DNA of 64,000 nucleotides from positions 124,001 to 188,000 of the forward strand of contig PUFA01000550.1 of NCBI GenBank assembly GCA_003508835.1, given 5' to 3'. The DNA is from Eonycteris spelaea. Taxonomy: Eukaryota; Chordata; Mammalia; Chiroptera; Pteropodidae. Shown here in pieces: positions 1 to 64,000 of this stretch (its first letter is position 1; each line of letters starts with the position of its first letter). The notes beneath the pieces were generated by a model, which saw nothing but the letters and a program-made list of their open reading frames with translations, ran no database searches and had not been told where the DNA came from. The translations under genes and the position numbers were made by a program.

Positions 1-1337
1 ACATGGAAATATTTAACTGCAAGGATAACCTGAGATCATTTAAAATCTATTTCCTGGCTTTCAAAAGGGTTACTTCTAAATTAATTCAGGAGTTTATAAC
101 TAGTTTTAAAGACTGCTTAGCTATTAGGTCATTCTATGCAAGGCCTATATATTGTCTCTCATTTTATAAGATCTAGTTTTACATAAGAGTGTTCTTAATA
201 TTTTAGGGAGGATCTGACTAAGGCAGACATATCCATTTATGTTATTTTATGATTGTCATTTCTATAGATATTTTCTTAGAATTATAGATTTTTTAAGCTG
301 GAAGGGGCCTCAGAAATAGTATTTATAATACCTTCATTGTATAGATAAGTCTACTGAGACCTGTAGAGGTTGTGATTTATATTAGGTCATAAAACTAACA
401 AGTAACAGAATCATGACATATGACCCAGTGTGCCTCATATTAGGTCAGCTGTGTATTGTGCAGACCTTAAAAAGTGGGAAATAATGGAAGCATCATCCTT
501 TTCTTATTTAGTTGTGGGTGAAATCAACTTTGATGTCTGCCCTCCACCGAAACTAATTCATAAGTGGATTTTTCTCATATAGGCACCGGCAGAGATTAAA
601 ATTGGATTTGTACAATATTCTTCTTTTAAATGTTCTATATAAAAATAAAGTGTCTGCAGGTAGTGATGATGTAACAGTAATCTCAGTTCTGAGTAACAAG
701 ATGAGTGATAAAATATTTTAGCTATTATAATTTATTTAATATATATTAATTTTGAGTGTAGTTAATTATAAACTATCAAAATCATCTAGCATTCTATCTA
801 TAGATTATATGGACTAAAAGGCATAGTAATATTTATGTTTCTAGTTTATAAAAGATTGTAAGGAAATACAAAGGCAATAGGGAAGAGTTTTTTTCAGTAT
901 TAATGAATTGACAGGGAAATACCATGCCCCACATCACAGGAGGAAGAAAAATATATATGTGTGCATATGTATATATTTGTACATGTGTGGCCAACATAAA
1001 CACACATATATATACATAGAGATATTATCAAATATTTACCTTTCTAATTTTAATAAAACATGAGCCAGAAAGTAAAATTTTAATAGAAAGACAGTAAAAA
1101 TATACAGTGCTATATGCTAATATGATTTACATTAGGCTTCAGTTGTTAGAAAGGGGAGTTTGAAGTTTTGGGGGCCAGAGGACGTAGAGTCACTTCCAAG
1201 GATTTGATAGTTTGTGGCCTGAGTCATCTGGACTTAAAACAGTGTACTTCAACTGTGTGATGATTCAGGTACTTGTGCCATTTAAATGATATGGGTGATA
1301 AAAAACACTAACCATCTAAGTTTATCATCCCTGGAGT
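1..1337. other. Non-coding, mostly unique sequence
   Basis: AT-rich sequence upstream of the first visible RPS6KA6 exon, presumably an earlier intron of that gene. Apart from a probable ancient SINE-like remnant at about 285-470 and a TA/CA-rich patch at about 948-1020, no recognisable element was seen. No open frame here looks like a gene. Confidence 0.5.
285..470 (-). repeat. Ancient MIR-age SINE-like remnant
   Basis: The stretch contains the degraded signature 'CTGGAAGGGGCCTCAGAAA' and then 'ACTGAGACCTGTAGAGGTT', like the conserved core of very old mammalian SINE-type repeats (GAGGAAACTGAGGCCCAGAGAGG). The assignment is by eye and boundaries are approximate. Confidence 0.4.
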
Positions 1338-1409
1338 GGCTCTATAGTGTAGTGGTTAGCATGTCTGCTTTACATGCGGAAGGTCATGGGTTCGCGCCCA
1401 GTGGAGCCA
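1338..1409 (+). tRNA. tRNA-Val(UAC)-like sequence, probable tRNA pseudogene or retroposed copy
   Basis: A 72-nt cloverleaf is visible. The acceptor stem GGCTCTA pairs with TGGAGCC (7/7, one G-U). The D-arm AGTGTAGTGGTTA is typical of tRNA-Val. The anticodon stem TCTGC/GCGGA encloses loop TTTACAT with anticodon TAC at 1371-1373. In the T-arm ATGGG faces CCCAG with one mismatch, the loop is one base short, and the B-box reads GGTTCGCGCC, lacking the invariant A of GGTTCGA. These defects suggest it is not transcribed efficiently. No CCA or long A-tail marks it as a fresh retroposon, and the following 100 bp are unusually GC-rich. Confidence 0.6.
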
Positions 1410-1825
1410 TGGACCATCCCCTGGATGTGTCAGGCTCCATGTGCGCCAAGTCTCACATGCGCCCCTCAAGCGCGAGGGAGGAGATGCCCCACCTTCAGAG
1501 ATCTAGTTCTTAAGGGGTGACTGCAACATCTGTAGGTTGGAGGTAGAAGTGGGTGAGTGGTTAAAGAGGGTTAAAAAAAAGATGATTACAGATTGTAGAA
1601 GTTAGAACATACTATTTTGGTTGTGGTTGAGCCTTCATAGCTTTTCATCAACAGTTACTATGAAATTAAAACAAACAAACAAACAAAAACAACTCATAAT
1701 TATTTTTACCTCAGACTTGTCATTTGATGTTGGAAAGAAAAGCGGTTCTTATTTTGAAGTTATTAAATCCTATTTTCGCAGTAGCAACTTTCTTTACGCA
1801 GATCAACTATGATTAGGCACTGTGT

Positions 1826-2203
1826 ATAGATTTCCTAGGGCTGCCATAACAAAGCACCACAGACTGGGTGACTTAAACGACAGATTGATTTCTCACAATT
1901 CTGGAGTTTAGAAGTCCAAGATCAAAGTTTGGTTTCTTCTGAGGCTTCTCTTCTTGGCTTGTAGATGGCCATCATCTCCCTGTGTGCCTTCACATGATTT
2001 TTCTGTGTGTGCGTCTGTCTTAATTTCCCCTTTTTATAGGCACCGGCAGTCATATTGGTTTAAGACCCCCCTAATGTTGTCATTTTACCTTTATTACCTC
2101 TTCTAAAGCCCTGTTTCCAAACACAGTCACATTGTGTGGTACTCGGAGTTACAACTTCAGCATATGAATTTTGAGGGAGCATGATTCAGTCCATAATATA
2201 TTG
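1826..2203 (+). mobile_element. MaLR-type LTR (MST/MLT1-like)
   Basis: The order of motifs matches a MaLR solo LTR: CCTAGGGCTGCCATAACAAA, ACAGACTGGGTGACTTAAAC, CTCACAATTCTGGAG, TAGAAGTCCAAGATCAAAG, a GGCTTGTAGATGGCC segment, TTTCCAAACACAGTCACATT and a 3' end ATGATTCAGTCCATAATA. About 375 bp, no internal ERV sequence beside it. Non-autonomous ERVL-class relic common in placental mammals. Confidence 0.82.
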
Positions 2204-2283
2204 TGTATTTTTTGTGTCATTAAGGAACATGATATTTCTCACAAAATCTGGTATGCTCAAGTCCACATTTTACCTCTGTATCC

Positions 2284-2360
2284 CTACTGTATAGCAGTGC
2301 CTGATGCATAGCATGTGCTTCATGAATGTTGTTAATTTGTTGAGTGAATGAATAATTAAA
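2284..2360 (+). repeat. L2/MIR 3'-end-like fragment
   Basis: GCAGTGCCTGATGCATAGCA, then ATGAATGTTGTTAATTTGTTGAGTGAATGAATAAT, resembles the conserved tail shared by L2 and MIR elements. Short and diverged. Confidence 0.5.
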
Positions 2361-2861
2361 GAGAAAAGAGTGTATATATGGAAGATAAGGTGATATATCA
2401 CATCTTTGTTACACCAGAATAGGAAATTTTTAAAAAATGAATTACTCTTAGAAAACAGATGGATCACTGGTAAGTATATTGCTACTTTATTTTGAGCTAG
2501 TTTGCTGTCAGTGTCAAGTTTTTGGAATGATGCAGAACCAGAAGAAAGTGAGGTGGAGGAAGGGGAGATGGTTGCAGATGACTAAAAAATAACATTTTAA
2601 TAGTAAACTTCTACAAATATAGTCTTGAGGAGGCTGAGGAATATTAGGTGATAGACAAAGAATGAGGCAGGAAGCAAATGATATATGAAACACCAAATAC
2701 TGGAAGTGATTATACAGGAAGGTATCATAGAATTTGACAGTAAAAAAGAGCTAGTGACAGACACACTATAAAAGACTTCTGTAATAAGTAGCCGTGTATG
2801 TGTATTTGTGTGCATACCCATATATATATGTATAACTATATCTTAGAAGCACCTAACTAGT

Positions 2862-2980
2862 TTTCCAGTCCTGACCTTGTATCAGAATCATCTGGGGAGG
2901 TTTAACAGATATATCTGATTGAACACCACCCTAGTTATACTGAACTATAATCTGTGAAGGTGGGACCCAGACATATGTAT
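2862..2980. mobile_element. MER5-like hAT-Charlie DNA transposon remnant
   Basis: The stretch carries ATCAGAATCATCTGGGGAGG and, 60 bp on, GGTGGGACCCAGACATATGT, matching the MER5 pattern of a GGTGATTCTGAT-type terminal repeat followed by a GGCCCCACCC-type core. Diverged and non-coding. Confidence 0.6.
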
Positions 2981-3484
2981 TAAATAAATAAATATTCTAC
3001 GTGTGACTTTTATTTAGTAATATAATAAGCATAGTTGTTTGCCTAAGAATATTTGTCTTTATTAGAAAAGGAAGATGGCTAGTCAGTAAGTTAATATGAG
3101 CATTTTTTTTTGAAGTACAGATTCTAAGGTCATTATGCCCTTCATTTGTGTTGAGTACAACACAGTATAATAAAAATACTGACCATGGATAATCTGGTAA
3201 AATATGTATAGTCTTCACTCTAAGGAAAAGTGCTTATTAAATTTAGAAGTATTGTCATTGCAGTCATTTCTATTAAAAATGGACACAATTCCATTATCCA
3301 GAATGAATTTCTTTCAGTATTTCCTTTATATATTTAAAAAAAATAAATTCAGGATACATATTTTTCTGTTTTTTAAAAAGATATTTTAAAATAATTTTGA
3401 GGTTCTTATTGGTTAATTTTACCTTTAAAATCTATATATTTTTAGAAGTCTTCCTTTATCATTCAAAGTCAGATCTCCTTCCTT

Positions 3485-3600
3485 CACCATATATTTAACA
3501 CAATGCAGTGTACAGTTGATATATTATTGAGCTGTACACTTGAAACCTATATAATTTCTTAACCAATGTCACCCCAATAAATAAAAATTTTTTAAAAAAG
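3485..3600 (+). mobile_element. L1 3'-end fragment (5'-truncated)
   Basis: AACACAATGCAGTGTACAGT leads to GTACACTTGAAACCTATATA and AACCAATGTCACCCCAATAA followed by an A-rich tail. This is the terminal 3' UTR of the bat-type L1 also seen at 29275-29395 and, inverted, at 3905 and 32645. Confidence 0.75.
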
Positions 3601-3904
3601 TTTTTATTTATTTTCTTTTTATGTAATTGGGTGGATTTCTTTCCCTATCTGTACCTAAAAGAACAAACAAGTATTGTGCTAAGCATTATGAATACAGTGT
3701 TTGAATGTGATAATACCTGCATTCAGGAAGCCCACAGTTTAGTGGGAAAGAAAAACAAGGTAATAAGTTATTAGGATATATTGTAACACTATTCCATAGT
3801 GGCTATCTACTGGGGAAAGTAGTGTTTTTAAATATAGCAGCATTTTCATGTTGGAAATGTTTTAGAGTAATGCTGCTGAAAATTGAAAGACATATTTGAA
3901 TTTT

Positions 3905-4014
3905 TATTTTTTTTTTAAATTTATTTACTTTTTTTTTTTTACTTTATTGTTATGGTGACATTGGTTAACAAAATCTAGTAAGTTTCAGCTGTAGACCTTA
4001 ACAGTAAGGCATTA
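3905..4014 (-). mobile_element. Minus-strand L1 3'-end fragment
   Basis: A poly-T tract runs into TTATGGTGACATTGGTTAAC, then AACAGTAAGGCAT, the reverse complement of the L1 3' terminus. The same antisense sequence starts the L1 at 32645. It abuts head-to-head the + strand L1 piece that follows. Confidence 0.72.
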
Positions 4015-4712
4015 AGGAAATGCAAATCAAAACCACAATGAGATACCATCTCACACCTGTTAGAATAGCAATAATCAACTGGACAAGTAAGAACAAATAT
4101 TGGAGAGGATACGGAGGAAAAGGAACCCTCATACACTGCTGGTGGGACTGCAAATTGGTACAGCCACTATGGAAAACAGTATGGAGGTTCCTCAAAATAC
4201 TAAAACTTCATCTACCATATGATCTAGCAATCCCTCTACTGGGTATTTACCCCAAAGACTTAAAAACCCATATCCAAAAAGACATTTGCACAGTGATGTT
4301 CATAGCAGCATTTTCACAGTGGCTAGGACATGGAAGCAACCAAAATGTCCTATGAGAGATGATTGGCTAAAGAAGCTGTGGTACATATATGCATCGACAT
4401 ATTATTCAGCCATAAGAAGACATGAAATACTGCCATTTGCGACAACGTGGATGGACCTCGAGATAATCATGCTAAGCAAAATAAGCCAGAGAAAGTTGAA
4501 AATCACATATCACTCATATGTATGATATAAAGCTAAAGCAACAAATAAACGGCAAACAGAGATTCATGGACATGGGCTTATAGACTAGTGGTTACCAGAT
4601 GGTAGGGGGGGGGGAGTGGGGAGGTAGACAGGGTAAAGAGGGTCAAATATATGGTACAGAAAGAAATCTATGGGAGGTGAACACACAGTGTAAATATACA
4701 TATTTGCATTTT
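4011..4712 (+). mobile_element. L1 ORF2 3' end and partial 3' UTR
   Basis: GGAAATGCAAATCAAAACCA is the hallmark of L1 ORF2 C-terminal coding sequence. The fragment translates in pieces to [31 protein letters not shown] and [16 protein letters not shown]2 ends near 4345-4370 and the UTR follows, with a G-run at 4605-4614. The last 80 bp and the poly-A tail of the element are missing. Non-functional. Confidence 0.88.
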
Positions 4713-5898
4713 TAAAGGATGACCATATGTGGGTTTATTTAGAAGAGGCAGTGGGCAGACATTTTCATCTGGAAGACTTGCTTAGGTTCAGTGAAATTAA
4801 TTAGAGTATAGTTGTTTCCTAGCTCTGAACATTTTTTTTAGTTTGATGTAATAATGACCCATATTTTTGATGATGATCTTATATGTGGTAGAAACTGAAG
4901 TGCTTTCTTAAACATAAAAGCACTGTATTGTGTTCAATGTAGAATCGTCTAACAAACTGTCATTTGAGAAATACTGAAGTAGAGTGGTTTCTGATTTCAC
5001 CAATGCTTAGCTTTACATGGCCAAGCTAGGAACAAAACTAATAAAGTCTGTTGACTCAGTAGTGTTCTTCCCGCTAGAGAAAACTTTCAATAAGTGTCTT
5101 TGTGTTTTATATTCCATGTTTTGAAGTCTAATATTACATTCACAATGTGGTAAAAACTCAGTTAACTGTAACTTTAAATAAGTATACAATCACTTTTGGT
5201 ATACATATACTGCAAAGGTGCATACAGATAGGCCATACTTTAATCCTAAAATGTCAGCTACAAAGCATATTTATTTGCATTAAAAAAAAAGGTTCTTCTT
5301 CCTTTCTGCCTAATCCAAGTGTTACGGAATCTGACATAAACTTATAAACAGTGTTTTAATGAAAGTAGGGTTATGGCCTGGGAACATTTGTTGGTCTCAG
5401 ATTTAGTTTGTCTATGCCAGTTTCTTTTTCAATAATGTGACTAATTTGACATTTAAATATTTATGTATCACTGACTATTTACAAGGGTATAGTAAAATAC
5501 TATTTAAAGTAATCTTGAGGTTCACATTTTTTTTTTTGCCGTGATCTACAATTTACTAAGTTTTATCTACCTCCTGACTATCTCTGCATACACTTTATGT
5601 CACACTCCAGTGAGGGTCTTAAGACTTTTAGTGATGAATGTTTTATTCTATCTAGTTGGAAGGAAGGCTGAAGCATAGATGTTACATGCTTTTATTTACA
5701 TGCTATTAGTAATAGAGATAGGGGTGATTGTGTATCTGTATGTGTTAGAGAAAATAGGGAATAGGGATACTGGTAGCTGGTAAATTGCTATACTGACAGA
5801 ATTGGGTAGTGAATTATTTCTGGCATGATTTCTGGCTCTAAACTTATCATACGATGTTGCAACTGGATGTAAGTATTCTTCGGATTTATTTTTTACAG
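4713..5898. other. Intergenic/intronic sequence upstream of first visible exon
   Basis: AT-rich single-copy-looking sequence. I see no gene, RNA or clear transposon here, only short poly-A/T runs (5281-5290, 5527-5537). Confidence 0.5.
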
Positions 5899-6014
5899 GG
5901 TGAAGGAGTTGTTAAAGAAATCCCTATTACCCATCACGTTAAGGAAGGATATGAGAAAGCAGACCTGCACAGTTTGAGTTGCTCAAGGTTCTTGGTCAGG
6001 GATCCTTTGGAAAG
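5899..6014 (+). CDS. RPS6KA6: RPS6KA6 exon: linker and P-loop of N-terminal kinase domain (1-base deletion)
   Basis: The acceptor AG is at 5897-5898 and the donor GTAATC starts at 6015. From 5899 in frame it reads GEGVVKEIPITHHVKEGYEKAD. At about 5964 one base is missing (GAC CTG where GAC CCT G is expected), and from 5970 the +1 frame continues QFELLKVLGQGSFGK, ending in phase 0. The GQGSFG glycine loop binds ATP. The exon is 116 bp where 117 is expected. As written, the shift puts the P-loop out of frame with the upstream part. The lost base sits in what would be a CCC run, so a homopolymer error is possible. Confidence 0.92.
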
Positions 6015-7916
6015 GTAATCAGTGCTTTTTCCCCCACATTTGTTTCTCTTCTAAACATTTAGCAAAAAAGTATACACATAGAAATCTGAAGTGTGCTATC
6101 TCGACTTGTTAAAGGGTTCACACAAAGGTAACTTTCTAATTGCATTCCTTTTACTTCTACTGTACTTTTAGTCCCATTTCTTTATACTTTTCTATAATAA
6201 TTAAGGTTTTCAATCTCCTGGACTAAATTATTTCTCTAGGACAAATAGAGCATGCTGTTTATTAGCTGCCTAAGTCAAGGTAGTTTGATTTCCGTGAAAA
6301 ATAGGGTAACCTTGTTTCCCTGCTTATATGCTAGCATGATCATAGCTTGCTCTCTCCTGGTGATTTCATCTATATTCCTTAGCTCTATCACAGAAGTCAG
6401 AATGTATGTATCAATTCATGTGTAAATGCATGAGCTCATCCATCATCTGTTAAAGCAGCATATGTGCAAACTAAAATAAGGGTAGATACTGAGTGATATA
6501 TGGATTGTGTAAAGCTACTTCCTTTCATGAAGCTTAAATTTCAAGGGAGAAAGCAAAATGGAAAAAAAAAGGATTAATTAACTGGTGCTCATTAAAATTG
6601 CTTATTAAGTGCTTAATGGCATATGATTTCTGGAAAGGAAGTATGTAGGTCTGGTTCCTGACTTTTGTACACCTAAGGCATGAACATTATTGCATATGCA
6701 CAATAAATAATGGTCTTTAAGAAAACAGCGACAACAAGAGTTTAAGGGGAGAAAGAAAAGGAGAAACTGCTCATTTCAGGGTGGCTGAGATTTAATTTCA
6801 AAGGGGGAAGGAAAGCAATTGATCAGTGATTATTTATTGTGCTCTGAACTATTTTAAAAGAAAGACATGTATTGGAATACCCCATGTGTGTACAATAGTT
6901 ATAAGAGCAATATTGGTAGCATTGGTGGAAATAAAATAGACATTAATTGTCATAAAGTAGCCCAATATCTTTGTGGTATAGATATAATGTATAAAATATA
7001 GAGAAACATCTACAGGACACAAAAAGACAAGCAAAAGTGGATTGTGGTTTAGCAGTGAATTGGTAAAGGACATGTATGAGACAAGGAGATAGGACTTGAA
7101 TAATTGTGCTGGGGAGAGTAAAACTAGGAGTTTTTAATAGATTGTGTGTTATAGAGGGGGATGTTTATAGAACTGACCTGTAGACTAGGTGTGTACATTC
7201 TGCATACCTTTATAGGTTTTTAAAAATATAATATTATTTTAGCTATTTTACATTATATTCTATGTTGTTAATTTTCATTGAACAGAGAGAAGTTCTTTCA
7301 TATCTCAAATGTATAAGTGCTTGAATATTAACTTAAATAAAATCTAACCATGTAAACATTTCAAGCATTAAAAGTAATTGTTTTGCCATGTGATGTGCAT
7401 ATTTATTCATATGTATATTTATTTATATCCAGCTTTGTTCCAGAAAACATTTAAGGCTTTTCATAGATGAAATACTAAATAAAATTTAATTAAAATAAGT
7501 AGAGATGATAGAAGCAGAAAGATTAGATCAGGGGAGGTTAGATGAAGCCAGGAATACACACTCTTTTGTTAAAAATGCATGGCATAAAGGGCCTATAAGC
7601 CTTCTAGAAGTGGGATAAAAATGAAGGTTTAAATTTTCTGGCAGCCATTATAAAGAAGTCAATACATTTAACTGTATGATTAATGACAATATCTTTAAGG
7701 TAGAAACAGATCAGACAGACCAGAGAAATTTTTCTCATGGGGCTTCATAAAGAATATAGCATACATAATGAAATAGCTTCAGTAACATCTTCACATTATA
7801 TATAGGGACATTGCTGACAAGTTGTCAATATAGTCCTTAAATTCAGGAAACACTCAGCTTTGTCTGTGTAAGAACTTTGTTTTAATAGGGATATCATAGA
7901 AGCCTTTTAAAAATTC

Positions 7917-7973
7917 CTAATACTAAAATACAAATATCTAATACTAAAATACTAATACTAAATAGAGTAGTGA
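7917..7973. repeat. Short AT-rich tandem array
   Basis: The unit CTAATACTAAAATA recurs three times with small gaps. Simple-sequence slippage is the likely origin. Confidence 0.7.
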
Positions 7974-8600
7974 TCTTTATGTAGTTCATCCACTAAAGAA
8001 ATATTAATTAAGGATATAGTTTATTTTTCCTCTAGGATGTGAACATACTTGCTTATCATTATTATATCATTTGTGTAGGCATTGTTGTGGGTGTCATTTG
8101 TTATATGCTGAACTTATTCAGGAATTTGGCCAAGGCTGTGAATCAGATAAGTGTTAAGATCAGTTCCAAGAAACTTTAGGCTGCAGCCTTATTTAAGCTT
8201 TTTTTTTTTTTTTTGGCAAAAGTTCTATTGTTAAATGCAATAAATGGAATTTTAACCTATATAAAGCCAATAGGGGAAAAACTCTGCTAAAGTCAGTTGT
8301 AAAATTGTACTTTAAAGAAACATGCATTATCATCATGAAAGATGAATATAAAATTCTGCACTAAACAAACACCAAATATGATGCTATTAATAATCATTAA
8401 TGTATGGATTGAAATGTATACCAACTTACATTATTTTAAAACACAATCAAATAGAACACATGAAAACATGTTTGAAATTGTCATATTAGCCTTCCTTGTA
8501 TTTCTCATGCCAAGTCATATTTACATAGAGAATACATTTAACATTCTTGGATTCTAATTTTTTTTTGGCTTTCATAGTAGTAAAACCTTTAACTACTGGT

Positions 8601-8679
8601 CTTAAGCATAATGTTTTTGAAAATATAAAACTCTTGTACTCTTAAACATAATGTTTTGAAAATATAAAACTCTTGTACT
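8601..8679 (+). repeat. 40-bp tandem duplication
   Basis: 8601-8640 (starting CTTAAGCATAATG) is repeated at 8641-8679 with one substitution and one missing T in a T-run. The high identity indicates a recent local duplication, or an assembly/read artefact. Confidence 0.85.
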
Positions 8680-9304
8680 CTTAAGTAATTGATTAACTGT
8701 CGAGAGCTAGCTTTAAAAAATACATGTTTACAATCTTAATATTTCTTACAGTTTGTCCTCTGTCTTCAGTCAGCATTAAAGCTGTGTGATCTTTCAGTTA
8801 TATTCAATAAACACTTATTGAGAATTTCTTAATAGAAAATATATAGTCCATATCACCAAGAGGAAAGTGTCTTGGAATTACTCACTGATATCTCTTCTGG
8901 ACAAATTCCAAGAATTGGATTAGTGACTGAAAATAAACTTTTCTGGTCAGGATAGATATGTTTTTAGATACGGTGGTTTGAAGCCATGCAGATCCTTCTG
9001 TAATTAATCATGGAGTAGAGAGCTAAGTGATATGTTTTCTTATGCTAGGAAAGTTTACCCATAAGACCTGAAAAAAAACCAAATCGGGTGATGAAACAAG
9101 TAAATAGTTACTTCTCCAGACTGTGAAAGATGGCTTCTATTAAATGTCATCTTGAGATATTAGTGAGTGCTAGATGAGCTAGGGCAAAAGTGGCTGTTTT
9201 TTTTCAAGTGTCTTCCTAAAAGGCTGGACTTTCTTTTTCCTTTACTGCCCTTATGCCCTCTATATTCCAATCTTTTAAACCTTACTAAGGGCTCTGTTCA
9301 AGAA

Positions 9305-10560
9305 CAGTTGTTCTCAAACTGTTCAACCCCCAGGCATCTGCAAGAGGCTTTCATGGTGTCTTCAAGGTCAAAACTATTTCATAATAATATTAAGGTACTA
9401 TTTGTAAAACTTCTTACAGCTTTGTACAATCAAGGCAGTAACTCCAAATGTATCAGTAGTCACTGTATTCTTCACTATTACACACTTGCAGTTTAAAAAA
9501 AAAATACAAGTTTTACTTAATGCCCTTGGTGAGGTGTTAACAAAGATTAAATTGATCAAATCTCAACCTGAGTACACTCCTTCTTAATATTGTATGATGA
9601 AATAAGGGCGCATAAAGCACTTGTGTTATTTTATGAATTGTGAGCTGAACTAGCCACTTTTTTTCATGGAACACCATTTTTACTTGAAAAAATGATTGAC
9701 AAACTGTAGTTACTTAAAATTGTGTATTTGGTAGATAATTTCTCAAAAAATGAATGGAATGAGCCTGTTATTTCATGGAAAACAATTGACTACTTTTATT
9801 AATGATAAAGTTTGAGCTTTAAAGCAAAAAAAAAAAATAGAATTGTAGAGAAGTTTTATTTGCCATTATGAGCGTGATATCTTAATTCTCAGAAGATTTT
9901 CTGATGAGATTCCTGCTGTCAACATTTACGAGATCTGCATCACTCAGTGAACCAGTATTTTTGAGATGACCAACACATGATGCTTCAAATCAGACCGGAA
10001 TACAAAATTCATTCATAATGTAAGGTCGATAAGTGGATTATTATTAATAGAATGTAGACACTTAATTGATATGGTTTCAGATTCTCCATTGCAACTAACC
10101 TTTAAGAAACTAATACTTGTCAAGTTCTTGTGTCATATCAAAGAAAAATAACTACAGTTATATGAAAAGGCTAATAAAATACTCCTCCCTTTTCCAAATA
10201 CATGTCTGTCTGATTTTTCTTTCTGTACTTAAAGCAAAACAACTTAATGACAGAGCAGATATGATAACCAACTATCTTATGTTAAGTTAGATATTAGAGA
10301 TTTGCAAAAATTTAAATCAATGCCACTTCTTTCTTTTTTGTTATTTTGGAAAATATAGTTATCTTTATAAAAATATATATGCTCACATGTAGCAGGCTTA
10401 TTTTTTAACGAATCAATAAATAGTTATTTATTTTCTGTTTTAATTTCTGATATGGTAAATATCAATAGATATAACCTATTAAAACAAAAGCACTTTGAGG
10501 TCTTCAATAATTTTTAACATCGTAAAGGAATCCTGAGACTAAAAAGATTGAGAATTGCTT
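9305..10560 (+). mobile_element. hAT-superfamily DNA transposon fossil with transposase remnants
   Basis: Imperfect terminal inverted repeats bracket the unit: CAGTTGTTCTCAAACTG at the left and, read on the other strand at the right, AAGCAATTCTCAATCTTTTT. Inside, + strand blocks resemble a Charlie/Zaphod-like transposase: GAGCTGAACTAGCCACTTTT and TTTCATGGAACACCATTTTT (EL-AAFFMEHHFYL-like), the region near 10070-10110 (MVSDS-LQLTFKK-like) and CTCCTCCCTTTTCCAA. Several internal deletions and stops leave no usable frame. It is about 1.26 kb, so much shorter than an autonomous hAT element. Target duplication is unclear. Confidence 0.75.
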
Positions 10561-10940
10561 TTCTGAAAGAGACAGATAAAGATAGTTCTACTTGTAGGAG
10601 TCATACTCACAAAATGACTCCTTTTTTGTCACCCTCCTGGTCACATGATATGGACTAGGAGAAAGGAAAGTCTTTGGTTGTTTTCATTTATTTTCCCTTG
10701 TCAGTAAAACTGAGTGAAAACTTTGAGTCTGGTTATTAGGATTAATGTCATTTGGTTTGCTTTGTAGTTCTCTGTGTGTCCTAGCAATTCATTTAATCTA
10801 CTATTTAAAAATTGTTAGGCTGCCTCTTATCAGCTATACAAATAATGTACAATTCCATTCATTTACCAACAACTAAAAACTTAAAAAACAAAACAGATGG
10901 GAAAATATGCTTCTGGACTTATAGCTTCTTGAGTTTAATC

Positions 10941-10950
10941 AATAGGTGTT
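10941..10950 (+). repeat. Left target-site duplication of HAL1-like element
   Basis: AATAGGTGTT is repeated exactly at 13381-13390, immediately after the A-rich tail of the element. Confidence 0.85.
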
Positions 10951-13380
10951 GGGGGGGGATGGTATAGATGATAGAGGCTCTGTTCATCCCCCTGGCGACC
11001 AAATCAGAAACAAGGAACAAAACAGCAAGGAAAAATCACCTGGAATTTAGAAGAACAAGCCATACAACTAGGGAGAAATCTAAGAAATCACCTAAGATGC
11101 CAGAAGGTAGGATGGGGTGAGGATGTGAGTCTGCCCTGTCTAAGCAGCTGAGACGGAGGTTGCAGTGACAGTAGCAGCGGTGGAAGCCTCTTAAAGGGGC
11201 TGTATCTGTGAGCAGATTTTCGCAGTGACGGACCTGCTCGCTCCGAGCACCAGTGCAGGTTTGGCTGCGCAGGGGGCACCAGGGACCTACAGGGAGACAC
11301 TGAGTTGTCGAAGTAAGGGCCAAAGGGAGACTTGCTCTGTAAAGAAGAGCCAATAGTATCCATTGTTCCTCTCTTGAGCCCTCCTCCATCCCAGTGTGCA
11401 GATGTAGCACCGCCATAGTGGAAACCTTATAAATTGGATAACAGAAGTTGTTCTGCACAGAAGATTCCCTGAAACTCTGCCTCCCCAACTCATGGCCCCA
11501 CCCAAGCTACATCCAGGCATATCCTCAGTGAATCAGGTGCTCCTTGCTGAGCGGCACCTAGACTTGTGCTGGGGGCAGCTGGCCTTGGTTTCTGGTGTGG
11601 CCTTTTGAAGCAACTATAGGAACAGTATCTGTGGATTGCTTGCTGAATCTTAACAGGTGGCCCCAGAGGGCACAGGCTGGGGATAAACTTGGCCTGCAGC
11701 TGAACCCTCTTGGCCACTGGACACCTACTTCAAAAATCCACACTAATAAGACCAGGAGACTTAGGAGCTTTGTTTAGTACAGAGAAACAGTCAGAAAAGG
11801 CAACCTAAAGGGGAAGACAAAGAAGAGAAACCATATGAGAGAACAGAACAGAGATCCAGAAATAATGGAGTCAAGCAGTCTAACAGATGCAGAGTTCAAA
11901 ACGCTGGTTATAAACATTCTCAATGAACTTAGTGGAAGAGTAGAAGAATTCAGAGAAAACTTTAACAAAGAGATAAAAACAAAAATGGAAATGGAAATTA
12001 TAAGAGGGAACCAATCAAGAGTGAAGGGCACATTATCTGAGATGAGTATATTAAATGGAATAAACAAAGTGAATAAAAAAGATGATCCAACAACCTATAT
12101 AGAGGATGGGGAAGCCAAAGACACTCAGTCAGAATGGCAAGAAAAAGAAAGCCAAGACTATAATAATAATTTAAGGACCCTATGGGACACAATTAAATAC
12201 ATTAAAAAAAATCCCTGTCATGGGGTACCTGAAGGAAAACAAGAAGTTGAGCTATTTGAAGAAATAATGATGTAAAACTTCTCTAACCTGGTGAAAGAAA
12301 TAGACATAAAACCCCAGGAAGTTCAGACAGTCCCAAAAAAGATGAAACTAGAGCCCCCCCACCAAGACACATCATAATTAAAATGCTACAGGTTAAATAC
12401 AAAGAGCAAATCTTAAAAGCAGCAAGAGAAATTGCAGTTAGTTCCCTCCAAGGGGGCATACATAAGACTGGCAGCTGATTTCTCAAAAGAAACTATGGAG
12501 GATATAAGGATTTGGCACAAAATAGTCAATGTGATGAAAACCAAGGATCTACAACCAGGAATACTTTATCCATCAAAGCTATTATTTAGAGTTGAAGGGC
12601 AGATAAAGAGCTTCCCAGATAAAAATAAGCTAAGGGAACTTAGACCAAGCCAGTATTACAGGAAATGTTGGAGGAACTTTTTTAAGAAGAAAAAGCGTGT
12701 ATCAAAAACGTGAATAAAGAATGATAATAACTACATTTCTATCAACAAGTACCTGAAATGGAAAAGAATTAAGTACTCCAACCAAAAGAGATAGTGGCTG
12801 AATGAATATAAAAATAAGACACTTATGCTGCCTACAAGATGCTCACTTCAGATTAAAAGAAACACAAATCAAAAGGAAGAGAATGGAATAAGACAGTGCT
12901 TTGATGGACCTAGAGAGTATTGTACTGAATGAAATGGGTCAGATAGAGAAAGAACAAATATCATGAGATTTCACATATAAGTGGAATCTAAAGAACAAAA
13001 TCAACACAACAACAAATGGAAATAAACTTATAGATACATAGAATATTTTGAGGACTACTCCATGGGAGAGGGGATCTGTAGGACTATGAAAAAGGGCAAA
13101 AGGATTAAGTACAAATGGATATTTAGAAAACAGATATGGAGATATAAAGTGCAGCATAAAGAAAATAGTAATGTTGTAATAAACATCTAAGGGGGAAGAG
13201 AGAGGGACTGCATTTAGTGGGTTGATCACTGTGAGTTATATAGATCTCTAATCACTATGTTGTACAACTGAAACAATTGTATTATTGTATGCCAAATATA
13301 ATTGAAAAAAAAATCATTGAATTGTACAATGTAAATACAAGGAGCTAATTGTCTATTATATTTCAATAAAGGTGGAAAAA
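10951..13380 (+). mobile_element. HAL1-like (half-LINE-1) retrotransposon: 5' UTR and ORF1, no ORF2 body
   Basis: It starts with a G-run typical of L1 5' ends. A GC-richer 5' UTR runs to about 11834. ORF1-like sequence follows (about 11835-12716): an N-terminal block with Lys/Glu-rich coiled-coil character, then a C-terminal block with QPGILYPSKLLFRVEGQIKS and FPDKNKLREL, typical of L1 ORF1p; a stop near 12272 splits it. About 130 bp of ORF2 start are recognisable (12720-12880), then the sequence jumps to L1 3' UTR (from about 12900) and ends in an A-rich tail. The exact 10-bp duplication shows the 2.43-kb unit integrated as such. HAL1 elements are known L1 derivatives lacking ORF2. Confidence 0.8.
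11835..12716 (+). pseudogene. L1/HAL1 ORF1p remnant (RNA-binding chaperone)
   Basis: ORF1p coats L1 RNA and aids reverse transcription. The N-terminal 146 codons from 11835 are open and rich in charged residues (coiled-coil-like, ELSGRVEEFRENFNKEIKTK). The C-terminal domain is open again from 12432. An in-frame TAA at about 12273 and frame changes between them break the protein. Full L1 ORF1p is about 330-340 residues, and the combined length here is about 290 codons. Confidence 0.75.
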
Positions 13381-13390
13381 AATAGGTGTT
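13381..13390 (+). repeat. Right target-site duplication of HAL1-like element
   Basis: AATAGGTGTT, identical to 10941-10950. Confidence 0.85.
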
Positions 13391-14379
13391 ATATGACATT
13401 TAGAACACCATGATATCTAGTTTGTGTTTGTATTCTCTTTAATCCAGGTCGATTGATATTATTTTGTGATTTTAAAACCTGATTTAGCACTTCATTTATA
13501 AGAAATTAATTTTATTTTCTAATGCTTCTATTTTATAAAGGACATTGAAGTTATACTATAGGTATAACTTCTATACTCTTTGTTCAGATGATTATCATTT
13601 TCATCAGTGAAAAATTATGGACTTTTAAGAATATCCTTTCCAAGTTTAAATCCAGTAAAAATAACTCCATGGAATGATACCACTCTGATCTTCTGTAGCA
13701 AGATACACACTTTGTCAGAGTTCTATATTATTTTGGGAAATCTTGTTGGATTTCAGGCTAGATCCTAGGCAAAAAAGTAATAGAAGGTAGCTGTTTTAAT
13801 TTGTTAGCTCTTTCAATATAGGAATGTTTATAGCAATAAAGTTTATTATTTGGTTCAACCCCTAAACTCTTTTTTTCTCCAAAGAGTTTTATGTTGCAAA
13901 AAAACAACCGTTTGTTAGTGTGTTGATTCTCTTGGTTAATCTACTCCAAGTGTGGTATGAACCGATTGGTACTAGTTCACATGAGCTGTGTTCAGAAACT
14001 GAGAGTAAGCATTTAGAAACTTCTACAGAATTTAACGGCATAATTTAATGTGTGAATCTATTAATTTAAAAGGGGATTGTATTTTGTATGACATCTAAAT
14101 TTTATTTTCCTAAATAATTCATTTTGATTATATTTTATGAAAGTATGATCTGCAGTGGGATGGAGGAAAGGGAAAAAGTACTGGTTTGTCTACACAGAAA
14201 GTGTGAGAAGCACTACTCTAGGTGAGTATGAAAATGCTAAACCTGAAGTGGTCTTTGGGTTTACACCTGAAATAAAGCCTTACTTTCAGGACAGAAGAAA
14301 GCAGAGTTTCCATGAAGTAAACATTCCCCCTCAATCCCAAGTTGGCTGATACACAATTACATGTAAAACATCTGAAATA
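13391..14379. other. Intron sequence between two L1 elements
   Basis: Appears single-copy. The 64-codon open stretch at 14155-14349 matches no family I recognise and lacks any supporting context. Confidence 0.45.
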
Positions 14380-15010
14380 GGTTCTGGTCAAGATGGCAGG
14401 GTAGGTAAAGGCTGTCTTCGCCTCCTCCCATGACTGAATTTAAAATTAACAACTAAAATTATAAAGCAGTTCAACTTGGAGAACCACTTGAATCTAGCTT
14501 GAATATTACACCTATAAAACTAAGGACATAAAGAAGAGGTCATATCTCGAGACTGGTAGGAGAGGCGGAGATGCAAAACGGGCTGGCCCACACCCGCATG
14601 TGGCAATTGAGCACCGGGTGGGATATCTCAGCTGCAGAGGGTGCCCTGAATGAGAGGGACTCCAGCCCTACATTGGAGCTCCCCAACCCAGGTTCTGCCA
14701 GGAAGAGGAGTCCCCACATATTTGGCTGTGAAAATCAGTGGGGATCCCGACCATCCAGGTGAGATGAAAGGAAACTGGAAATCCAGACGTCCCCTTAAAG
14801 GGCCCACGCTCATACTCACGTGTTCGTAGACACTCACCCTGGGCTCCAGCAGAAAGACAGCAGCTCAGGAAGCTCCAAAGACATGGCTTCAGGGCAAGGG
14901 CTTGAGGGACATCCACTGGTGTCCCTTTGTTGGGCCCTCCTTCTGTGTAGCCTACAAGTGGGCACCATCTTGCCTGTGTTCAGTCCTCCTTCCACACTGC
15001 CAATTCTGGT

Positions 15011-15560
15011 CTGCATTGGACTGGTGAGATTCATTTGCTCCATCCAGTTGACTCCCTGGGACCCTGCCCCTCCCAATTCGCAAATTACAATCTCTTTGCT
15101 CAGGACCAGCTCCACTCTGCGCTCTCAACAGGGGGCTCATTCAACAGCAATCAACAGGCCTCGGCTCTTGCACCTCTGGAGAAATTTTTGGTGGCAGGCA
15201 GCCAGCTCCTGCCTGAGCTGCAATATCTCTTGAATAAATCTCAGAGGTCTGTGGCCCAAGGCAGGAAACAGCTTACCTCTGTGTGATCTGAGACTTTTGT
15301 GAGTGGCCACAGGCTCAGCACTGATACCATATCTGAATCTGCATTGGACTCATGAAATCAGCTTACTTTACCCCAGTAACTCCCTGGGACCCCACCCCAC
15401 CCAACTCAAATTGCTGGAGGCATATTTGGCTGGGTAACAGCCCCACCCAGTCCTCTCAACCGGAGGCTCTTTCAGCAACAATCAACTGGTTGCCCACCTC
15501 TGAGACCCCATTAACTCCCTGTGACCCAGCCCACCCAACTAATGTATCACCTAAAAGCTC
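15011..15560 (+). repeat. Monomer-like tandem repeats in L1 5' UTR
   Basis: CTGCATTGGACT occurs at 15011 and 15339 (spacing 328). ACTCCCTGGGACCC occurs near 15051 and 15380, with a third diverged copy (ACTCCCTGTGACCC) near 15514. The sequence after each (CTCTCAAC..GGGGCTC-type, TTCAGCAACAATCAAC) is shared too. This looks like two and a partial third repeat of a promoter block. Confidence 0.65.
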
Positions 15561-16218
15561 TTTCAGCATCTAAGTCTTACGGGCAGTCTCAGGCCTTGGG
15601 GTGCCAGGATCTTTTGCTAAGCTGCCAAAGCCTTGGTACAGGGGCAGCCTGCCTTGGTTCGCAACGTGGTCTCTCCCACTTGCCTCCAGGTTCAGCACAG
15701 GCAGCGACCAACTGTGGATCGCTTTGTAGCTCCTACCAGGTATCCCGGGCAGTTACAGGCAGCGGCTGACCTTGGACTGCACAGGAGACCCTCCCAAGGG
15801 CCACAGAACCAACATACTTGGAGGCTGGCGTCAGACCACAAAGGAACACCACCTGATTAGCTCCACAAGCAGCACACGAAAGGGTGGCCTCAACAGGTAT
15901 GTGAGCCCACTGGAGGAGTCCCACTCTGTGGGGTCAGCCCCCACACAGCAGCTCATAACCTTGTAGGTGTGGAATCCTCACAGCCAGTTAGCATGAGTGT
16001 CTGTCTCATCCACTGACATGTTAAGAGCAATCAAAGCTTAACTAAAACAGGATAACACACACAATTCACACAAGGGACACTCCTGGAGCACCCAGTACAG
16101 GTGATCAGGGAGACTGCCACTGGACCATACAGAACACCTACTACATAAGGCTACCTGGCTAAGAATGATAGACAAAGCAGATCGACCTAAAACATAGAAA
16201 CAATCATAGGCAACCAAA

Positions 16219-17091
16219 ATGAGAAATCAAAGAAACATGTCCCAAATGAAACAACAGGAGAAAACTCCAGAAAAAGAACTAAGTGATATGGAGGTAAGCA
16301 AACCACCAAATTCAGACTTCAAAAACCCTGGTGATAAAGATGCTTAATGAACTTAGGGGAAGAATAGATGATCTCAGTGAGGACTTCAACATAGAGATAG
16401 TAAGAAGAAGAAAATGACATAGAAACCATAAAAACAACCAGTCATAATGAAGAATACAATAATTGAAAAGAAAAATATATTAGAAGGATTCAACAGAAGA
16501 TTAGATGAAGCAGAGGATCAAATCAGTTATTTGGAAGACAAGTATCGGCAACATCCAATCAGAACAGCAAAAAGAAAAGAGTAAAAGAATGAGGACAGTT
16601 TGAGGGACTTCTGGGACAATGTAAAGCATTCCAACATTCACATCATATAGGCACCAGATGAAGAGGAGAACAAGTGATCGAGAATGAATTTAAAGAAATG
16701 ATGGAAAACTTCCCTAACCTGGCAAAAGAAATAGACATACAAGTCATGGAAGCACAAAGGGTTCCAAACAAGAGGAACCCAAACAGGCCATGCCAAAACA
16801 TATCACAATTAAAATGGCAAAGGTTAAAGAGTAAGACTCTAAAAGCAGAAAGAGAAAGACAGCTAGTACTTGCAAGACTACTCCCATAAAATGTCAGCTG
16901 ATTTCTCCACTGAAACTTTGCAGGCCATGGATTTTGCACAAAATATTCAAAGCGATGCAAAGCAAGAACCTACAGCCAAGACTTTTTCTACTCAGCAAGG
17001 CTATCAATTAAAATTAAAGGGAGGTAAAGAGCTTCCAAGAGGAAAAGCTAAAGGAATTCACCAACTAGCCAGTTTCTACAAGAAATGTTAA
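16219..17091 (+). pseudogene. L1 copy B ORF1p remnant
   Basis: Starts at the ATG after GGCAACCAAA. Recognisable parts include a glutamine-rich N-terminus, the coiled-coil region, NEFKEMMENFPNLAKEIDIQ (positions 16683-16742) and a C-terminal domain ending FYKKC. Indels break the frame at several points. It is followed after about 40 bp by ORF2, the usual L1 arrangement. Confidence 0.75.
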
Positions 17092-19307
17092 ACAGATTTC
17101 ATTAGAAGAATGGGGGGGGGGCAAATATGAATAATAAAATGACAATAACTAGGTACCTGTTAATCATCCTAAATGTAAATGGACTAAGTGCTGCAATCAA
17201 AAGACATAGGGTTAGCTGAATGGATAAGAAAACAAGACCCATACATATGGTATTGTCAAGAGACCCACTTGAGATCAAAAGATGCAGACAAAGTAAAGGG
17301 ATGGAAAAAAGGTATTTCATGCTAATGTAAATGAAAAATACCTAGGGTAGCAATACTTATATCAGAAAAAATAGACTTTAAAGTAAAGGCTATAATAGAC
17401 AAGGGCATTTCATAATAATAAAAGGTATCAATCCAACAAGAGGATGTAATTCTAGTAAACAGTTATGCATAAACATAAGAACACTTACATGTATAAGGCA
17501 AATATTGACTGATATAAAGGGAGAGATTCACAGTAATACAGTCATTGTAGGTGACTTTTACACCCCATTGACACCAGCAGACATCTTCCAGATAAAAAAT
17601 CAAACAAGGAAACATCATCCTTAAATGACACACTAGACCAGTTTGGATTTAATTGACATTTTTAGAGCATTTCACCCAGCGCAGCACAATATACATTCTT
17701 CTCAAGTGCACATGGGACATTTTCCAGGAAAGACATTGATAGACCATGAAAGAAGTCTCAATAAATTTGAGAAAAGGTAATCATATTAGACATCTTCTTT
17801 ACCATACAATGGCATGAAACTAGAAATCAGTTACAAGAAAAAAAAAATACACTGACACATGGAGCTAAATAACATGCTACTAAACGAATGGGTTAACAAT
17901 GAAATCAAGGAAGAAGTTCAAAAGATACCGAGAGGCAAATGAAAATGAAAACACAACAACTCAAAATCTATGGGAAATGGCAAAAGCAGTCCTAAGAGGG
18001 AAATTTATTGCAATACAGGCCTACCTCAAGAAACAATAAAAAGCTCAAACAATCTAACCTTACAATTAAAAAGAACTAGAAAGAAAATTAAAAAAAAAAA
18101 AAGCAAAGTCCTAAGTGAGTAGAAGGAAGGAATAATAAGGATCTGAGTAGATATCAATGAAATACAGTCTGAAAAACAATACAAAAGATCAGTGAAGCAA
18201 AGAACTGGTTCTTTGAAACAGTAAACAAAATTGATGTGCATTTAAGCAGACTCATCATGAAAAAGAGAAGATCCAAATAATATTAGAAATAAAGAAGTGA
18301 CAACTGACACTACAGGAATACAAATGATTATAAGAAAATACTATGAACAGTTATGCCAACAAATGGGACCATCTGGAAGAAATGATAGATTCCTAGAAAC
18401 ATACAATCTCCCAAGACTTTTCAAGGAGAAACAGAAAATCTGAGCCAATAGATTACCACTAATGAAATTGAATCAGTAATCAAAAAATTTCCCAAAACCA
18501 ACAATTCTGGACTGGATGGCTTCACAGGTGAATTTTACCAAACATTCAATGAAGAATGAATACCTATTCTTCTTAAATGATTTCAAAGAAATCAAGAGGA
18601 GGGAAGGCTCCAAAGTTCATTTTATGATACTAACATTAATTACCTTGATTTCAAAACCAGGCAAAGACATTACAAAAAAAAAAAATTCAGTTGATATCCC
18701 TGATGAACATAGATGAAAAAATCGTCAACAAAATATTAGCAAAGTAAATTCCACAATACACTAAAAATATCATACACCATGGTCAAGTGGGATTTATTCC
18801 TGGTATGCAAGTTTAGTTGTTTAGTTTAATATCTGAAAATCAATGTGATGCACCACATTAACAAATTGAAAGATAGAAATCATATGATTATATTAATAGA
18901 TGTAGGGAAATTCAACAAAATCCAGTTCCATTTATGATAAAAGCTCTAAGTAAAATGGAAATAGAACATATCTCAACATAATAAATGTCATATGTGACAC
19001 ACCTATAGCTAACATCATAGTAAATGGAGAAAAGCGAAAAGCATTTTCCTTAAGATAAGGAACAAAACAAGGATGTCCACTTTCACCACTTTAATTCAAC
19101 ATAATATTGGAAATCTTAGCCACAACAATCAGACAAGGTAAATAAAACGCATTCAGATTGGAAAGGAAGAAGAAAAACTGCCATTCTTTGCAGATGACAT
19201 GATACTATATAGAGAGAACCCTAAACATTCCACCAAAAAAATGAATAGAACTATCGAGTGAATTCAATATAGTAGCAGTACACAAAAATTAATATTCAGA
19301 AATCAAG

Positions 19308-21979
19308 TCACATCAGAAGCATGGCAGCATAAGGGATCTCCCCTTATCTCTCCCCTCTATAGTACAATAAGTTGAACACCTACAGATACTACACAACCTC
19401 TGAGAGGTATTGTCATCAAAGCATCTGAAGATTGGTGAATTACGTGAGTAAGAAGGAGAATGGGAAGTGGGTACTGCTAAATGCAGCCTGGAGCTCTCTG
19501 TAGGATAAGGGAGAGGGGGTAATTACACAATGTTTTTTTGTTTGTTTATTGTTTTTTGACTCTTTGAAGCCCCCAACAGTCCTGCCAGTGATCAGCATGT
19601 TCCATGCTGTGTAGCCCAGTAATCAGAGTGGAGAGCAGGACTGAGACCGAGTGTGGAGGGGCAACAGCTGTGCCCTAGCAATCACTGCCAGGCAGAAAGC
19701 TGAGTCACAGATCTTGACTACCATCTTCCACCATCTCATCTCCCCCCACCTCACATACCCTCCTAGCATGAGCACCGAATCGCCAGGGAGAACTGAAAAC
19801 ATACATAGCAGTCATCCCAGAGATGGGGGTGGGGGGAGAGGTTATAGACGGAAAGCAGCTAAAGCCTGCACTAGCATTACTGGAGGGAAAACAGTCACAC
19901 ACAAAGCTAGTGTCTCGCAATTCACCCCACCCCCATTCAGCCAGGCTGCTTCACAAAGAAGCAGCAGAGCATTACACCTGACAATTTGAGGATTACCAGG
20001 GTTTCAGGGCTTTTTCAGAGGCTCAGACTCCCATCACCATTCACATTTACCCATGGGTGGATCCTTGGGCCAAGGTAACCGAGTCAGAAGAGGTAACACA
20101 AGTTTCCAGGGGGATGAGAAACATTATTAGCTTCAGAGCAGTTATACAACAGACATGGACAGTTGAAGAGGCTTGGGCACCATGTACTGGAAATCAACAG
20201 AAAAACCTTATTAACCTACTAAAGAGAGATCACTCTGTAACAAGTTTTATTTATTATTTTCTTTAAAAAGATTACATGCCTCTTAACACCTAGGTAGAGA
20301 AATAGTCCGTCAAACTCCATGAACAACCAAAGTGACAAGGTAGCTCAGAAAGAAAATGAAAAAAAATCTCTAGAAAATTAGTTTAGTGTGGAATACAATT
20401 TAAATAAAAGAGAATTTAAGATTGTACTTTAGAAAACATTCAACAGCATGCCAAAAAATTCCAATAGTTCAAAGAACTTAGAAAAAAATAACAACAGGAA
20501 TACTTTACAAAGGATATTGAAACTCTAAAGAATTAGAACTTCTGGGATGAAGAACTCCCTAAAAAAATGAAGAATGAAATAGCAAACCTAAGACATAGAG
20601 CTCACCAGATGGAGAAAAGAATTAGTGATATTGAAGAAGGAAATCTAGAAATGATGCAGAAGGAAGAAGAGAGACACTTGAGAGTGAATAAAAATGAAAG
20701 AAACCCTACAAGGACTATATGTCACCATCAGAAAAAAGCAACATAAGAGTAATGAATACACCAGAAGGAGAAGAAATGGAGAAAGGAACAGAGAGTTTAT
20801 TCAAAGAAATAGTCAGCAGGAATTTCTCGAACCTATGGAAGAACTGAATCTTTGAATACAAGAGGCAAACAGGAAACTAATTATCTCAACCCCAAAAGGC
20901 TTTCTCCAAGACACAATATGTTAAATTATAAAATATTAACAATGAAAAAAAGAATTCTTAAGGCATCCAGGGAAAAGAAGATGGTAAACTATAAGCACAT
21001 ACACATAAACACATTAGATTATAGTTGGAAATCTCAGCACAAACATTACAAACTTAAGAGGGAGTGGAACCAAAAGTAGCCTCAACAAATTGTAGAAGAT
21101 TGAATTCATAAAAAACATATTTCTCTGACCACAGTGCTTTGAAACTGGAGATCACTGCAGAAAGAAAGTGGGAAGAACCACACATATGTGGAGATTAAAC
21201 ACCGTGCTACTAAAGAACAACTGGATCACAGAAGAAATAAAAGGAGAGGTCAAGCGATACATAGAAACAAACAAAAATGAAAGTACATGTCAAAATTTGA
21301 GAAACGGCAAAAGTGATGATAAGAGGAAAGTTCATATTAACAGGCCTATCTCCAGAAACAATAAAGATCTCAAATAAGCTAACATTACATCTTAGAAAAC
21401 TAGAAAAGGAAGAAAAAAATGAACCCAAAGTCAGCAAAAGGAAGGAAATAATAAAAATTAGAACAGAATTAAATGAAATTGAAAACAAAAAGATAATAGA
21501 AAAAAATAATGCAACAAAGAGTTGATTCTTTGAGAAGATTAATAAAATTGACAAATCCATGGGTAGACTCTCTAAAGAAAAAAAGGGCACAAAATCAGAA
21601 AAGAAAGTAGAAAATAAAACATAGCAATGAAATAAAAAAAGATCATACAAGAATTTTATTAACGTTTGAATGACACCAAATTTAATAACCTAAAAGAAAT
21701 GGAAAAAAAAATAGAAATATACCACCTTCCTAGACTGAATCATGAAGAAGTAGAAAGTCTAAATATGGTGTTCAACAGAATGGAAATTGAAAACAATCAT
21801 CAAAAATCTCCAAAGCTAAAGTCCAGGACCATATGGCTTCACTAGTGAATTCTACCAAACATTCAAAAGATTTCACACCTTGTTCTTTTCAAACTTTTCC
21901 AAAAAATTTGAAGAAGAGACAATATTTCCTAGCTCATTTTATTGAGGTCATCATTGCGCTGATAAAAACATGGTAAAGA

Positions 21980-22021
<42 letters not shown>

Positions 22022-24345
22022 GCACACTCACACTATAGATCATGAATAGAGATGAAAAATTCATAAACAAAATACTAACAAGTCAAATACAACAACACAT
22101 TAAAAAGATTATACACCACGATCGATTGTGCTTCATCCCAGGGGCACAGGGATGGTTTAACATACACAAATCGATTAATGTGATATACCACATAAACAAA
22201 AAAAAAAGCCATACGATCATATTTAATAAACGCAGAGAAAGCATTTGACAAGAAATGGTATCCATTTAAGATTAAAACAATAAAATGAGTATAGAAGGAA
22301 AGAACCTCAACATAGTAAAGACCATATATGACAAACCCTCAGCTAATGTCATACATAATGGAGATCAACTAAAAACCTTCCATCCAAAATCAGGAACAAG
22401 ACAAGGCTGTCCAATGTTACCACTATTAATATAGTATTATAAGTCCTAGCTAAAGCAGCAATCAGACAAGAGAAAAATAAAAGTTATCCAAGTAGGGAAT
22501 GAGGAAGTCAAATTGTCACTTTTTGCAGATTATGTAATTATATAGAAAACCCTATAGAATTCACTAAAAAAAAAATACTGGCAACAATAAGCAAATATAG
22601 TAACATTGAAGGATACAAAAATCAATGTTCAAAGATTCATAGCATTCTTACAATCTAACAATTTTCTGAAAAATGAGAAAAAAATCCCTTTGCAATTGTA
22701 ATAAACAGGAATAGGTAATAAAATACCTAGGAATAAACCTAACAAAACATACGAAGGACCTATACACTGAAAACTCTAAGACATTATTAAATGAACATGA
22801 AGAAGACACCCAGAAATGGAAAGATATTTCAAGTTCATGGATTGGAAGAATCAACATAGTTAAAATGACCTCATTACTTTAAAGCATTATACAGATTTAA
22901 TGTAATCCCCATCAAAATCCCGTCGACATTTTTAAAAGAAATAGAACAAAAAATCATCAGATTTGTATGGAAACACCACAGACCTTGAATAGCCAAAGCA
23001 ATCCTGGGCGGGGAGGAAGCACAAGGTGGAAGTATCACTCTGTCTGACTTCAAATTATACTAAAAAGCAAAAAGTCATCAAAACAACATGGCATTGACCG
23101 AAAAAACAGACACACAGACCAATGAAACAACTGAAAGCCCAGAAATAAACTTCTGTCTATATGGGCAAGTAATTCTCTCCAATAACTTACAAAGGAGAAA
23201 GAAAAGCCTCTTCAAGAAATGATGCTGGGAAAATTTGAAAGCCACCTACAAGTGAATGAATCTAGACTGCTATCTGTCACCATACATCAATATTAACTCA
23301 GAATGTATCAAAGACTTGAATATAAGACTAGAAACAATAAATCACATAGAAGAATACATAGGTACTAAACTCATGGACCTTGAATTTAGAGATTTTATAA
23401 CTGACTTCAAAGGCAAGGATTGTAAAAGCAAAAAATAAATCAATGAGACTATATCAAACTAAAAAGCTTCTGCATAGCAAAGAAACCATTGACAAGGCAA
23501 AATGACAACATCCAAATGGGAGAAAATATTTGCAAACTACACATCTGGTGAGGGCCTGATGTCCAAAATATACAAAGAGAACTCATACAACTCAAAATGA
23601 AAAGAATCCTGTTAAAAAATGGGCAGAGAACATTAACAGATGCTTTTCTCAAGAAGATATACAAATGGTGAACTTGAAAAAATGCTCAACTTCACTTGGT
23701 TTTAGGGAAATGCAAATCAAAACCACAATGAAATACCACCACACACCTGTTAGAATGGCTGTCATCAACAGGACAAGTAATAAGAAGTGTTAGGGAGGTT
23801 GTGAGGTAAAAGAAACCCTCATGCAGTGTTGGTGATATCTCCAGTATGGGAAACAGTATGGAGGTTCCTCATGAAGTTAAAAATAAAATAAATTACCATG
23901 GGACCCAGCAATTCCTCTCTGGATATTTACCCAAAATGCTTGAAAACATTTATTCACAAAGATATATGCAATCCTGATGTTCATAGTAGTATCATCATTC
24001 ATGGTAACAACCTAGAGTCCTTCAATAGATGATTAGATAAAGAAGATGAGGTACATATCTACAATGAAATATTGCACAGCCATAAGAAAAGGTGAAATAC
24101 TGCCATTTGTGACAACATGGATGGATCTTGATATCATGCTAAGTGACATAAGTCAGACCGAAAAAGTTGAGAACCATATGATTTCATGTATATATGGAAT
24201 ATAAAACTGAAAACAACAAACAAACATGACAGACAAACAGAGACTCATGGACATGGACAGTAGATTACTGGTTAACAGAGGGGAGGGAAGGAGGGAAAAG
24301 TTAGATAGGGATAAAGCGGGTCCAATATTTGGCGAATGAAAAAAA
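19308..24345 (+). mobile_element. L1 copy C, nested inside copy B
   Basis: CACATCAGAAGCATGGCAGC starts a different L1 5' UTR. ORF1 begins near ATG 20319 and decays by about 21080. The next recognisable sequence (from about 21115, TTTCTCTGACCACAG) is late ORF2 endonuclease, so most of the endonuclease is deleted. Linker and reverse transcriptase follow, with a (CA)n tract at 21981-22018, then ORF2 C-terminus (GGAAATGCAAATCAAAACCA at 23706) and 3' UTR ending in an A-rich tail at about 24345. Host L1 copy B stops at 19307 and continues at 24346 in the same place of ORF2, proving nesting. No functional frame. Confidence 0.87.
21981..22018 (+). repeat. (CA)n microsatellite inside L1 ORF2
   Basis: About 19 CA dinucleotides follow GGTAAAGAT in ORF2 of L1 copy C. 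The same junction carries a (CA)n in L1 copy D (48475-48515). Confidence 0.95.
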
Positions 24346-26143
24346 GTTGTTGCATTTGCACACACCAATGATGAAGTATCTGAAAGATAAATAAGAAAAT
24401 CTCATTTACAGTGCATCAAAAACAATAACATACCAAGGAATAAATTTAAGGAGGCCAAAGATCTGTACTGGGAATATTATAAGTCATGGAAAAAAGAGAT
24501 TGAAGAAGATAGAAATAAATCAAAGCATATACCATTCTCTTGGATAGGAAGAATTATCATCATTAATATGTTCATATTACCCCAAGCAAAACTACAGGTT
24601 AAATGCAATCCCTGTCAAAATACCAATGGCATTTCCAGTGGACTGGAACAAATTATCCAATAATTTATATGAAACTTTAAAAGATCCATAATAGCCATGG
24701 CAACCTTGAGAAAATAAAATTGGAAGTATCATGCTACCAATATCAAACTATACTACAAGGTTATAGTAATCATAACAGCATGTCACTGGCATAAAAACAG
24801 ATACATTGATCAATGGAATGGAATAGAGAACCCAGAAATAAATCCACACCTATATCATTTAATATGTTACAAAGAAGCCACGAATATAAAATGGGGTGAT
24901 GAAAGTTTCTTCAATAAATTGTGTTGGGAAAACTGGACCACCTTTTACACCATATACAAGAATCAACTCAAAATAGGTTAGAAGGTTAAACATAAGAACT
25001 GAAACCATAAAAACTACTAGAAGAAATCATAGGTAGTAAAGTCTCTGACACCACTCTTTGTAATATTGTTTTCTGATATTTTTGGATAATGGAAACAAAA
25101 GGGAAAAATGGGACTCCATGAAACTAAAAAGTTTTTGCACATCAGGGGAAACCGTCAAGAAAACAAAAAGACAGCCTACTGAATGGGAGAAAATATTTGC
25201 CTATGATACATCTTATAAAGGGTTAATATCCAAAATTTATAAATAACCATACAATTCAACACTAAAGAACAAACAAACAAAAAAATGGGCCGAAAAGCTG
25301 AATAGATATTTCTCAAAAGGGACATACAGATGGCCAGCAGACATATGAAGAGATTCTCAGTGTCACTAATCATCAGAGAAATGCAAATTAAAACCACAAC
25401 GAGATATCACTTTTATATCTGTCAGAATGTCTCTCACCAAAAAATAAAAAAAAAAAATAATAATAAAATAAAAAAAAAAACAAGTGGTGGTGAGGATGTG
25501 GAGAAACAAACTCTCATACATTGTTGATGGAATCGCTAATTGGTACAACCACTATGGAAAACATTTTGGAAGTTCCTCAAAAAATTCAAATCAGAACTCT
25601 ACCTTATGACCTAGCAATTCTACTTCTGGGTATTTATCCAAAGAAAACCAAAATACTAATTCAAAAAGGTATATACAAGCCAATGTTCACTGCAGCGCTG
25701 TTTACAACAGCCAAGATATGGAAGCAACCTAAAGTGCCCATCAATAGATGACTGTATAAAGAAATGGTGCAGATATACTATGTATATCTGTAGCAATATG
25801 AATGGACCTAGAGGGTATTATGCTTAGTGAAATAACTCAGACAAAGGGATATACCATATGATTTCAGTTACATTCAGAATCTGTGGAACAAAATAAACTA
25901 AGAAAATAGAAACAGTCTCATAGATATAGAGAACAAATTGGTTTTGGTGGAAAATGGTGATGGTAGTTACAAAATAGTCATGGGGATGTTAAGTACAGCA
26001 TAGGGATTATAGTCAATAATATTGTAATGGCTGTATATAATGACAGATGGGTACTCGAGTATTTGGGGGATCACTTCATAAGTTATATAAATGCCTAACC
26101 ACCATGCTTACACCTGAAACTAATATATAAATTAAAAATAAAG
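24346..26143 (+). mobile_element. L1 copy B, 3' part: ORF2 end and 3' UTR
   Basis: It resumes at GTTGCATTTGCACACACCAA, the direct continuation of the ORF2 text at 19307. ORF2 C-terminal pieces (GTTTATCCAAAGAAAACC-type block near 25630-25650) end at a stop near 25750. The 3' UTR closes with ACACCTGAAACTAATATATA and an A-rich tail. ATCTGGAAT at 26144-26152 nearly repeats ATCTGAAAT at 14370-14378, a likely target-site duplication. Confidence 0.88.
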
Positions 26144-26151
26144 ATCTGGAA

Positions 26152-26970
26152 TTAAATGTCTTTGCAATACCTTGGGAAACTGGTAAGACAAAATATTAAC
26201 AGCTCTCCTACCTGCAATCTTATGTGAGCAAATTAGTTAACTTGATCACACTTTTAATTTAAGCAACACTTGAATAGAACTTGTTAGAGTTGGGATGGCA
26301 GTTTGAGGCAGTTTAACAAAGTTTTACTAATTATATTTTTTAAAGAAAACAGTCATTTACTAATAAATACCACATCAAACTGGAATCTATATTTATTTCA
26401 TAACTGAGGCTATTAAAATCTTAGCTTTTAATGAGTCATAATCTTAGTTTGATAATATATTAATTAAGTTTGCTTGGTAACTTCATAGAGTTTAACTTTC
26501 ATTGAGATAATGTGCCATTGTCATTCTTTTACCTGGCAGATAAAAAAATGCACCTGTATTTTAATTAGAAATTTAAATGCTGGTAACTTCCAGAAGGACC
26601 AATAATGAAGTAGAAAAGAAGTATCAAATTAATGGTCATCACATTTGTTTGCTCTTTATTAGGTAAAAAAGGGATCGTGGGTCTTAGAATGAGCTTTCTT
26701 AGTTCAAATATTTTTTGTTGTTATCATTTATATCATAACTTTTCATAGTTCATGACTATGTCTCTTCTATTTAAAAAATTTCTATAGTTAGTAATGTATG
26801 AGTGTAATTTACTAAATGAAAGTGAGAAAATATTAACTATAGTTTATAGAGAAAGGCATATCTTAATGAAATTAAAGAAATACGTATGGACATATGTGTG
26901 TGCTAATGAGAGTGTATAGCAAAAAATGGCTTTAAATGTGAATTTTATTTTTCTTTAATTCCTTTATTAG
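26152..26970. other. Intron sequence before exon 26971
   Basis: Single-copy-looking AT-rich sequence leading into the polypyrimidine tract TTTTTCTTTAATTCCTTTATTAG of the exon. No other feature seen. Confidence 0.5.
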
Positions 26971-27049
26971 GTTTTCTTGTTAGAAAGAAGACCGGCCCTG
27001 ATGCTGGCCAACTCTATGCAATGAAGGTGTTAAAAAAGGCTTCTTAAAG
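26971..27049 (+). CDS. RPS6KA6: RPS6KA6 exon: catalytic lysine strand (three 1-base deletions)
   Basis: The acceptor AG is at 26969-26970 and the donor GTAGAA starts at 27050. It encodes VFLV-RKKTGPDAGQLYAMKVLKKAS-LK, including the conserved AMK lysine codon at 27024-27026 that anchors ATP phosphates. Length is 79 bp where 82 is expected. One G is missing near 26979 (TTGGTT expected, TTGTTA seen), one T in TCTTTAAA near 27045, and one A just before the donor. The deletions sum to -3, so phase recovers only at the exon end; in between, the shifted frame hits a TGA at 27022-27024. All three sites are short homopolymers. Confidence 0.9.
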
Positions 27050-27689
27050 GTAGAAAATTAGAAAAGCTCATTAAAATAGACTTATTAAAGCTTGTTTTAA
27101 ACAAATATGCTGTATATTCCTTGTATAAAATGTATAGATTTAATTTTTCTTTTAATATTAGTAATTGTTACCGTTTTTTAGCTGGTAAGTGATAGTTCTT
27201 AGTTGTGATATTTGCATATGTCCTGATTTAGTGAGAGTGTACTCTGATAAAAATTTAAGGGCATAAAAAGTGACATTTCATTTACTTAAAATGGACTTAT
27301 TAAGCTATATTCTTTTTTTCTTTTTTTTCCCCTGTTTTCATCTGTATGTATTACATATTGAGAATGTACAACTGCTGCATATACTTATACACACATCTTC
27401 TAGGCTTATGATAACACTGAGCTCAATTTAAGTCAACACATTTTGAACTATATAAAACTAATACGTAATAAATGCATATTAGCCAATACCTGTTTATGTC
27501 ACTTTAACCTATCTCTAGATCTAAATTGAATTTATTGGCTTTTCTGAGAATATGGTAATTACTATTTACGACTATTTAGACTGCAAATGTAGGCACTTAT
27601 AAAGTTATATTTTATATTTTTGTTTGATGAATTTTTGGTTGGATCTCTTCTGAAATTATAATATAATACTAATATATTTTAACCTGTAA

Positions 27690-27782
<93 letters not shown>

Positions 27783-28326
27783 TAATCTCTTTTTTAAATT
27801 TACGGAATTAGATAATTAGTTTTCCTTTCAGACAGTAATGTAACAGGAAATAAATACTTCAAAACTGATTTAATACATTGACTAATATGAATGTGTTTAT
27901 TTGAAATAAGACTCAATATCCAGCTTTTAGTTGTATTTCCTTTATTGTCTAAGGTAATAAGATAGTGTTTTTTGATGCTTATATAGTAGTATTTCTATAC
28001 TATACCTCTAGTGATCTTAGCTATAAAACTTCTGTGATACTTTGTTCAAAATGTTTTGGTGTTTGGATGTTGCTTTTTTATATGTTCATAATGAACATAT
28101 TGATCTATTTCCTGGTTCTATTTAAGAAGACATGTAATTTTATTAGTCTATTTGGATTATTTGTTCTTATATTGGGGAAGAGGAGGACTACTAGTGGAGA
28201 AGCAGTAGGTATTTGGAAAAAAATCATGAATTTGGAGTCAGTTTCTGAGTTTGAATAATGGCTTCATTTTCATTCTAATTTGAGGTATGCATGATATTGT
28301 GGAGTTTTGGCTTCCCTGGGAAAGAT

Positions 28327-28345
28327 TATATATACTATATATATA

Positions 28346-28390
<45 letters not shown>

Positions 28391-28397
28391 ATATATC
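28327..28397. repeat. (TA)n microsatellite
   Basis: About 70 bp of almost pure alternating T and A with a few interruptions; self-complementary, so able to form a cruciform or hairpin. Confidence 0.95.
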
Positions 28398-28476
28398 TTT
28401 GTATATGCATGTGTGTGTGTATCATTAAATACTGATATGGTCAAATATGTCACTTTCAAATTTTGAAATAAAAATG

Positions 28477-28523
28477 TAAGAGCTATTGATTTTATTTTAG
28501 TAAGAGCTATTGATTTTATTTTA
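28477..28523 (+). repeat. 24-bp exact tandem duplication
   Basis: The 23-base block beginning TAAGAGCTATTGATT at 28477 is repeated without change from 28501, separated by a single G. Confidence 0.95.
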
Positions 28524-29274
28524 CTGACAAATAGTGCATTAAAACATATATCCAATTATCTCTATTAAAAATCCCTCAAGAAATCCCTACCCATATTCTT
28601 TCACTCCCTTGTTACTGCTACAAAATTGAAAATAGTGGTTTCTTAAGACTTTCTTGAATCTCCAGGATATCATTAGTTTAATCAATGGATACCATTTGTG
28701 CACAAAACACTGTATTAAATGTAATGAGCTCAAAAGTTGAAACAATCTTTGATCTCAAGAAATTTCTCTTCTGTATGAAATACAGACATGTAAACAAATT
28801 AATTATACAAATCAAATGGAGTAAGTACCATAAGAGAGACATAAGTAAAGTACAATGAGATCTGAAAAGTAGTAGCACCTAAAGATGATGGGGAAGAGGG
28901 TAAGGATATTGTAGGGAAATGTGAAAAGGGGAAAATCCTTAATAGAGGAAAAGCTAATAGAGGAGTGGCATGTTGGTTGAGCTTGAAAGAATTAGTGGTT
29001 TTCAACAGATGGGGAGGAAGAGTTAAGGCAATTGAAGTAGAACACAGTGCTCAATAATTTCGGATAAAGGGGGTGTTAGAGGTTTCTGTATAAAGCCACA
29101 TACAAGATTGATTATGTTCTATGAAAGGGGTTTATAGCTATTTCCCCACCAGATTTAATTTTGAGATAATGTTATCTAATAATGGATCATGTGTGAATGC
29201 TTAATCATTGTGTAGTGTTTAGTGACGAATTCCTACATATATATTAATTTAAAAGTATTATAAGGAAATTTAAA

Positions 29275-29395
29275 CTTGGATGGTCAACATACAATGTATA
29301 TTATAGCCACGTATGACATATTAAATGTAACTTGAAACCTATATAATTTTATTACCAATGTCATCACAATAAATTTAATATAAAGTATATTAAGC
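29275..29395 (+). mobile_element. L1 3'-end fragment (solo)
   Basis: ACTTGAAACCTATATAATTT and ACCAATGTCATCACAATAAA show the bat-type L1 3' terminus; the element is truncated to about 120 bp, ending 50 bp before the exon at 29446. Confidence 0.7.
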
Positions 29396-29445
29396 TTTTC
29401 AAGCTTTTAAGATTATTCTGGTACTACACTCTAATTTCTGATTAG

Positions 29446-29528
29446 CCTTTCAGACTGAAGGGAAGCTGTATTTTAATTTTTGGATTTTCTCAAGGGGAGG
29501 AGATGTATTCACAAGATTATCCAAAGAG
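29446..29528 (+). CDS. RPS6KA6: RPS6KA6 exon: hinge region with three 1-base insertions
   Basis: The acceptor GATTAG precedes 29446 and the donor GTGAGT follows 29528. Flanking residues FQTEGKLY and RGGDVFTRLSKE are exact RSK matches. Between them the expected LILDFL hinge core is read as FNFWIFS. The cause is three single-base expansions: TTT to TTTT and TTTT to TTTTT near 29470-29481, and an extra A in CAAGGGG near 29492. The exon is 83 bp where 80 is expected. Because the insertions sum to +3 there is no stop, but the ATP-site hinge would be rewritten. Confidence 0.92.
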
Positions 29529-29810
29529 GTGAGTATCTGTAAAAAAATTTACTATATTTTCTTGAAAACAAAACTAAAAAAAATATTTTCATTCTTGCTA
29601 ATTACTTTTTCCTATAGAAATTTTAAATGATAATTATTAATGTTTGTTTGCATAGTATTTAGCGGATATGCCAATTAATGGCATTTTTTAATCTGCTGTC
29701 ATTTAGATGATCTTAAAGTGGCTACTCACTATTCTCTTAGGCACAAGATCAATTTAAATGACAAAGGCGGATAGGGGAAAGCTTTAGACTTTGGCCTACA
29801 CAGGCTACCA

Positions 29811-29866
29811 AAATGCTTCTGGGAGTAGTTTTTAATCAAAATGCCTTTGGGAGGTAGTGTTTTAAT
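29811..29866 (+). repeat. 28-30-bp imperfect tandem duplication
   Basis: CAAAATGCTTCTGGGAG and the following AGTTTTTAAT are repeated as CAAAATGCCTTTGGGAG with GTGTTTTAAT. Non-coding intron. Confidence 0.7.
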
Positions 29867-29874
29867 TTATTCAC

Positions 29875-31665
29875 TTTTTAAACAGCTTTATAGAAGTATA
29901 AATTGGTATCAATAAACTTCACATATTAAAAATATATACTTTGGGTAAATTTTAACATTGGTAAATTTTAACAATTTGTATATACCTGTGAAACGTTATC
30001 ACAGTCAAAATAATTAGCTTATCTAACATCCCAACAGTTTTCTCATGCCCCTTTGTAATGCCTTCCTCCTTCCCCACCCCTACTTACTCTGGTTTCTGTC
30101 ACATATGTTTTCAGTTTTTCATGGTTAAATATGTAGACTGTAATGACTGGATTATGGTATGTGCATTTAAACTTATTTTAAATACACTGTTAAACTGTTT
30201 TCCAAAGTGGTTATATCATTTTTACATTTCCACCAGCAGCATATGCAAGTTTAGCTGCTTCACAATTTTGCTAGTGCTTGGTAGGGTCAATCTTGTTTTA
30301 ATTTTGGATATCTCATAAGTTATAATAGTGGTAACTTATTGTGGTTTTTGAATCGCATTACTCTAAAAATTGATAATGTTGAGCATCTCTTCATGGCACT
30401 CATTTGACTCTATCTCTTCGATAAAATATGTCTTTAAATCTTTGGCCCATTTTTTTTGGGTTTTGAGAGTCTTCATATATTTTGGATGGTAAGCCCTTGA
30501 TCATAATGTGTTTGCATATGTTTTTCTTCTAGTCTATGGTTTATCTTTTCATTTGCTTTAACAGTGTCCTGAAAGCAGAAGTTCTTAATTTTGATGGTCG
30601 GACTTATATATGTTTTTCTTTAATGAATTAAATTGTTTTTTGGTGCCCTATTTAAGGGATATTTGCCTAATCCCAAGTCACAAAGATTTTCTCCTATGTT
30701 TCCTAAAGGTTTTGTAGTTTTCAGTTCTACATTTAACTTTTATAATCCACTTTGAGTTCATTTTAGTATGTGGTGATAGGTATGTGTTGTAGTTGAAGTC
30801 CTTTTTTGTGTATAGATATCTCATTGTTCTAGCATCATCGTTGGAAATAACTATGCTTTCTTCACTGAATTACCTTGCATATTTGTTGAACATAAATTGA
30901 TCATATATACGAAGGATATTTCTGGAAACTCTACTTTATCCATTGATCTATTAGTCTATATGCCCGTTCCATCCTGTCTTGATCACTGTACCTTTATAGT
31001 GTCGAACTCATGTAGTGTAAATTCTTGAGCTATGGCTTTTTTTTTTTTTTTTCAAATTTTGTTTGCCTTTTCTAGGTTCTTTGCATTTTCATATCAGTTT
31101 TTAAAAAAACCAGCTTTTCACTTTCTGCAAGAAAGCCTGTGGGATTTTTTAATTGGGATTTCATTGAGTCTTCCAGTCTGTAGACATGATATCTCTCTCC
31201 ATTACCTAAGTATTCCTTAATTTCTTCTCAGCAATGCTTATTTTCAGTATACAGGTCTTATACACCTTTTGTCAAATTTTCTCTATTTCCTTGTTTTCGA
31301 TGCCATTGTAAGTGGAATTGCTTTCTTAATTTTCATTTTTAAATTGGATGGAAATACAATGAATTGTTTTTTTATATCGAATATGTATCTCACAGTTTAA
31401 TTAAACTTATTTATTACATCTAACATTTTTCTGTAGATTCCATAAGAATTTTCTATTTGTAATCTGCAGATAAGTAGTTTTTACTTTTTGTTGTTGTTGT
31501 TATGGATATATTTAATTCTTTTATTTGCCTTTGTTGCACTGGCTTGACTCTCTAGTTCAGTGTTGAATAGAATTCGATAAGAGCAAACATTTTTTCCTTA
31601 TTTCTGATCTCAGAGGGAAGTAATAATTTTCCATAAATTACAAAGTTCAGGTGGGCCTTTTTTAT
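29875..31665 (-). mobile_element. Old L1 (L1M-type), minus strand
   Basis: Antisense 3' UTR at the left (CAGCTTTATAGAAGTATAAA onward) followed by antisense ORF2. Examples are CTTCATATATTTTGGATGGT, AAAGTGGTTATATCA and TCCATTGATCTATTAGTCTA near 30940-30960. Strongly diverged with many small gaps. Oldest layer of a stack of minus-strand L1s in this 14.2-kb intron. Confidence 0.75.
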
Positions 31666-31667
31666 TT

Positions 31668-32644
31668 CCATTTAAAATATTTAAAATTTGTTGTAATTAT
31701 ACTTGACACTATAATATATTAGTTTCAGGTGTACAACTTATTGATTCAACATTTATAGACCTTATAAAATGATCACTACAATAAGTCTATTAAAATTTGT
31801 CCTGTACATTTATGATGTTATTGACTCCCCTATATTGGACTTATATCCTTGTCAGTTTATAAACTGGAAGTTTGTACTTCTTAATCCTCTTCCCCCTTTT
31901 GAGCCTAACCTTCCACTTCCCCCCCTCTGGCTACCATCACTTCATTCATTGTATCTGTGAATTTGTTTCTGTTTCATTATGTTTGCTCATTTTGTTTTGT
32001 TTTGTTTTGTTTGTTTTTCTATTCTACGCATAAGTAAAATCATAATATATTTGGCTTTCTCTATCTGACTTTTTTTTTTTTTGCTTAACATAATAATACT
32101 CTTTATGTCCATTACATTGGTGTCAAAAAATGGCAAGATTTCATCCCTTCTTATGAATGAGTAATACTCTATTGTATATATGTACCCATCTTCTTTATCT
32201 ATTCATCTATATCTAGCCTATTGTAAACAGTGCTGCAATGAACATAGAGGAGTATATATACTTTTGAATTATTGTTTTCATTTTCTTAAGGTAAATACTC
32301 AGAAGTAGAAATTGCTTGTGATAAGATGGTTCTATTTTTAATGTTTTAAAAGAACCTCCATACTGTTTTCCATAGTGGCTGCAATAGTTTACAATCCCAC
32401 TAACAGTGCATAAGGGTTCCCTTTTTTATCACATATCTTGCTAACACTTGTTATTTGTTTGAATTTTTTTATAATAGCCATTCTGAGAGGTATGAAGTGA
32501 TATCTCATTGTGATTTTGATTTGTATTTCCCTGATGATTAGTGATCGCTTGAAATCTTTTCAATGTGCTTGTTGGCCATCTGTATATCTCTTGGATAAAT
32601 GTCTATTCAATTTCTATGCCCATTTTTTTATTAATTTTAATTTT
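31668..32644 (-). mobile_element. L1 (L1MA-like), minus strand, 3' UTR and ORF2 end
   Basis: TTAGTTTCAGGTGTACAACT marks the antisense 3' terminus. ATCACTTCATTCATTGTATC and the block CTCCATACTGTTTTCCATAG (32354-32373) are antisense L1 3' UTR and ORF2 C-terminus. It stops at ATGCCCATTTTT, where the younger L1 at 32645 begins, so it was probably the target of that insertion. Confidence 0.78.
31988..32013. repeat. (TTTTG)n simple repeat
   Basis: Four to five TTTTG units within the antisense L1 3' UTR. Confidence 0.85.
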
Positions 32645-35600
32645 TAATTTTTTTAAATTTTTTTTTTATTATGGTAACATTGATTAACAAAATCCAATAA
32701 GGCTCAAGTGTACAATATTAACAGTAAGGCATGCATATAATATCATATTGTGTATTTACCGCCCATAGTTTGATTTCTTTCTGTCACCACATATTTGACC
32801 CTGTTATCCCATCTACCTACTCCCTCCCCCCACCTCTGGTAACCACTAGTCTATTGTCCATGTTCATGAGTCATTCTTTTTTTTGCTCTATTTGTGTTTG
32901 GCTGCTTTTTGGGTTTATATCCCACATGTGATATCATGTGGTTTCAACTTTTTTGTGCCTGGCTTATTTTGCTTAGCATGATTATCTAAAGGTCCACCGC
33001 ATGTTGTTGCAAAATGGCAGTATTTCATCCTTCTTATGGCTGAGTGATATTCCATTGTATATATGTACCACAGTTTCTTTATCCAGTCATCTGTTTGTAG
33101 GACACTTCAGTTGCATCCATGTCCTGGCCACCGACGAATAATGCCGCTATAAAACATCGGTGTGCAAATATCTTTTGGATATAGGTTTTTAGTTCTTTGG
33201 GGTAAATACTCAGAGGGATTACTGGATTGTGTAGAAGATCATTCTACACAGTTTTTTTGAGGAACCTCCATACCAATTTCCATAGTGGCCGTTCCAATTT
33301 ACAGTTCCACCAGTGTATGAGGGTTCCTTTTTCTCACATCCTCTCTAACACTTGTTATTACTTGTCCTGTTGATAACAGCTATTCTAATAGATGTGAGAT
33401 GGTATCCTCATTTTGGTTTTTGATTTTCATTTCCCTAATAGCTAGCAATGTTGAACATCTCGTCATATTGTTTGTTAGCCATTTGTATGTCTTCTTGGGA
33501 TTAGTCCTCTGCCAATTTTTGATTGGATTGTGTTGTTGTTTGTTGTTGTTGTTGTTGTATTTATTGAGTTGGCATGAGTTCATTGTGTATTTTGGATAAT
33601 AGGCCCTAATCAGAGGTGAAGCTTGCAAATATATTGTCACATTTGGATGGTTGTCTCTTTTACCTTGTTGACATGTTGTTTTTGTTTGTTTGTTTGTTTT
33701 GCTGTGCAGAAGCTTTTTAATTTTATGTAGTCCCATTCAGTTAATTTTGTTTTTTATTTCCCTGGTGTTTGAGGTCAAATTAATAAAATCCTCTTTAAGT
33801 CCAAGGTCCATGAGTTTATTTCCTATGTTTTCTTCTATGGAATTTATTGTTTCATGACTATATACAGATCCTTAATCCATTTTGAATTAATTTTTGGTAT
33901 GTGGTGATAGACTATAGTCTAGCTTCATTCTTTAGAAGGCAGCTTTTCCAGTTTTTCCAGCACCATTTCTTGAAGAGGCTTTCCTTTCTCCACTGTAATG
34001 TTTTGGGTTTTTTTCTGAAAATTATTTGCCATATAAACGTGGATTTACTTCTAGATTCTTGATTCTATTCCACTGGTCTCTGTGTTTTTTCTGTCAATAC
34101 CATGCTCTTTTGATTATTGTCACTTTATAGTATAGTTTGAAGTCAGGCAGAGTGATGTCTGCAGGCTTGTTCTTTTTTCTCAGGATGGCTTTGGTGATTT
34201 TGGTGTCCATATGAATCTGATGACTTTTTTTTTATTTCTTTGGAAAATGCCAATGGGATCATGATGTGGATTGAATTAAATCTGTATGATGCTTTAGTAA
34301 TAAGGTCATTTTAACTATGTTTATTCTTCCTACCCAAGACACGGAATATCTTTCCTTTCTTTTTGTCTTCTTCAATTTCTTTTATAGGGTCTTATAGTTT
34401 TCATTATATATAGGTCCTTCACATGTTTCATTAGATTTATTCCAAGGTATTTTATTCTTTTTGTTTGAAATTGCAGAAGGTTTATTTTTTTCCACTTTCT
34501 TTTTCTGACAATTTATTATTAGAATAGGAAATGCTCTGGATTTTTTGAATATTGATTTTGTATCCAGAAACTTTTCTGTATTTTGCTTATTGTTTCTAGC
34601 AGTGTTCTTTATAGAGTCTTTAAGGTTTTTCTATATAGAGAATTATGTCATCACAAATAGTGACAGTTTGAGTTCTTGGTTTTCCTATTTGGGCGCCTTT
34701 TATATCTTTCTCTTGCCTAATTGCACTCGCTAGGACCTCCAATGTTATATTGAATAACAGTGGTTGATAATGGACAGCCATGTCTTTTTCCTGATCTGAA
34801 AGAAAAGGTTTTCAGTTTTTTTACCATTAAGTATAATGTTGGCTGAGTGTTTGTCATATATGGCCTTTATTATGTTAAGGTACTTTCCTTCTATACCAGT
34901 GTTAAATGTTTTTGATCATAATGGATACTGTCTCTTGTCAAAGGTTTTTCTGCATCTATTATTCGATCATATGGTTTTTTTATTTTTTAATTTGTTTATG
35001 TGGTAATATCACATTAATGGATTTGAGTATGGCGAACCACCCTTGTGCCCCTGGGATTATGCCCAACTGATCATGGTGTATAATCTTTTTAATATGTTGC
35101 TGTATACAGTTTGCTAGTATCTTTTTAGGATTTTTGCATCTGTGTTCATGAAGATATTAGTCTATTGTTTACTTTTTGTGTGTTATCTTTACCAGGTTTT
35201 GATATCAGGATAGTATTGGCCTTATAAAAATGAGTTAAGTAGGAAATATTGCCTTTTTTGATTTTTTGGAAGGATTTGAGGAAATAGGTATTAATCTTCT
35301 TTGACTGTTTGGTAGAATTCACTGGGTGAAGCCATATGGTCCTGAACTTTAAATTTTGTAAAGTTTTTTGATGATTGTTTCAATTTCCATACTGCTGATT
35401 CGTTGTACTTAGATTTTTTCACTTCTTGATTCAGTCTAGAGAGGTATCTTTCTAACTACTTATCCATTTCTTATAGGTTTATTACATTCAGCGTTACATA
35501 CTTTTTCATAGTAATTCTTGAATGATCCTTTTGTATTTCTGCATTGTCTGTCTTCATTTCTCCTCTTTCTTCCCGGAATTTTTTTACGTGTGTCTTTTCT

Positions 35601-36401
35601 CTTTTTTTCCTTAGTGAATCTAGCCAAGGACTTTGCCAATTTTTATTAAACTTTTCAAAATAACCAGCTCATTGTTGTATTTATTTTTTCTATTGATTTT
35701 TTGTTTTCAATTTCATTTCAATTCTGCTCAGTTTTATTTTTTCCTGCTGACTTTAGGTTTTATTTATTCTTGTTTTCTAGTTTTTAAAGATGAACACATT
35801 AACTTGTTTATTTGGGCTTCATTCTTGTTTTTTGCAATAGGCCTATAATGATATGAAACTTTCCTCTTATGACACACTTTTGCCGTGTCCTAAAAGTTTT
35901 GATATTTAGTACTATCGTTATCATTCGTTTCTATGTTATCTCTTGATCTCTCTTTTTATTTCTTGTCTGACCCAGTTATCTTCAGTAGCATGCTGTTTAA
36001 TCTTCATGTATCTGTGGTTCTTCCTGCTTTATTTTTGCAGTTAATCTCTACTTTCAAGCATTATGATTACAGAATATATTTGGTATGATTTCAACCCTCT
36101 TACATTGGTTGATGATATCTCTGTATCCCAGTATGTTTGTCAGTCCTGCGAATCTTCCTGTGCACTAAAGAAAAATGTATTAGTAGCTGTTTCAGAATGA
36201 AAGGCTCTGTAAATATCAATAATGTCCAGTTGGTCTCATGTGTCACTTAGGGATATTAATTCCTGTTTGATTTTCTATTTGGATGATCTGTCCATATTCG
36301 ACGGCGGGGTATTTTGGTTCCCTACTATGATGGTGATTTGGTCTGTTTCTCCCTTTAGTTTCGTTTGTAATTGCTTTACGTATTTCGGAGCCCCCTCATA
36401 G

Positions 36402-36572
36402 GGGAGCATGGATATTAATAAGTGTTACGTCTTTTTGTTGTGTGAATGATTCCCTTTATAGGGAGCATGGATATAATAAGTGTTACGTCTTTTTTTGTGT
36501 GTATGATTCCCTTTTAGGGAGCATGGATATTAAATGAAGTGTTACGTCTTTTTTCTGTGTATGATTCCCTTT
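36402..36572 (-). repeat. Three tandem 56-59-bp copies inside L1 ORF2
   Basis: GGGAGCATGGATAT recurs at 36402, 36461 and 36517, each followed by AAGTGTTACGTCTTTTT and TGATTCCCTTT. Other L1 copies have this ORF2 segment once. Copies differ by a few bases and by T-run length. Confidence 0.9.
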
Positions 36573-37351
36573 CATTATGAAGTGTCCCTCAGTAGCTTTC
36601 TTTACCTTTTTTTATTTTTAAATCTTTTTTCGCCTGATATTAGCGCTGCTACTCCCGCTTTTCTTTTGAATGCCATTTGTTTGAAATACCATTTCCAACC
36701 TTCCAGTTTGAGTCTATATTTGTCTTTGGAGCTAAGATGTGTCTCCTGGAGGCAGCATATGGTTTGTTTGTTTGTTTGTTTTTTGGTTTTTTTTGTTTTT
36801 TTATCTACTCTGCAACTCTGTGCCCTTTCTATTGGTGAGTTCAGTCCATTTACATTGCGGTGAGTATTGAAATGTGAGGTTTACCTACAGCTATTTTATA
36901 TTTTGCTTTCTCGTTGCTTGGTCTTTCCATTGTTTCCTTTACCTTGTGTGTCTTTTCTTTTATTATTTTGTTTGGGTTTTGTGGATTTTTCCTCTGGTCT
37001 TCTTGTTTGATGTGATATACTTCAGTTTTGAATCTTTGGCACATGGTTACCATTACGAATTTGTAGAGGATGGCTATATATATAGAGAGAGTTGTCCATT
37101 TTAATTCTGCATGTGCCTTACCTCCATTCCTTTTGTGAACTTGTATTTTTCAGTCCTCCCCTTTTCTGTTATTGTTGTCTGAATGTGTCCCTTTGTAAGC
37201 TGGACTTCCACTACTATCTCATATAATAGCCAATCTCTTCTTATTGATTAAGCTTATAATGCCCTGTTCTTAGTAAGGGTTGCACTCTTCTGCTTCTATC
37301 TGCCTGCTAGTTCCCTTACTCCTAGTTATGTATTTTTTTTTTTGTCATTTT

Positions 37352-38279
37352 GTTTTAGGTGAAGTGATCTTTGAGTATTTCCTATAATGCAGGCCTTGTA
37401 GTGATATTCCCTCAATTTTTGTATACTGGAAAATTTCTTTATTTCTCCCTCATATCTAAAGGAGAGCTTTGCTGGAGACACTTTTCTCTGGTAGTTCTTT
37501 TCGTTTAATAGACTGAATATCTGATTCTCCAATTTTCTGGCTTGTAATGTTTGTGCTGAGAAGTGTGATGATAATCCAATGGTTTTCCTTTATAGGTTTA
37601 CTGTCTTTCTTTTCCTGGCTGCCCTGAGAATTCTTTCATTGTCATTGATTTTTGATGATTTTAATACAGTGTGTCTTGGAGAAGGCCTTTTTGGGTTGAG
37701 ATAATTAGGAGTTCCGTTGACTTCTTGATCCCAAGCTCCAGCTCATTCCTTAGATTTAGTTAATTCCCATCCACTATTTGTCTAAAAATGCTTTTTAATT
37801 TTTGCTCCTTTTCTCCCCTTTGATAATGCCCATTATTCTTATGTTTTCTCTTCTGATGGATCAACTAGTTCTTGTATTTCTTCTTTATTATTTTTTTATT
37901 CTTCACTTCTCTATTTCTCTCCTGATTTACTTCTAAATTTCTGTCTTCGATATCAGTGACCCTTTCATCTATTTGTTTGACTCTATTTCCCATCCTGCTA
38001 TTTCATTTTTCAACTCTCGCAGCGTGCTCTTCATCTCCACAAGTTCTATTTGTTTCTTTTTGCGGGTTTCAATGTCATTGCTAAAGAACTCATTCTGCTC
38101 ATCTAGTTGTTTTCCTATTCCTGGAATTGTTAAGGTGAATTATTTTGGATGTCTTTGAGTTTTTTTCAGAAGTGCCATCCTGAATTATCTATCGTTTTAA
38201 TTGCATATTTCTTTTGTAAGCCTTTTTCTGGAGATTTTTCTCTTGCTTTCTGAGTTGGCTTGTCACCCTGGCTGTTCAT
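37352..38279 (-). pseudogene. L1 copy E ORF1p remnant
   Basis: The minus-strand ATG at 38277-38279 begins MN-type N-terminus followed by AGCCAGGGTGACAAGCC-like sequence shared with copies C and D. The C-terminal domain (VSPAKLSFRYEGEIKKFSSI, 37400-37490 region) is readable. Frames are broken in between. Confidence 0.75.
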
Positions 38280-39093
38280 GGTTTTTTTCATGTACTATTT
38301 TCTCTGCCTGGGCAGTAATGTTAGTGTATTCTGCCCTTTTTTTTTTTTTTCCAGAAGAAGATTCATTATATAAAGGTGTCTCATAAGCCTGTTGCTAAGA
38401 AGGTGTTTTTTCTTTTGGCTTCCAGTAGGGTGGATCTGGGCCTCTTCGATCCCTGCTTTATATAAATTCTTAAAATGCCTTTCTTTTCTTATAAATTTTC
38501 AATCACGCTTGCTCCCCTGAGTCTCAATCCCTGTCCGTGTTATCGACAGGTTCTTTAGTGTTTGCTCTGTTTCCCCTGGGGCTCTGCGGCATTAGTCTTG
38601 GAGGATATAGTGGGAAGGTCCCTCTGGTTAAGGGATTGGAGCTTTAGCTCAGCCTTGCGTTCTGCAACCATGGCTGGTGATAATCAACTGTTGCTGCTCT
38701 GCCATCCCCAGTTCTCTGCCGTCCCCCAAACTTCTCTGCTTTCTATCCTGATTCCTGGGCACTACTGCTGCATGGAGCTCACAGCTCTACCAGGCTGGGC
38801 TATTCAGGGAACCTGCCCGTAACCTTCTTCTCCTTTCCATTCTCCTGCTGGGAGCTCTGACTGTGAGAGGTAGCTATTTGTTTCTTCCCCAGTCTACTGC
38901 CTGACTACTGGGGTTCTGACCTATGGTAGCTTTTATGCGCAGCGATCCCTTGCTCAGACATGCTGGTGTGTAGTTCAGGAGTTTTTTTATTTGTTTGTTT
39001 GTTTTTGAGTTTTAGATGTTGAAGCTTATTGTTGTTTTGAGGAGCGAGACATCTGGGGACATCTCTCATTCCACTATGCTTCTGATGTCATTC

Positions 39094-39680
39094 TTTGATT
39101 ACTTTTTCTGATGCCCTGTGAATTATGAGGCTTTCTGCTCTGGCCAGAGGTTATAGGTACTATTCCTGGCCCTGTGTGAGTTTCATGGATTTTCCCTCTG
39201 ATCTTTTCATTGATTCTTTACCTGGCTCAGGATCCTTTCCTTACTCACATATTGCTGGGCATTTCTCTGCTGAATCCTTGAAGGAGCTATATATATATAA
39301 CTACATGTTTTTCTCTTTCTGCCGCTCTCTCTTCTGTACTCTATCTTGTGAATTCTGTCATGTTTATCCCCCCATGCTCTCAGCTCTGTCTCATCAACTC
39401 AGATTAGTCTTCAAGACTGCCTGACTTAGCCCTCTGTGCATGCACTGTTGCTTGCAAATTCTTTCCAGGTAGTAAGCTAGGACAGTTGTAAGACTCACCT
39501 TGTTTGTTTCCATCTCTCAGTATTCATTGTATTTTTGTTGCCTGATGTCAAGTGTCTTGAAAATTGTCATTTCATATATTTTGTCATGTGTTTTATGATT
39601 TTAGGTAAGAGAGTAAATCCTGTCCTTGTCTATTTCATTTTGTGTTTGAAGTGATAGTCTGGAGGTAGTAGTTTAATTGG
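39094..39680 (-). mobile_element. Old L1 5'-end region, minus strand
   Basis: TTGATTACTTTTTCTGATGC and the C/T-rich sequence to about 39680 resemble the antisense 5' UTR of older mammalian L1s (TCAGATTAGTCTTCAAGACT; CTTTCCAGGTAGTAAGCTAG). It may be the 5' remainder of the older element into which copy E inserted. Boundaries are approximate. Confidence 0.55.
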
Positions 39681-39689
39681 GTGAAAGTT

Positions 39690-40490
39690 GTTCAACATCT
39701 CTCTTCCAGAATTAAAATATTGAGTATATTAATTTCCAGAGCTTTGGAACTTGCTGTGAAAAAAACTATAGTGTTCTTCTGGGATACTAGCCAGTGTTTA
39801 AGTGGCTAAGGTCTCTGGCTTATATCTTTCTCTCCTCCAGTGCAGAACATACCATGTATGAACATAAACTGTGATCTTGGTATATTGTTTACCATAGAAT
39901 AGAGTCAGTATGTGGTCGGGTCTGTGTAGGACCCCCTCCCAAGTGGTGTCTTTAAAAGACCATGTTAAAAGCTGGTCCCAAGACATAGAGAGAATAACAG
40001 TATAAACAAGTCTCCAGTATTCATGATTTCTGGTATTTAGATTGTAAAAGTATCAATTATGTGTTTGAGAAATTCTTGTAGTTACTTCAAATTTTCTTTT
40101 AAACTCTTCAGACCTCCATTCTCAATGTGGGACTATCTAAACCCATACTAGCACAGAGATGCAGTCAGTAAGTTTTGTTTCCCAAGTCTAGAATATTAAG
40201 AGCAAGCAAGCATTTTAAATTCATTTCCCAAAAGACAAGAAATTAGTATATTCATTGAACAGGTTTTTAAAATAATATTTAATGGTTACTTCTGTAGACA
40301 GCTTATTAATTATAATTTGTTTATTTGTTATACTTGTGCATACAAAATATTATTTAAAATGAGGACTTATTCTGTATGCCTTAGAAAAAGACTTTTACCA
40401 ATTTACATTCTTATATGTGTTAAAGAATTTTAATTATATGCTTCACGTGTATTTTAAGGAGAATGGTACCTCCCCCAATTTTTGTCTCCC
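39690..40490. other. Intron sequence
   Basis: No recognisable gene or transposon. Ends at the CA/CG-rich tract from 40496. Confidence 0.45.
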
Positions 40491-40495
40491 AAAAT

Positions 40496-40524
40496 TCACA
40501 CACATTCACACGCGCGTGCCAGCG

Positions 40525-40561
<37 letters not shown>
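40496..40561. repeat. Alternating CA/CG tract
   Basis: ACACACATTCACACGCGCGT, then a (GC)n core and about 14 CA units. Alternating purine-pyrimidine sequence, a classic Z-DNA-prone pattern. Confidence 0.95.
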
Positions 40562-40563
<2 letters not shown>

Positions 40564-40629
40564 CTTAAGCTGTGCTCTACCTTGCTAATATCAAGAAAAT
40601 ATAGTGGGATGTGTGACTGATGATTGTAA

Positions 40630-42060
40630 AGCTGTCAGTTCTTCCAGAGTTAATTTATAAGGTTAACAAAATTCCAAACAAAATCCCCCTAAGAATTTTT
40701 GTTGGTTTGAAATTGATAGAATGATTTTACCAGCTTATCTGAAAAAGTAAACAAGTGAAAAAGAACTAAGACATTTTGAAAATAAAGAACACCCTTTCCT
40801 TGTTTTTTCTTCCTGTTCAAAACTTTATAAAGCGCTGCAGTAATCAAAGCATCATAGTATCAACACAAGATTAGACACATACTGTATAGCACAAATATTC
40901 TGGTACATATGACTTACTGTATGTTGTTATGATAGAAGTAATAACTCACAAATAATGGCAAAGAGATCAATTGTTCAGTAACCAGTATGTGAATAAATTG
41001 GCTAGATAATACAGAAAAAAATTGATTCAGAATTGTCATCTCTACCACATGCATAGATAAATTTTACTTATGTTAAAAAGCTAAATCTGGAAGAAAACAT
41101 TCTAAAAGAAATTGCACCTGAATATGTAGTGACCATTGAATGGAGGTCTCCTTAATCAAATAATGAAGGAAAATCACACAGAATGATATATAAATCTGAG
41201 TACATAAAATTATGAATTACTGAACATGAAAGACCAGCATAAATTGGGGAAAATATTTACAAGTAATATAATAGAGAACTGACATTTTAAAAATATTTAA
41301 AGGACTTCTTTTTTTTTAAATTTAAAGGCTAATTAAAAAAATAGTAAGTCGATACTGGAAAATAGTCAAAAACAGTACCAATAATTCACTAAACCAATAG
41401 AAGGGCCACAAGACATTAAAGACAGTGTTTAGCCTAACAATAAAAATGTTAATTAAAAGAATGATTCCATTTTTGTATATCAAATTAGAAAAAAGATTTC
41501 TAAAAGGGTAATATTTACGGCTATCATGGATGTGGTAAGACAAATGCTTTTATAAACTGCTGATGTGAGTGAAAATTATCGTAACTTTTTTGAAAATAAT
41601 TTTGTATATGTGGAGAATCTTTAGACTAATCTCCTTGACTCCATATTTCTTGTTTTATTTCTTAGGAGTCCATTTTGGAGAAATAATCATAAATGTAAAA
41701 AACACATATACATATTACAGAATTATTTAAAGTAGCTGAAAAATTGGAAATAATCTAAAATGAAAACAGGTTAATTCAGTATGTATGATATTATGAACTA
41801 TTTGAAAACACTTTGTAAATAAATATTACATATATGAGTGAATGCTTATGATATAATTTTAAGTGAGGATAAAGGAGTCTACTAAATAGTGTGTGTGCAT
41901 AGTATTATCTCAAATATGTTAAAACACACTTATACACACACATATATGCACACGCATACATGGTTTGAAGATCAGACAGCAAAAGACTAGCAAGCCTACT
42001 TCAGGGTGCTGGAGTTTTAGATGACTTTTATTTTGGGAGGTATTTATGAATAGAATGATT
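40630..42060 (+). mobile_element. Ancient L1 (L1ME-type) ORF2 3' half and UTR
   Basis: Diverged but colinear L1 text: AAATTCCAAACAAAATCCCC, AAAGCGCTGCAGTAATCAAAGCATCATAGT-type block at about 40832-40858, AAATTGGAAATAATCTAAAA near 41745. No open frame of note. Confidence 0.7.
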
Positions 42061-42134
42061 AGGGAATAGGAAAGCATTAATAGTAGTGGGCCTAAAACTT
42101 AAAAGAGAAGTTGCATTGGTAGAAGTGGCTTTTG

Positions 42135-42358
42135 GAGAAGAGGTAGTTCTTAAGGACAAGTATTCTTGAATTCAAATCCTGGGCCTGGCTTACTAGTTAT
42201 CTTATTCTGGGAAAGTTACTTCATCACTGAGTCTTTCTCCATATGTAAGGTGAATGATAGATCTACCTCATGGTTTTGTTTGGAAAACTGTAATAACAAA
42301 CGAATGTAACATGACTGGCACATAATTTCTACTCAGTAAGTTTCTTATTTGCATCCAT
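42135..42358 (+). repeat. MIR SINE
   Basis: TTGAATTCAAATCCTGGGCC is the tRNA-derived part. It is followed by TTACTAGTTATCTTATTCTG (the 'CTAGCTGTGTGACC' region), AGTTACTTCATCACTGAGTC and the end ACTGGCACATAATTTCTACT. Order and spacing fit MIR. Confidence 0.85.
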
Positions 42359-42984
42359 CATGAAGCTATCCACAGAGACAATTTGTAACAAGATAATATG
42401 TTTGCCATAAACTGTAACCTCGGCATAGTTTCTTCTTTAATTTAGAGTTTGAATATTTTTGTTTAATGAAGGGTTTTTTTTTATGTGTTAGGTTTCAGTG
42501 AATGTTTTGATTATGCCTCCCTCGGAAAATCAAATAAGTAACAAGTATTTTATTCTTAATAGAATATTCAAGTGAAAATGTTCTCATACTTTGACCATTA
42601 TAATATCAAATGAGTGTCTAGAAACTTACATATGAACAGTCTTCATTTTTCTACAGATCATCTTTTAAAAGTAGGAGAGGTATCAAATTTAATCTTTAAC
42701 TGCTCATTTTCTGCAATTTTATTAGTAACGTGAGTCTGCGTTGTATAATTAGTGGCCATAATTCTAATGGCAAGTCAGTTATATAGATCTTTATGATATT
42801 TTACACTTTCCTATAACCCAGAGATTTCTATAGTGAAATACCCAATTTCTAAACACATTGTTTTGTCAATTGGAAGCCCTTGATAAATCTTAAAAATTAT
42901 ATCTGATGATTAAGTAGTGCTCCATTTTGTGTGTAAATTAACACTCACTTATGAATAACCTATATTAATAATACCTCATGGTTG
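42359..42984. other. Intron sequence between MIR copies
   Basis: AT-rich, no recognisable feature. Confidence 0.45.
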
Positions 42985-43195
42985 TAATACAAAGCATTTT
43001 ACAGTTTATAAGGCTCTTTTTTCCCATATAAACTATTTTTACTCTTAAAATAGCCTTGTTAGATATAGCATATATCATCTATCTTTATTTTACAGGTTTT
43101 TGAAACTGAAGGCCAGAGGTCTAAGTGGCATGTCAAACATTACACTGTTAATTCTCATTCCAAGTCCAGTCTCTTTCACCTCATCATAGCAGCTC
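42985..43195 (-). repeat. MIR SINE, minus strand
   Basis: AAAGCATTTTACAGTTTATA, TATTTTACAGGTTTTTGAAA and CTGAAGGCCAGAGGTCTAAG match the antisense MIR core (CATTTTACAGATGAGGAAACTGAGG). Diverged. Confidence 0.75.
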
Positions 43196-43741
43196 TCTGC
43201 CCAGGCACAAAAAGCCTAGGAATATAGTATCATTAAACTCATGTACTTTACTTTCAGAAGAGGCCTGGAGCTACTCTTTAGGTCAGAGATTGGGGTTTAG
43301 AACTATGTTTAATATGAGTTACAACTTGCTTTGGCATATTAGAAGCTTTTAGTTAGTAGAGCCATTCAAAGCAAAATACCTTAGTAGACAGTGAAAGAAA
43401 ATTGTAGAAATAGTGGAATTGCCAATGCTCAGCTGACATATCCAAAATTGTCAAAGATCCTGAGAAGAGTACTTAGAAGAGTACTGAAATTAATAATCAC
43501 ATTCTGACAGCAAGTTATTTGAAAGGATAAATTCTATGTACTACATTGTAAGAAGTGATGCAAGCTACATAATATATTTTTTGGAGATTTACATTAAAAT
43601 AGTCATATTGAAGAGAAGGATTCTTAAAGGGGTTAGTTTCATCTATCTACTCTTATTTTCTTATTTGCCTGTTTTGTGTGTTTACTAGTTTTTAGGGAAG
43701 TAATTAAAATGATCAAATGGAAAATTGTCATTTTATTTTAG
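43196..43741. other. Intron sequence before exon 43742
   Basis: No repeat or gene recognised; it ends in a T-rich tract and TTTTATTTTAG acceptor. Confidence 0.45.
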
Positions 43742-43848
43742 GTTCTATTTACAGAGGAAGATGTGAAATTTCTCCTCGCAGAACTAGCCCTTGCTTTGGA
43801 TCATCTGCACCAATTAGGATTGTGTATAGAGACTTGAAGCCAGAAAAA
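43742..43848 (+). CDS. RPS6KA6: RPS6KA6 exon: catalytic loop (YRDLKPEN), frameshifted
   Basis: The acceptor is AG at 43740-43741; the donor GTAAAA starts at 43849. It encodes [15 protein letters not shown] then [12 protein letters not shown] deleted A at about 43819 shifts the frame, so the catalytic-loop codons YRDLKPE (catalytic Asp GAC at 43831-43833) are out of frame and a TGA is met at 43835-43837. An extra A before the donor restores the 107-bp expected length. KFYLAEL reads KFLLAEL here (CTC for a Tyr codon), a change at a strongly conserved position. The previous intron is 14.2 kb, largely minus-strand L1. Confidence 0.92.
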
Positions 43849-44127
43849 GTAAAAGCTATATTCTCCTTGTGTATACCTATAGCCAATGTTATATAACTAT
43901 TTTTCTATATTGTCTTTTATTTTAAATATTATAGAAAATACGTGAATTTTAACAATTATATGAAACATAAAAAGTTAATATTCATAAGATACCCATTGAT
44001 TATAAAGTAATCATTAAATTTTTTCAGTATTGAAATAGATACACCTTATTTTATGTTTATGATTTTTGCGTGAATGTTTTATATAAATATTTTATTCCAT
44101 CTTGTGAATGTAAATTTTGATTTACAG

Positions 44128-44165
44128 CATTTTGCTTGATGAAATAGGACATATCAAGTTAACAG
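44128..44165 (+). CDS. RPS6KA6: RPS6KA6 38-bp micro-exon before DFG, intact
   Basis: The acceptor TTTACAG precedes 44128; the donor GTATGG follows 44165. It reads (N)ILLDEIGHIKLT(D), exactly the RSK4 version (EIGH rather than EEGH). The 38-bp length leaves the Asp of the DFG motif split across the junction with the exon at 54909. No change from expectation is visible. The upstream intron is only 279 bp. Confidence 0.92.
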
Positions 44166-44640
44166 GTATGGACATTTTCTTATTCTCACTAAACTTGCAT
44201 TATTTTAATTTATTTTTCTAAGCTTGTTCTCTTTTTGTTTCCTCTTTCTTGATTTATTTGCAATTTTGTTCATCTCTTTAGTAAACTAGAGTTCATTTAA
44301 AGGGTGGATGAGATAGCTTCATATATTCTAATTGCAATACTAAGAAATTATACGATAGAGTTGCTGTTCTAATTAAGAAATCAATTTGGTTTTCTAAGTA
44401 AAAACACATTATCTTAGTTTCAGTCTTGACTGAAAATTTATCATAAGTAGTTATCACATTTGGAATGCATTGATTATAAACTTTTAAACCAAGTTTTTCA
44501 CAATCACGGGTTCATTTTGTTCATTTGCAAAAAAAAAAAAAAACATATGCTTTATTTTACCCTTATTTTTTAATATTGAGGATTTACTTATAACACACTG
44601 TGCTAATCCTCACAGGATTCTTAGGCATAAAGTATTCATA
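44166..44640. other. Intron sequence after the micro-exon
   Basis: AT-rich. A 15-A run at about 44529-44543 is the only simple feature. Confidence 0.45.
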
Positions 44641-44649
44641 TTATACTAT

Positions 44650-45125
44650 TTTTTTTAAAACTTTTTATTTTGAAATAATTATAGATTCACAATAGGTTGC
44701 AAAAATAGTATCGAGAGGTTCTGTGTACTCATCACTCAGCTTCCTCTATCGTTACATCTTACAAAGCTGCAGTGCATTACAATCCAGGAATTGATTTGTA
44801 CTGTACAAGTAACTGGACTATATACTTGCATTTCACCGATTTTTGCGTACGGTTTTTTTGTTTGTCTTTGTGTGTAATTCTGTGACATTTTCCTCACATA
44901 TATAATTTGAATACCACCAGCACAATCAATATGCAAAAACTGTCATACAATCACAAAAGAACTCTCTTGTGTAGCCCATTTACCATTACACCTCCCTCCC
45001 TCTTCCCTACCTTCTAGAAACCACTTAACATCTCTAATTTTGTTATTTTTAAAAATATGATAATAAATAAAACCATACAGTAGTCACACTTGTGGGCATT
45101 TGTCTTAGAGAAATAAAACAAGTTT
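44650..45125 (-). mobile_element. Old L1 3' UTR, minus strand
   Basis: CTTTTTATTTTGAAATAATT then TATAGATTCACAATAGGTTG and the CACTCAGCTTCC block are the antisense 3' UTR of an old L1M-type element; the right end is TAAAACCATACAGTAGTCAC. Confidence 0.72.
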
Positions 45126-45857
45126 GTAATGAGTAATAAATATGGATTTAACCTCTCAACTTCCAGTAAGATTGATTAAAGTGTGACACTCACACAAGTA
45201 TTTTAAGATGACTTTTCACTTTTTTAATTCTTTAATTTTCCATTATTTCTTCCTTTCTTTATCTTTATTTTCTTCTTTTTCTTTTTTTTTTCTTACTTCC
45301 TTACCGTCTCTGTGGTTTTATCCTATCACTCTTTTCGTGTTTCCCTTTCTGTCTTCATTCTTCTTTTTGAATACTATAGTTGAAGTACAGGATTATTTGG
45401 TATTTATCATTGTTAGCAGTGGTATAGTGATTTAGCAATGTTTCAACTTAGGCAGGGTCTTCCCAGCATTCTGAGTTTCCCCAGAATAATCTTAGGAGTG
45501 GGAAATACCTTTATTTTTTACCCACTTTTTAAATATCCTCCAAATATAAGAATGAACTAATAGTTTAACAGGTTACTCTGAATGACATGAACTATAGAAA
45601 GGTTTCTTGGTATGATTGTATTTTGAGCCTGATTAACTTCATCTGCGATTATGATTGTATAGAAGATCAGTAGAATGAGAAGTGGATAACCTCCAAATAT
45701 CTGCATTTTTGATAATATATTTTTCATACTGTCTTTTATGTCTTAATTTATTTCTGGAATGCCTCCTATAGTTCATGTAAAAACTAAACTATATAATATG
45801 ACTTTCCTGGTTTTAAAAAAATGTTAACTCATAGATGTCATTAAAAATAATAAATGT
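45126..45857. other. Intron sequence with pyrimidine-rich tract
   Basis: T/C-rich stretch at about 45208-45370 (poly-pyrimidine, open only by composition). No gene seen. Confidence 0.45.
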
Positions 45858-46022
45858 GTCTACGGCCATGCCACCCTGAGCAAGCCTGATCCGTCTGATC
45901 TCAGAACTAAGGAGGGGTTGGGCTGGGTTAGTACTTGGATGGGAGACCATCTAGAAGACCAGGTGCTGCAGGCATTAAATAAATAAATAAATAAATAATA
46001 AATAAATATAAATAAAAATAAG
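45858..46022 (+). mobile_element. 5S-rRNA-derived SINE-like copy 1 with A-rich tail
   Basis: 45858-45976 matches 5S rRNA along its whole length: GTCTACGGCCATGCCACCCT at the start, GATCTCAGAACTAAGG in the box A area, GGTTAGTACTTGGATGGGAG in box C, and GGTGCTGCAGGC at the end. It is followed by about 45 bp of (AAAT)n-like sequence. A 5S body plus A-rich tail, moderately diverged, suits a 5S-type SINE rather than a functional 5S gene. Fruit bats are known to carry such SINEs. Confidence 0.82.
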
Positions 46023-46109
46023 GTAATGTAAGTTGGCAAGGTCCTTGTTTTCTGTGAGGTCAACGAAGGGTTGCCTCACCTAAACTGAAAAAAAAAATTA
46101 TATAATTGG

Positions 46110-46240
46110 GTCTATGGCCATGCCACCATGAACATGTCTAATCTTGTCTGATCTCAGAAGCTAAGCGGGGTTAGGTCTGGTTAGTACTTGGATGGGAGAC
46201 TACCTAGGAATACCAGGTGCTGTAGGTCTTAAAAATAGAA
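46110..46240 (+). mobile_element. 5S-rRNA-derived SINE-like copy 2
   Basis: 46110-46230 (121 nt) starts GTCTATGGCCATGCCACCAT and keeps GAAGCTAAGCGGGG, GGTTAGTACTTGGATGGGAG and GGTGCTGTAGGTCTT, so internal control regions are better kept than in copy 1. A short A-rich end (CTTAAAAATAG) follows. It lies 133 bp from copy 1 in the same orientation. Confidence 0.82.
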
Positions 46241-47178
46241 TTATCATTGATCACAACTGATTCAAACTATCTATGGTTTCAGTTATGTGTTTTCTGAGGG
46301 ACGTAACTCAGGGATAATTTCTAGAAAGAGAGAAGAAAAATATACAGTGTCAAAAATTTTAAAATTACACTACTTGAGCTGAATATTTAAGAGAAAAAAT
46401 AAGAAAATGATTTAGAGATTGGATGGAAAATAGCAAATGAGAAACTTCCAAGATCTCTCCCCTTGAAACAATAAAAGCGGAACATCTAAACTCAACAAAC
46501 ACCCAAACTGTGCACACGCACATCTGAAGGTTCTTATCTGCGCATAACAGGTACCACAGGTCAAGAATCCCCGATGTCTGGTGGTAGACTGGTCGAAAAA
46601 AGAAGCTGCCTCTCATAGCCTGAGCTCCCTAGAGTGGGTGGGGGAAAGGGATAAGGTGCGGCGACTTCCCTGAATAGCCCTGCCTGGGAGTGTGGTGAGT
46701 TCATGCAGCCGGCAGCAGTGCCCTAGTCATCAGGGCAGAAGGCAGAGAAACAGGGTGGCAGAAAAGCTGGGCTGACAAAGCAACAGTTGATTTTTACCAG
46801 CCCTCATTACAAAACCAGGCTTAGCTGCAGCCCCAATCCCCAACCCAGAGGGGCCTCTCCCCCCATACCTCCTGAGACTCATCACCACAGATTCCCAGGG
46901 GGAATCTAAGCAAATGCTACCAAAATAATAGCTAACACTGACAAGACTGAGACTGAGGGTAGCCAAGCGTGATTAAAACATGTATAGGGAAAAAAAGTTG
47001 TAAGACTTTAATGTGAAGCGAGATCCAAGAGTTTTAGACACCACTTAACTGTAAACCAAAAGAAAAAACCTTCTTTGCAAAAGGCTAGGGACCTTTATAT
47101 AATAAATCTTTCTGGGGCGGGAGGAAGCAGAACATCATTTCCATTAATGTCCAAATGGAGAATAGTCCACTAAATATC

Positions 47179-48124
47179 ATGAACAACGAAAGTGACAAGG
47201 CACCTCAGAAAGAAAGAGAAAAAATCTCCAGAAAATAAACTTAAAAGACATAGAAATATGCAACATAAATGACAGAGAATTCAGGATGTTACTTCTTAAA
47301 AAACTCAATGAGAGCCAAACAATTCATAACAACAATTTCAGGAATTGGGGGGAAAAAAAAAACTAGATAGCAAAAATGAGTTCTTTAGCAAGGAGATTGA
47401 AACTCTCAAAAAAATAGAACTTGTGTAGAAAAAGAAGACTCACTGCAAAAGTTGAAAAATGAAATAACAGATGTGGAAAATAGAGTCGACCAAATGGAGG
47501 AAAGGATCAGTGATATCGAAGACAGAAATCTAGAAATAAATCAGAAGGAAGAAGAGAGGGACCAAAGAATGAAAAATAATGAATGAGAAATACAAGAACT
47601 AACTGTACCATAAGGAGCGAAAACATAAGATAATGGACTTATCAAAGGGAGGAAAAGGGGCAGAGATTAGAAAGCATTTTCAGACTAATAGTTGATGAGA
47701 ATTTCCAAATCTAAGGAATGAGCTGGAACTTGGAATTCAATAAGTCAACAAAACACCCAGTTTATCTCACCCAAAGAGGCCTTCTCCAAGACACACTGTA
47801 TTAAAATTATTCTAAAATTATTGACAAAGACAATTCTCAGGGCAGCCAGAGAAAAGAAGACAGCAATCTATAAAGGAAAACCCATTCGATTATCATCATA
47901 TTTCTCAGCACAACCTTACAAGCCAGAAAAGAGTGGAATCAAATATTCAGACTATTAATGAAAGTAACTACCAGCCAAGGATAATGTATTCAGCTGAGTT
48001 CTCCTTTAGATATGAAGGAAAATTTAAGACCTTTTCAGACATAGAAACATTGAGAGAATTCTCCATTACAAGGTGTGCACTACAGGAAATACTGAAAAGG
48101 GTCAGCTCACCTAAAACAAAGTGA
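47179..48124 (+). pseudogene. L1 copy D ORF1p remnant
   Basis: The start ATGAACAACGAAAGTGACAA is shared with copy C (20319). The C-terminal 60 residues (47933-48124: NYQPRIMYSAEFSFRYEGKF, then LQEILKRV) are intact L1 ORF1p. Frames in the coiled-coil region are broken. Total span about 315 codons, near the normal ORF1p length. Confidence 0.78.
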
Positions 48125-48473
48125 CGAAAAACAAACAAACAAAAAACATAATTAGGAGTAGGAGTAAGGTGAGTAGCAGGCTGATAAGAACAGAGTGAAA
48201 CCCTTCCTAGAAACATACAACCTTCCAAGAATGAATCAAGAACTGGAAAATCTATAGATTGAATCAGCAGTATGCAAAGTGAAAATAATTATCAAAAAAC
48301 CTCCCAAAAGCAAAAGTCCAGGATCAGATGTCTTCACCAGTGAATTCTACCAACATTCAAAGAAGATTTAATAACTATTCTCCTCAAACTCTTCCAAAAA
48401 AATTGAAGAGGAAGCAATATTTCCTGATTCATTTTATGAAGCCAATATTACTGGTACCAAACCTGGTAAAGAT

Positions 48474-48474
<1 letters not shown>

Positions 48475-48515
<41 letters not shown>

Positions 48516-48520
48516 ACACC
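48475..48520 (+). repeat. (CA)n microsatellite inside L1 ORF2
   Basis: About 17 CA units followed by CACACCACACCACAC, directly after GGTAAAGATCATA, the same ORF2 site as in L1 copy C. Confidence 0.95.
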
Positions 48521-48875
48521 ACACTAAAGACCAATATGTTTCATGCACATACTGCAAAAATCCAGAATAAGATTGTAGCGAACTGGAATACAGCAACATA
48601 TTAACTGGATTAAAGAAGATATAAAAAGAGAGATCAAGAGATACATATAAATGAATGATAATGATAGTATAATGTATCAAACTTTTGTGACATGCCAAAA
48701 ATGGTCAAAAGAAAGTTCATATCATTACAGGCCTATCTCCAAAAACAAGAACAGCCGAATAAACAACCTAATGCTTCATCTTAAAAATTAGAAAAGGAAG
48801 AACAAATGAAGCCAAAGGTCAGCCGAAGAAAAGAAATAGTCAAAATTAAGGCAAAAAATTAAATGAAATTGCAAA

Positions 48876-48912
48876 CAACAAAACAACAACAACAACAACA
48901 ACACAACAACAT
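48876..48912 (+). repeat. (CAA)n simple repeat
   Basis: ACAACAACAACAACAACAAC-type run inside ORF2 of L1 copy D. Confidence 0.9.
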
Positions 48913-50755
48913 TAGAAAAAATAACCCAACAAAGAGCTGGTTCTTTGAGAAGGTTAATAAAATTGACAAAACCCTGGCTAGACTCACTAAAGGAAAGAGA
49001 AAGGCTCAAAATAGAGAAAATCGGGGATGAAAAAGGGGAAATTATGAAACAATAAGAAAAAGCAATCGAAAAAAGAAATGAAAAAATAAATTCCTTTGCA
49101 ATTGCACAAAAGAATTAAATACCTAGAATATATTTAATGAAACAGTGAAGTACCTATACAATGAAAACTAAAAGACCCATTAAAAGAAATGGAAGAAGAT
49201 ACAAGAAATGGAAAGATATTCTGTGTTCATGGACTGGAAAAATCAACATAGTTATAATGACCATATTACCTAAAGCATTATACAGATTTAATGCAATCCC
49301 CATCAAAATCCATCCACATATTTTAAAGAAATAGAACAAAAAGTCATCAGATTTGTATGGAAGCACAAAAGACCGTGATTGCAAGCCACCTGAGGAAAAA
49401 GAACGAGGCTGGAGGCATCACTCTGCCTGACTTCAAATTATACTACATGTGACAATAATCAAAATGGCATGTTATTGGCAGAAAAATAGACATATGTACC
49501 AGAGGAACAGAATTAAGAGTCCAGAAGTTAACCCATGATATATGGGCAAATAATTGTTGAAAAAAAGAATCAAAAATATAGTGGAAAAAGGAAAGCCTCT
49601 TCAATAAATGGTGCTGGGAAACTGGAAAGCCACCTGCAAAAGAATGAAACTAGACTGTTGTCTATCACCACATACACAAAATTAACTTGAAATGGATTAA
49701 GGACCTGAATATATGACCTAAACAATAAAATGCATAGAAGAAAATAGAGGAACTAAATCAAGTATCTTGGACTTAAAGAGGATTTTATGAATTTGACTTA
49801 AAAGTCAAGGGAAGTAAAAACAAAATAAATGAATGGGACTACATCAAACTGAAAAGCTTCTGCTCAGCAAAAGAAACTGTCACTAGGTAAAGAGACAACC
49901 ACCTGAATCGAAAAATATATTTGCTAGCAATGCCTCCAATAAGGGTCTAATATCCAAAAATACACAAAGAACTCTATGACTTACAACAACAACAATAAAA
50001 CAATGAAACAATCAAATCAGAAAATGGGCAGAGTACTTGAACAGACAGTTCTCCCTAGAGGTCATACAAATGTCTAAAAAATATATGAAAAAATTTCAAT
50101 ATTGCTAGCAATTAGGGAAATGCAAGTCAAAACCACAATGAGATAACCATCTCACACCTGTTTAGAATAGCTATACTCAACAGGACAAGGAATAAATGTT
50201 TGAGAGGAAGCGGAGAAAAAGGAACTCTCATACACTGCTGGTGAGACTGCAAATTTGTACAGCCAGTATGGAGAACAGTATGGCGGTGTCTTCAAAACAA
50301 AACAAAACAGAACAAAAAAAGGAGTTGATCTACCATATGATCCAGCAATCCTTCTACTGGGTATTTACCACAAAGACTTGAAAACTCAAATCTGAAAAGA
50401 TATTTTGCACACCAGTGTTCATAGCACATTATTCACAGTGGCCAGGATATGGAAGCATCCGAAATGTCCTATGATAGATGATTGGGTAAAGAAGCGGTGG
50501 TACATATATACAATAGAATATTACTCAGCCATTATACTGCCATTTGCAACATAATGGATGGACCTTGAAATAAACCAGACAGAAAAGTTTGAAAATCAAT
50601 GATATGACTCATATGTAGGTTATAAACCTAAAAGCAAGAGATGGACAGGACAAACAAACAGAGACTCATGGACATGAACAATGGACTAGTGGTTACCAGA
50701 GGAGAGAGGGAGAAATAAATAAATAAATATATAATAACAACAATAATAATAAATT

Positions 50756-51734
50756 AAAAAACTAAAATCTATCAAAAATAACTTGAAGTAATTATATGGT
50801 TATCTGCAAATTAGTCACTGAGATTACTTTTACTAATAGTATATAATACTCATTAAATTGTTGGCTCTGCATGTGCTTTTAAAACTTAAAGTCTTGGAGT
50901 TATTTGTGGTTATACAGATATATGCCCCTACCCCCAAGTGGAAAAAAAAAAAAACTTTATATAGCTGATTTCTAACATTTTCTTCTCTTTTTCAAATTAG
51001 TGGTTGAGAAACTACTGATTAACATATATCTTATTTACTACTGTAACTAATTCTTAATATTGTAAAAAACTTTTTTCAATGCTGAGCAAATTCCAGTGTT
51101 AAATATCAGTTTGAAGGGACCTCTGTGGAGTGGCATAAATCTCTGAAAGGAACGGAGGATAAGAAACTTTTCTTTCCTTCTTCTCTGGAATAGCCAAGGA
51201 GCCAGTATTCTTCTCTACAAAGTTGTTTATATTCAACTGAACTGAGCCTGGACACTAGCTTTCATGAAATTTAACTTTTGTAATGGAATTATCAGAGTTT
51301 AATAGTCTGAAAATGTAGAGAAAGAACTTAGTAGTACATTCAAATATTTTGTAAAATTATGCATAAAATCATAATGCATTCAGTTATACAAGAATAAATG
51401 ATTTTTAAATGAAATATTTAGGGCTCTCTTGGAGCCCTAAAATTAAGTATATTATTGGTATTTTATTTTAAACAAACAGTATAGGGCTTATAGCTTTTAT
51501 TATTTGTAGAATTAGGGTATGATTCATACTTTAAGGTATGATTCAGAGATCCCTTGTGGTGATAAATTTATTCTGTATCTTGACTGCATCATCGCCAATA
51601 TTGTGGTTGTGATATTATAATATCGTTTTGTAAGATGTTATGGAGGAAACTGGGTAAAGGGTAAACAGGATCTCTATAGTATTTCACATAACTGCAGTGA
51701 ATTTGCATTTGTCTCGAAATATAAAATTTAATTT
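50756..51734. other. Intron sequence
   Basis: Nothing recognised beyond a 13-A run at about 50942-50954 and an AT-rich composition. Confidence 0.45.
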
Positions 51735-52952
51735 AAAAAAATCACTCATATATAGTTCTGCAAGGTTGACAAATGCATACAGTCTTAAAACCACCACACA
51801 TCAAGATATAAAACAGTTCCATCACCCTCAAGAACTTCCCAATTATAATCAATCCTTCCTTTACCCATAGCCACAGTTTGCTTTCTGGCTCTATTGTTTT
51901 GCCTTTTTCCACAATGTAATATAAAGAGAGACATACAGTATATGTAGTCTTTTTGAGTCTGGCTTCATTTACTTAGTATAATACATTTGCGAATCATTCA
52001 TATTTTTGTATGTATTAGTATTTTTTTTAGTGCTGAGTAGTGCTCCATTTTATAATGGTACTTGTGGTTTTTTATCTAGTCCAATTAAGGAACATTTGGT
52101 TGTTTCCCTGTTTGTCAGTGAGGAATAAGCCATCATATTCATTTACAGGTTTTATGTGAACATAGATTTTTATTTCACTTAAGTAAATACCAAAGGAGTG
52201 GGATTGCTTGGTCGTGTGATAAATATATGTTTATTAAGAGAAATCTCCAAAATGTTTTTCAAAACAGCTGTACCTTCAGCACACTATACCCACTAACAGT
52301 GTATTATAGCTGTAGTTGCACTGCATCATTGCCATTACTTGTTACTGTCAGAATTTTTAATTTCAGCTCTACTAATAGGCATGTAGTAATATCTCATTTT
52401 AATTTGTATTTGCCTAATAACTAATGACATTGAGCATCTTTTCATGTATTTCTTTTGGAGAAGTGTCTGTCCAGATCTTTCTTTCGTTTAAAAAAAATGT
52501 TTTTTTTTGTTTTCTTTTGGACTTTTTAAAGTACACATTGAATAAAAGTCTTTTATCAGATATGTGATTTCAAATATTTTTCCCAGTCTATAGCTTCTTT
52601 TTGGTTTTCTGAACATTAACTTTTGAAGAGCAGTTTTTTGATATTGATAAAATCTAGTTATCAACTTTTTTTTTTTTTATGGATTATATTTTTGATGTTT
52701 TATCTAAGAAATATTTTCCTAATCCAGATGACAAAGATTTTCTCCTGTATTTTTTTTTCTTTTGGATATTTGAAAATGTCAGATTTTACATGTTACATTT
52801 AGTTCTATGATTCATTTTGAGTTGTTTGTTTATAGTATGAGGATAGATTTTTGTATGTAATATCCTATTGTTTCTGGGGCACCATTTGTTGAAAGAGAAC
52901 TGACTTTTCATGGACTGCTTTTACATACCTGTCAGAAAATCAATTGATGATA
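51735..52952 (-). mobile_element. Old L1, minus strand, left half
   Basis: Antisense 3' UTR (ACCACACATCAAGATATAAA, TTGAGTCTGGCTTCATTTAC) leads into antisense ORF2 (TGACAAAGATTTTCTCCTGT; ATTGTTTCTGGGGCACCATT). It breaks at GTCAGAAAATCAATTGATGA and resumes after 53862. Confidence 0.75.
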
Positions 52953-52954
52953 TA

Positions 52955-53859
52955 TAGTCAGCTCTATTGTAATGCAACAACGTGTCATTTAAAAATTATT
53001 ACACTGTGCGTAAATTGCAGAATAAAAAAAGACAGGATTTGTGGTAAAAATGGGTTTAGGGGTTTAACAGTAAATTTGTATACCAGTGATGCATTAAAGA
53101 AAGATGAGTATATGATATTTGTCCTTTCTCTGTCTGACTTATTTCATTTAGCACAATACCCTCTAAGGTCCATCCATGTTTTTGCAGATAGTAAGATTTC
53201 ATTCCTCTTTTTTTGGCTGAGTATATTCCCATTGTATATATGTACCATACTTTCTTTTTTCTAATTGTCTATTGATGGCACTCTTAATAATTTAGAATGT
53301 GTAAAACAATGCTAATCATTTTTTTATCAGTTTATTTTTTTAATTAAAATTTTTTCAAACTGCAATTGAAAAGAAATAGTAGGGAGTTTATAAAAAATGA
53401 TAGCCTTGTTTTACATGTTCTAAATTATTAAAATATGTAAATACTACAATAAATATGGAAGCTTACTTGAAAAAAATCCTTAAATTTGCTTATAGGATTG
53501 GTGTCAGAAAGGTCGCAGTTTTGTAAGTTTATTGAGAAGTAATGGAAGGTAAGTTACTTAGAATTGGGAGGAAAGCCTAACACTACAAGTGCACAGAAGT
53601 GGCTCATGACATACATGATGAGCTGAAATAGCTGGTAGGTGTTCGAGGTGTGGTGCATGTATGCATTTCTTCTTGGCTTGCTTCAGCCAGGTGAAGTTTT
53701 CTTGTCTTTTGTCTAGTATTTCTTGCAGGCAGATTTTGCATATACTCCAACATGAAATTCAAACTTCAAATTCATGTTAAGCTCAAATTGTTTCCTAATG
53801 TACTGCTGCATGGGAACAAATTTGCATTTTCAAAACAGGCATTATAGCAGAATTGACTG
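52955..53859. mobile_element. TA-flanked inverted-repeat DNA element inserted in old L1
   Basis: The left end TAGTCAGCTCTATTGTAATG and the right end read on the opposite strand, CAGTCAATTCTGCTATAATG, agree at about 14 of 20 positions and both are bordered by TA. The ORF2 text of the surrounding L1 is interrupted exactly here. The internal sequence (53120-53290) includes a minus-strand L1 3' UTR fragment nested within it. No transposase recognised. Mariner/pogo-type non-autonomous elements use TA targets; family not identified. Confidence 0.6.
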
Positions 53860-53861
53860 TA

Positions 53862-54390
53862 TGTGTTAGTCTTGGACACTGTCCTGTTCCATTTGTGTGC
53901 ATATGTCTGTCTTTCTTCAGTACTGTCTGTCTTGATTACTGTAGATTACAATAATTATCGAAGTCAGGTAGTGTTAAGTCCTTCATTTTTTTTCTTCTTT
54001 TTCAATTTTTTTTCTTTTGGCTATCCTATTTCCTTTGTCTTTTTATATAAACTTTAAATTCAGCTTGTTGATTTCTACAAAAGAAATTTTTCTGGGATTT
54101 TTATTAAAGTTTGTTGAGTCTTTAGATCAGTTTTGGGAGAACTGACATGTTTAACAACACTGAATTGTCCATACCATAAATACAGTATTCTTTGCATTTA
54201 CTTAAGATCTACTTTGATTTCTTCATTGACTTATCTAATTTTCAGCATACAGGTCTTACATGTACTTTTGTATAATTTATAACCTGTGAATTTCATGGGG
54301 GTTTTTTGGTGGTATTATAAATGCTACTTTTAAAATTTCAACTTCCAATTTTTCATTGTTAATTCATAGAAATAAGATTAATTTGTATAT
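53862..54390 (-). mobile_element. Old L1, minus strand, right half
   Basis: CTGTCTTGATTACTGTAGAT resumes antisense ORF2 after the inserted element; TGTTGAGTCTTTAGATCAGT and AGCATACAGGTCTTACATGT follow. It ends near 54390. Confidence 0.72.
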
Positions 54391-54395
54391 GTATA

Positions 54396-54482
54396 CATAT
54401 AATTGTATGTATATATATATACACACATATACATATACATATATATACATACACACACACACATATATGTAGATAGATAGAT
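54396..54482. repeat. TA/CA microsatellite
   Basis: Mixed (TA)n, (CA)n and GATA units; no coding. Confidence 0.9.
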
Positions 54483-54908
54483 ACTTTAGCTCTTTGAAGG
54501 CCTTAAACAAAAATGGAAGCCCACCAAGCCAAAGCAAAATTTGCTTTTTTAATATTTTAAAAAGTGTAAGTTACTGTCTCCTTCTTGTCTTAGTCTGTTT
54601 TAAACACTTAGATCACTAAAGACAGTTTTGATTTAATTTTTTTTGCCTCAAAATTGTTGAATGACATTCTGGTGTAGACATGAAAACATCTATTTTGGAT
54701 GAGATTTTACTGAGAAATTTTTAAATACTCTTACAGAGTATCCTGAAATACAGGCAGTTTTCCATTAATTGGTCTCACAACTTTCTTAAGAGTAATTGTA
54801 GGTCATCCATGAATAATTTTAAGGTTTAAATACATATTTTTTATTGTTGTTTTTCTATTTTTCTGAAGATCTTCAGATATATTTTTTGTGTAACATTGTT
54901 ATTAATAG
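54483..54908. other. Intron sequence before exon 54909
   Basis: No feature seen other than the exon's T-rich acceptor tract. Confidence 0.45.
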
Positions 54909-55053
54909 ATTTTGGACTCAGCAAGGATCAGTAGATCAAGAAAAGAAGGGCCTACTCATTTTGTGGTACAGTGGAGTATATGGCTCCTGAAGTAGTAAAT
55001 AGGAGAGGTCATCCTCAAGAGTGCTGATTGGTGGTCATACGGTGTAACTTATG
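54909..55053 (+). CDS. RPS6KA6: RPS6KA6 exon: DFG and activation loop, four 1-base indels
   Basis: The acceptor AATAG precedes 54909 and the donor GTAAGT follows 55053. It contains DFGLSK, then [28 protein letters not shown], and SADWWSYGV in shifting frames. The activation-loop Ser codon of SFCGT is at 54956-54958. Indels: an A lost near 54927 (TAG then appears at 54932-54934), a G gained near 54949, a G gained at 55019 and an A gained near 55047. Length is 145 bp where 143 is expected. GHSQ reads GHPQ. Without the indels the motif order is exactly that of an RSK N-terminal kinase. Confidence 0.92.
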
Positions 55054-55408
55054 GTAAGTAGTGTTATTTTTTAAAATTATGTCAATAATAAAATTAGTAA
55101 TTTAGAATTTTAATTTAAATTTGAGGAGTGTCCATGTGAGAATAGGGTACTAATAATTCATGATTATCATTAAAATGTGTTTTGGCTAGCTGTTATAACA
55201 ATGTAATTAGAGTTTGCTGTTTGATTTCTTTTAAACGTTTACTAGATGAAAAGGTAAATGGCAGCATTCTTTTAAACTATTCAAGTTTAAAACTTAGACC
55301 TGAAACCATAAATTCCCAGAAAAAATCGTAGGAAGTAAACTCTTTGACATTGGTCTTAGCAGTATTTTCTTAGACGTGTCTTTTCAAGCGAGGGCAAGAA
55401 AAGCAAAA

Positions 55409-55439
<31 letters not shown>

Positions 55440-55443
55440 GTGC
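55409..55443. repeat. (CA)n(CG)n tract in L1 ORF2
   Basis: Ten or so CA units followed by about eight CG units and TGCG; alternating purine-pyrimidine throughout. Confidence 0.95.
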
Positions 55444-56039
55444 GTAACTATATCGAACTCAAAAGCTTTTGCACACCAAAGAAACCATCAAAAAAAAAAA
55501 AGACCATGTACTGAATGGAGAGAAGATATTTGCAAATGATATATCTAATAAGGGGTTAATATCTAAAATATAAAAGAACTGAGTAGACATTTCTTCAAAG
55601 AAGATATACAGATGTCAAACAGACATGTGTAGATATTCTCAACATCACTAATCATCAGAGAAGTGAAAATCAAAACCACAATGAGATATCACTTCACTCA
55701 CACCTGTCAGAATGGCTATTATCAAAAATTAAACAAATAAGTGTTGGCAAGGATGTGAAGAAAAGGGAACTCTTCTGCACTGTTAATGGGATTTTAAACT
55801 TATAGCCACTATGAAAAAACAATGTGGAAGTTCCTCAGAAAATTAAAAAATAGAGCTACCATACTGCCCAGCAACTTTATTTCTGGGCATTTACCTGAAA
55901 AAAAAAATGAAAACATTAATTCGAAAAGATATATAAACCTCTTTGTTCATTGTAGTATTATTTACAATAGCCAAAATATGAAGCAAGCAACTTAGGTGTT
56001 AATGATAGGTGAATGAATAAAGATGATATGGGGTATATA

Positions 56040-56095
56040 TACAATGTACATACACACATACATACATATACACACATACACACACATATAAAATA
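56040..56095. repeat. ACATAC/CA microsatellite in L1 3' UTR
   Basis: Repeated ACATAC and CACACA units inside copy G. Confidence 0.9.
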
Positions 56096-56544
56096 CTCAG
56101 CCATAAATAAGAATTAAATTTCGCCATTCGCAACAACATGGATAGATCTAAAGGGTATTATGCTAAGTGAAATGTCAGAAGAAAATTTTGAGTGATTTTA
56201 TTTTTTGTGGAATCTAAAAACAAACAACAAAAAATAAACAATCTCATAGATAACAGAACAAACTGATGGTTGCCAGATGGGAGGTTGGTCGGGGGATGGG
56301 TGAAAAAGATGAAAGGGATTAAGAGATACAAACTCCACCTATGAAAATAAATAAGTTCCGAATGTGTTACATACACCATAGGGAATATAGTCAATAATAT
56401 CATAATAAATTTGTACTGTGACAGAGGTTACCATACTTATGATAGTCACTTTGTAAGGTATATAAATGTTGAATCATTGTATTACACTCATGAAACTAAT
56501 ATAACATTGTATATCAATTATATTTTAATAAAAATTAGAAATAC

Positions 56545-57129
56545 TCTGTTTAGCCATCATATGGTATTTTTAATTGGTTGTCACAGAATTTAGCACCTTA
56601 AAACATATATTGTCCTTATTGTCAACTGTTTTAAGCATGTGCCTAGAAAGATTATTAAAACCTCTTTACATGAGCAATCATGTCTTATACTGTTTTATCT
56701 CCCATAGTACCTAACATAGTGGGCATATGGACTGACTAATTTGGTGTAAGATCAAGCATAAAACCTGTAGTATTAAGTAGAATAATAAGTAATAAAGCTG
56801 TTGAATTAGATAGTTTTCTTTTGAAGCTTGATAATCCATTTTCCTAGTTCTTATTGAATGTCACACAATATGACACATCAGTATATTAATGCTTACTATA
56901 AGTTTGACATTTGGGGAGGGCAGTGAAGCGGAACAGACTAGAATTACAATATTTTGCATTTCCCATGACCTAAAAAGGCATATAATCTGGTTGTGGAAAC
57001 AATTGGAATAGCTAAATAAACTGTCCCTGGAAGTACCTTAGGAATCCACCGCTAGAAAGTCATATAGTTGTAGGAAAGTGGAGGAGGTAGAACTTAAATT
57101 AGCACTTGAAAAATTGACAAAATTAAATA
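56545..57129. other. Intron sequence between two L1 copies
   Basis: No recognisable feature. Confidence 0.45.
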
Positions 57130-60100
57130 GCTGCATGTCAAGAAGAAAAAAAAAAGAATTAAAAAAAATCAGGATAGTTTAAGGGACCTCTGGAACAATA
57201 TGAAGCATAACAATCTTATCCAGACCATAGGATAAGAGAGAGAGCAAGGGATTGATACTCTATTTGAAGAAATAATGACAGCAAACTTCCTAACCTGGTA
57301 AAGGAATTAGACATGTGAGTTCAGGAAGCAAGTGTCCCAAATGAGGAATTCAAACGATGCACACCAAGACACACTATAATTAAAATGGCAAAGGTCAAGA
57401 CAAAGAGAGAATCTTAACAACAGCAGAGAAGCTAGTTTACTTACAAGGGCATCCCCATAAGAATGTCTGCTGATTTTTCAATGGAAACTTTTTAGTCCAG
57501 AGGGAACTAACAAGAAATATTCAAAGTTATGAAAAACAAGAAACTACAACCACAAATATTCTACCAGCAAGCTTTTGATTAAAATGGAAGAATGAGATAA
57601 AAGAGCTTCCCACACGAGATAAAGTTTAAGGAATTCATCACCAATGAGCTAGTATTACAAAAAATGTAAAAGGGATTTTATGTAAAAAGAGATAGGGTAA
57701 AAAAAGAAAATAGAAAAATAACAAATACGGATAATATAAATGGCAGTAACTATGTACCTATAGTAATCACTTTTAATGGAAATGGATTAATTTCTCCAAT
57801 CAAAGACATAGTGTTGCCAAATGGATTAATGGATAATGGATAATGCATATGCTGTCACAAGAGACCCACTTCAGATCAGATGACACTCACAGACTGAAGT
57901 AAAAGAGTGGAAAAAGATATTTCTTGCAAATGGAATAAAAATATTAGAATAAAATGGACTTTAAAAGAAAAAGTCTAATAAAAAAAAAAAAGGTATTACA
58001 TAATGATAAAGGCTCAATAAATCAAGAGAACCTAACCCTAGTAAGCATATGCACAACCAACATAGCGAGAACCTACATACATAAAGCAATTATCAAACTG
58101 ACATAAAGGAGCGATCAACAATAATACACCCTAGTAGGAGACTTTAACACCTGTTGACACCAGTGGACAGATCTTCCGGGGAAAGAATCAATGGGCCTAA
58201 AAGACACACTGGACTATATGGATTTAATAGATATTTTTTAGAGCATTTTACCTCAAAGCAGCAATATATGCATTCTTTCTCAAGTGCACCATGACATTTT
58301 CCAGGATAGACCACATATTAGGACACAACAAGTCTCAATACAATTTAAGAAGATTGAAATCATCACAATCATCTTTTTGATCACAATGGTATGAAACTAG
58401 AAAATCAACTACAAAAAAAAAATTGGAAAATACACAAACACAGGGAGGCTAAGTAACATGCTACTAAACAATGAATGGGCTACTAATGAGATCAAGGAAG
58501 AAATCAAAAGATACCTAGAGGCAATGAAAAATGAAAAATACAATGACTCAAAATCTATAGGACACAACAAAAGCAGTCCTAAGAGGACAATTCATAGCAA
58601 TACAAGCCTACCTCAGAAAGAGAAAAAGCTCAAATAATCTAACCTTACACTTAAAAGAACTAGAAAAAGACAGCAAACAAAGCACAGAGTGAATAGAAGA
58701 AGGAAATAATAAAGATCAGAGCAGAAATAAATGATTAGAGTCTAGAAAAACAAATACAAAATAAGGCAAATGAAACCAAGAGCTGGTTATTTGAAAAGAT
58801 AAACAAAGTTGACAGACCCTTATCCAGACTCACAAAGGTAAATAGGAAAAGGACTCAAAAAATAAAACAAAAATGAAAGGAGAAAAATAACACAGACTCC
58901 ACAGAAATACAAAGGATCATAAGAAAATACTACGAGCAATTATATGTCAACAAATTGACAATGAAGAAAAGGACACATTCCTAGAAACATGCAATCTCCC
59001 ATGACTGAGTCAAGAAAAAAACAGAAAATCTGAACGAACCAATTACCACCAATGAAATTGAATCAGTAATCAAAAACCTCCCAACACAACACAAAAGTCC
59101 TGAACCAGATGGCTTTCAAGGCAAATTTTACAAACATTCAAATAAGAATTAACACCTATTTTGCAAACTATTCCAAAAAATTCAAAGAGGGAAGGCTCCT
59201 TAACTCCTTTATGAGCCCACCATTACTTGATTTCAAAACCAAAGACATTACAAAAAAAAGAAACTATACCACTGATACTCTTATGAAATATTGATGCAAA
59301 AATCCTCAACAAAATATTAGCAAACTGAAATTCAGCAATACATTAAATTCAGCATAACATATCAATTGGATTTATTCTTGGGATGCAAGGTTGGTACAAT
59401 ATCTGCAAATCAGTGTGATACACCAATTAAACAAATTGAAAGATAAAAAGCATATGATCATATCAATTGATGCAAGAAAAAGCATTTCACAAAATCCACA
59501 TCCATTTTATGGTAAAAACTCTCAGCAAAGTGGAATAGATGGAACATGTCTCAACATAATAAAGTCGCTATATATGACAAACCTACAGCTGACATCATAC
59601 TCAATGGGAAAGGGCTAAAAGTATTTTTCCTTAAGATCAGGAACAATACAAGGATGCCCACTTCCCCCACTCCTCTTCAACACTGTATTGGTGCCTTTGT
59701 CACAGCAGTAAGGCAAGAAAAATAAAAGGTTTCCAGATTGGAAAGGAAAATTTAAAACTCTTGTTATTTGCAGATGACATGATACTGTATGTAGAGAACC
59801 GTTAAAGATTCCACCAAAAAACTTAGAACTGATCAATGAATTCAGCAAAGTATCAGGTTACAAAATAAATGTTCAGAAGTTAGTGGCATTTTTACACAAA
59901 TGATGAACTTTCAGAAAGACAAATTAAGAAGACAATCCTATTCACAACTGCATTTAAAACTAACCAAGGAGATAAAAGACCTGTTCTCAGAAAATTATAA
60001 GCCATTGAAAAAAGAAATTGGAGAAGGTATAAATAAATGGAAGGATATACCACGCTCATGGGTAGGAAGAATCAACATCATTAAAATGGCCTTACTACCC

Positions 60101-61790
60101 AAAGCAATCTATAGATTCAATGAAATCCCTACCAAAATACCAATGGCAATTTCAGAGAGCTAGAACAAATAATCCTAAAATTCATATGGAACCATAAAAG
60201 ACCCTAAATAGCCACGGCAATCTTGAGAAAGAAGAACAAAGTTGGAGGTATCACTCTACCTGATATCAAACTATACTTACAAGGCTACAGCAATCAAAAC
60301 AGCATGGTACTGGCATAAAAGCAGATATATTGTTCAATAGAACAGAAAGAGATCCCAGAAATAAATCCATGCTTATATGCTCACTTAATATACGACTAAG
60401 GAAACAAGACTATACAGTGTGGTAAAGAAAGTCTCTTGAATAAATGGTGCTGGAAAAATTGGACAGATACATGCAAAAGAAAAAGAAAAAGAAACTGGAC
60501 CACCTTATACCATGTACAAGAATAGACTCAAAATGGATTAAAAACTTAAATGTAAGACCCGAAACCATAAAACTTCTAGAAGAAAACATAGGCAGTAAAT
60601 CTCTGATATTACTAACAGTAATTTCTTTTTTGGATTTACCTCCCCAGGCAAGGGAAACAAAAGAAAAAAAAGTAAACAAATGGAACTACATCAAACTAAA
60701 AATTTTTCGTACAGCAAAGGAAACCATCAACATAACAAAAAGAATGGTCTGATTGGGAGACGATATTCAGTAATGATACATCTGATAAGAAGTTAATATC
60801 CAAAAATGTATGAAAAACTCATACAGCTCAACAACAAAAAAAACAAAACCCAATTAAAAAATGGGCAGAATTCCTGGACAGGCACTTCTCCAAACAGGAA
60901 ATAAAAGTGGCCAATAGACATATGGAAAGATGCTCAAGGTCACTAATCATCATAGAAATGCAATGAAATGTCACCTGACACCAGTCAGAATGGCTATCAT
61001 CAATAAATCAAAGAACAAGTGTTGGCGAAGATGCAGAGAAAAGGGAACCCTCATACATTTTTGGTGGTGTTGCAAATTGCTTCAGCTGCTATGGAAAACG
61101 GTTGGAGGTTTCTCAAAAAATTAAAACTGGATGTACCTTTTGTTTTGACACAGCAATTGCATTTCTGAGTGCTTATCCAAAGAAAACTAAAATATATATT
61201 TCATAAAGATCTATGCGCCCTTTTGTTCATGGAGCACAATTTACAATAGTCAAGATATAGAAGCAACCTAAATGCCCATCAACAGACAATCAGATAAAGA
61301 AATTACGGTTCGTATATACAATGGAATATGAAAAAATGAAAACTCAGCTATGAAAAAAATGAAATCCTACCATTTGCAAAGACATAGATGGATAGATGGA
61401 CCTAGAGGTTATACTGAGTGGAATAAGTCAGACAGAGAAAGATAAATACCATTTGATTTCACTTATATGTGGAATCTAAGGAACAAAAAGAAACTAATCG
61501 AAGAACAGACTCACTTATATAGTGGACAATTTGGTGACAGAGGGGAGGGGGATTTTGGGGTCTGGGAGAATAGGTGAAGGGTTAAAAAGTAGAAATTAGT
61601 AGTTGATAGATGGTCGCAGAGATGGTGAGCATGACATAGGGAATGTAGTTAGCATTAATATCTTAGCAAGGTGGAAAACCAAGGAGAGAAGGAGCAATTA
61701 GGGGGTCATTTTATAACTATATAAATGTCTAACCAATGTACTATACCAGAAACTAGTTAAAATAAATAAATTAATTTAAAAATAAAACTT
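57130..61790 (+). mobile_element. 5'-truncated L1 (copy F): ORF1 end, ORF2, 3' UTR
   Basis: ORF1 C-terminal text at about 57170-57670 (ATTTGAAGAAATAATGACAG; ATGTCTGCTGATTTTTCAAT), ORF2 endonuclease from about 57730, reverse transcriptase with the FADD block (TTGCAGATGACATGATACTG at 59768-59787), ORF2 C-terminus near 60950-61290 and a 3' UTR ending TAACCAATGTACTATACCAG with an A-rich tail. Colinear, 4.66 kb. The longest readable ORF2 pieces are 87 codons (59900-60163) and 102 codons (60444-60752). Multiple frameshifts. Confidence 0.88.
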
Positions 61791-61794
61791 AGCC

Positions 61795-62593
61795 AAAAAA
61801 CATAAGGTTTATTTGTAGGAGAGGTGTGATTCCAACATACTGTTCTCTTTTACTTTTTGTCCTTGATATTCCCATCTCTACTCTCCCAGTCTCCAGTTGA
61901 GAACTATCACTGTAGATTTGAGAGGGAAAACAGGCTTCAGAGAAATTGGGGCTGGATCAGATTGAGAGTCTTCAAGGTATAGGAGAGAGTTGAATGGATT
62001 AGCTACTAAGATTGTGAGTTCAGATAAATGAGCAAGATGACTGAGGCCAAAGCCATTATTGAATCTTAGTTTGTTTTAAATATTAGGGATATAAAGACTT
62101 TTTATTGAACTATAATGGTTTGTTTTTGACTTATTTTTAATACCATCAATTAATGTTCTAGTTATCTTCATTGCAGTTAAATCTCTTAAGGAAAATATTT
62201 TTCTTATGCTGCGTACAACTGTCTCATTTATTTTCTTTTTAAAGATACTAAATTCCATATATAAGCAAAACCGTACAGTAAAAAAAAAAAAAAGATATTG
62301 GTGTATGTGTATGTTGCTTTTGTTTTTTTGGTTCATATTTAGGGGAATGAGGAGAATGAGAGTGGTTAAATCTTTCTTGATCGTATATGAATTCGAAATG
62401 ATACTGAGCTTATTTTTACTTCCTTTTATGATTAAATTGGTTTAAAAGCATACCTTTGTTTTAAACGAAAATGACTTATATCTATTTCCAAATTACTTTA
62501 GTTTGACAGGACTGAAAAAATTGGTTGGTTTCATTTGCTACAAGTCACCTATCAGCTGCATATAGTGGGGTACCAGAAATTTATTCATTAAGT
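61795..62593. other. Intron sequence
   Basis: Single-copy-looking. A 15-A run at about 62281-62295. No gene seen. Confidence 0.45.
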
Positions 62594-62814
62594 CAGCAGT
62601 CCTCAACCTTTTTGGCATCAGGGACTGGTGCTCCTGTGAGATCTAATGCCTGATGATCTGGTAGAACTGAGGCAGTGATGCTAGCACTGGGGAGTGCTGC
62701 AAATACAGATGAAATTTTGCTCGCTCCCTTGCCACTCACCTTTTACTGCGCAGCCTAGTTCCTAACAGGCCCCAGACAGGTACTGGTCCACACCCCAGGG
62801 GTCAGAGACCCCTG
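62594..62814. mobile_element. Small hAT non-autonomous DNA transposon
   Basis: The left end CAGCAGTCCTCAACC and the right end on the opposite strand CAGGGGTCTCTGACC are terminal inverted repeats. Flanking CATTAAGT (62586-62593) and CCTTAAGT (62815-62822) form an 8-bp target duplication with one mismatch, the hAT length. Internal GATCTAATGCCTGATGATCT and CCTAACAGGCCCCAGACAGG match a widespread mammalian Charlie-type family. 158 bp before the exon at 62973. Confidence 0.82.
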
Positions 62815-62972
62815 CCTTAAGTGACCTAGTCTTCTGATCCTATTTTGACCTACTGTCATGTAGATCCAAATGATTTGATGATCATATATTGCAAATCTCA
62901 ATTTTTTTTCCTAAAGAATTTCATTGTGTATTCTAAGTTGTGCTAAATTGTGTTTTCTTTTATTTGTTTTAG

Positions 62973-63040
62973 TTTGAAATGCTTACTGGTACTCTACCAT
63001 TTCAAGGTAAAGACAGAAAGACCATGAATATGATATTAAA
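62973..63040 (+). CDS. RPS6KA6: RPS6KA6 exon: alpha-F/G region, one codon shorter
   Basis: The acceptor TTTTAG precedes 62973; the donor GTAATG follows 63040. It reads FEMLTGTLPFQGKDR-KTMNMILK, where the RSK4 family sequence I recall has KDRNETMNMIL. The exon is 68 bp where 71 is expected, a 3-base in-frame loss that replaces NE by K. There is no stop. This could be a natural variant, since the loop is variable among RSKs, or part of the same indel pattern as the other exons. Confidence 0.9.
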
Positions 63041-63277
63041 GTAATGTAAACACTATTTTTTTCTTTTGGAAAAGATTTCTGGCTTTTAGTTTTGAGAAAC
63101 TTGTTATAGGTTTAAATTAACATAAAGAACATTTTTCACACTGCCTTGTTTTCTTCTCCTACCAAATGGGAGACATTATTTGCCATTGTGAAAGCATTAT
63201 TTAAAATTCTATTTGAGATTTTAAGTTTAGAAGTATGGCTAGATTGAAATTAATTTTCTAAAATCCATTTTTTCCAG

Positions 63278-63366
63278 AGCTAAACTTGGAATGCCTCAGT
63301 TTCTTAGTGCCGAAGCACAAAATCTTCTAAGGATGTTATTCAAAAGGAATCCAACAAATAGATTGG
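63278..63366 (+). CDS. RPS6KA6: RPS6KA6 exon: C-lobe of N-terminal kinase domain, intact
   Basis: The acceptor TTTCCAG precedes 63278; the donor GTATTG follows 63366. It is 89 bp, the expected length, and reads [20 protein letters not shown] then [10 protein letters not shown] with no break. Two residues differ from recalled human RSK4 (QSLL to QNLL, NPAN to NPTN), both plausible natural substitutions. The intron before it is only 237 bp. The gene continues beyond the window. Confidence 0.92.
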
Positions 63367-64000
63367 GTATTGTTTATTTTTTTAGCTTTTATAACAATAT
63401 ACTGTGTGCTTTGAGAGCAACATAATTATAACTATGTTTTTTGGCTTAAGTTACTTTATTGCTGCTATACATTGATATCTAGAACTTTGCATTTTGTATA
63501 TACAAAGATTCCCATAAATTCTGTTAGGTCTATGATTAAAAAATGGAGTTGTCTAGTGATTCAGTATTTCTATTTAATATATGTCATTATGTACATCATG
63601 TGGATTGCCTCTTTTGAAATAATTCACAGAATTGTATAGGTAATCCTTATAGATGTCTAAAGATAATTATTTTGCCTTCCCAATGTTCTTCAAAGTAATA
63701 ATACTATGTTTCCATAACTTCTCCTTAATAGCCACTTTTGGTACCTTTCCCTGGATCCAAATGTATCCTATTATCCTGTTTATGTCCTTATGTTAAAATT
63801 TCAATGTCAACTTTACTATGTTGTACTTTTTAATTTAGCTTGTAGCTATGAGGCCATAAGTTGAATATAAAGAAAAGAATACTTAAATTTTAATGTTATG
63901 ATAAAGATAATTTTGACTTGATTTAGAAGGCATTTCAGTATTTCATGATATTCTGTTGTGCTTTAATATGAATATCACTGATGTTTATCATTATTAAAAT
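63367..64000. other. Start of next RPS6KA6 intron
   Basis: Follows donor GTATTG. AT-rich, no further exon or repeat recognised before the window ends. Confidence 0.6.

Follow-up and report, generated by a model that had tools for sequence, protein, structure and literature searches.

The gene RPS6KA6 (RSK4) is carried by nine exons on the + strand of the window (the whole stretch of 64,000 nucleotides analysed), between positions 5899 and 63366, and its reading frame is not open in the assembly sequence. The evidence, which is circumstantial, very probably reflects errors left uncorrected in the consensus of a poorly polished contig, overlying a single, probably functional fruit-bat RPS6KA6. 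The broken gene is best regarded as an ordinary artefact rather than a real feature, and mainly as a warning against calling gene loss from such drafts, as a gene-loss screen run on this one would score the fruit-bat RPS6KA6 as lost.

Among PDB entries, the protein read from the window was closest to RPS6KA6 itself (6g76; E = 1e-162), followed by RPS6KA3 (5e-150) and RPS6KA1 (8e-146), a ranking that places it nearer to RSK4 than to RSK1-3; RPS6KA1 and an RPS6KA2-like gene were located on other contigs, and the multi-exon structure, nine exons bounded by canonical splice sites, is that of an orthologue. A comparison of an RSK4 piece with viral contigs returned a single distant kinase (L001), which plays no role in the conclusions. 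The window contig, C540, measures 205 kb in an assembly of 1.96 Gb whose other contigs reach 24 Mb. Two 5S-like copies in the window (45858-45974 and 46110-46228), candidate MEG elements, point to a pteropodid origin, since 5S-derived MEG elements are described as the only SINEs known to be active in megabats (PMC7547651). The draft carrying the window is probably a PacBio-only Eonycteris spelaea assembly. If it is Espe.v1, the draft of this species for which Quiver polishing at about 80x is reported (PMC6177735), contig C540 must be an exception. Another fruit-bat draft (PMC7403528) was not drawn upon.

An earlier note had described nine exons of about 810 bp with some 13 one-base indels and one 3-base loss, and our recount agrees: the exons sum to 806 bp against 808 bp expected (expected lengths being hand-counted from residues and splice phase), and harbor 13 one-base events, 7 of them gains and 6 losses, together with a single 3-base loss that could represent two or three events. 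The exons, with observed and expected lengths, are as follows.

5899..6014, + strand: exon encoding residues 48-86; 116 of 117 bp; one base lost near 5962-5966 (in the alignment, its RPS6KA1 homologue on contig C6 has one base more).
26971..27049, + strand: exon VFLVRKK...SLK; 79 of 82 bp; three bases lost, at the exon start, at 27042-27046 and at the junction to the next exon, the first and third called by length/phase count.
27697..27777, + strand: exon RDRVRTK...KLHY; 81 of 81 bp; indel-free; V118A.
29446..29528, + strand: exon FQTEGKLY...LSKE; 83 against 80 bp; three one-base gains within 29469-29493.
43742..43848, + strand: exon VLFTEED...LKPE; 107 of 107 bp; loss near 43817 and gain near 43844-43848, the latter, at the exon end, called by length/phase count; Y178L.
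44128..44165, + strand: exon ILLDEIGHIKLT; 38 of 38 bp; indel-free.
54909..55053, + strand: exon FGLSKESV...SYGVLM; 145 against 143 bp; one loss near 54926 and three gains, near 54946-54951, 55016-55020 and 55045-55048, the last called by length/phase count; S251P.
62973..63040, + strand: exon FEMLTGTL...MNMIL; 68 of 71 bp; 3-base loss near 63014-63021.
63278..63366, + strand: exon AKLGMPQF...NRL; 89 of 89 bp; indel-free; S302N and A313T.

Nine of the one-base events were called by frameshift-aware alignment (5962, 27042, 29469, 29476, 29489, 43817, 54926, 54946 and 55016) and four by exon length and splice phase. The alignment gave 15 frame events altogether, from which these nine and the 3-base loss at 63018 were kept; the other five (29441, 29443, 44165, 62949 and 62971), which sit in intron tails of the alignments or at the end of an exon, were dropped. 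The uneven spread of the 13 events among exons is not significant (P = 0.21), and about 11 further one-base shifts were seen in 11 other RPS6KA6 exon stretches on C540 (373 residues, alignment tails counted). The stops noted previously at 27022, 43835 and 54932 are present (frame 2), and a spliced reading of the window exons in any single frame meets stops beyond these three. All 18 splice dinucleotides are canonical AG/GT, again as had been noted; one junction lacks a base, so that canonical dinucleotides do not amount to a phase kept at every junction.

Beneath this noise the protein is well conserved. A read-through containing 15 X matched the human protein at 249 of 254 readable residues (20 mismatches over 269 positions, 15 of them X). 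Outside broken codons, V118A, Y178L, S251P, S302N and A313T differ from both human and Rousettus aegyptiacus; F170 is shared with human, where Rousettus has L, and G48 with Rousettus, where human has D. The earlier estimate of about six amino-acid changes holds, in that six separate the window from the Rousettus protein. Three of the five residue changes fall in near-invariant columns (Y178 in 219 of 219, V118 in 193 of 200 and S302 in 183 of 190 matched sequences, paralogs included), which fits substitution error and relaxed constraint equally well. The Rousettus RPS6KA6 protein (P0215) is annotated in full frame, and this comparison with a related bat, which the earlier note had called for, was counted for assembly error.

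The claim that the share of indels is too high for simple decay was borne out, with 14 indel events against six residue differences in 806 bp (a count made partly by hand). Under neutral decay, 14 indels would be accompanied by 31-102 amino-acid changes at indel:substitution ratios of 0.33-0.1, and the probability of observing six or fewer ranges from 5e-8 (ratio 0.33) to 7e-36 (ratio 0.1). The substitution load, counted outside broken codons, is thus out of line with what a unitary pseudogene of this indel load would carry. In human polymorphism data, 3,850 indels were counted against 70,102 SNPs (PMC2808225), a ratio of 0.055.

Conserved paralog exons of the same assembly were far cleaner. 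Across about 1,281 bp of RPS6KA1 exons on contig C6 (24.0 Mb) there were 2 one-base shifts, the second of which (DSPG/PPSAG) is probable rather than certain, and RPS6KA2-like exons on contig C80 (7.9 Mb) displayed none in about 201 bp. Compared with 2 events in about 1,482 bp of paralog sequence, scored by alignment only and without the length/phase count added for the window, the window holds 13 in 806 bp (Fisher one-sided P = 5.8e-5), or 9 when restricted to alignment-called events (P = 0.002); event density in the paralogs is accordingly about 1/12 of that in the window, or about 1/8 on alignment-called events alone. Setting indels against amino-acid changes, with these paralog exons as a control, favors an artefact over decay before any reads are consulted.

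The earlier note had given uncorrected homopolymer errors as the leading explanation. The assembly-error part of that proposal stands, on the indel/substitution imbalance, the cleaner paralogs, the further shifts on C540, the full-frame Rousettus protein and the absence of a second copy from our searches. The pattern does not look like nanopore-type homopolymer shortening. The indels do lie mostly at homopolymers, as stated, since 12 of the 13 one-base events touch runs of at least 2 bases, compared with 51% of exon bases (P = 0.002, hand count), a test that is weak because a duplicated base itself makes a run. Homopolymer collapse of the nanopore type was rejected as the main pattern: gains match losses in number, and the window, counted on its own, retains 41 A or T runs of 9-16 bases, with run counts that fall smoothly. 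PacBio CLR consensus error would be the better fit.

Self-alignment of repeat copies in the window was tried as a window-wide error meter, and was demoted to soft evidence. One-base gaps made up 838 of 1,504 gaps (56%), against 46% in human data (PMC2808225), and comparison by eye with simulated pairs would put one-base error at roughly 0.5-1% per copy. Regressed on divergence, one-base gaps had a high intercept (0.026 per base); an intercept was likewise seen, with no slope, for gaps of three or more bases, which are as flat against divergence as the one-base gaps. Repeat pairs are moreover not independent, L1 subfamily differences would inflate substitutions, and in simulation blastn undercounts gaps at high error. 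At 0.5-0.95% error, the probability of 13 or more exon events is 0.0003-0.05, so errors look denser in the exons than in the average repeat. Against a near-equal partner, the L1 at 33.0-36.3 kb had more one-base gaps than that at 21.1-24.2 kb (92 in 3,080 versus 57 in 2,995; P = 0.009) and similar numbers of gaps of three or more (30 versus 38; P = 0.33), a contrast that hints at patchy error and was picked after the table had been seen. Contig C10 yielded no L1 control, since 20 kb of it matched C540 over one 158-bp stretch alone.

We propose that the consensus of the 205-kb contig is poorly polished, possibly through low or uneven read support, and that long-read consensus error would have introduced about one false one-base gain or loss per 60 coding bases in the window. 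Selection would keep the real gene intact, so that residues and splice sites show through the noise, and reads would be expected to restore the RPS6KA6 frame.

A true loss of RPS6KA6 in this fruit-bat species, as a unitary pseudogene too recent for many substitutions, is very improbable. In its favor, five of the nine window exons carry frameshifts, a sixth has the 3-base loss and more shifts lie outside the window; some residue changes lie at near-invariant columns, and cleaner paralog exons on other contigs would be expected under it as well. Against it, indels exceed amino-acid changes about 2:1, where neutral decay gives many substitutions per indel, every splice dinucleotide survives, and the Rousettus protein is annotated in full frame. 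Harder still to credit is a loss of RSK4 in a fruit-bat lineage in which small indels came in a burst and substitutions almost not at all; the mutation process at this locus would then have to be indel-biased in an unusual way. No paper on loss of RPS6KA6 in bats or other mammals was found among titles and abstract openings.

Three stretches searched as DNA against the 1.96-Gb assembly revealed no second RPS6KA6 copy, C540 alone being matched at high identity, a result that leaves true loss without an intact copy elsewhere to contradict it. The third stretch also matched two paralog exons at 74% identity and left RPS6KA3, which should exist, unmatched, leaving room for a copy of strong divergence to have escaped detection. 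The young inactivated copy that was the earlier note's second choice loses ground, as no parent was found. That an intact RPS6KA6 lies elsewhere in the genome, with C540 carrying such a duplicate or else a Y-linked relative, is hardly credible at all: the contig is small beside others reaching 24 Mb, and the intact copy may be missing from the assembly, but a duplication would leave the indel/substitution imbalance unexplained. A mixture of functional gene, assembly error and one or two real species-specific changes, such as the loss at 63014-63021, is unlikely, and compatible with consensus error as the main explanation. The 3-base loss is in frame and of another kind than the one-base events; against its being real, the site is conserved (of 223 matched sequences, 149 have N-E for the missing pair and 73 have K-E) and two or three small errors could account for it as well.

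Genes falsely pseudogenised by residual consensus indels in long-read assemblies (for example Kastor, PMC12007338, and Homopolish, PMC8011154) share with the window one-base gains and losses that mostly touch homopolymers, within an otherwise conserved coding sequence; unlike those cases, ours is a mammal contig in which gains are as frequent as losses and long runs are present. Mammalian unitary pseudogenes, as generally known, share the frameshifts and stops, the intron-bearing locus and the lack of a second copy, but the window has far too few substitutions per indel and retains all its splice dinucleotides. With RPS6KA6 of Rousettus aegyptiacus and other mammals the window shares exon order and, noise aside, splice phases. 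Among 225 fetched proteins, the window motif GEGVVKE was found only in Rousettus RPS6KA6, as were GKADSC, SWDQEME, GGVACSG and STSADCI from outside the window, and NTHQLF occurred in Rousettus and two others; the window copy differs from the Rousettus gene in that its frame is broken by 13 one-base events.

A tblastn search with the N-terminal 392 residues of human RSK4 (100% identical to database entry P0001) located the nine RPS6KA6 exons of the window; each was then aligned with a frameshift-aware program, its ends being set from splice site and phase and its expected length counted by hand. The alignment printed 15 frame events, of which five, placed at an exon end or within an intron tail, were discarded; the rest are nine one-base events and one 3-base loss inside exons. 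Exon length and phase, counted by hand, yielded four additional one-base events, so that the total of 13 (7 gains and 6 losses) plus the 3-base loss agrees with the count of the earlier note. The nine exons sum to 806 bp versus 808 expected, and the one-base event rate is 1.6% (95% interval 0.9-2.8%). That every splice site is canonical, as was also claimed, holds for the dinucleotides (AG/GT in 18 of 18), but a base is missing where the second window exon meets the third, which throws that junction out of phase for all its normal-looking dinucleotides.

When the exon read-through, written with X at broken codons, was compared with PDB chains, RPS6KA6 itself ranked best (chain 6g76; E = 1e-162); RPS6KA3 (5e-150) and RPS6KA1 (8e-146) followed. 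The window (positions 124001-188000) belongs to a contig, C540, of 205,352 bases, in an assembly of 1,962,903,590 bases and 3,802 contigs (C10, 21.7 Mb; C6, 24.0 Mb; C80, 7.9 Mb); the published draft of this species is described as PacBio only and Quiver-polished, with 1,966,861,576 bp in 4,470 contigs (PMC6177735). On C540 the gene runs from a first exon at 96918 through at least 202697, with no match to later exons up to the contig end. Outside the window, 11 exon stretches (373 residues, alignment tails included) carry 11 one-base shifts. The first exon also differs in length by two codons, but this was not scored, Rousettus being shorter there too; one of these outer exons extends into masked letters.

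Had the gene decayed neutrally, a load of 14 indels would come with 42-140 substitutions (indel:substitution ratios from 0.33 down to 0.1), of which 31-102 would alter an amino acid; the probability of six or fewer such changes is then 5e-8 to 7e-36 (the test scored amino-acid changes only). Human polymorphism data in PMC2808225 list 3,850 indels, 46% of them one base long, and 70,102 SNPs, from which we computed a ratio of 0.055. Decay alone does not make the RPS6KA6 pattern. Three of the five residue changes strike near-invariant columns, which could stem from error or equally from relaxed constraint. A true loss of RPS6KA6 in this fruit bat requires an indel-biased process, of which no other sign was seen, and we consider it very improbable. 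A second copy was not found in whole-assembly DNA searches with three window stretches (62973-63366, 43400-44300 and 5600-6400), C540 alone matching at 100% in all three. The last search was sensitive enough to pick up paralog exons of only 74% identity, one on C6 and one on C80, and would be expected to reveal any recent second copy; it did not recover the third expected paralog, RPS6KA3, and is thus incomplete at such divergence.

Paralogs in the same assembly served as controls. RPS6KA1 was read over about 427 codons (a hand sum that leaves aside masked stretches and exons that were short or gave no match), five of the seven frame events printed being left out as lying in intron tails:

C6:14395000-14404999 (L034), RPS6KA1: one clear one-base shift (EYMA/PEVV) and one probable (DSPG/PPSAG), inside exons

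No one-base shift was seen over about 67 codons of the C80 gene, which we take to be RPS6KA2-like. The RPS6KA1 shifts are probably assembly error too, and suggest that stray one-base errors are present even in a large contig. The paralog exons together hold two shifts in about 1,482 bp, whereas the 806 bp read on C540 hold 13 (one-sided Fisher test, P = 5.8e-5), or nine when only alignment-called events are taken (P = 0.002). By itself this control cannot tell error from true loss; the imbalance of indels over substitutions does, and it supports the earlier note's preference for assembly error. RPS6KA6 is very probably a normal gene whose frameshifts are no real feature of the genome, a confidence we lowered slightly because four of the 13 events were counted by hand and the control weakens (P = 0.002) when like is compared with like.

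When the assembly was searched with PF00069, 142 of 1,575 candidates were scored. Most of these 142 are kinase domains without introns that share one score, each within an open frame of some 513 residues, and they are spread over many contigs (for example C1734, C1778 and C1786; L002-L004). Ten fetched copies lie on contigs of 33.5-36 kb; nine (L003-L011) are identical across a 735-base core, and paired copies stand about 11.7 kb apart on C1734 and C2996. The family looks like an amplified kinase macrosatellite, which may be akin to MARK or sperm-motility kinases. A 74-kb viral-collection contig (L001, IMGVR_UViG_3300026430_000073) encodes a kinase 51% identical to RSK4 in its best segment; the match as a whole spans query residues 7-148.

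Among 225 fetched proteins, G48 preceding EGVVKE occurs only in Rousettus aegyptiacus (P0215), as do GKADSC, SWDQEME, GGVACSG and STSADCI from the exons beyond the window. Two further features have the same orientation and lie 252 bp apart:

45858-45974: 5S-rRNA-like copy
46110-46228: 5S-rRNA-like copy

They appear as expected for fruit-bat MEG SINEs, the 5S-derived elements described as the sole known active SINEs of megabats (PMC7547651), and the diverged state of the window L1 copies fits the loss of L1 activity reported for Pteropodidae (PMC4072516). A tRNA-Val(TAC)-like sequence at 1336-1411, upstream of the window's first exon, may be a tRNA-derived SINE and not a genuine tRNA gene. A tandem repeat of about three 58-bp units occupies 36402-36572.

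When repeat copies of the window were aligned with one another, 49 pairs (non-independent, each of 150 columns or more) gave 1,504 gaps, of which 838 (56%) were one base long. Compared by eye with simulated pairs, they suggest about 0.5-1% one-base error per copy, varying with the assumed natural rate; this estimate, drawn from window copies only, is soft, since longer gaps show much the same relation to divergence and the exon rate lies rather above it. Across the 24 five-kilobase bins listed, the one-base gap rate was 0.010-0.026 per aligned base. Homopolymers are touched by 12 of the 13 exon events versus 51% expected (P = 0.002; hand count, weak test). Gains here match losses, nearly all events touch homopolymers, and A or T runs of up to 16 persist in the window, a pattern more in keeping with consensus error of PacBio continuous long reads than with homopolymer shortening of the nanopore kind.
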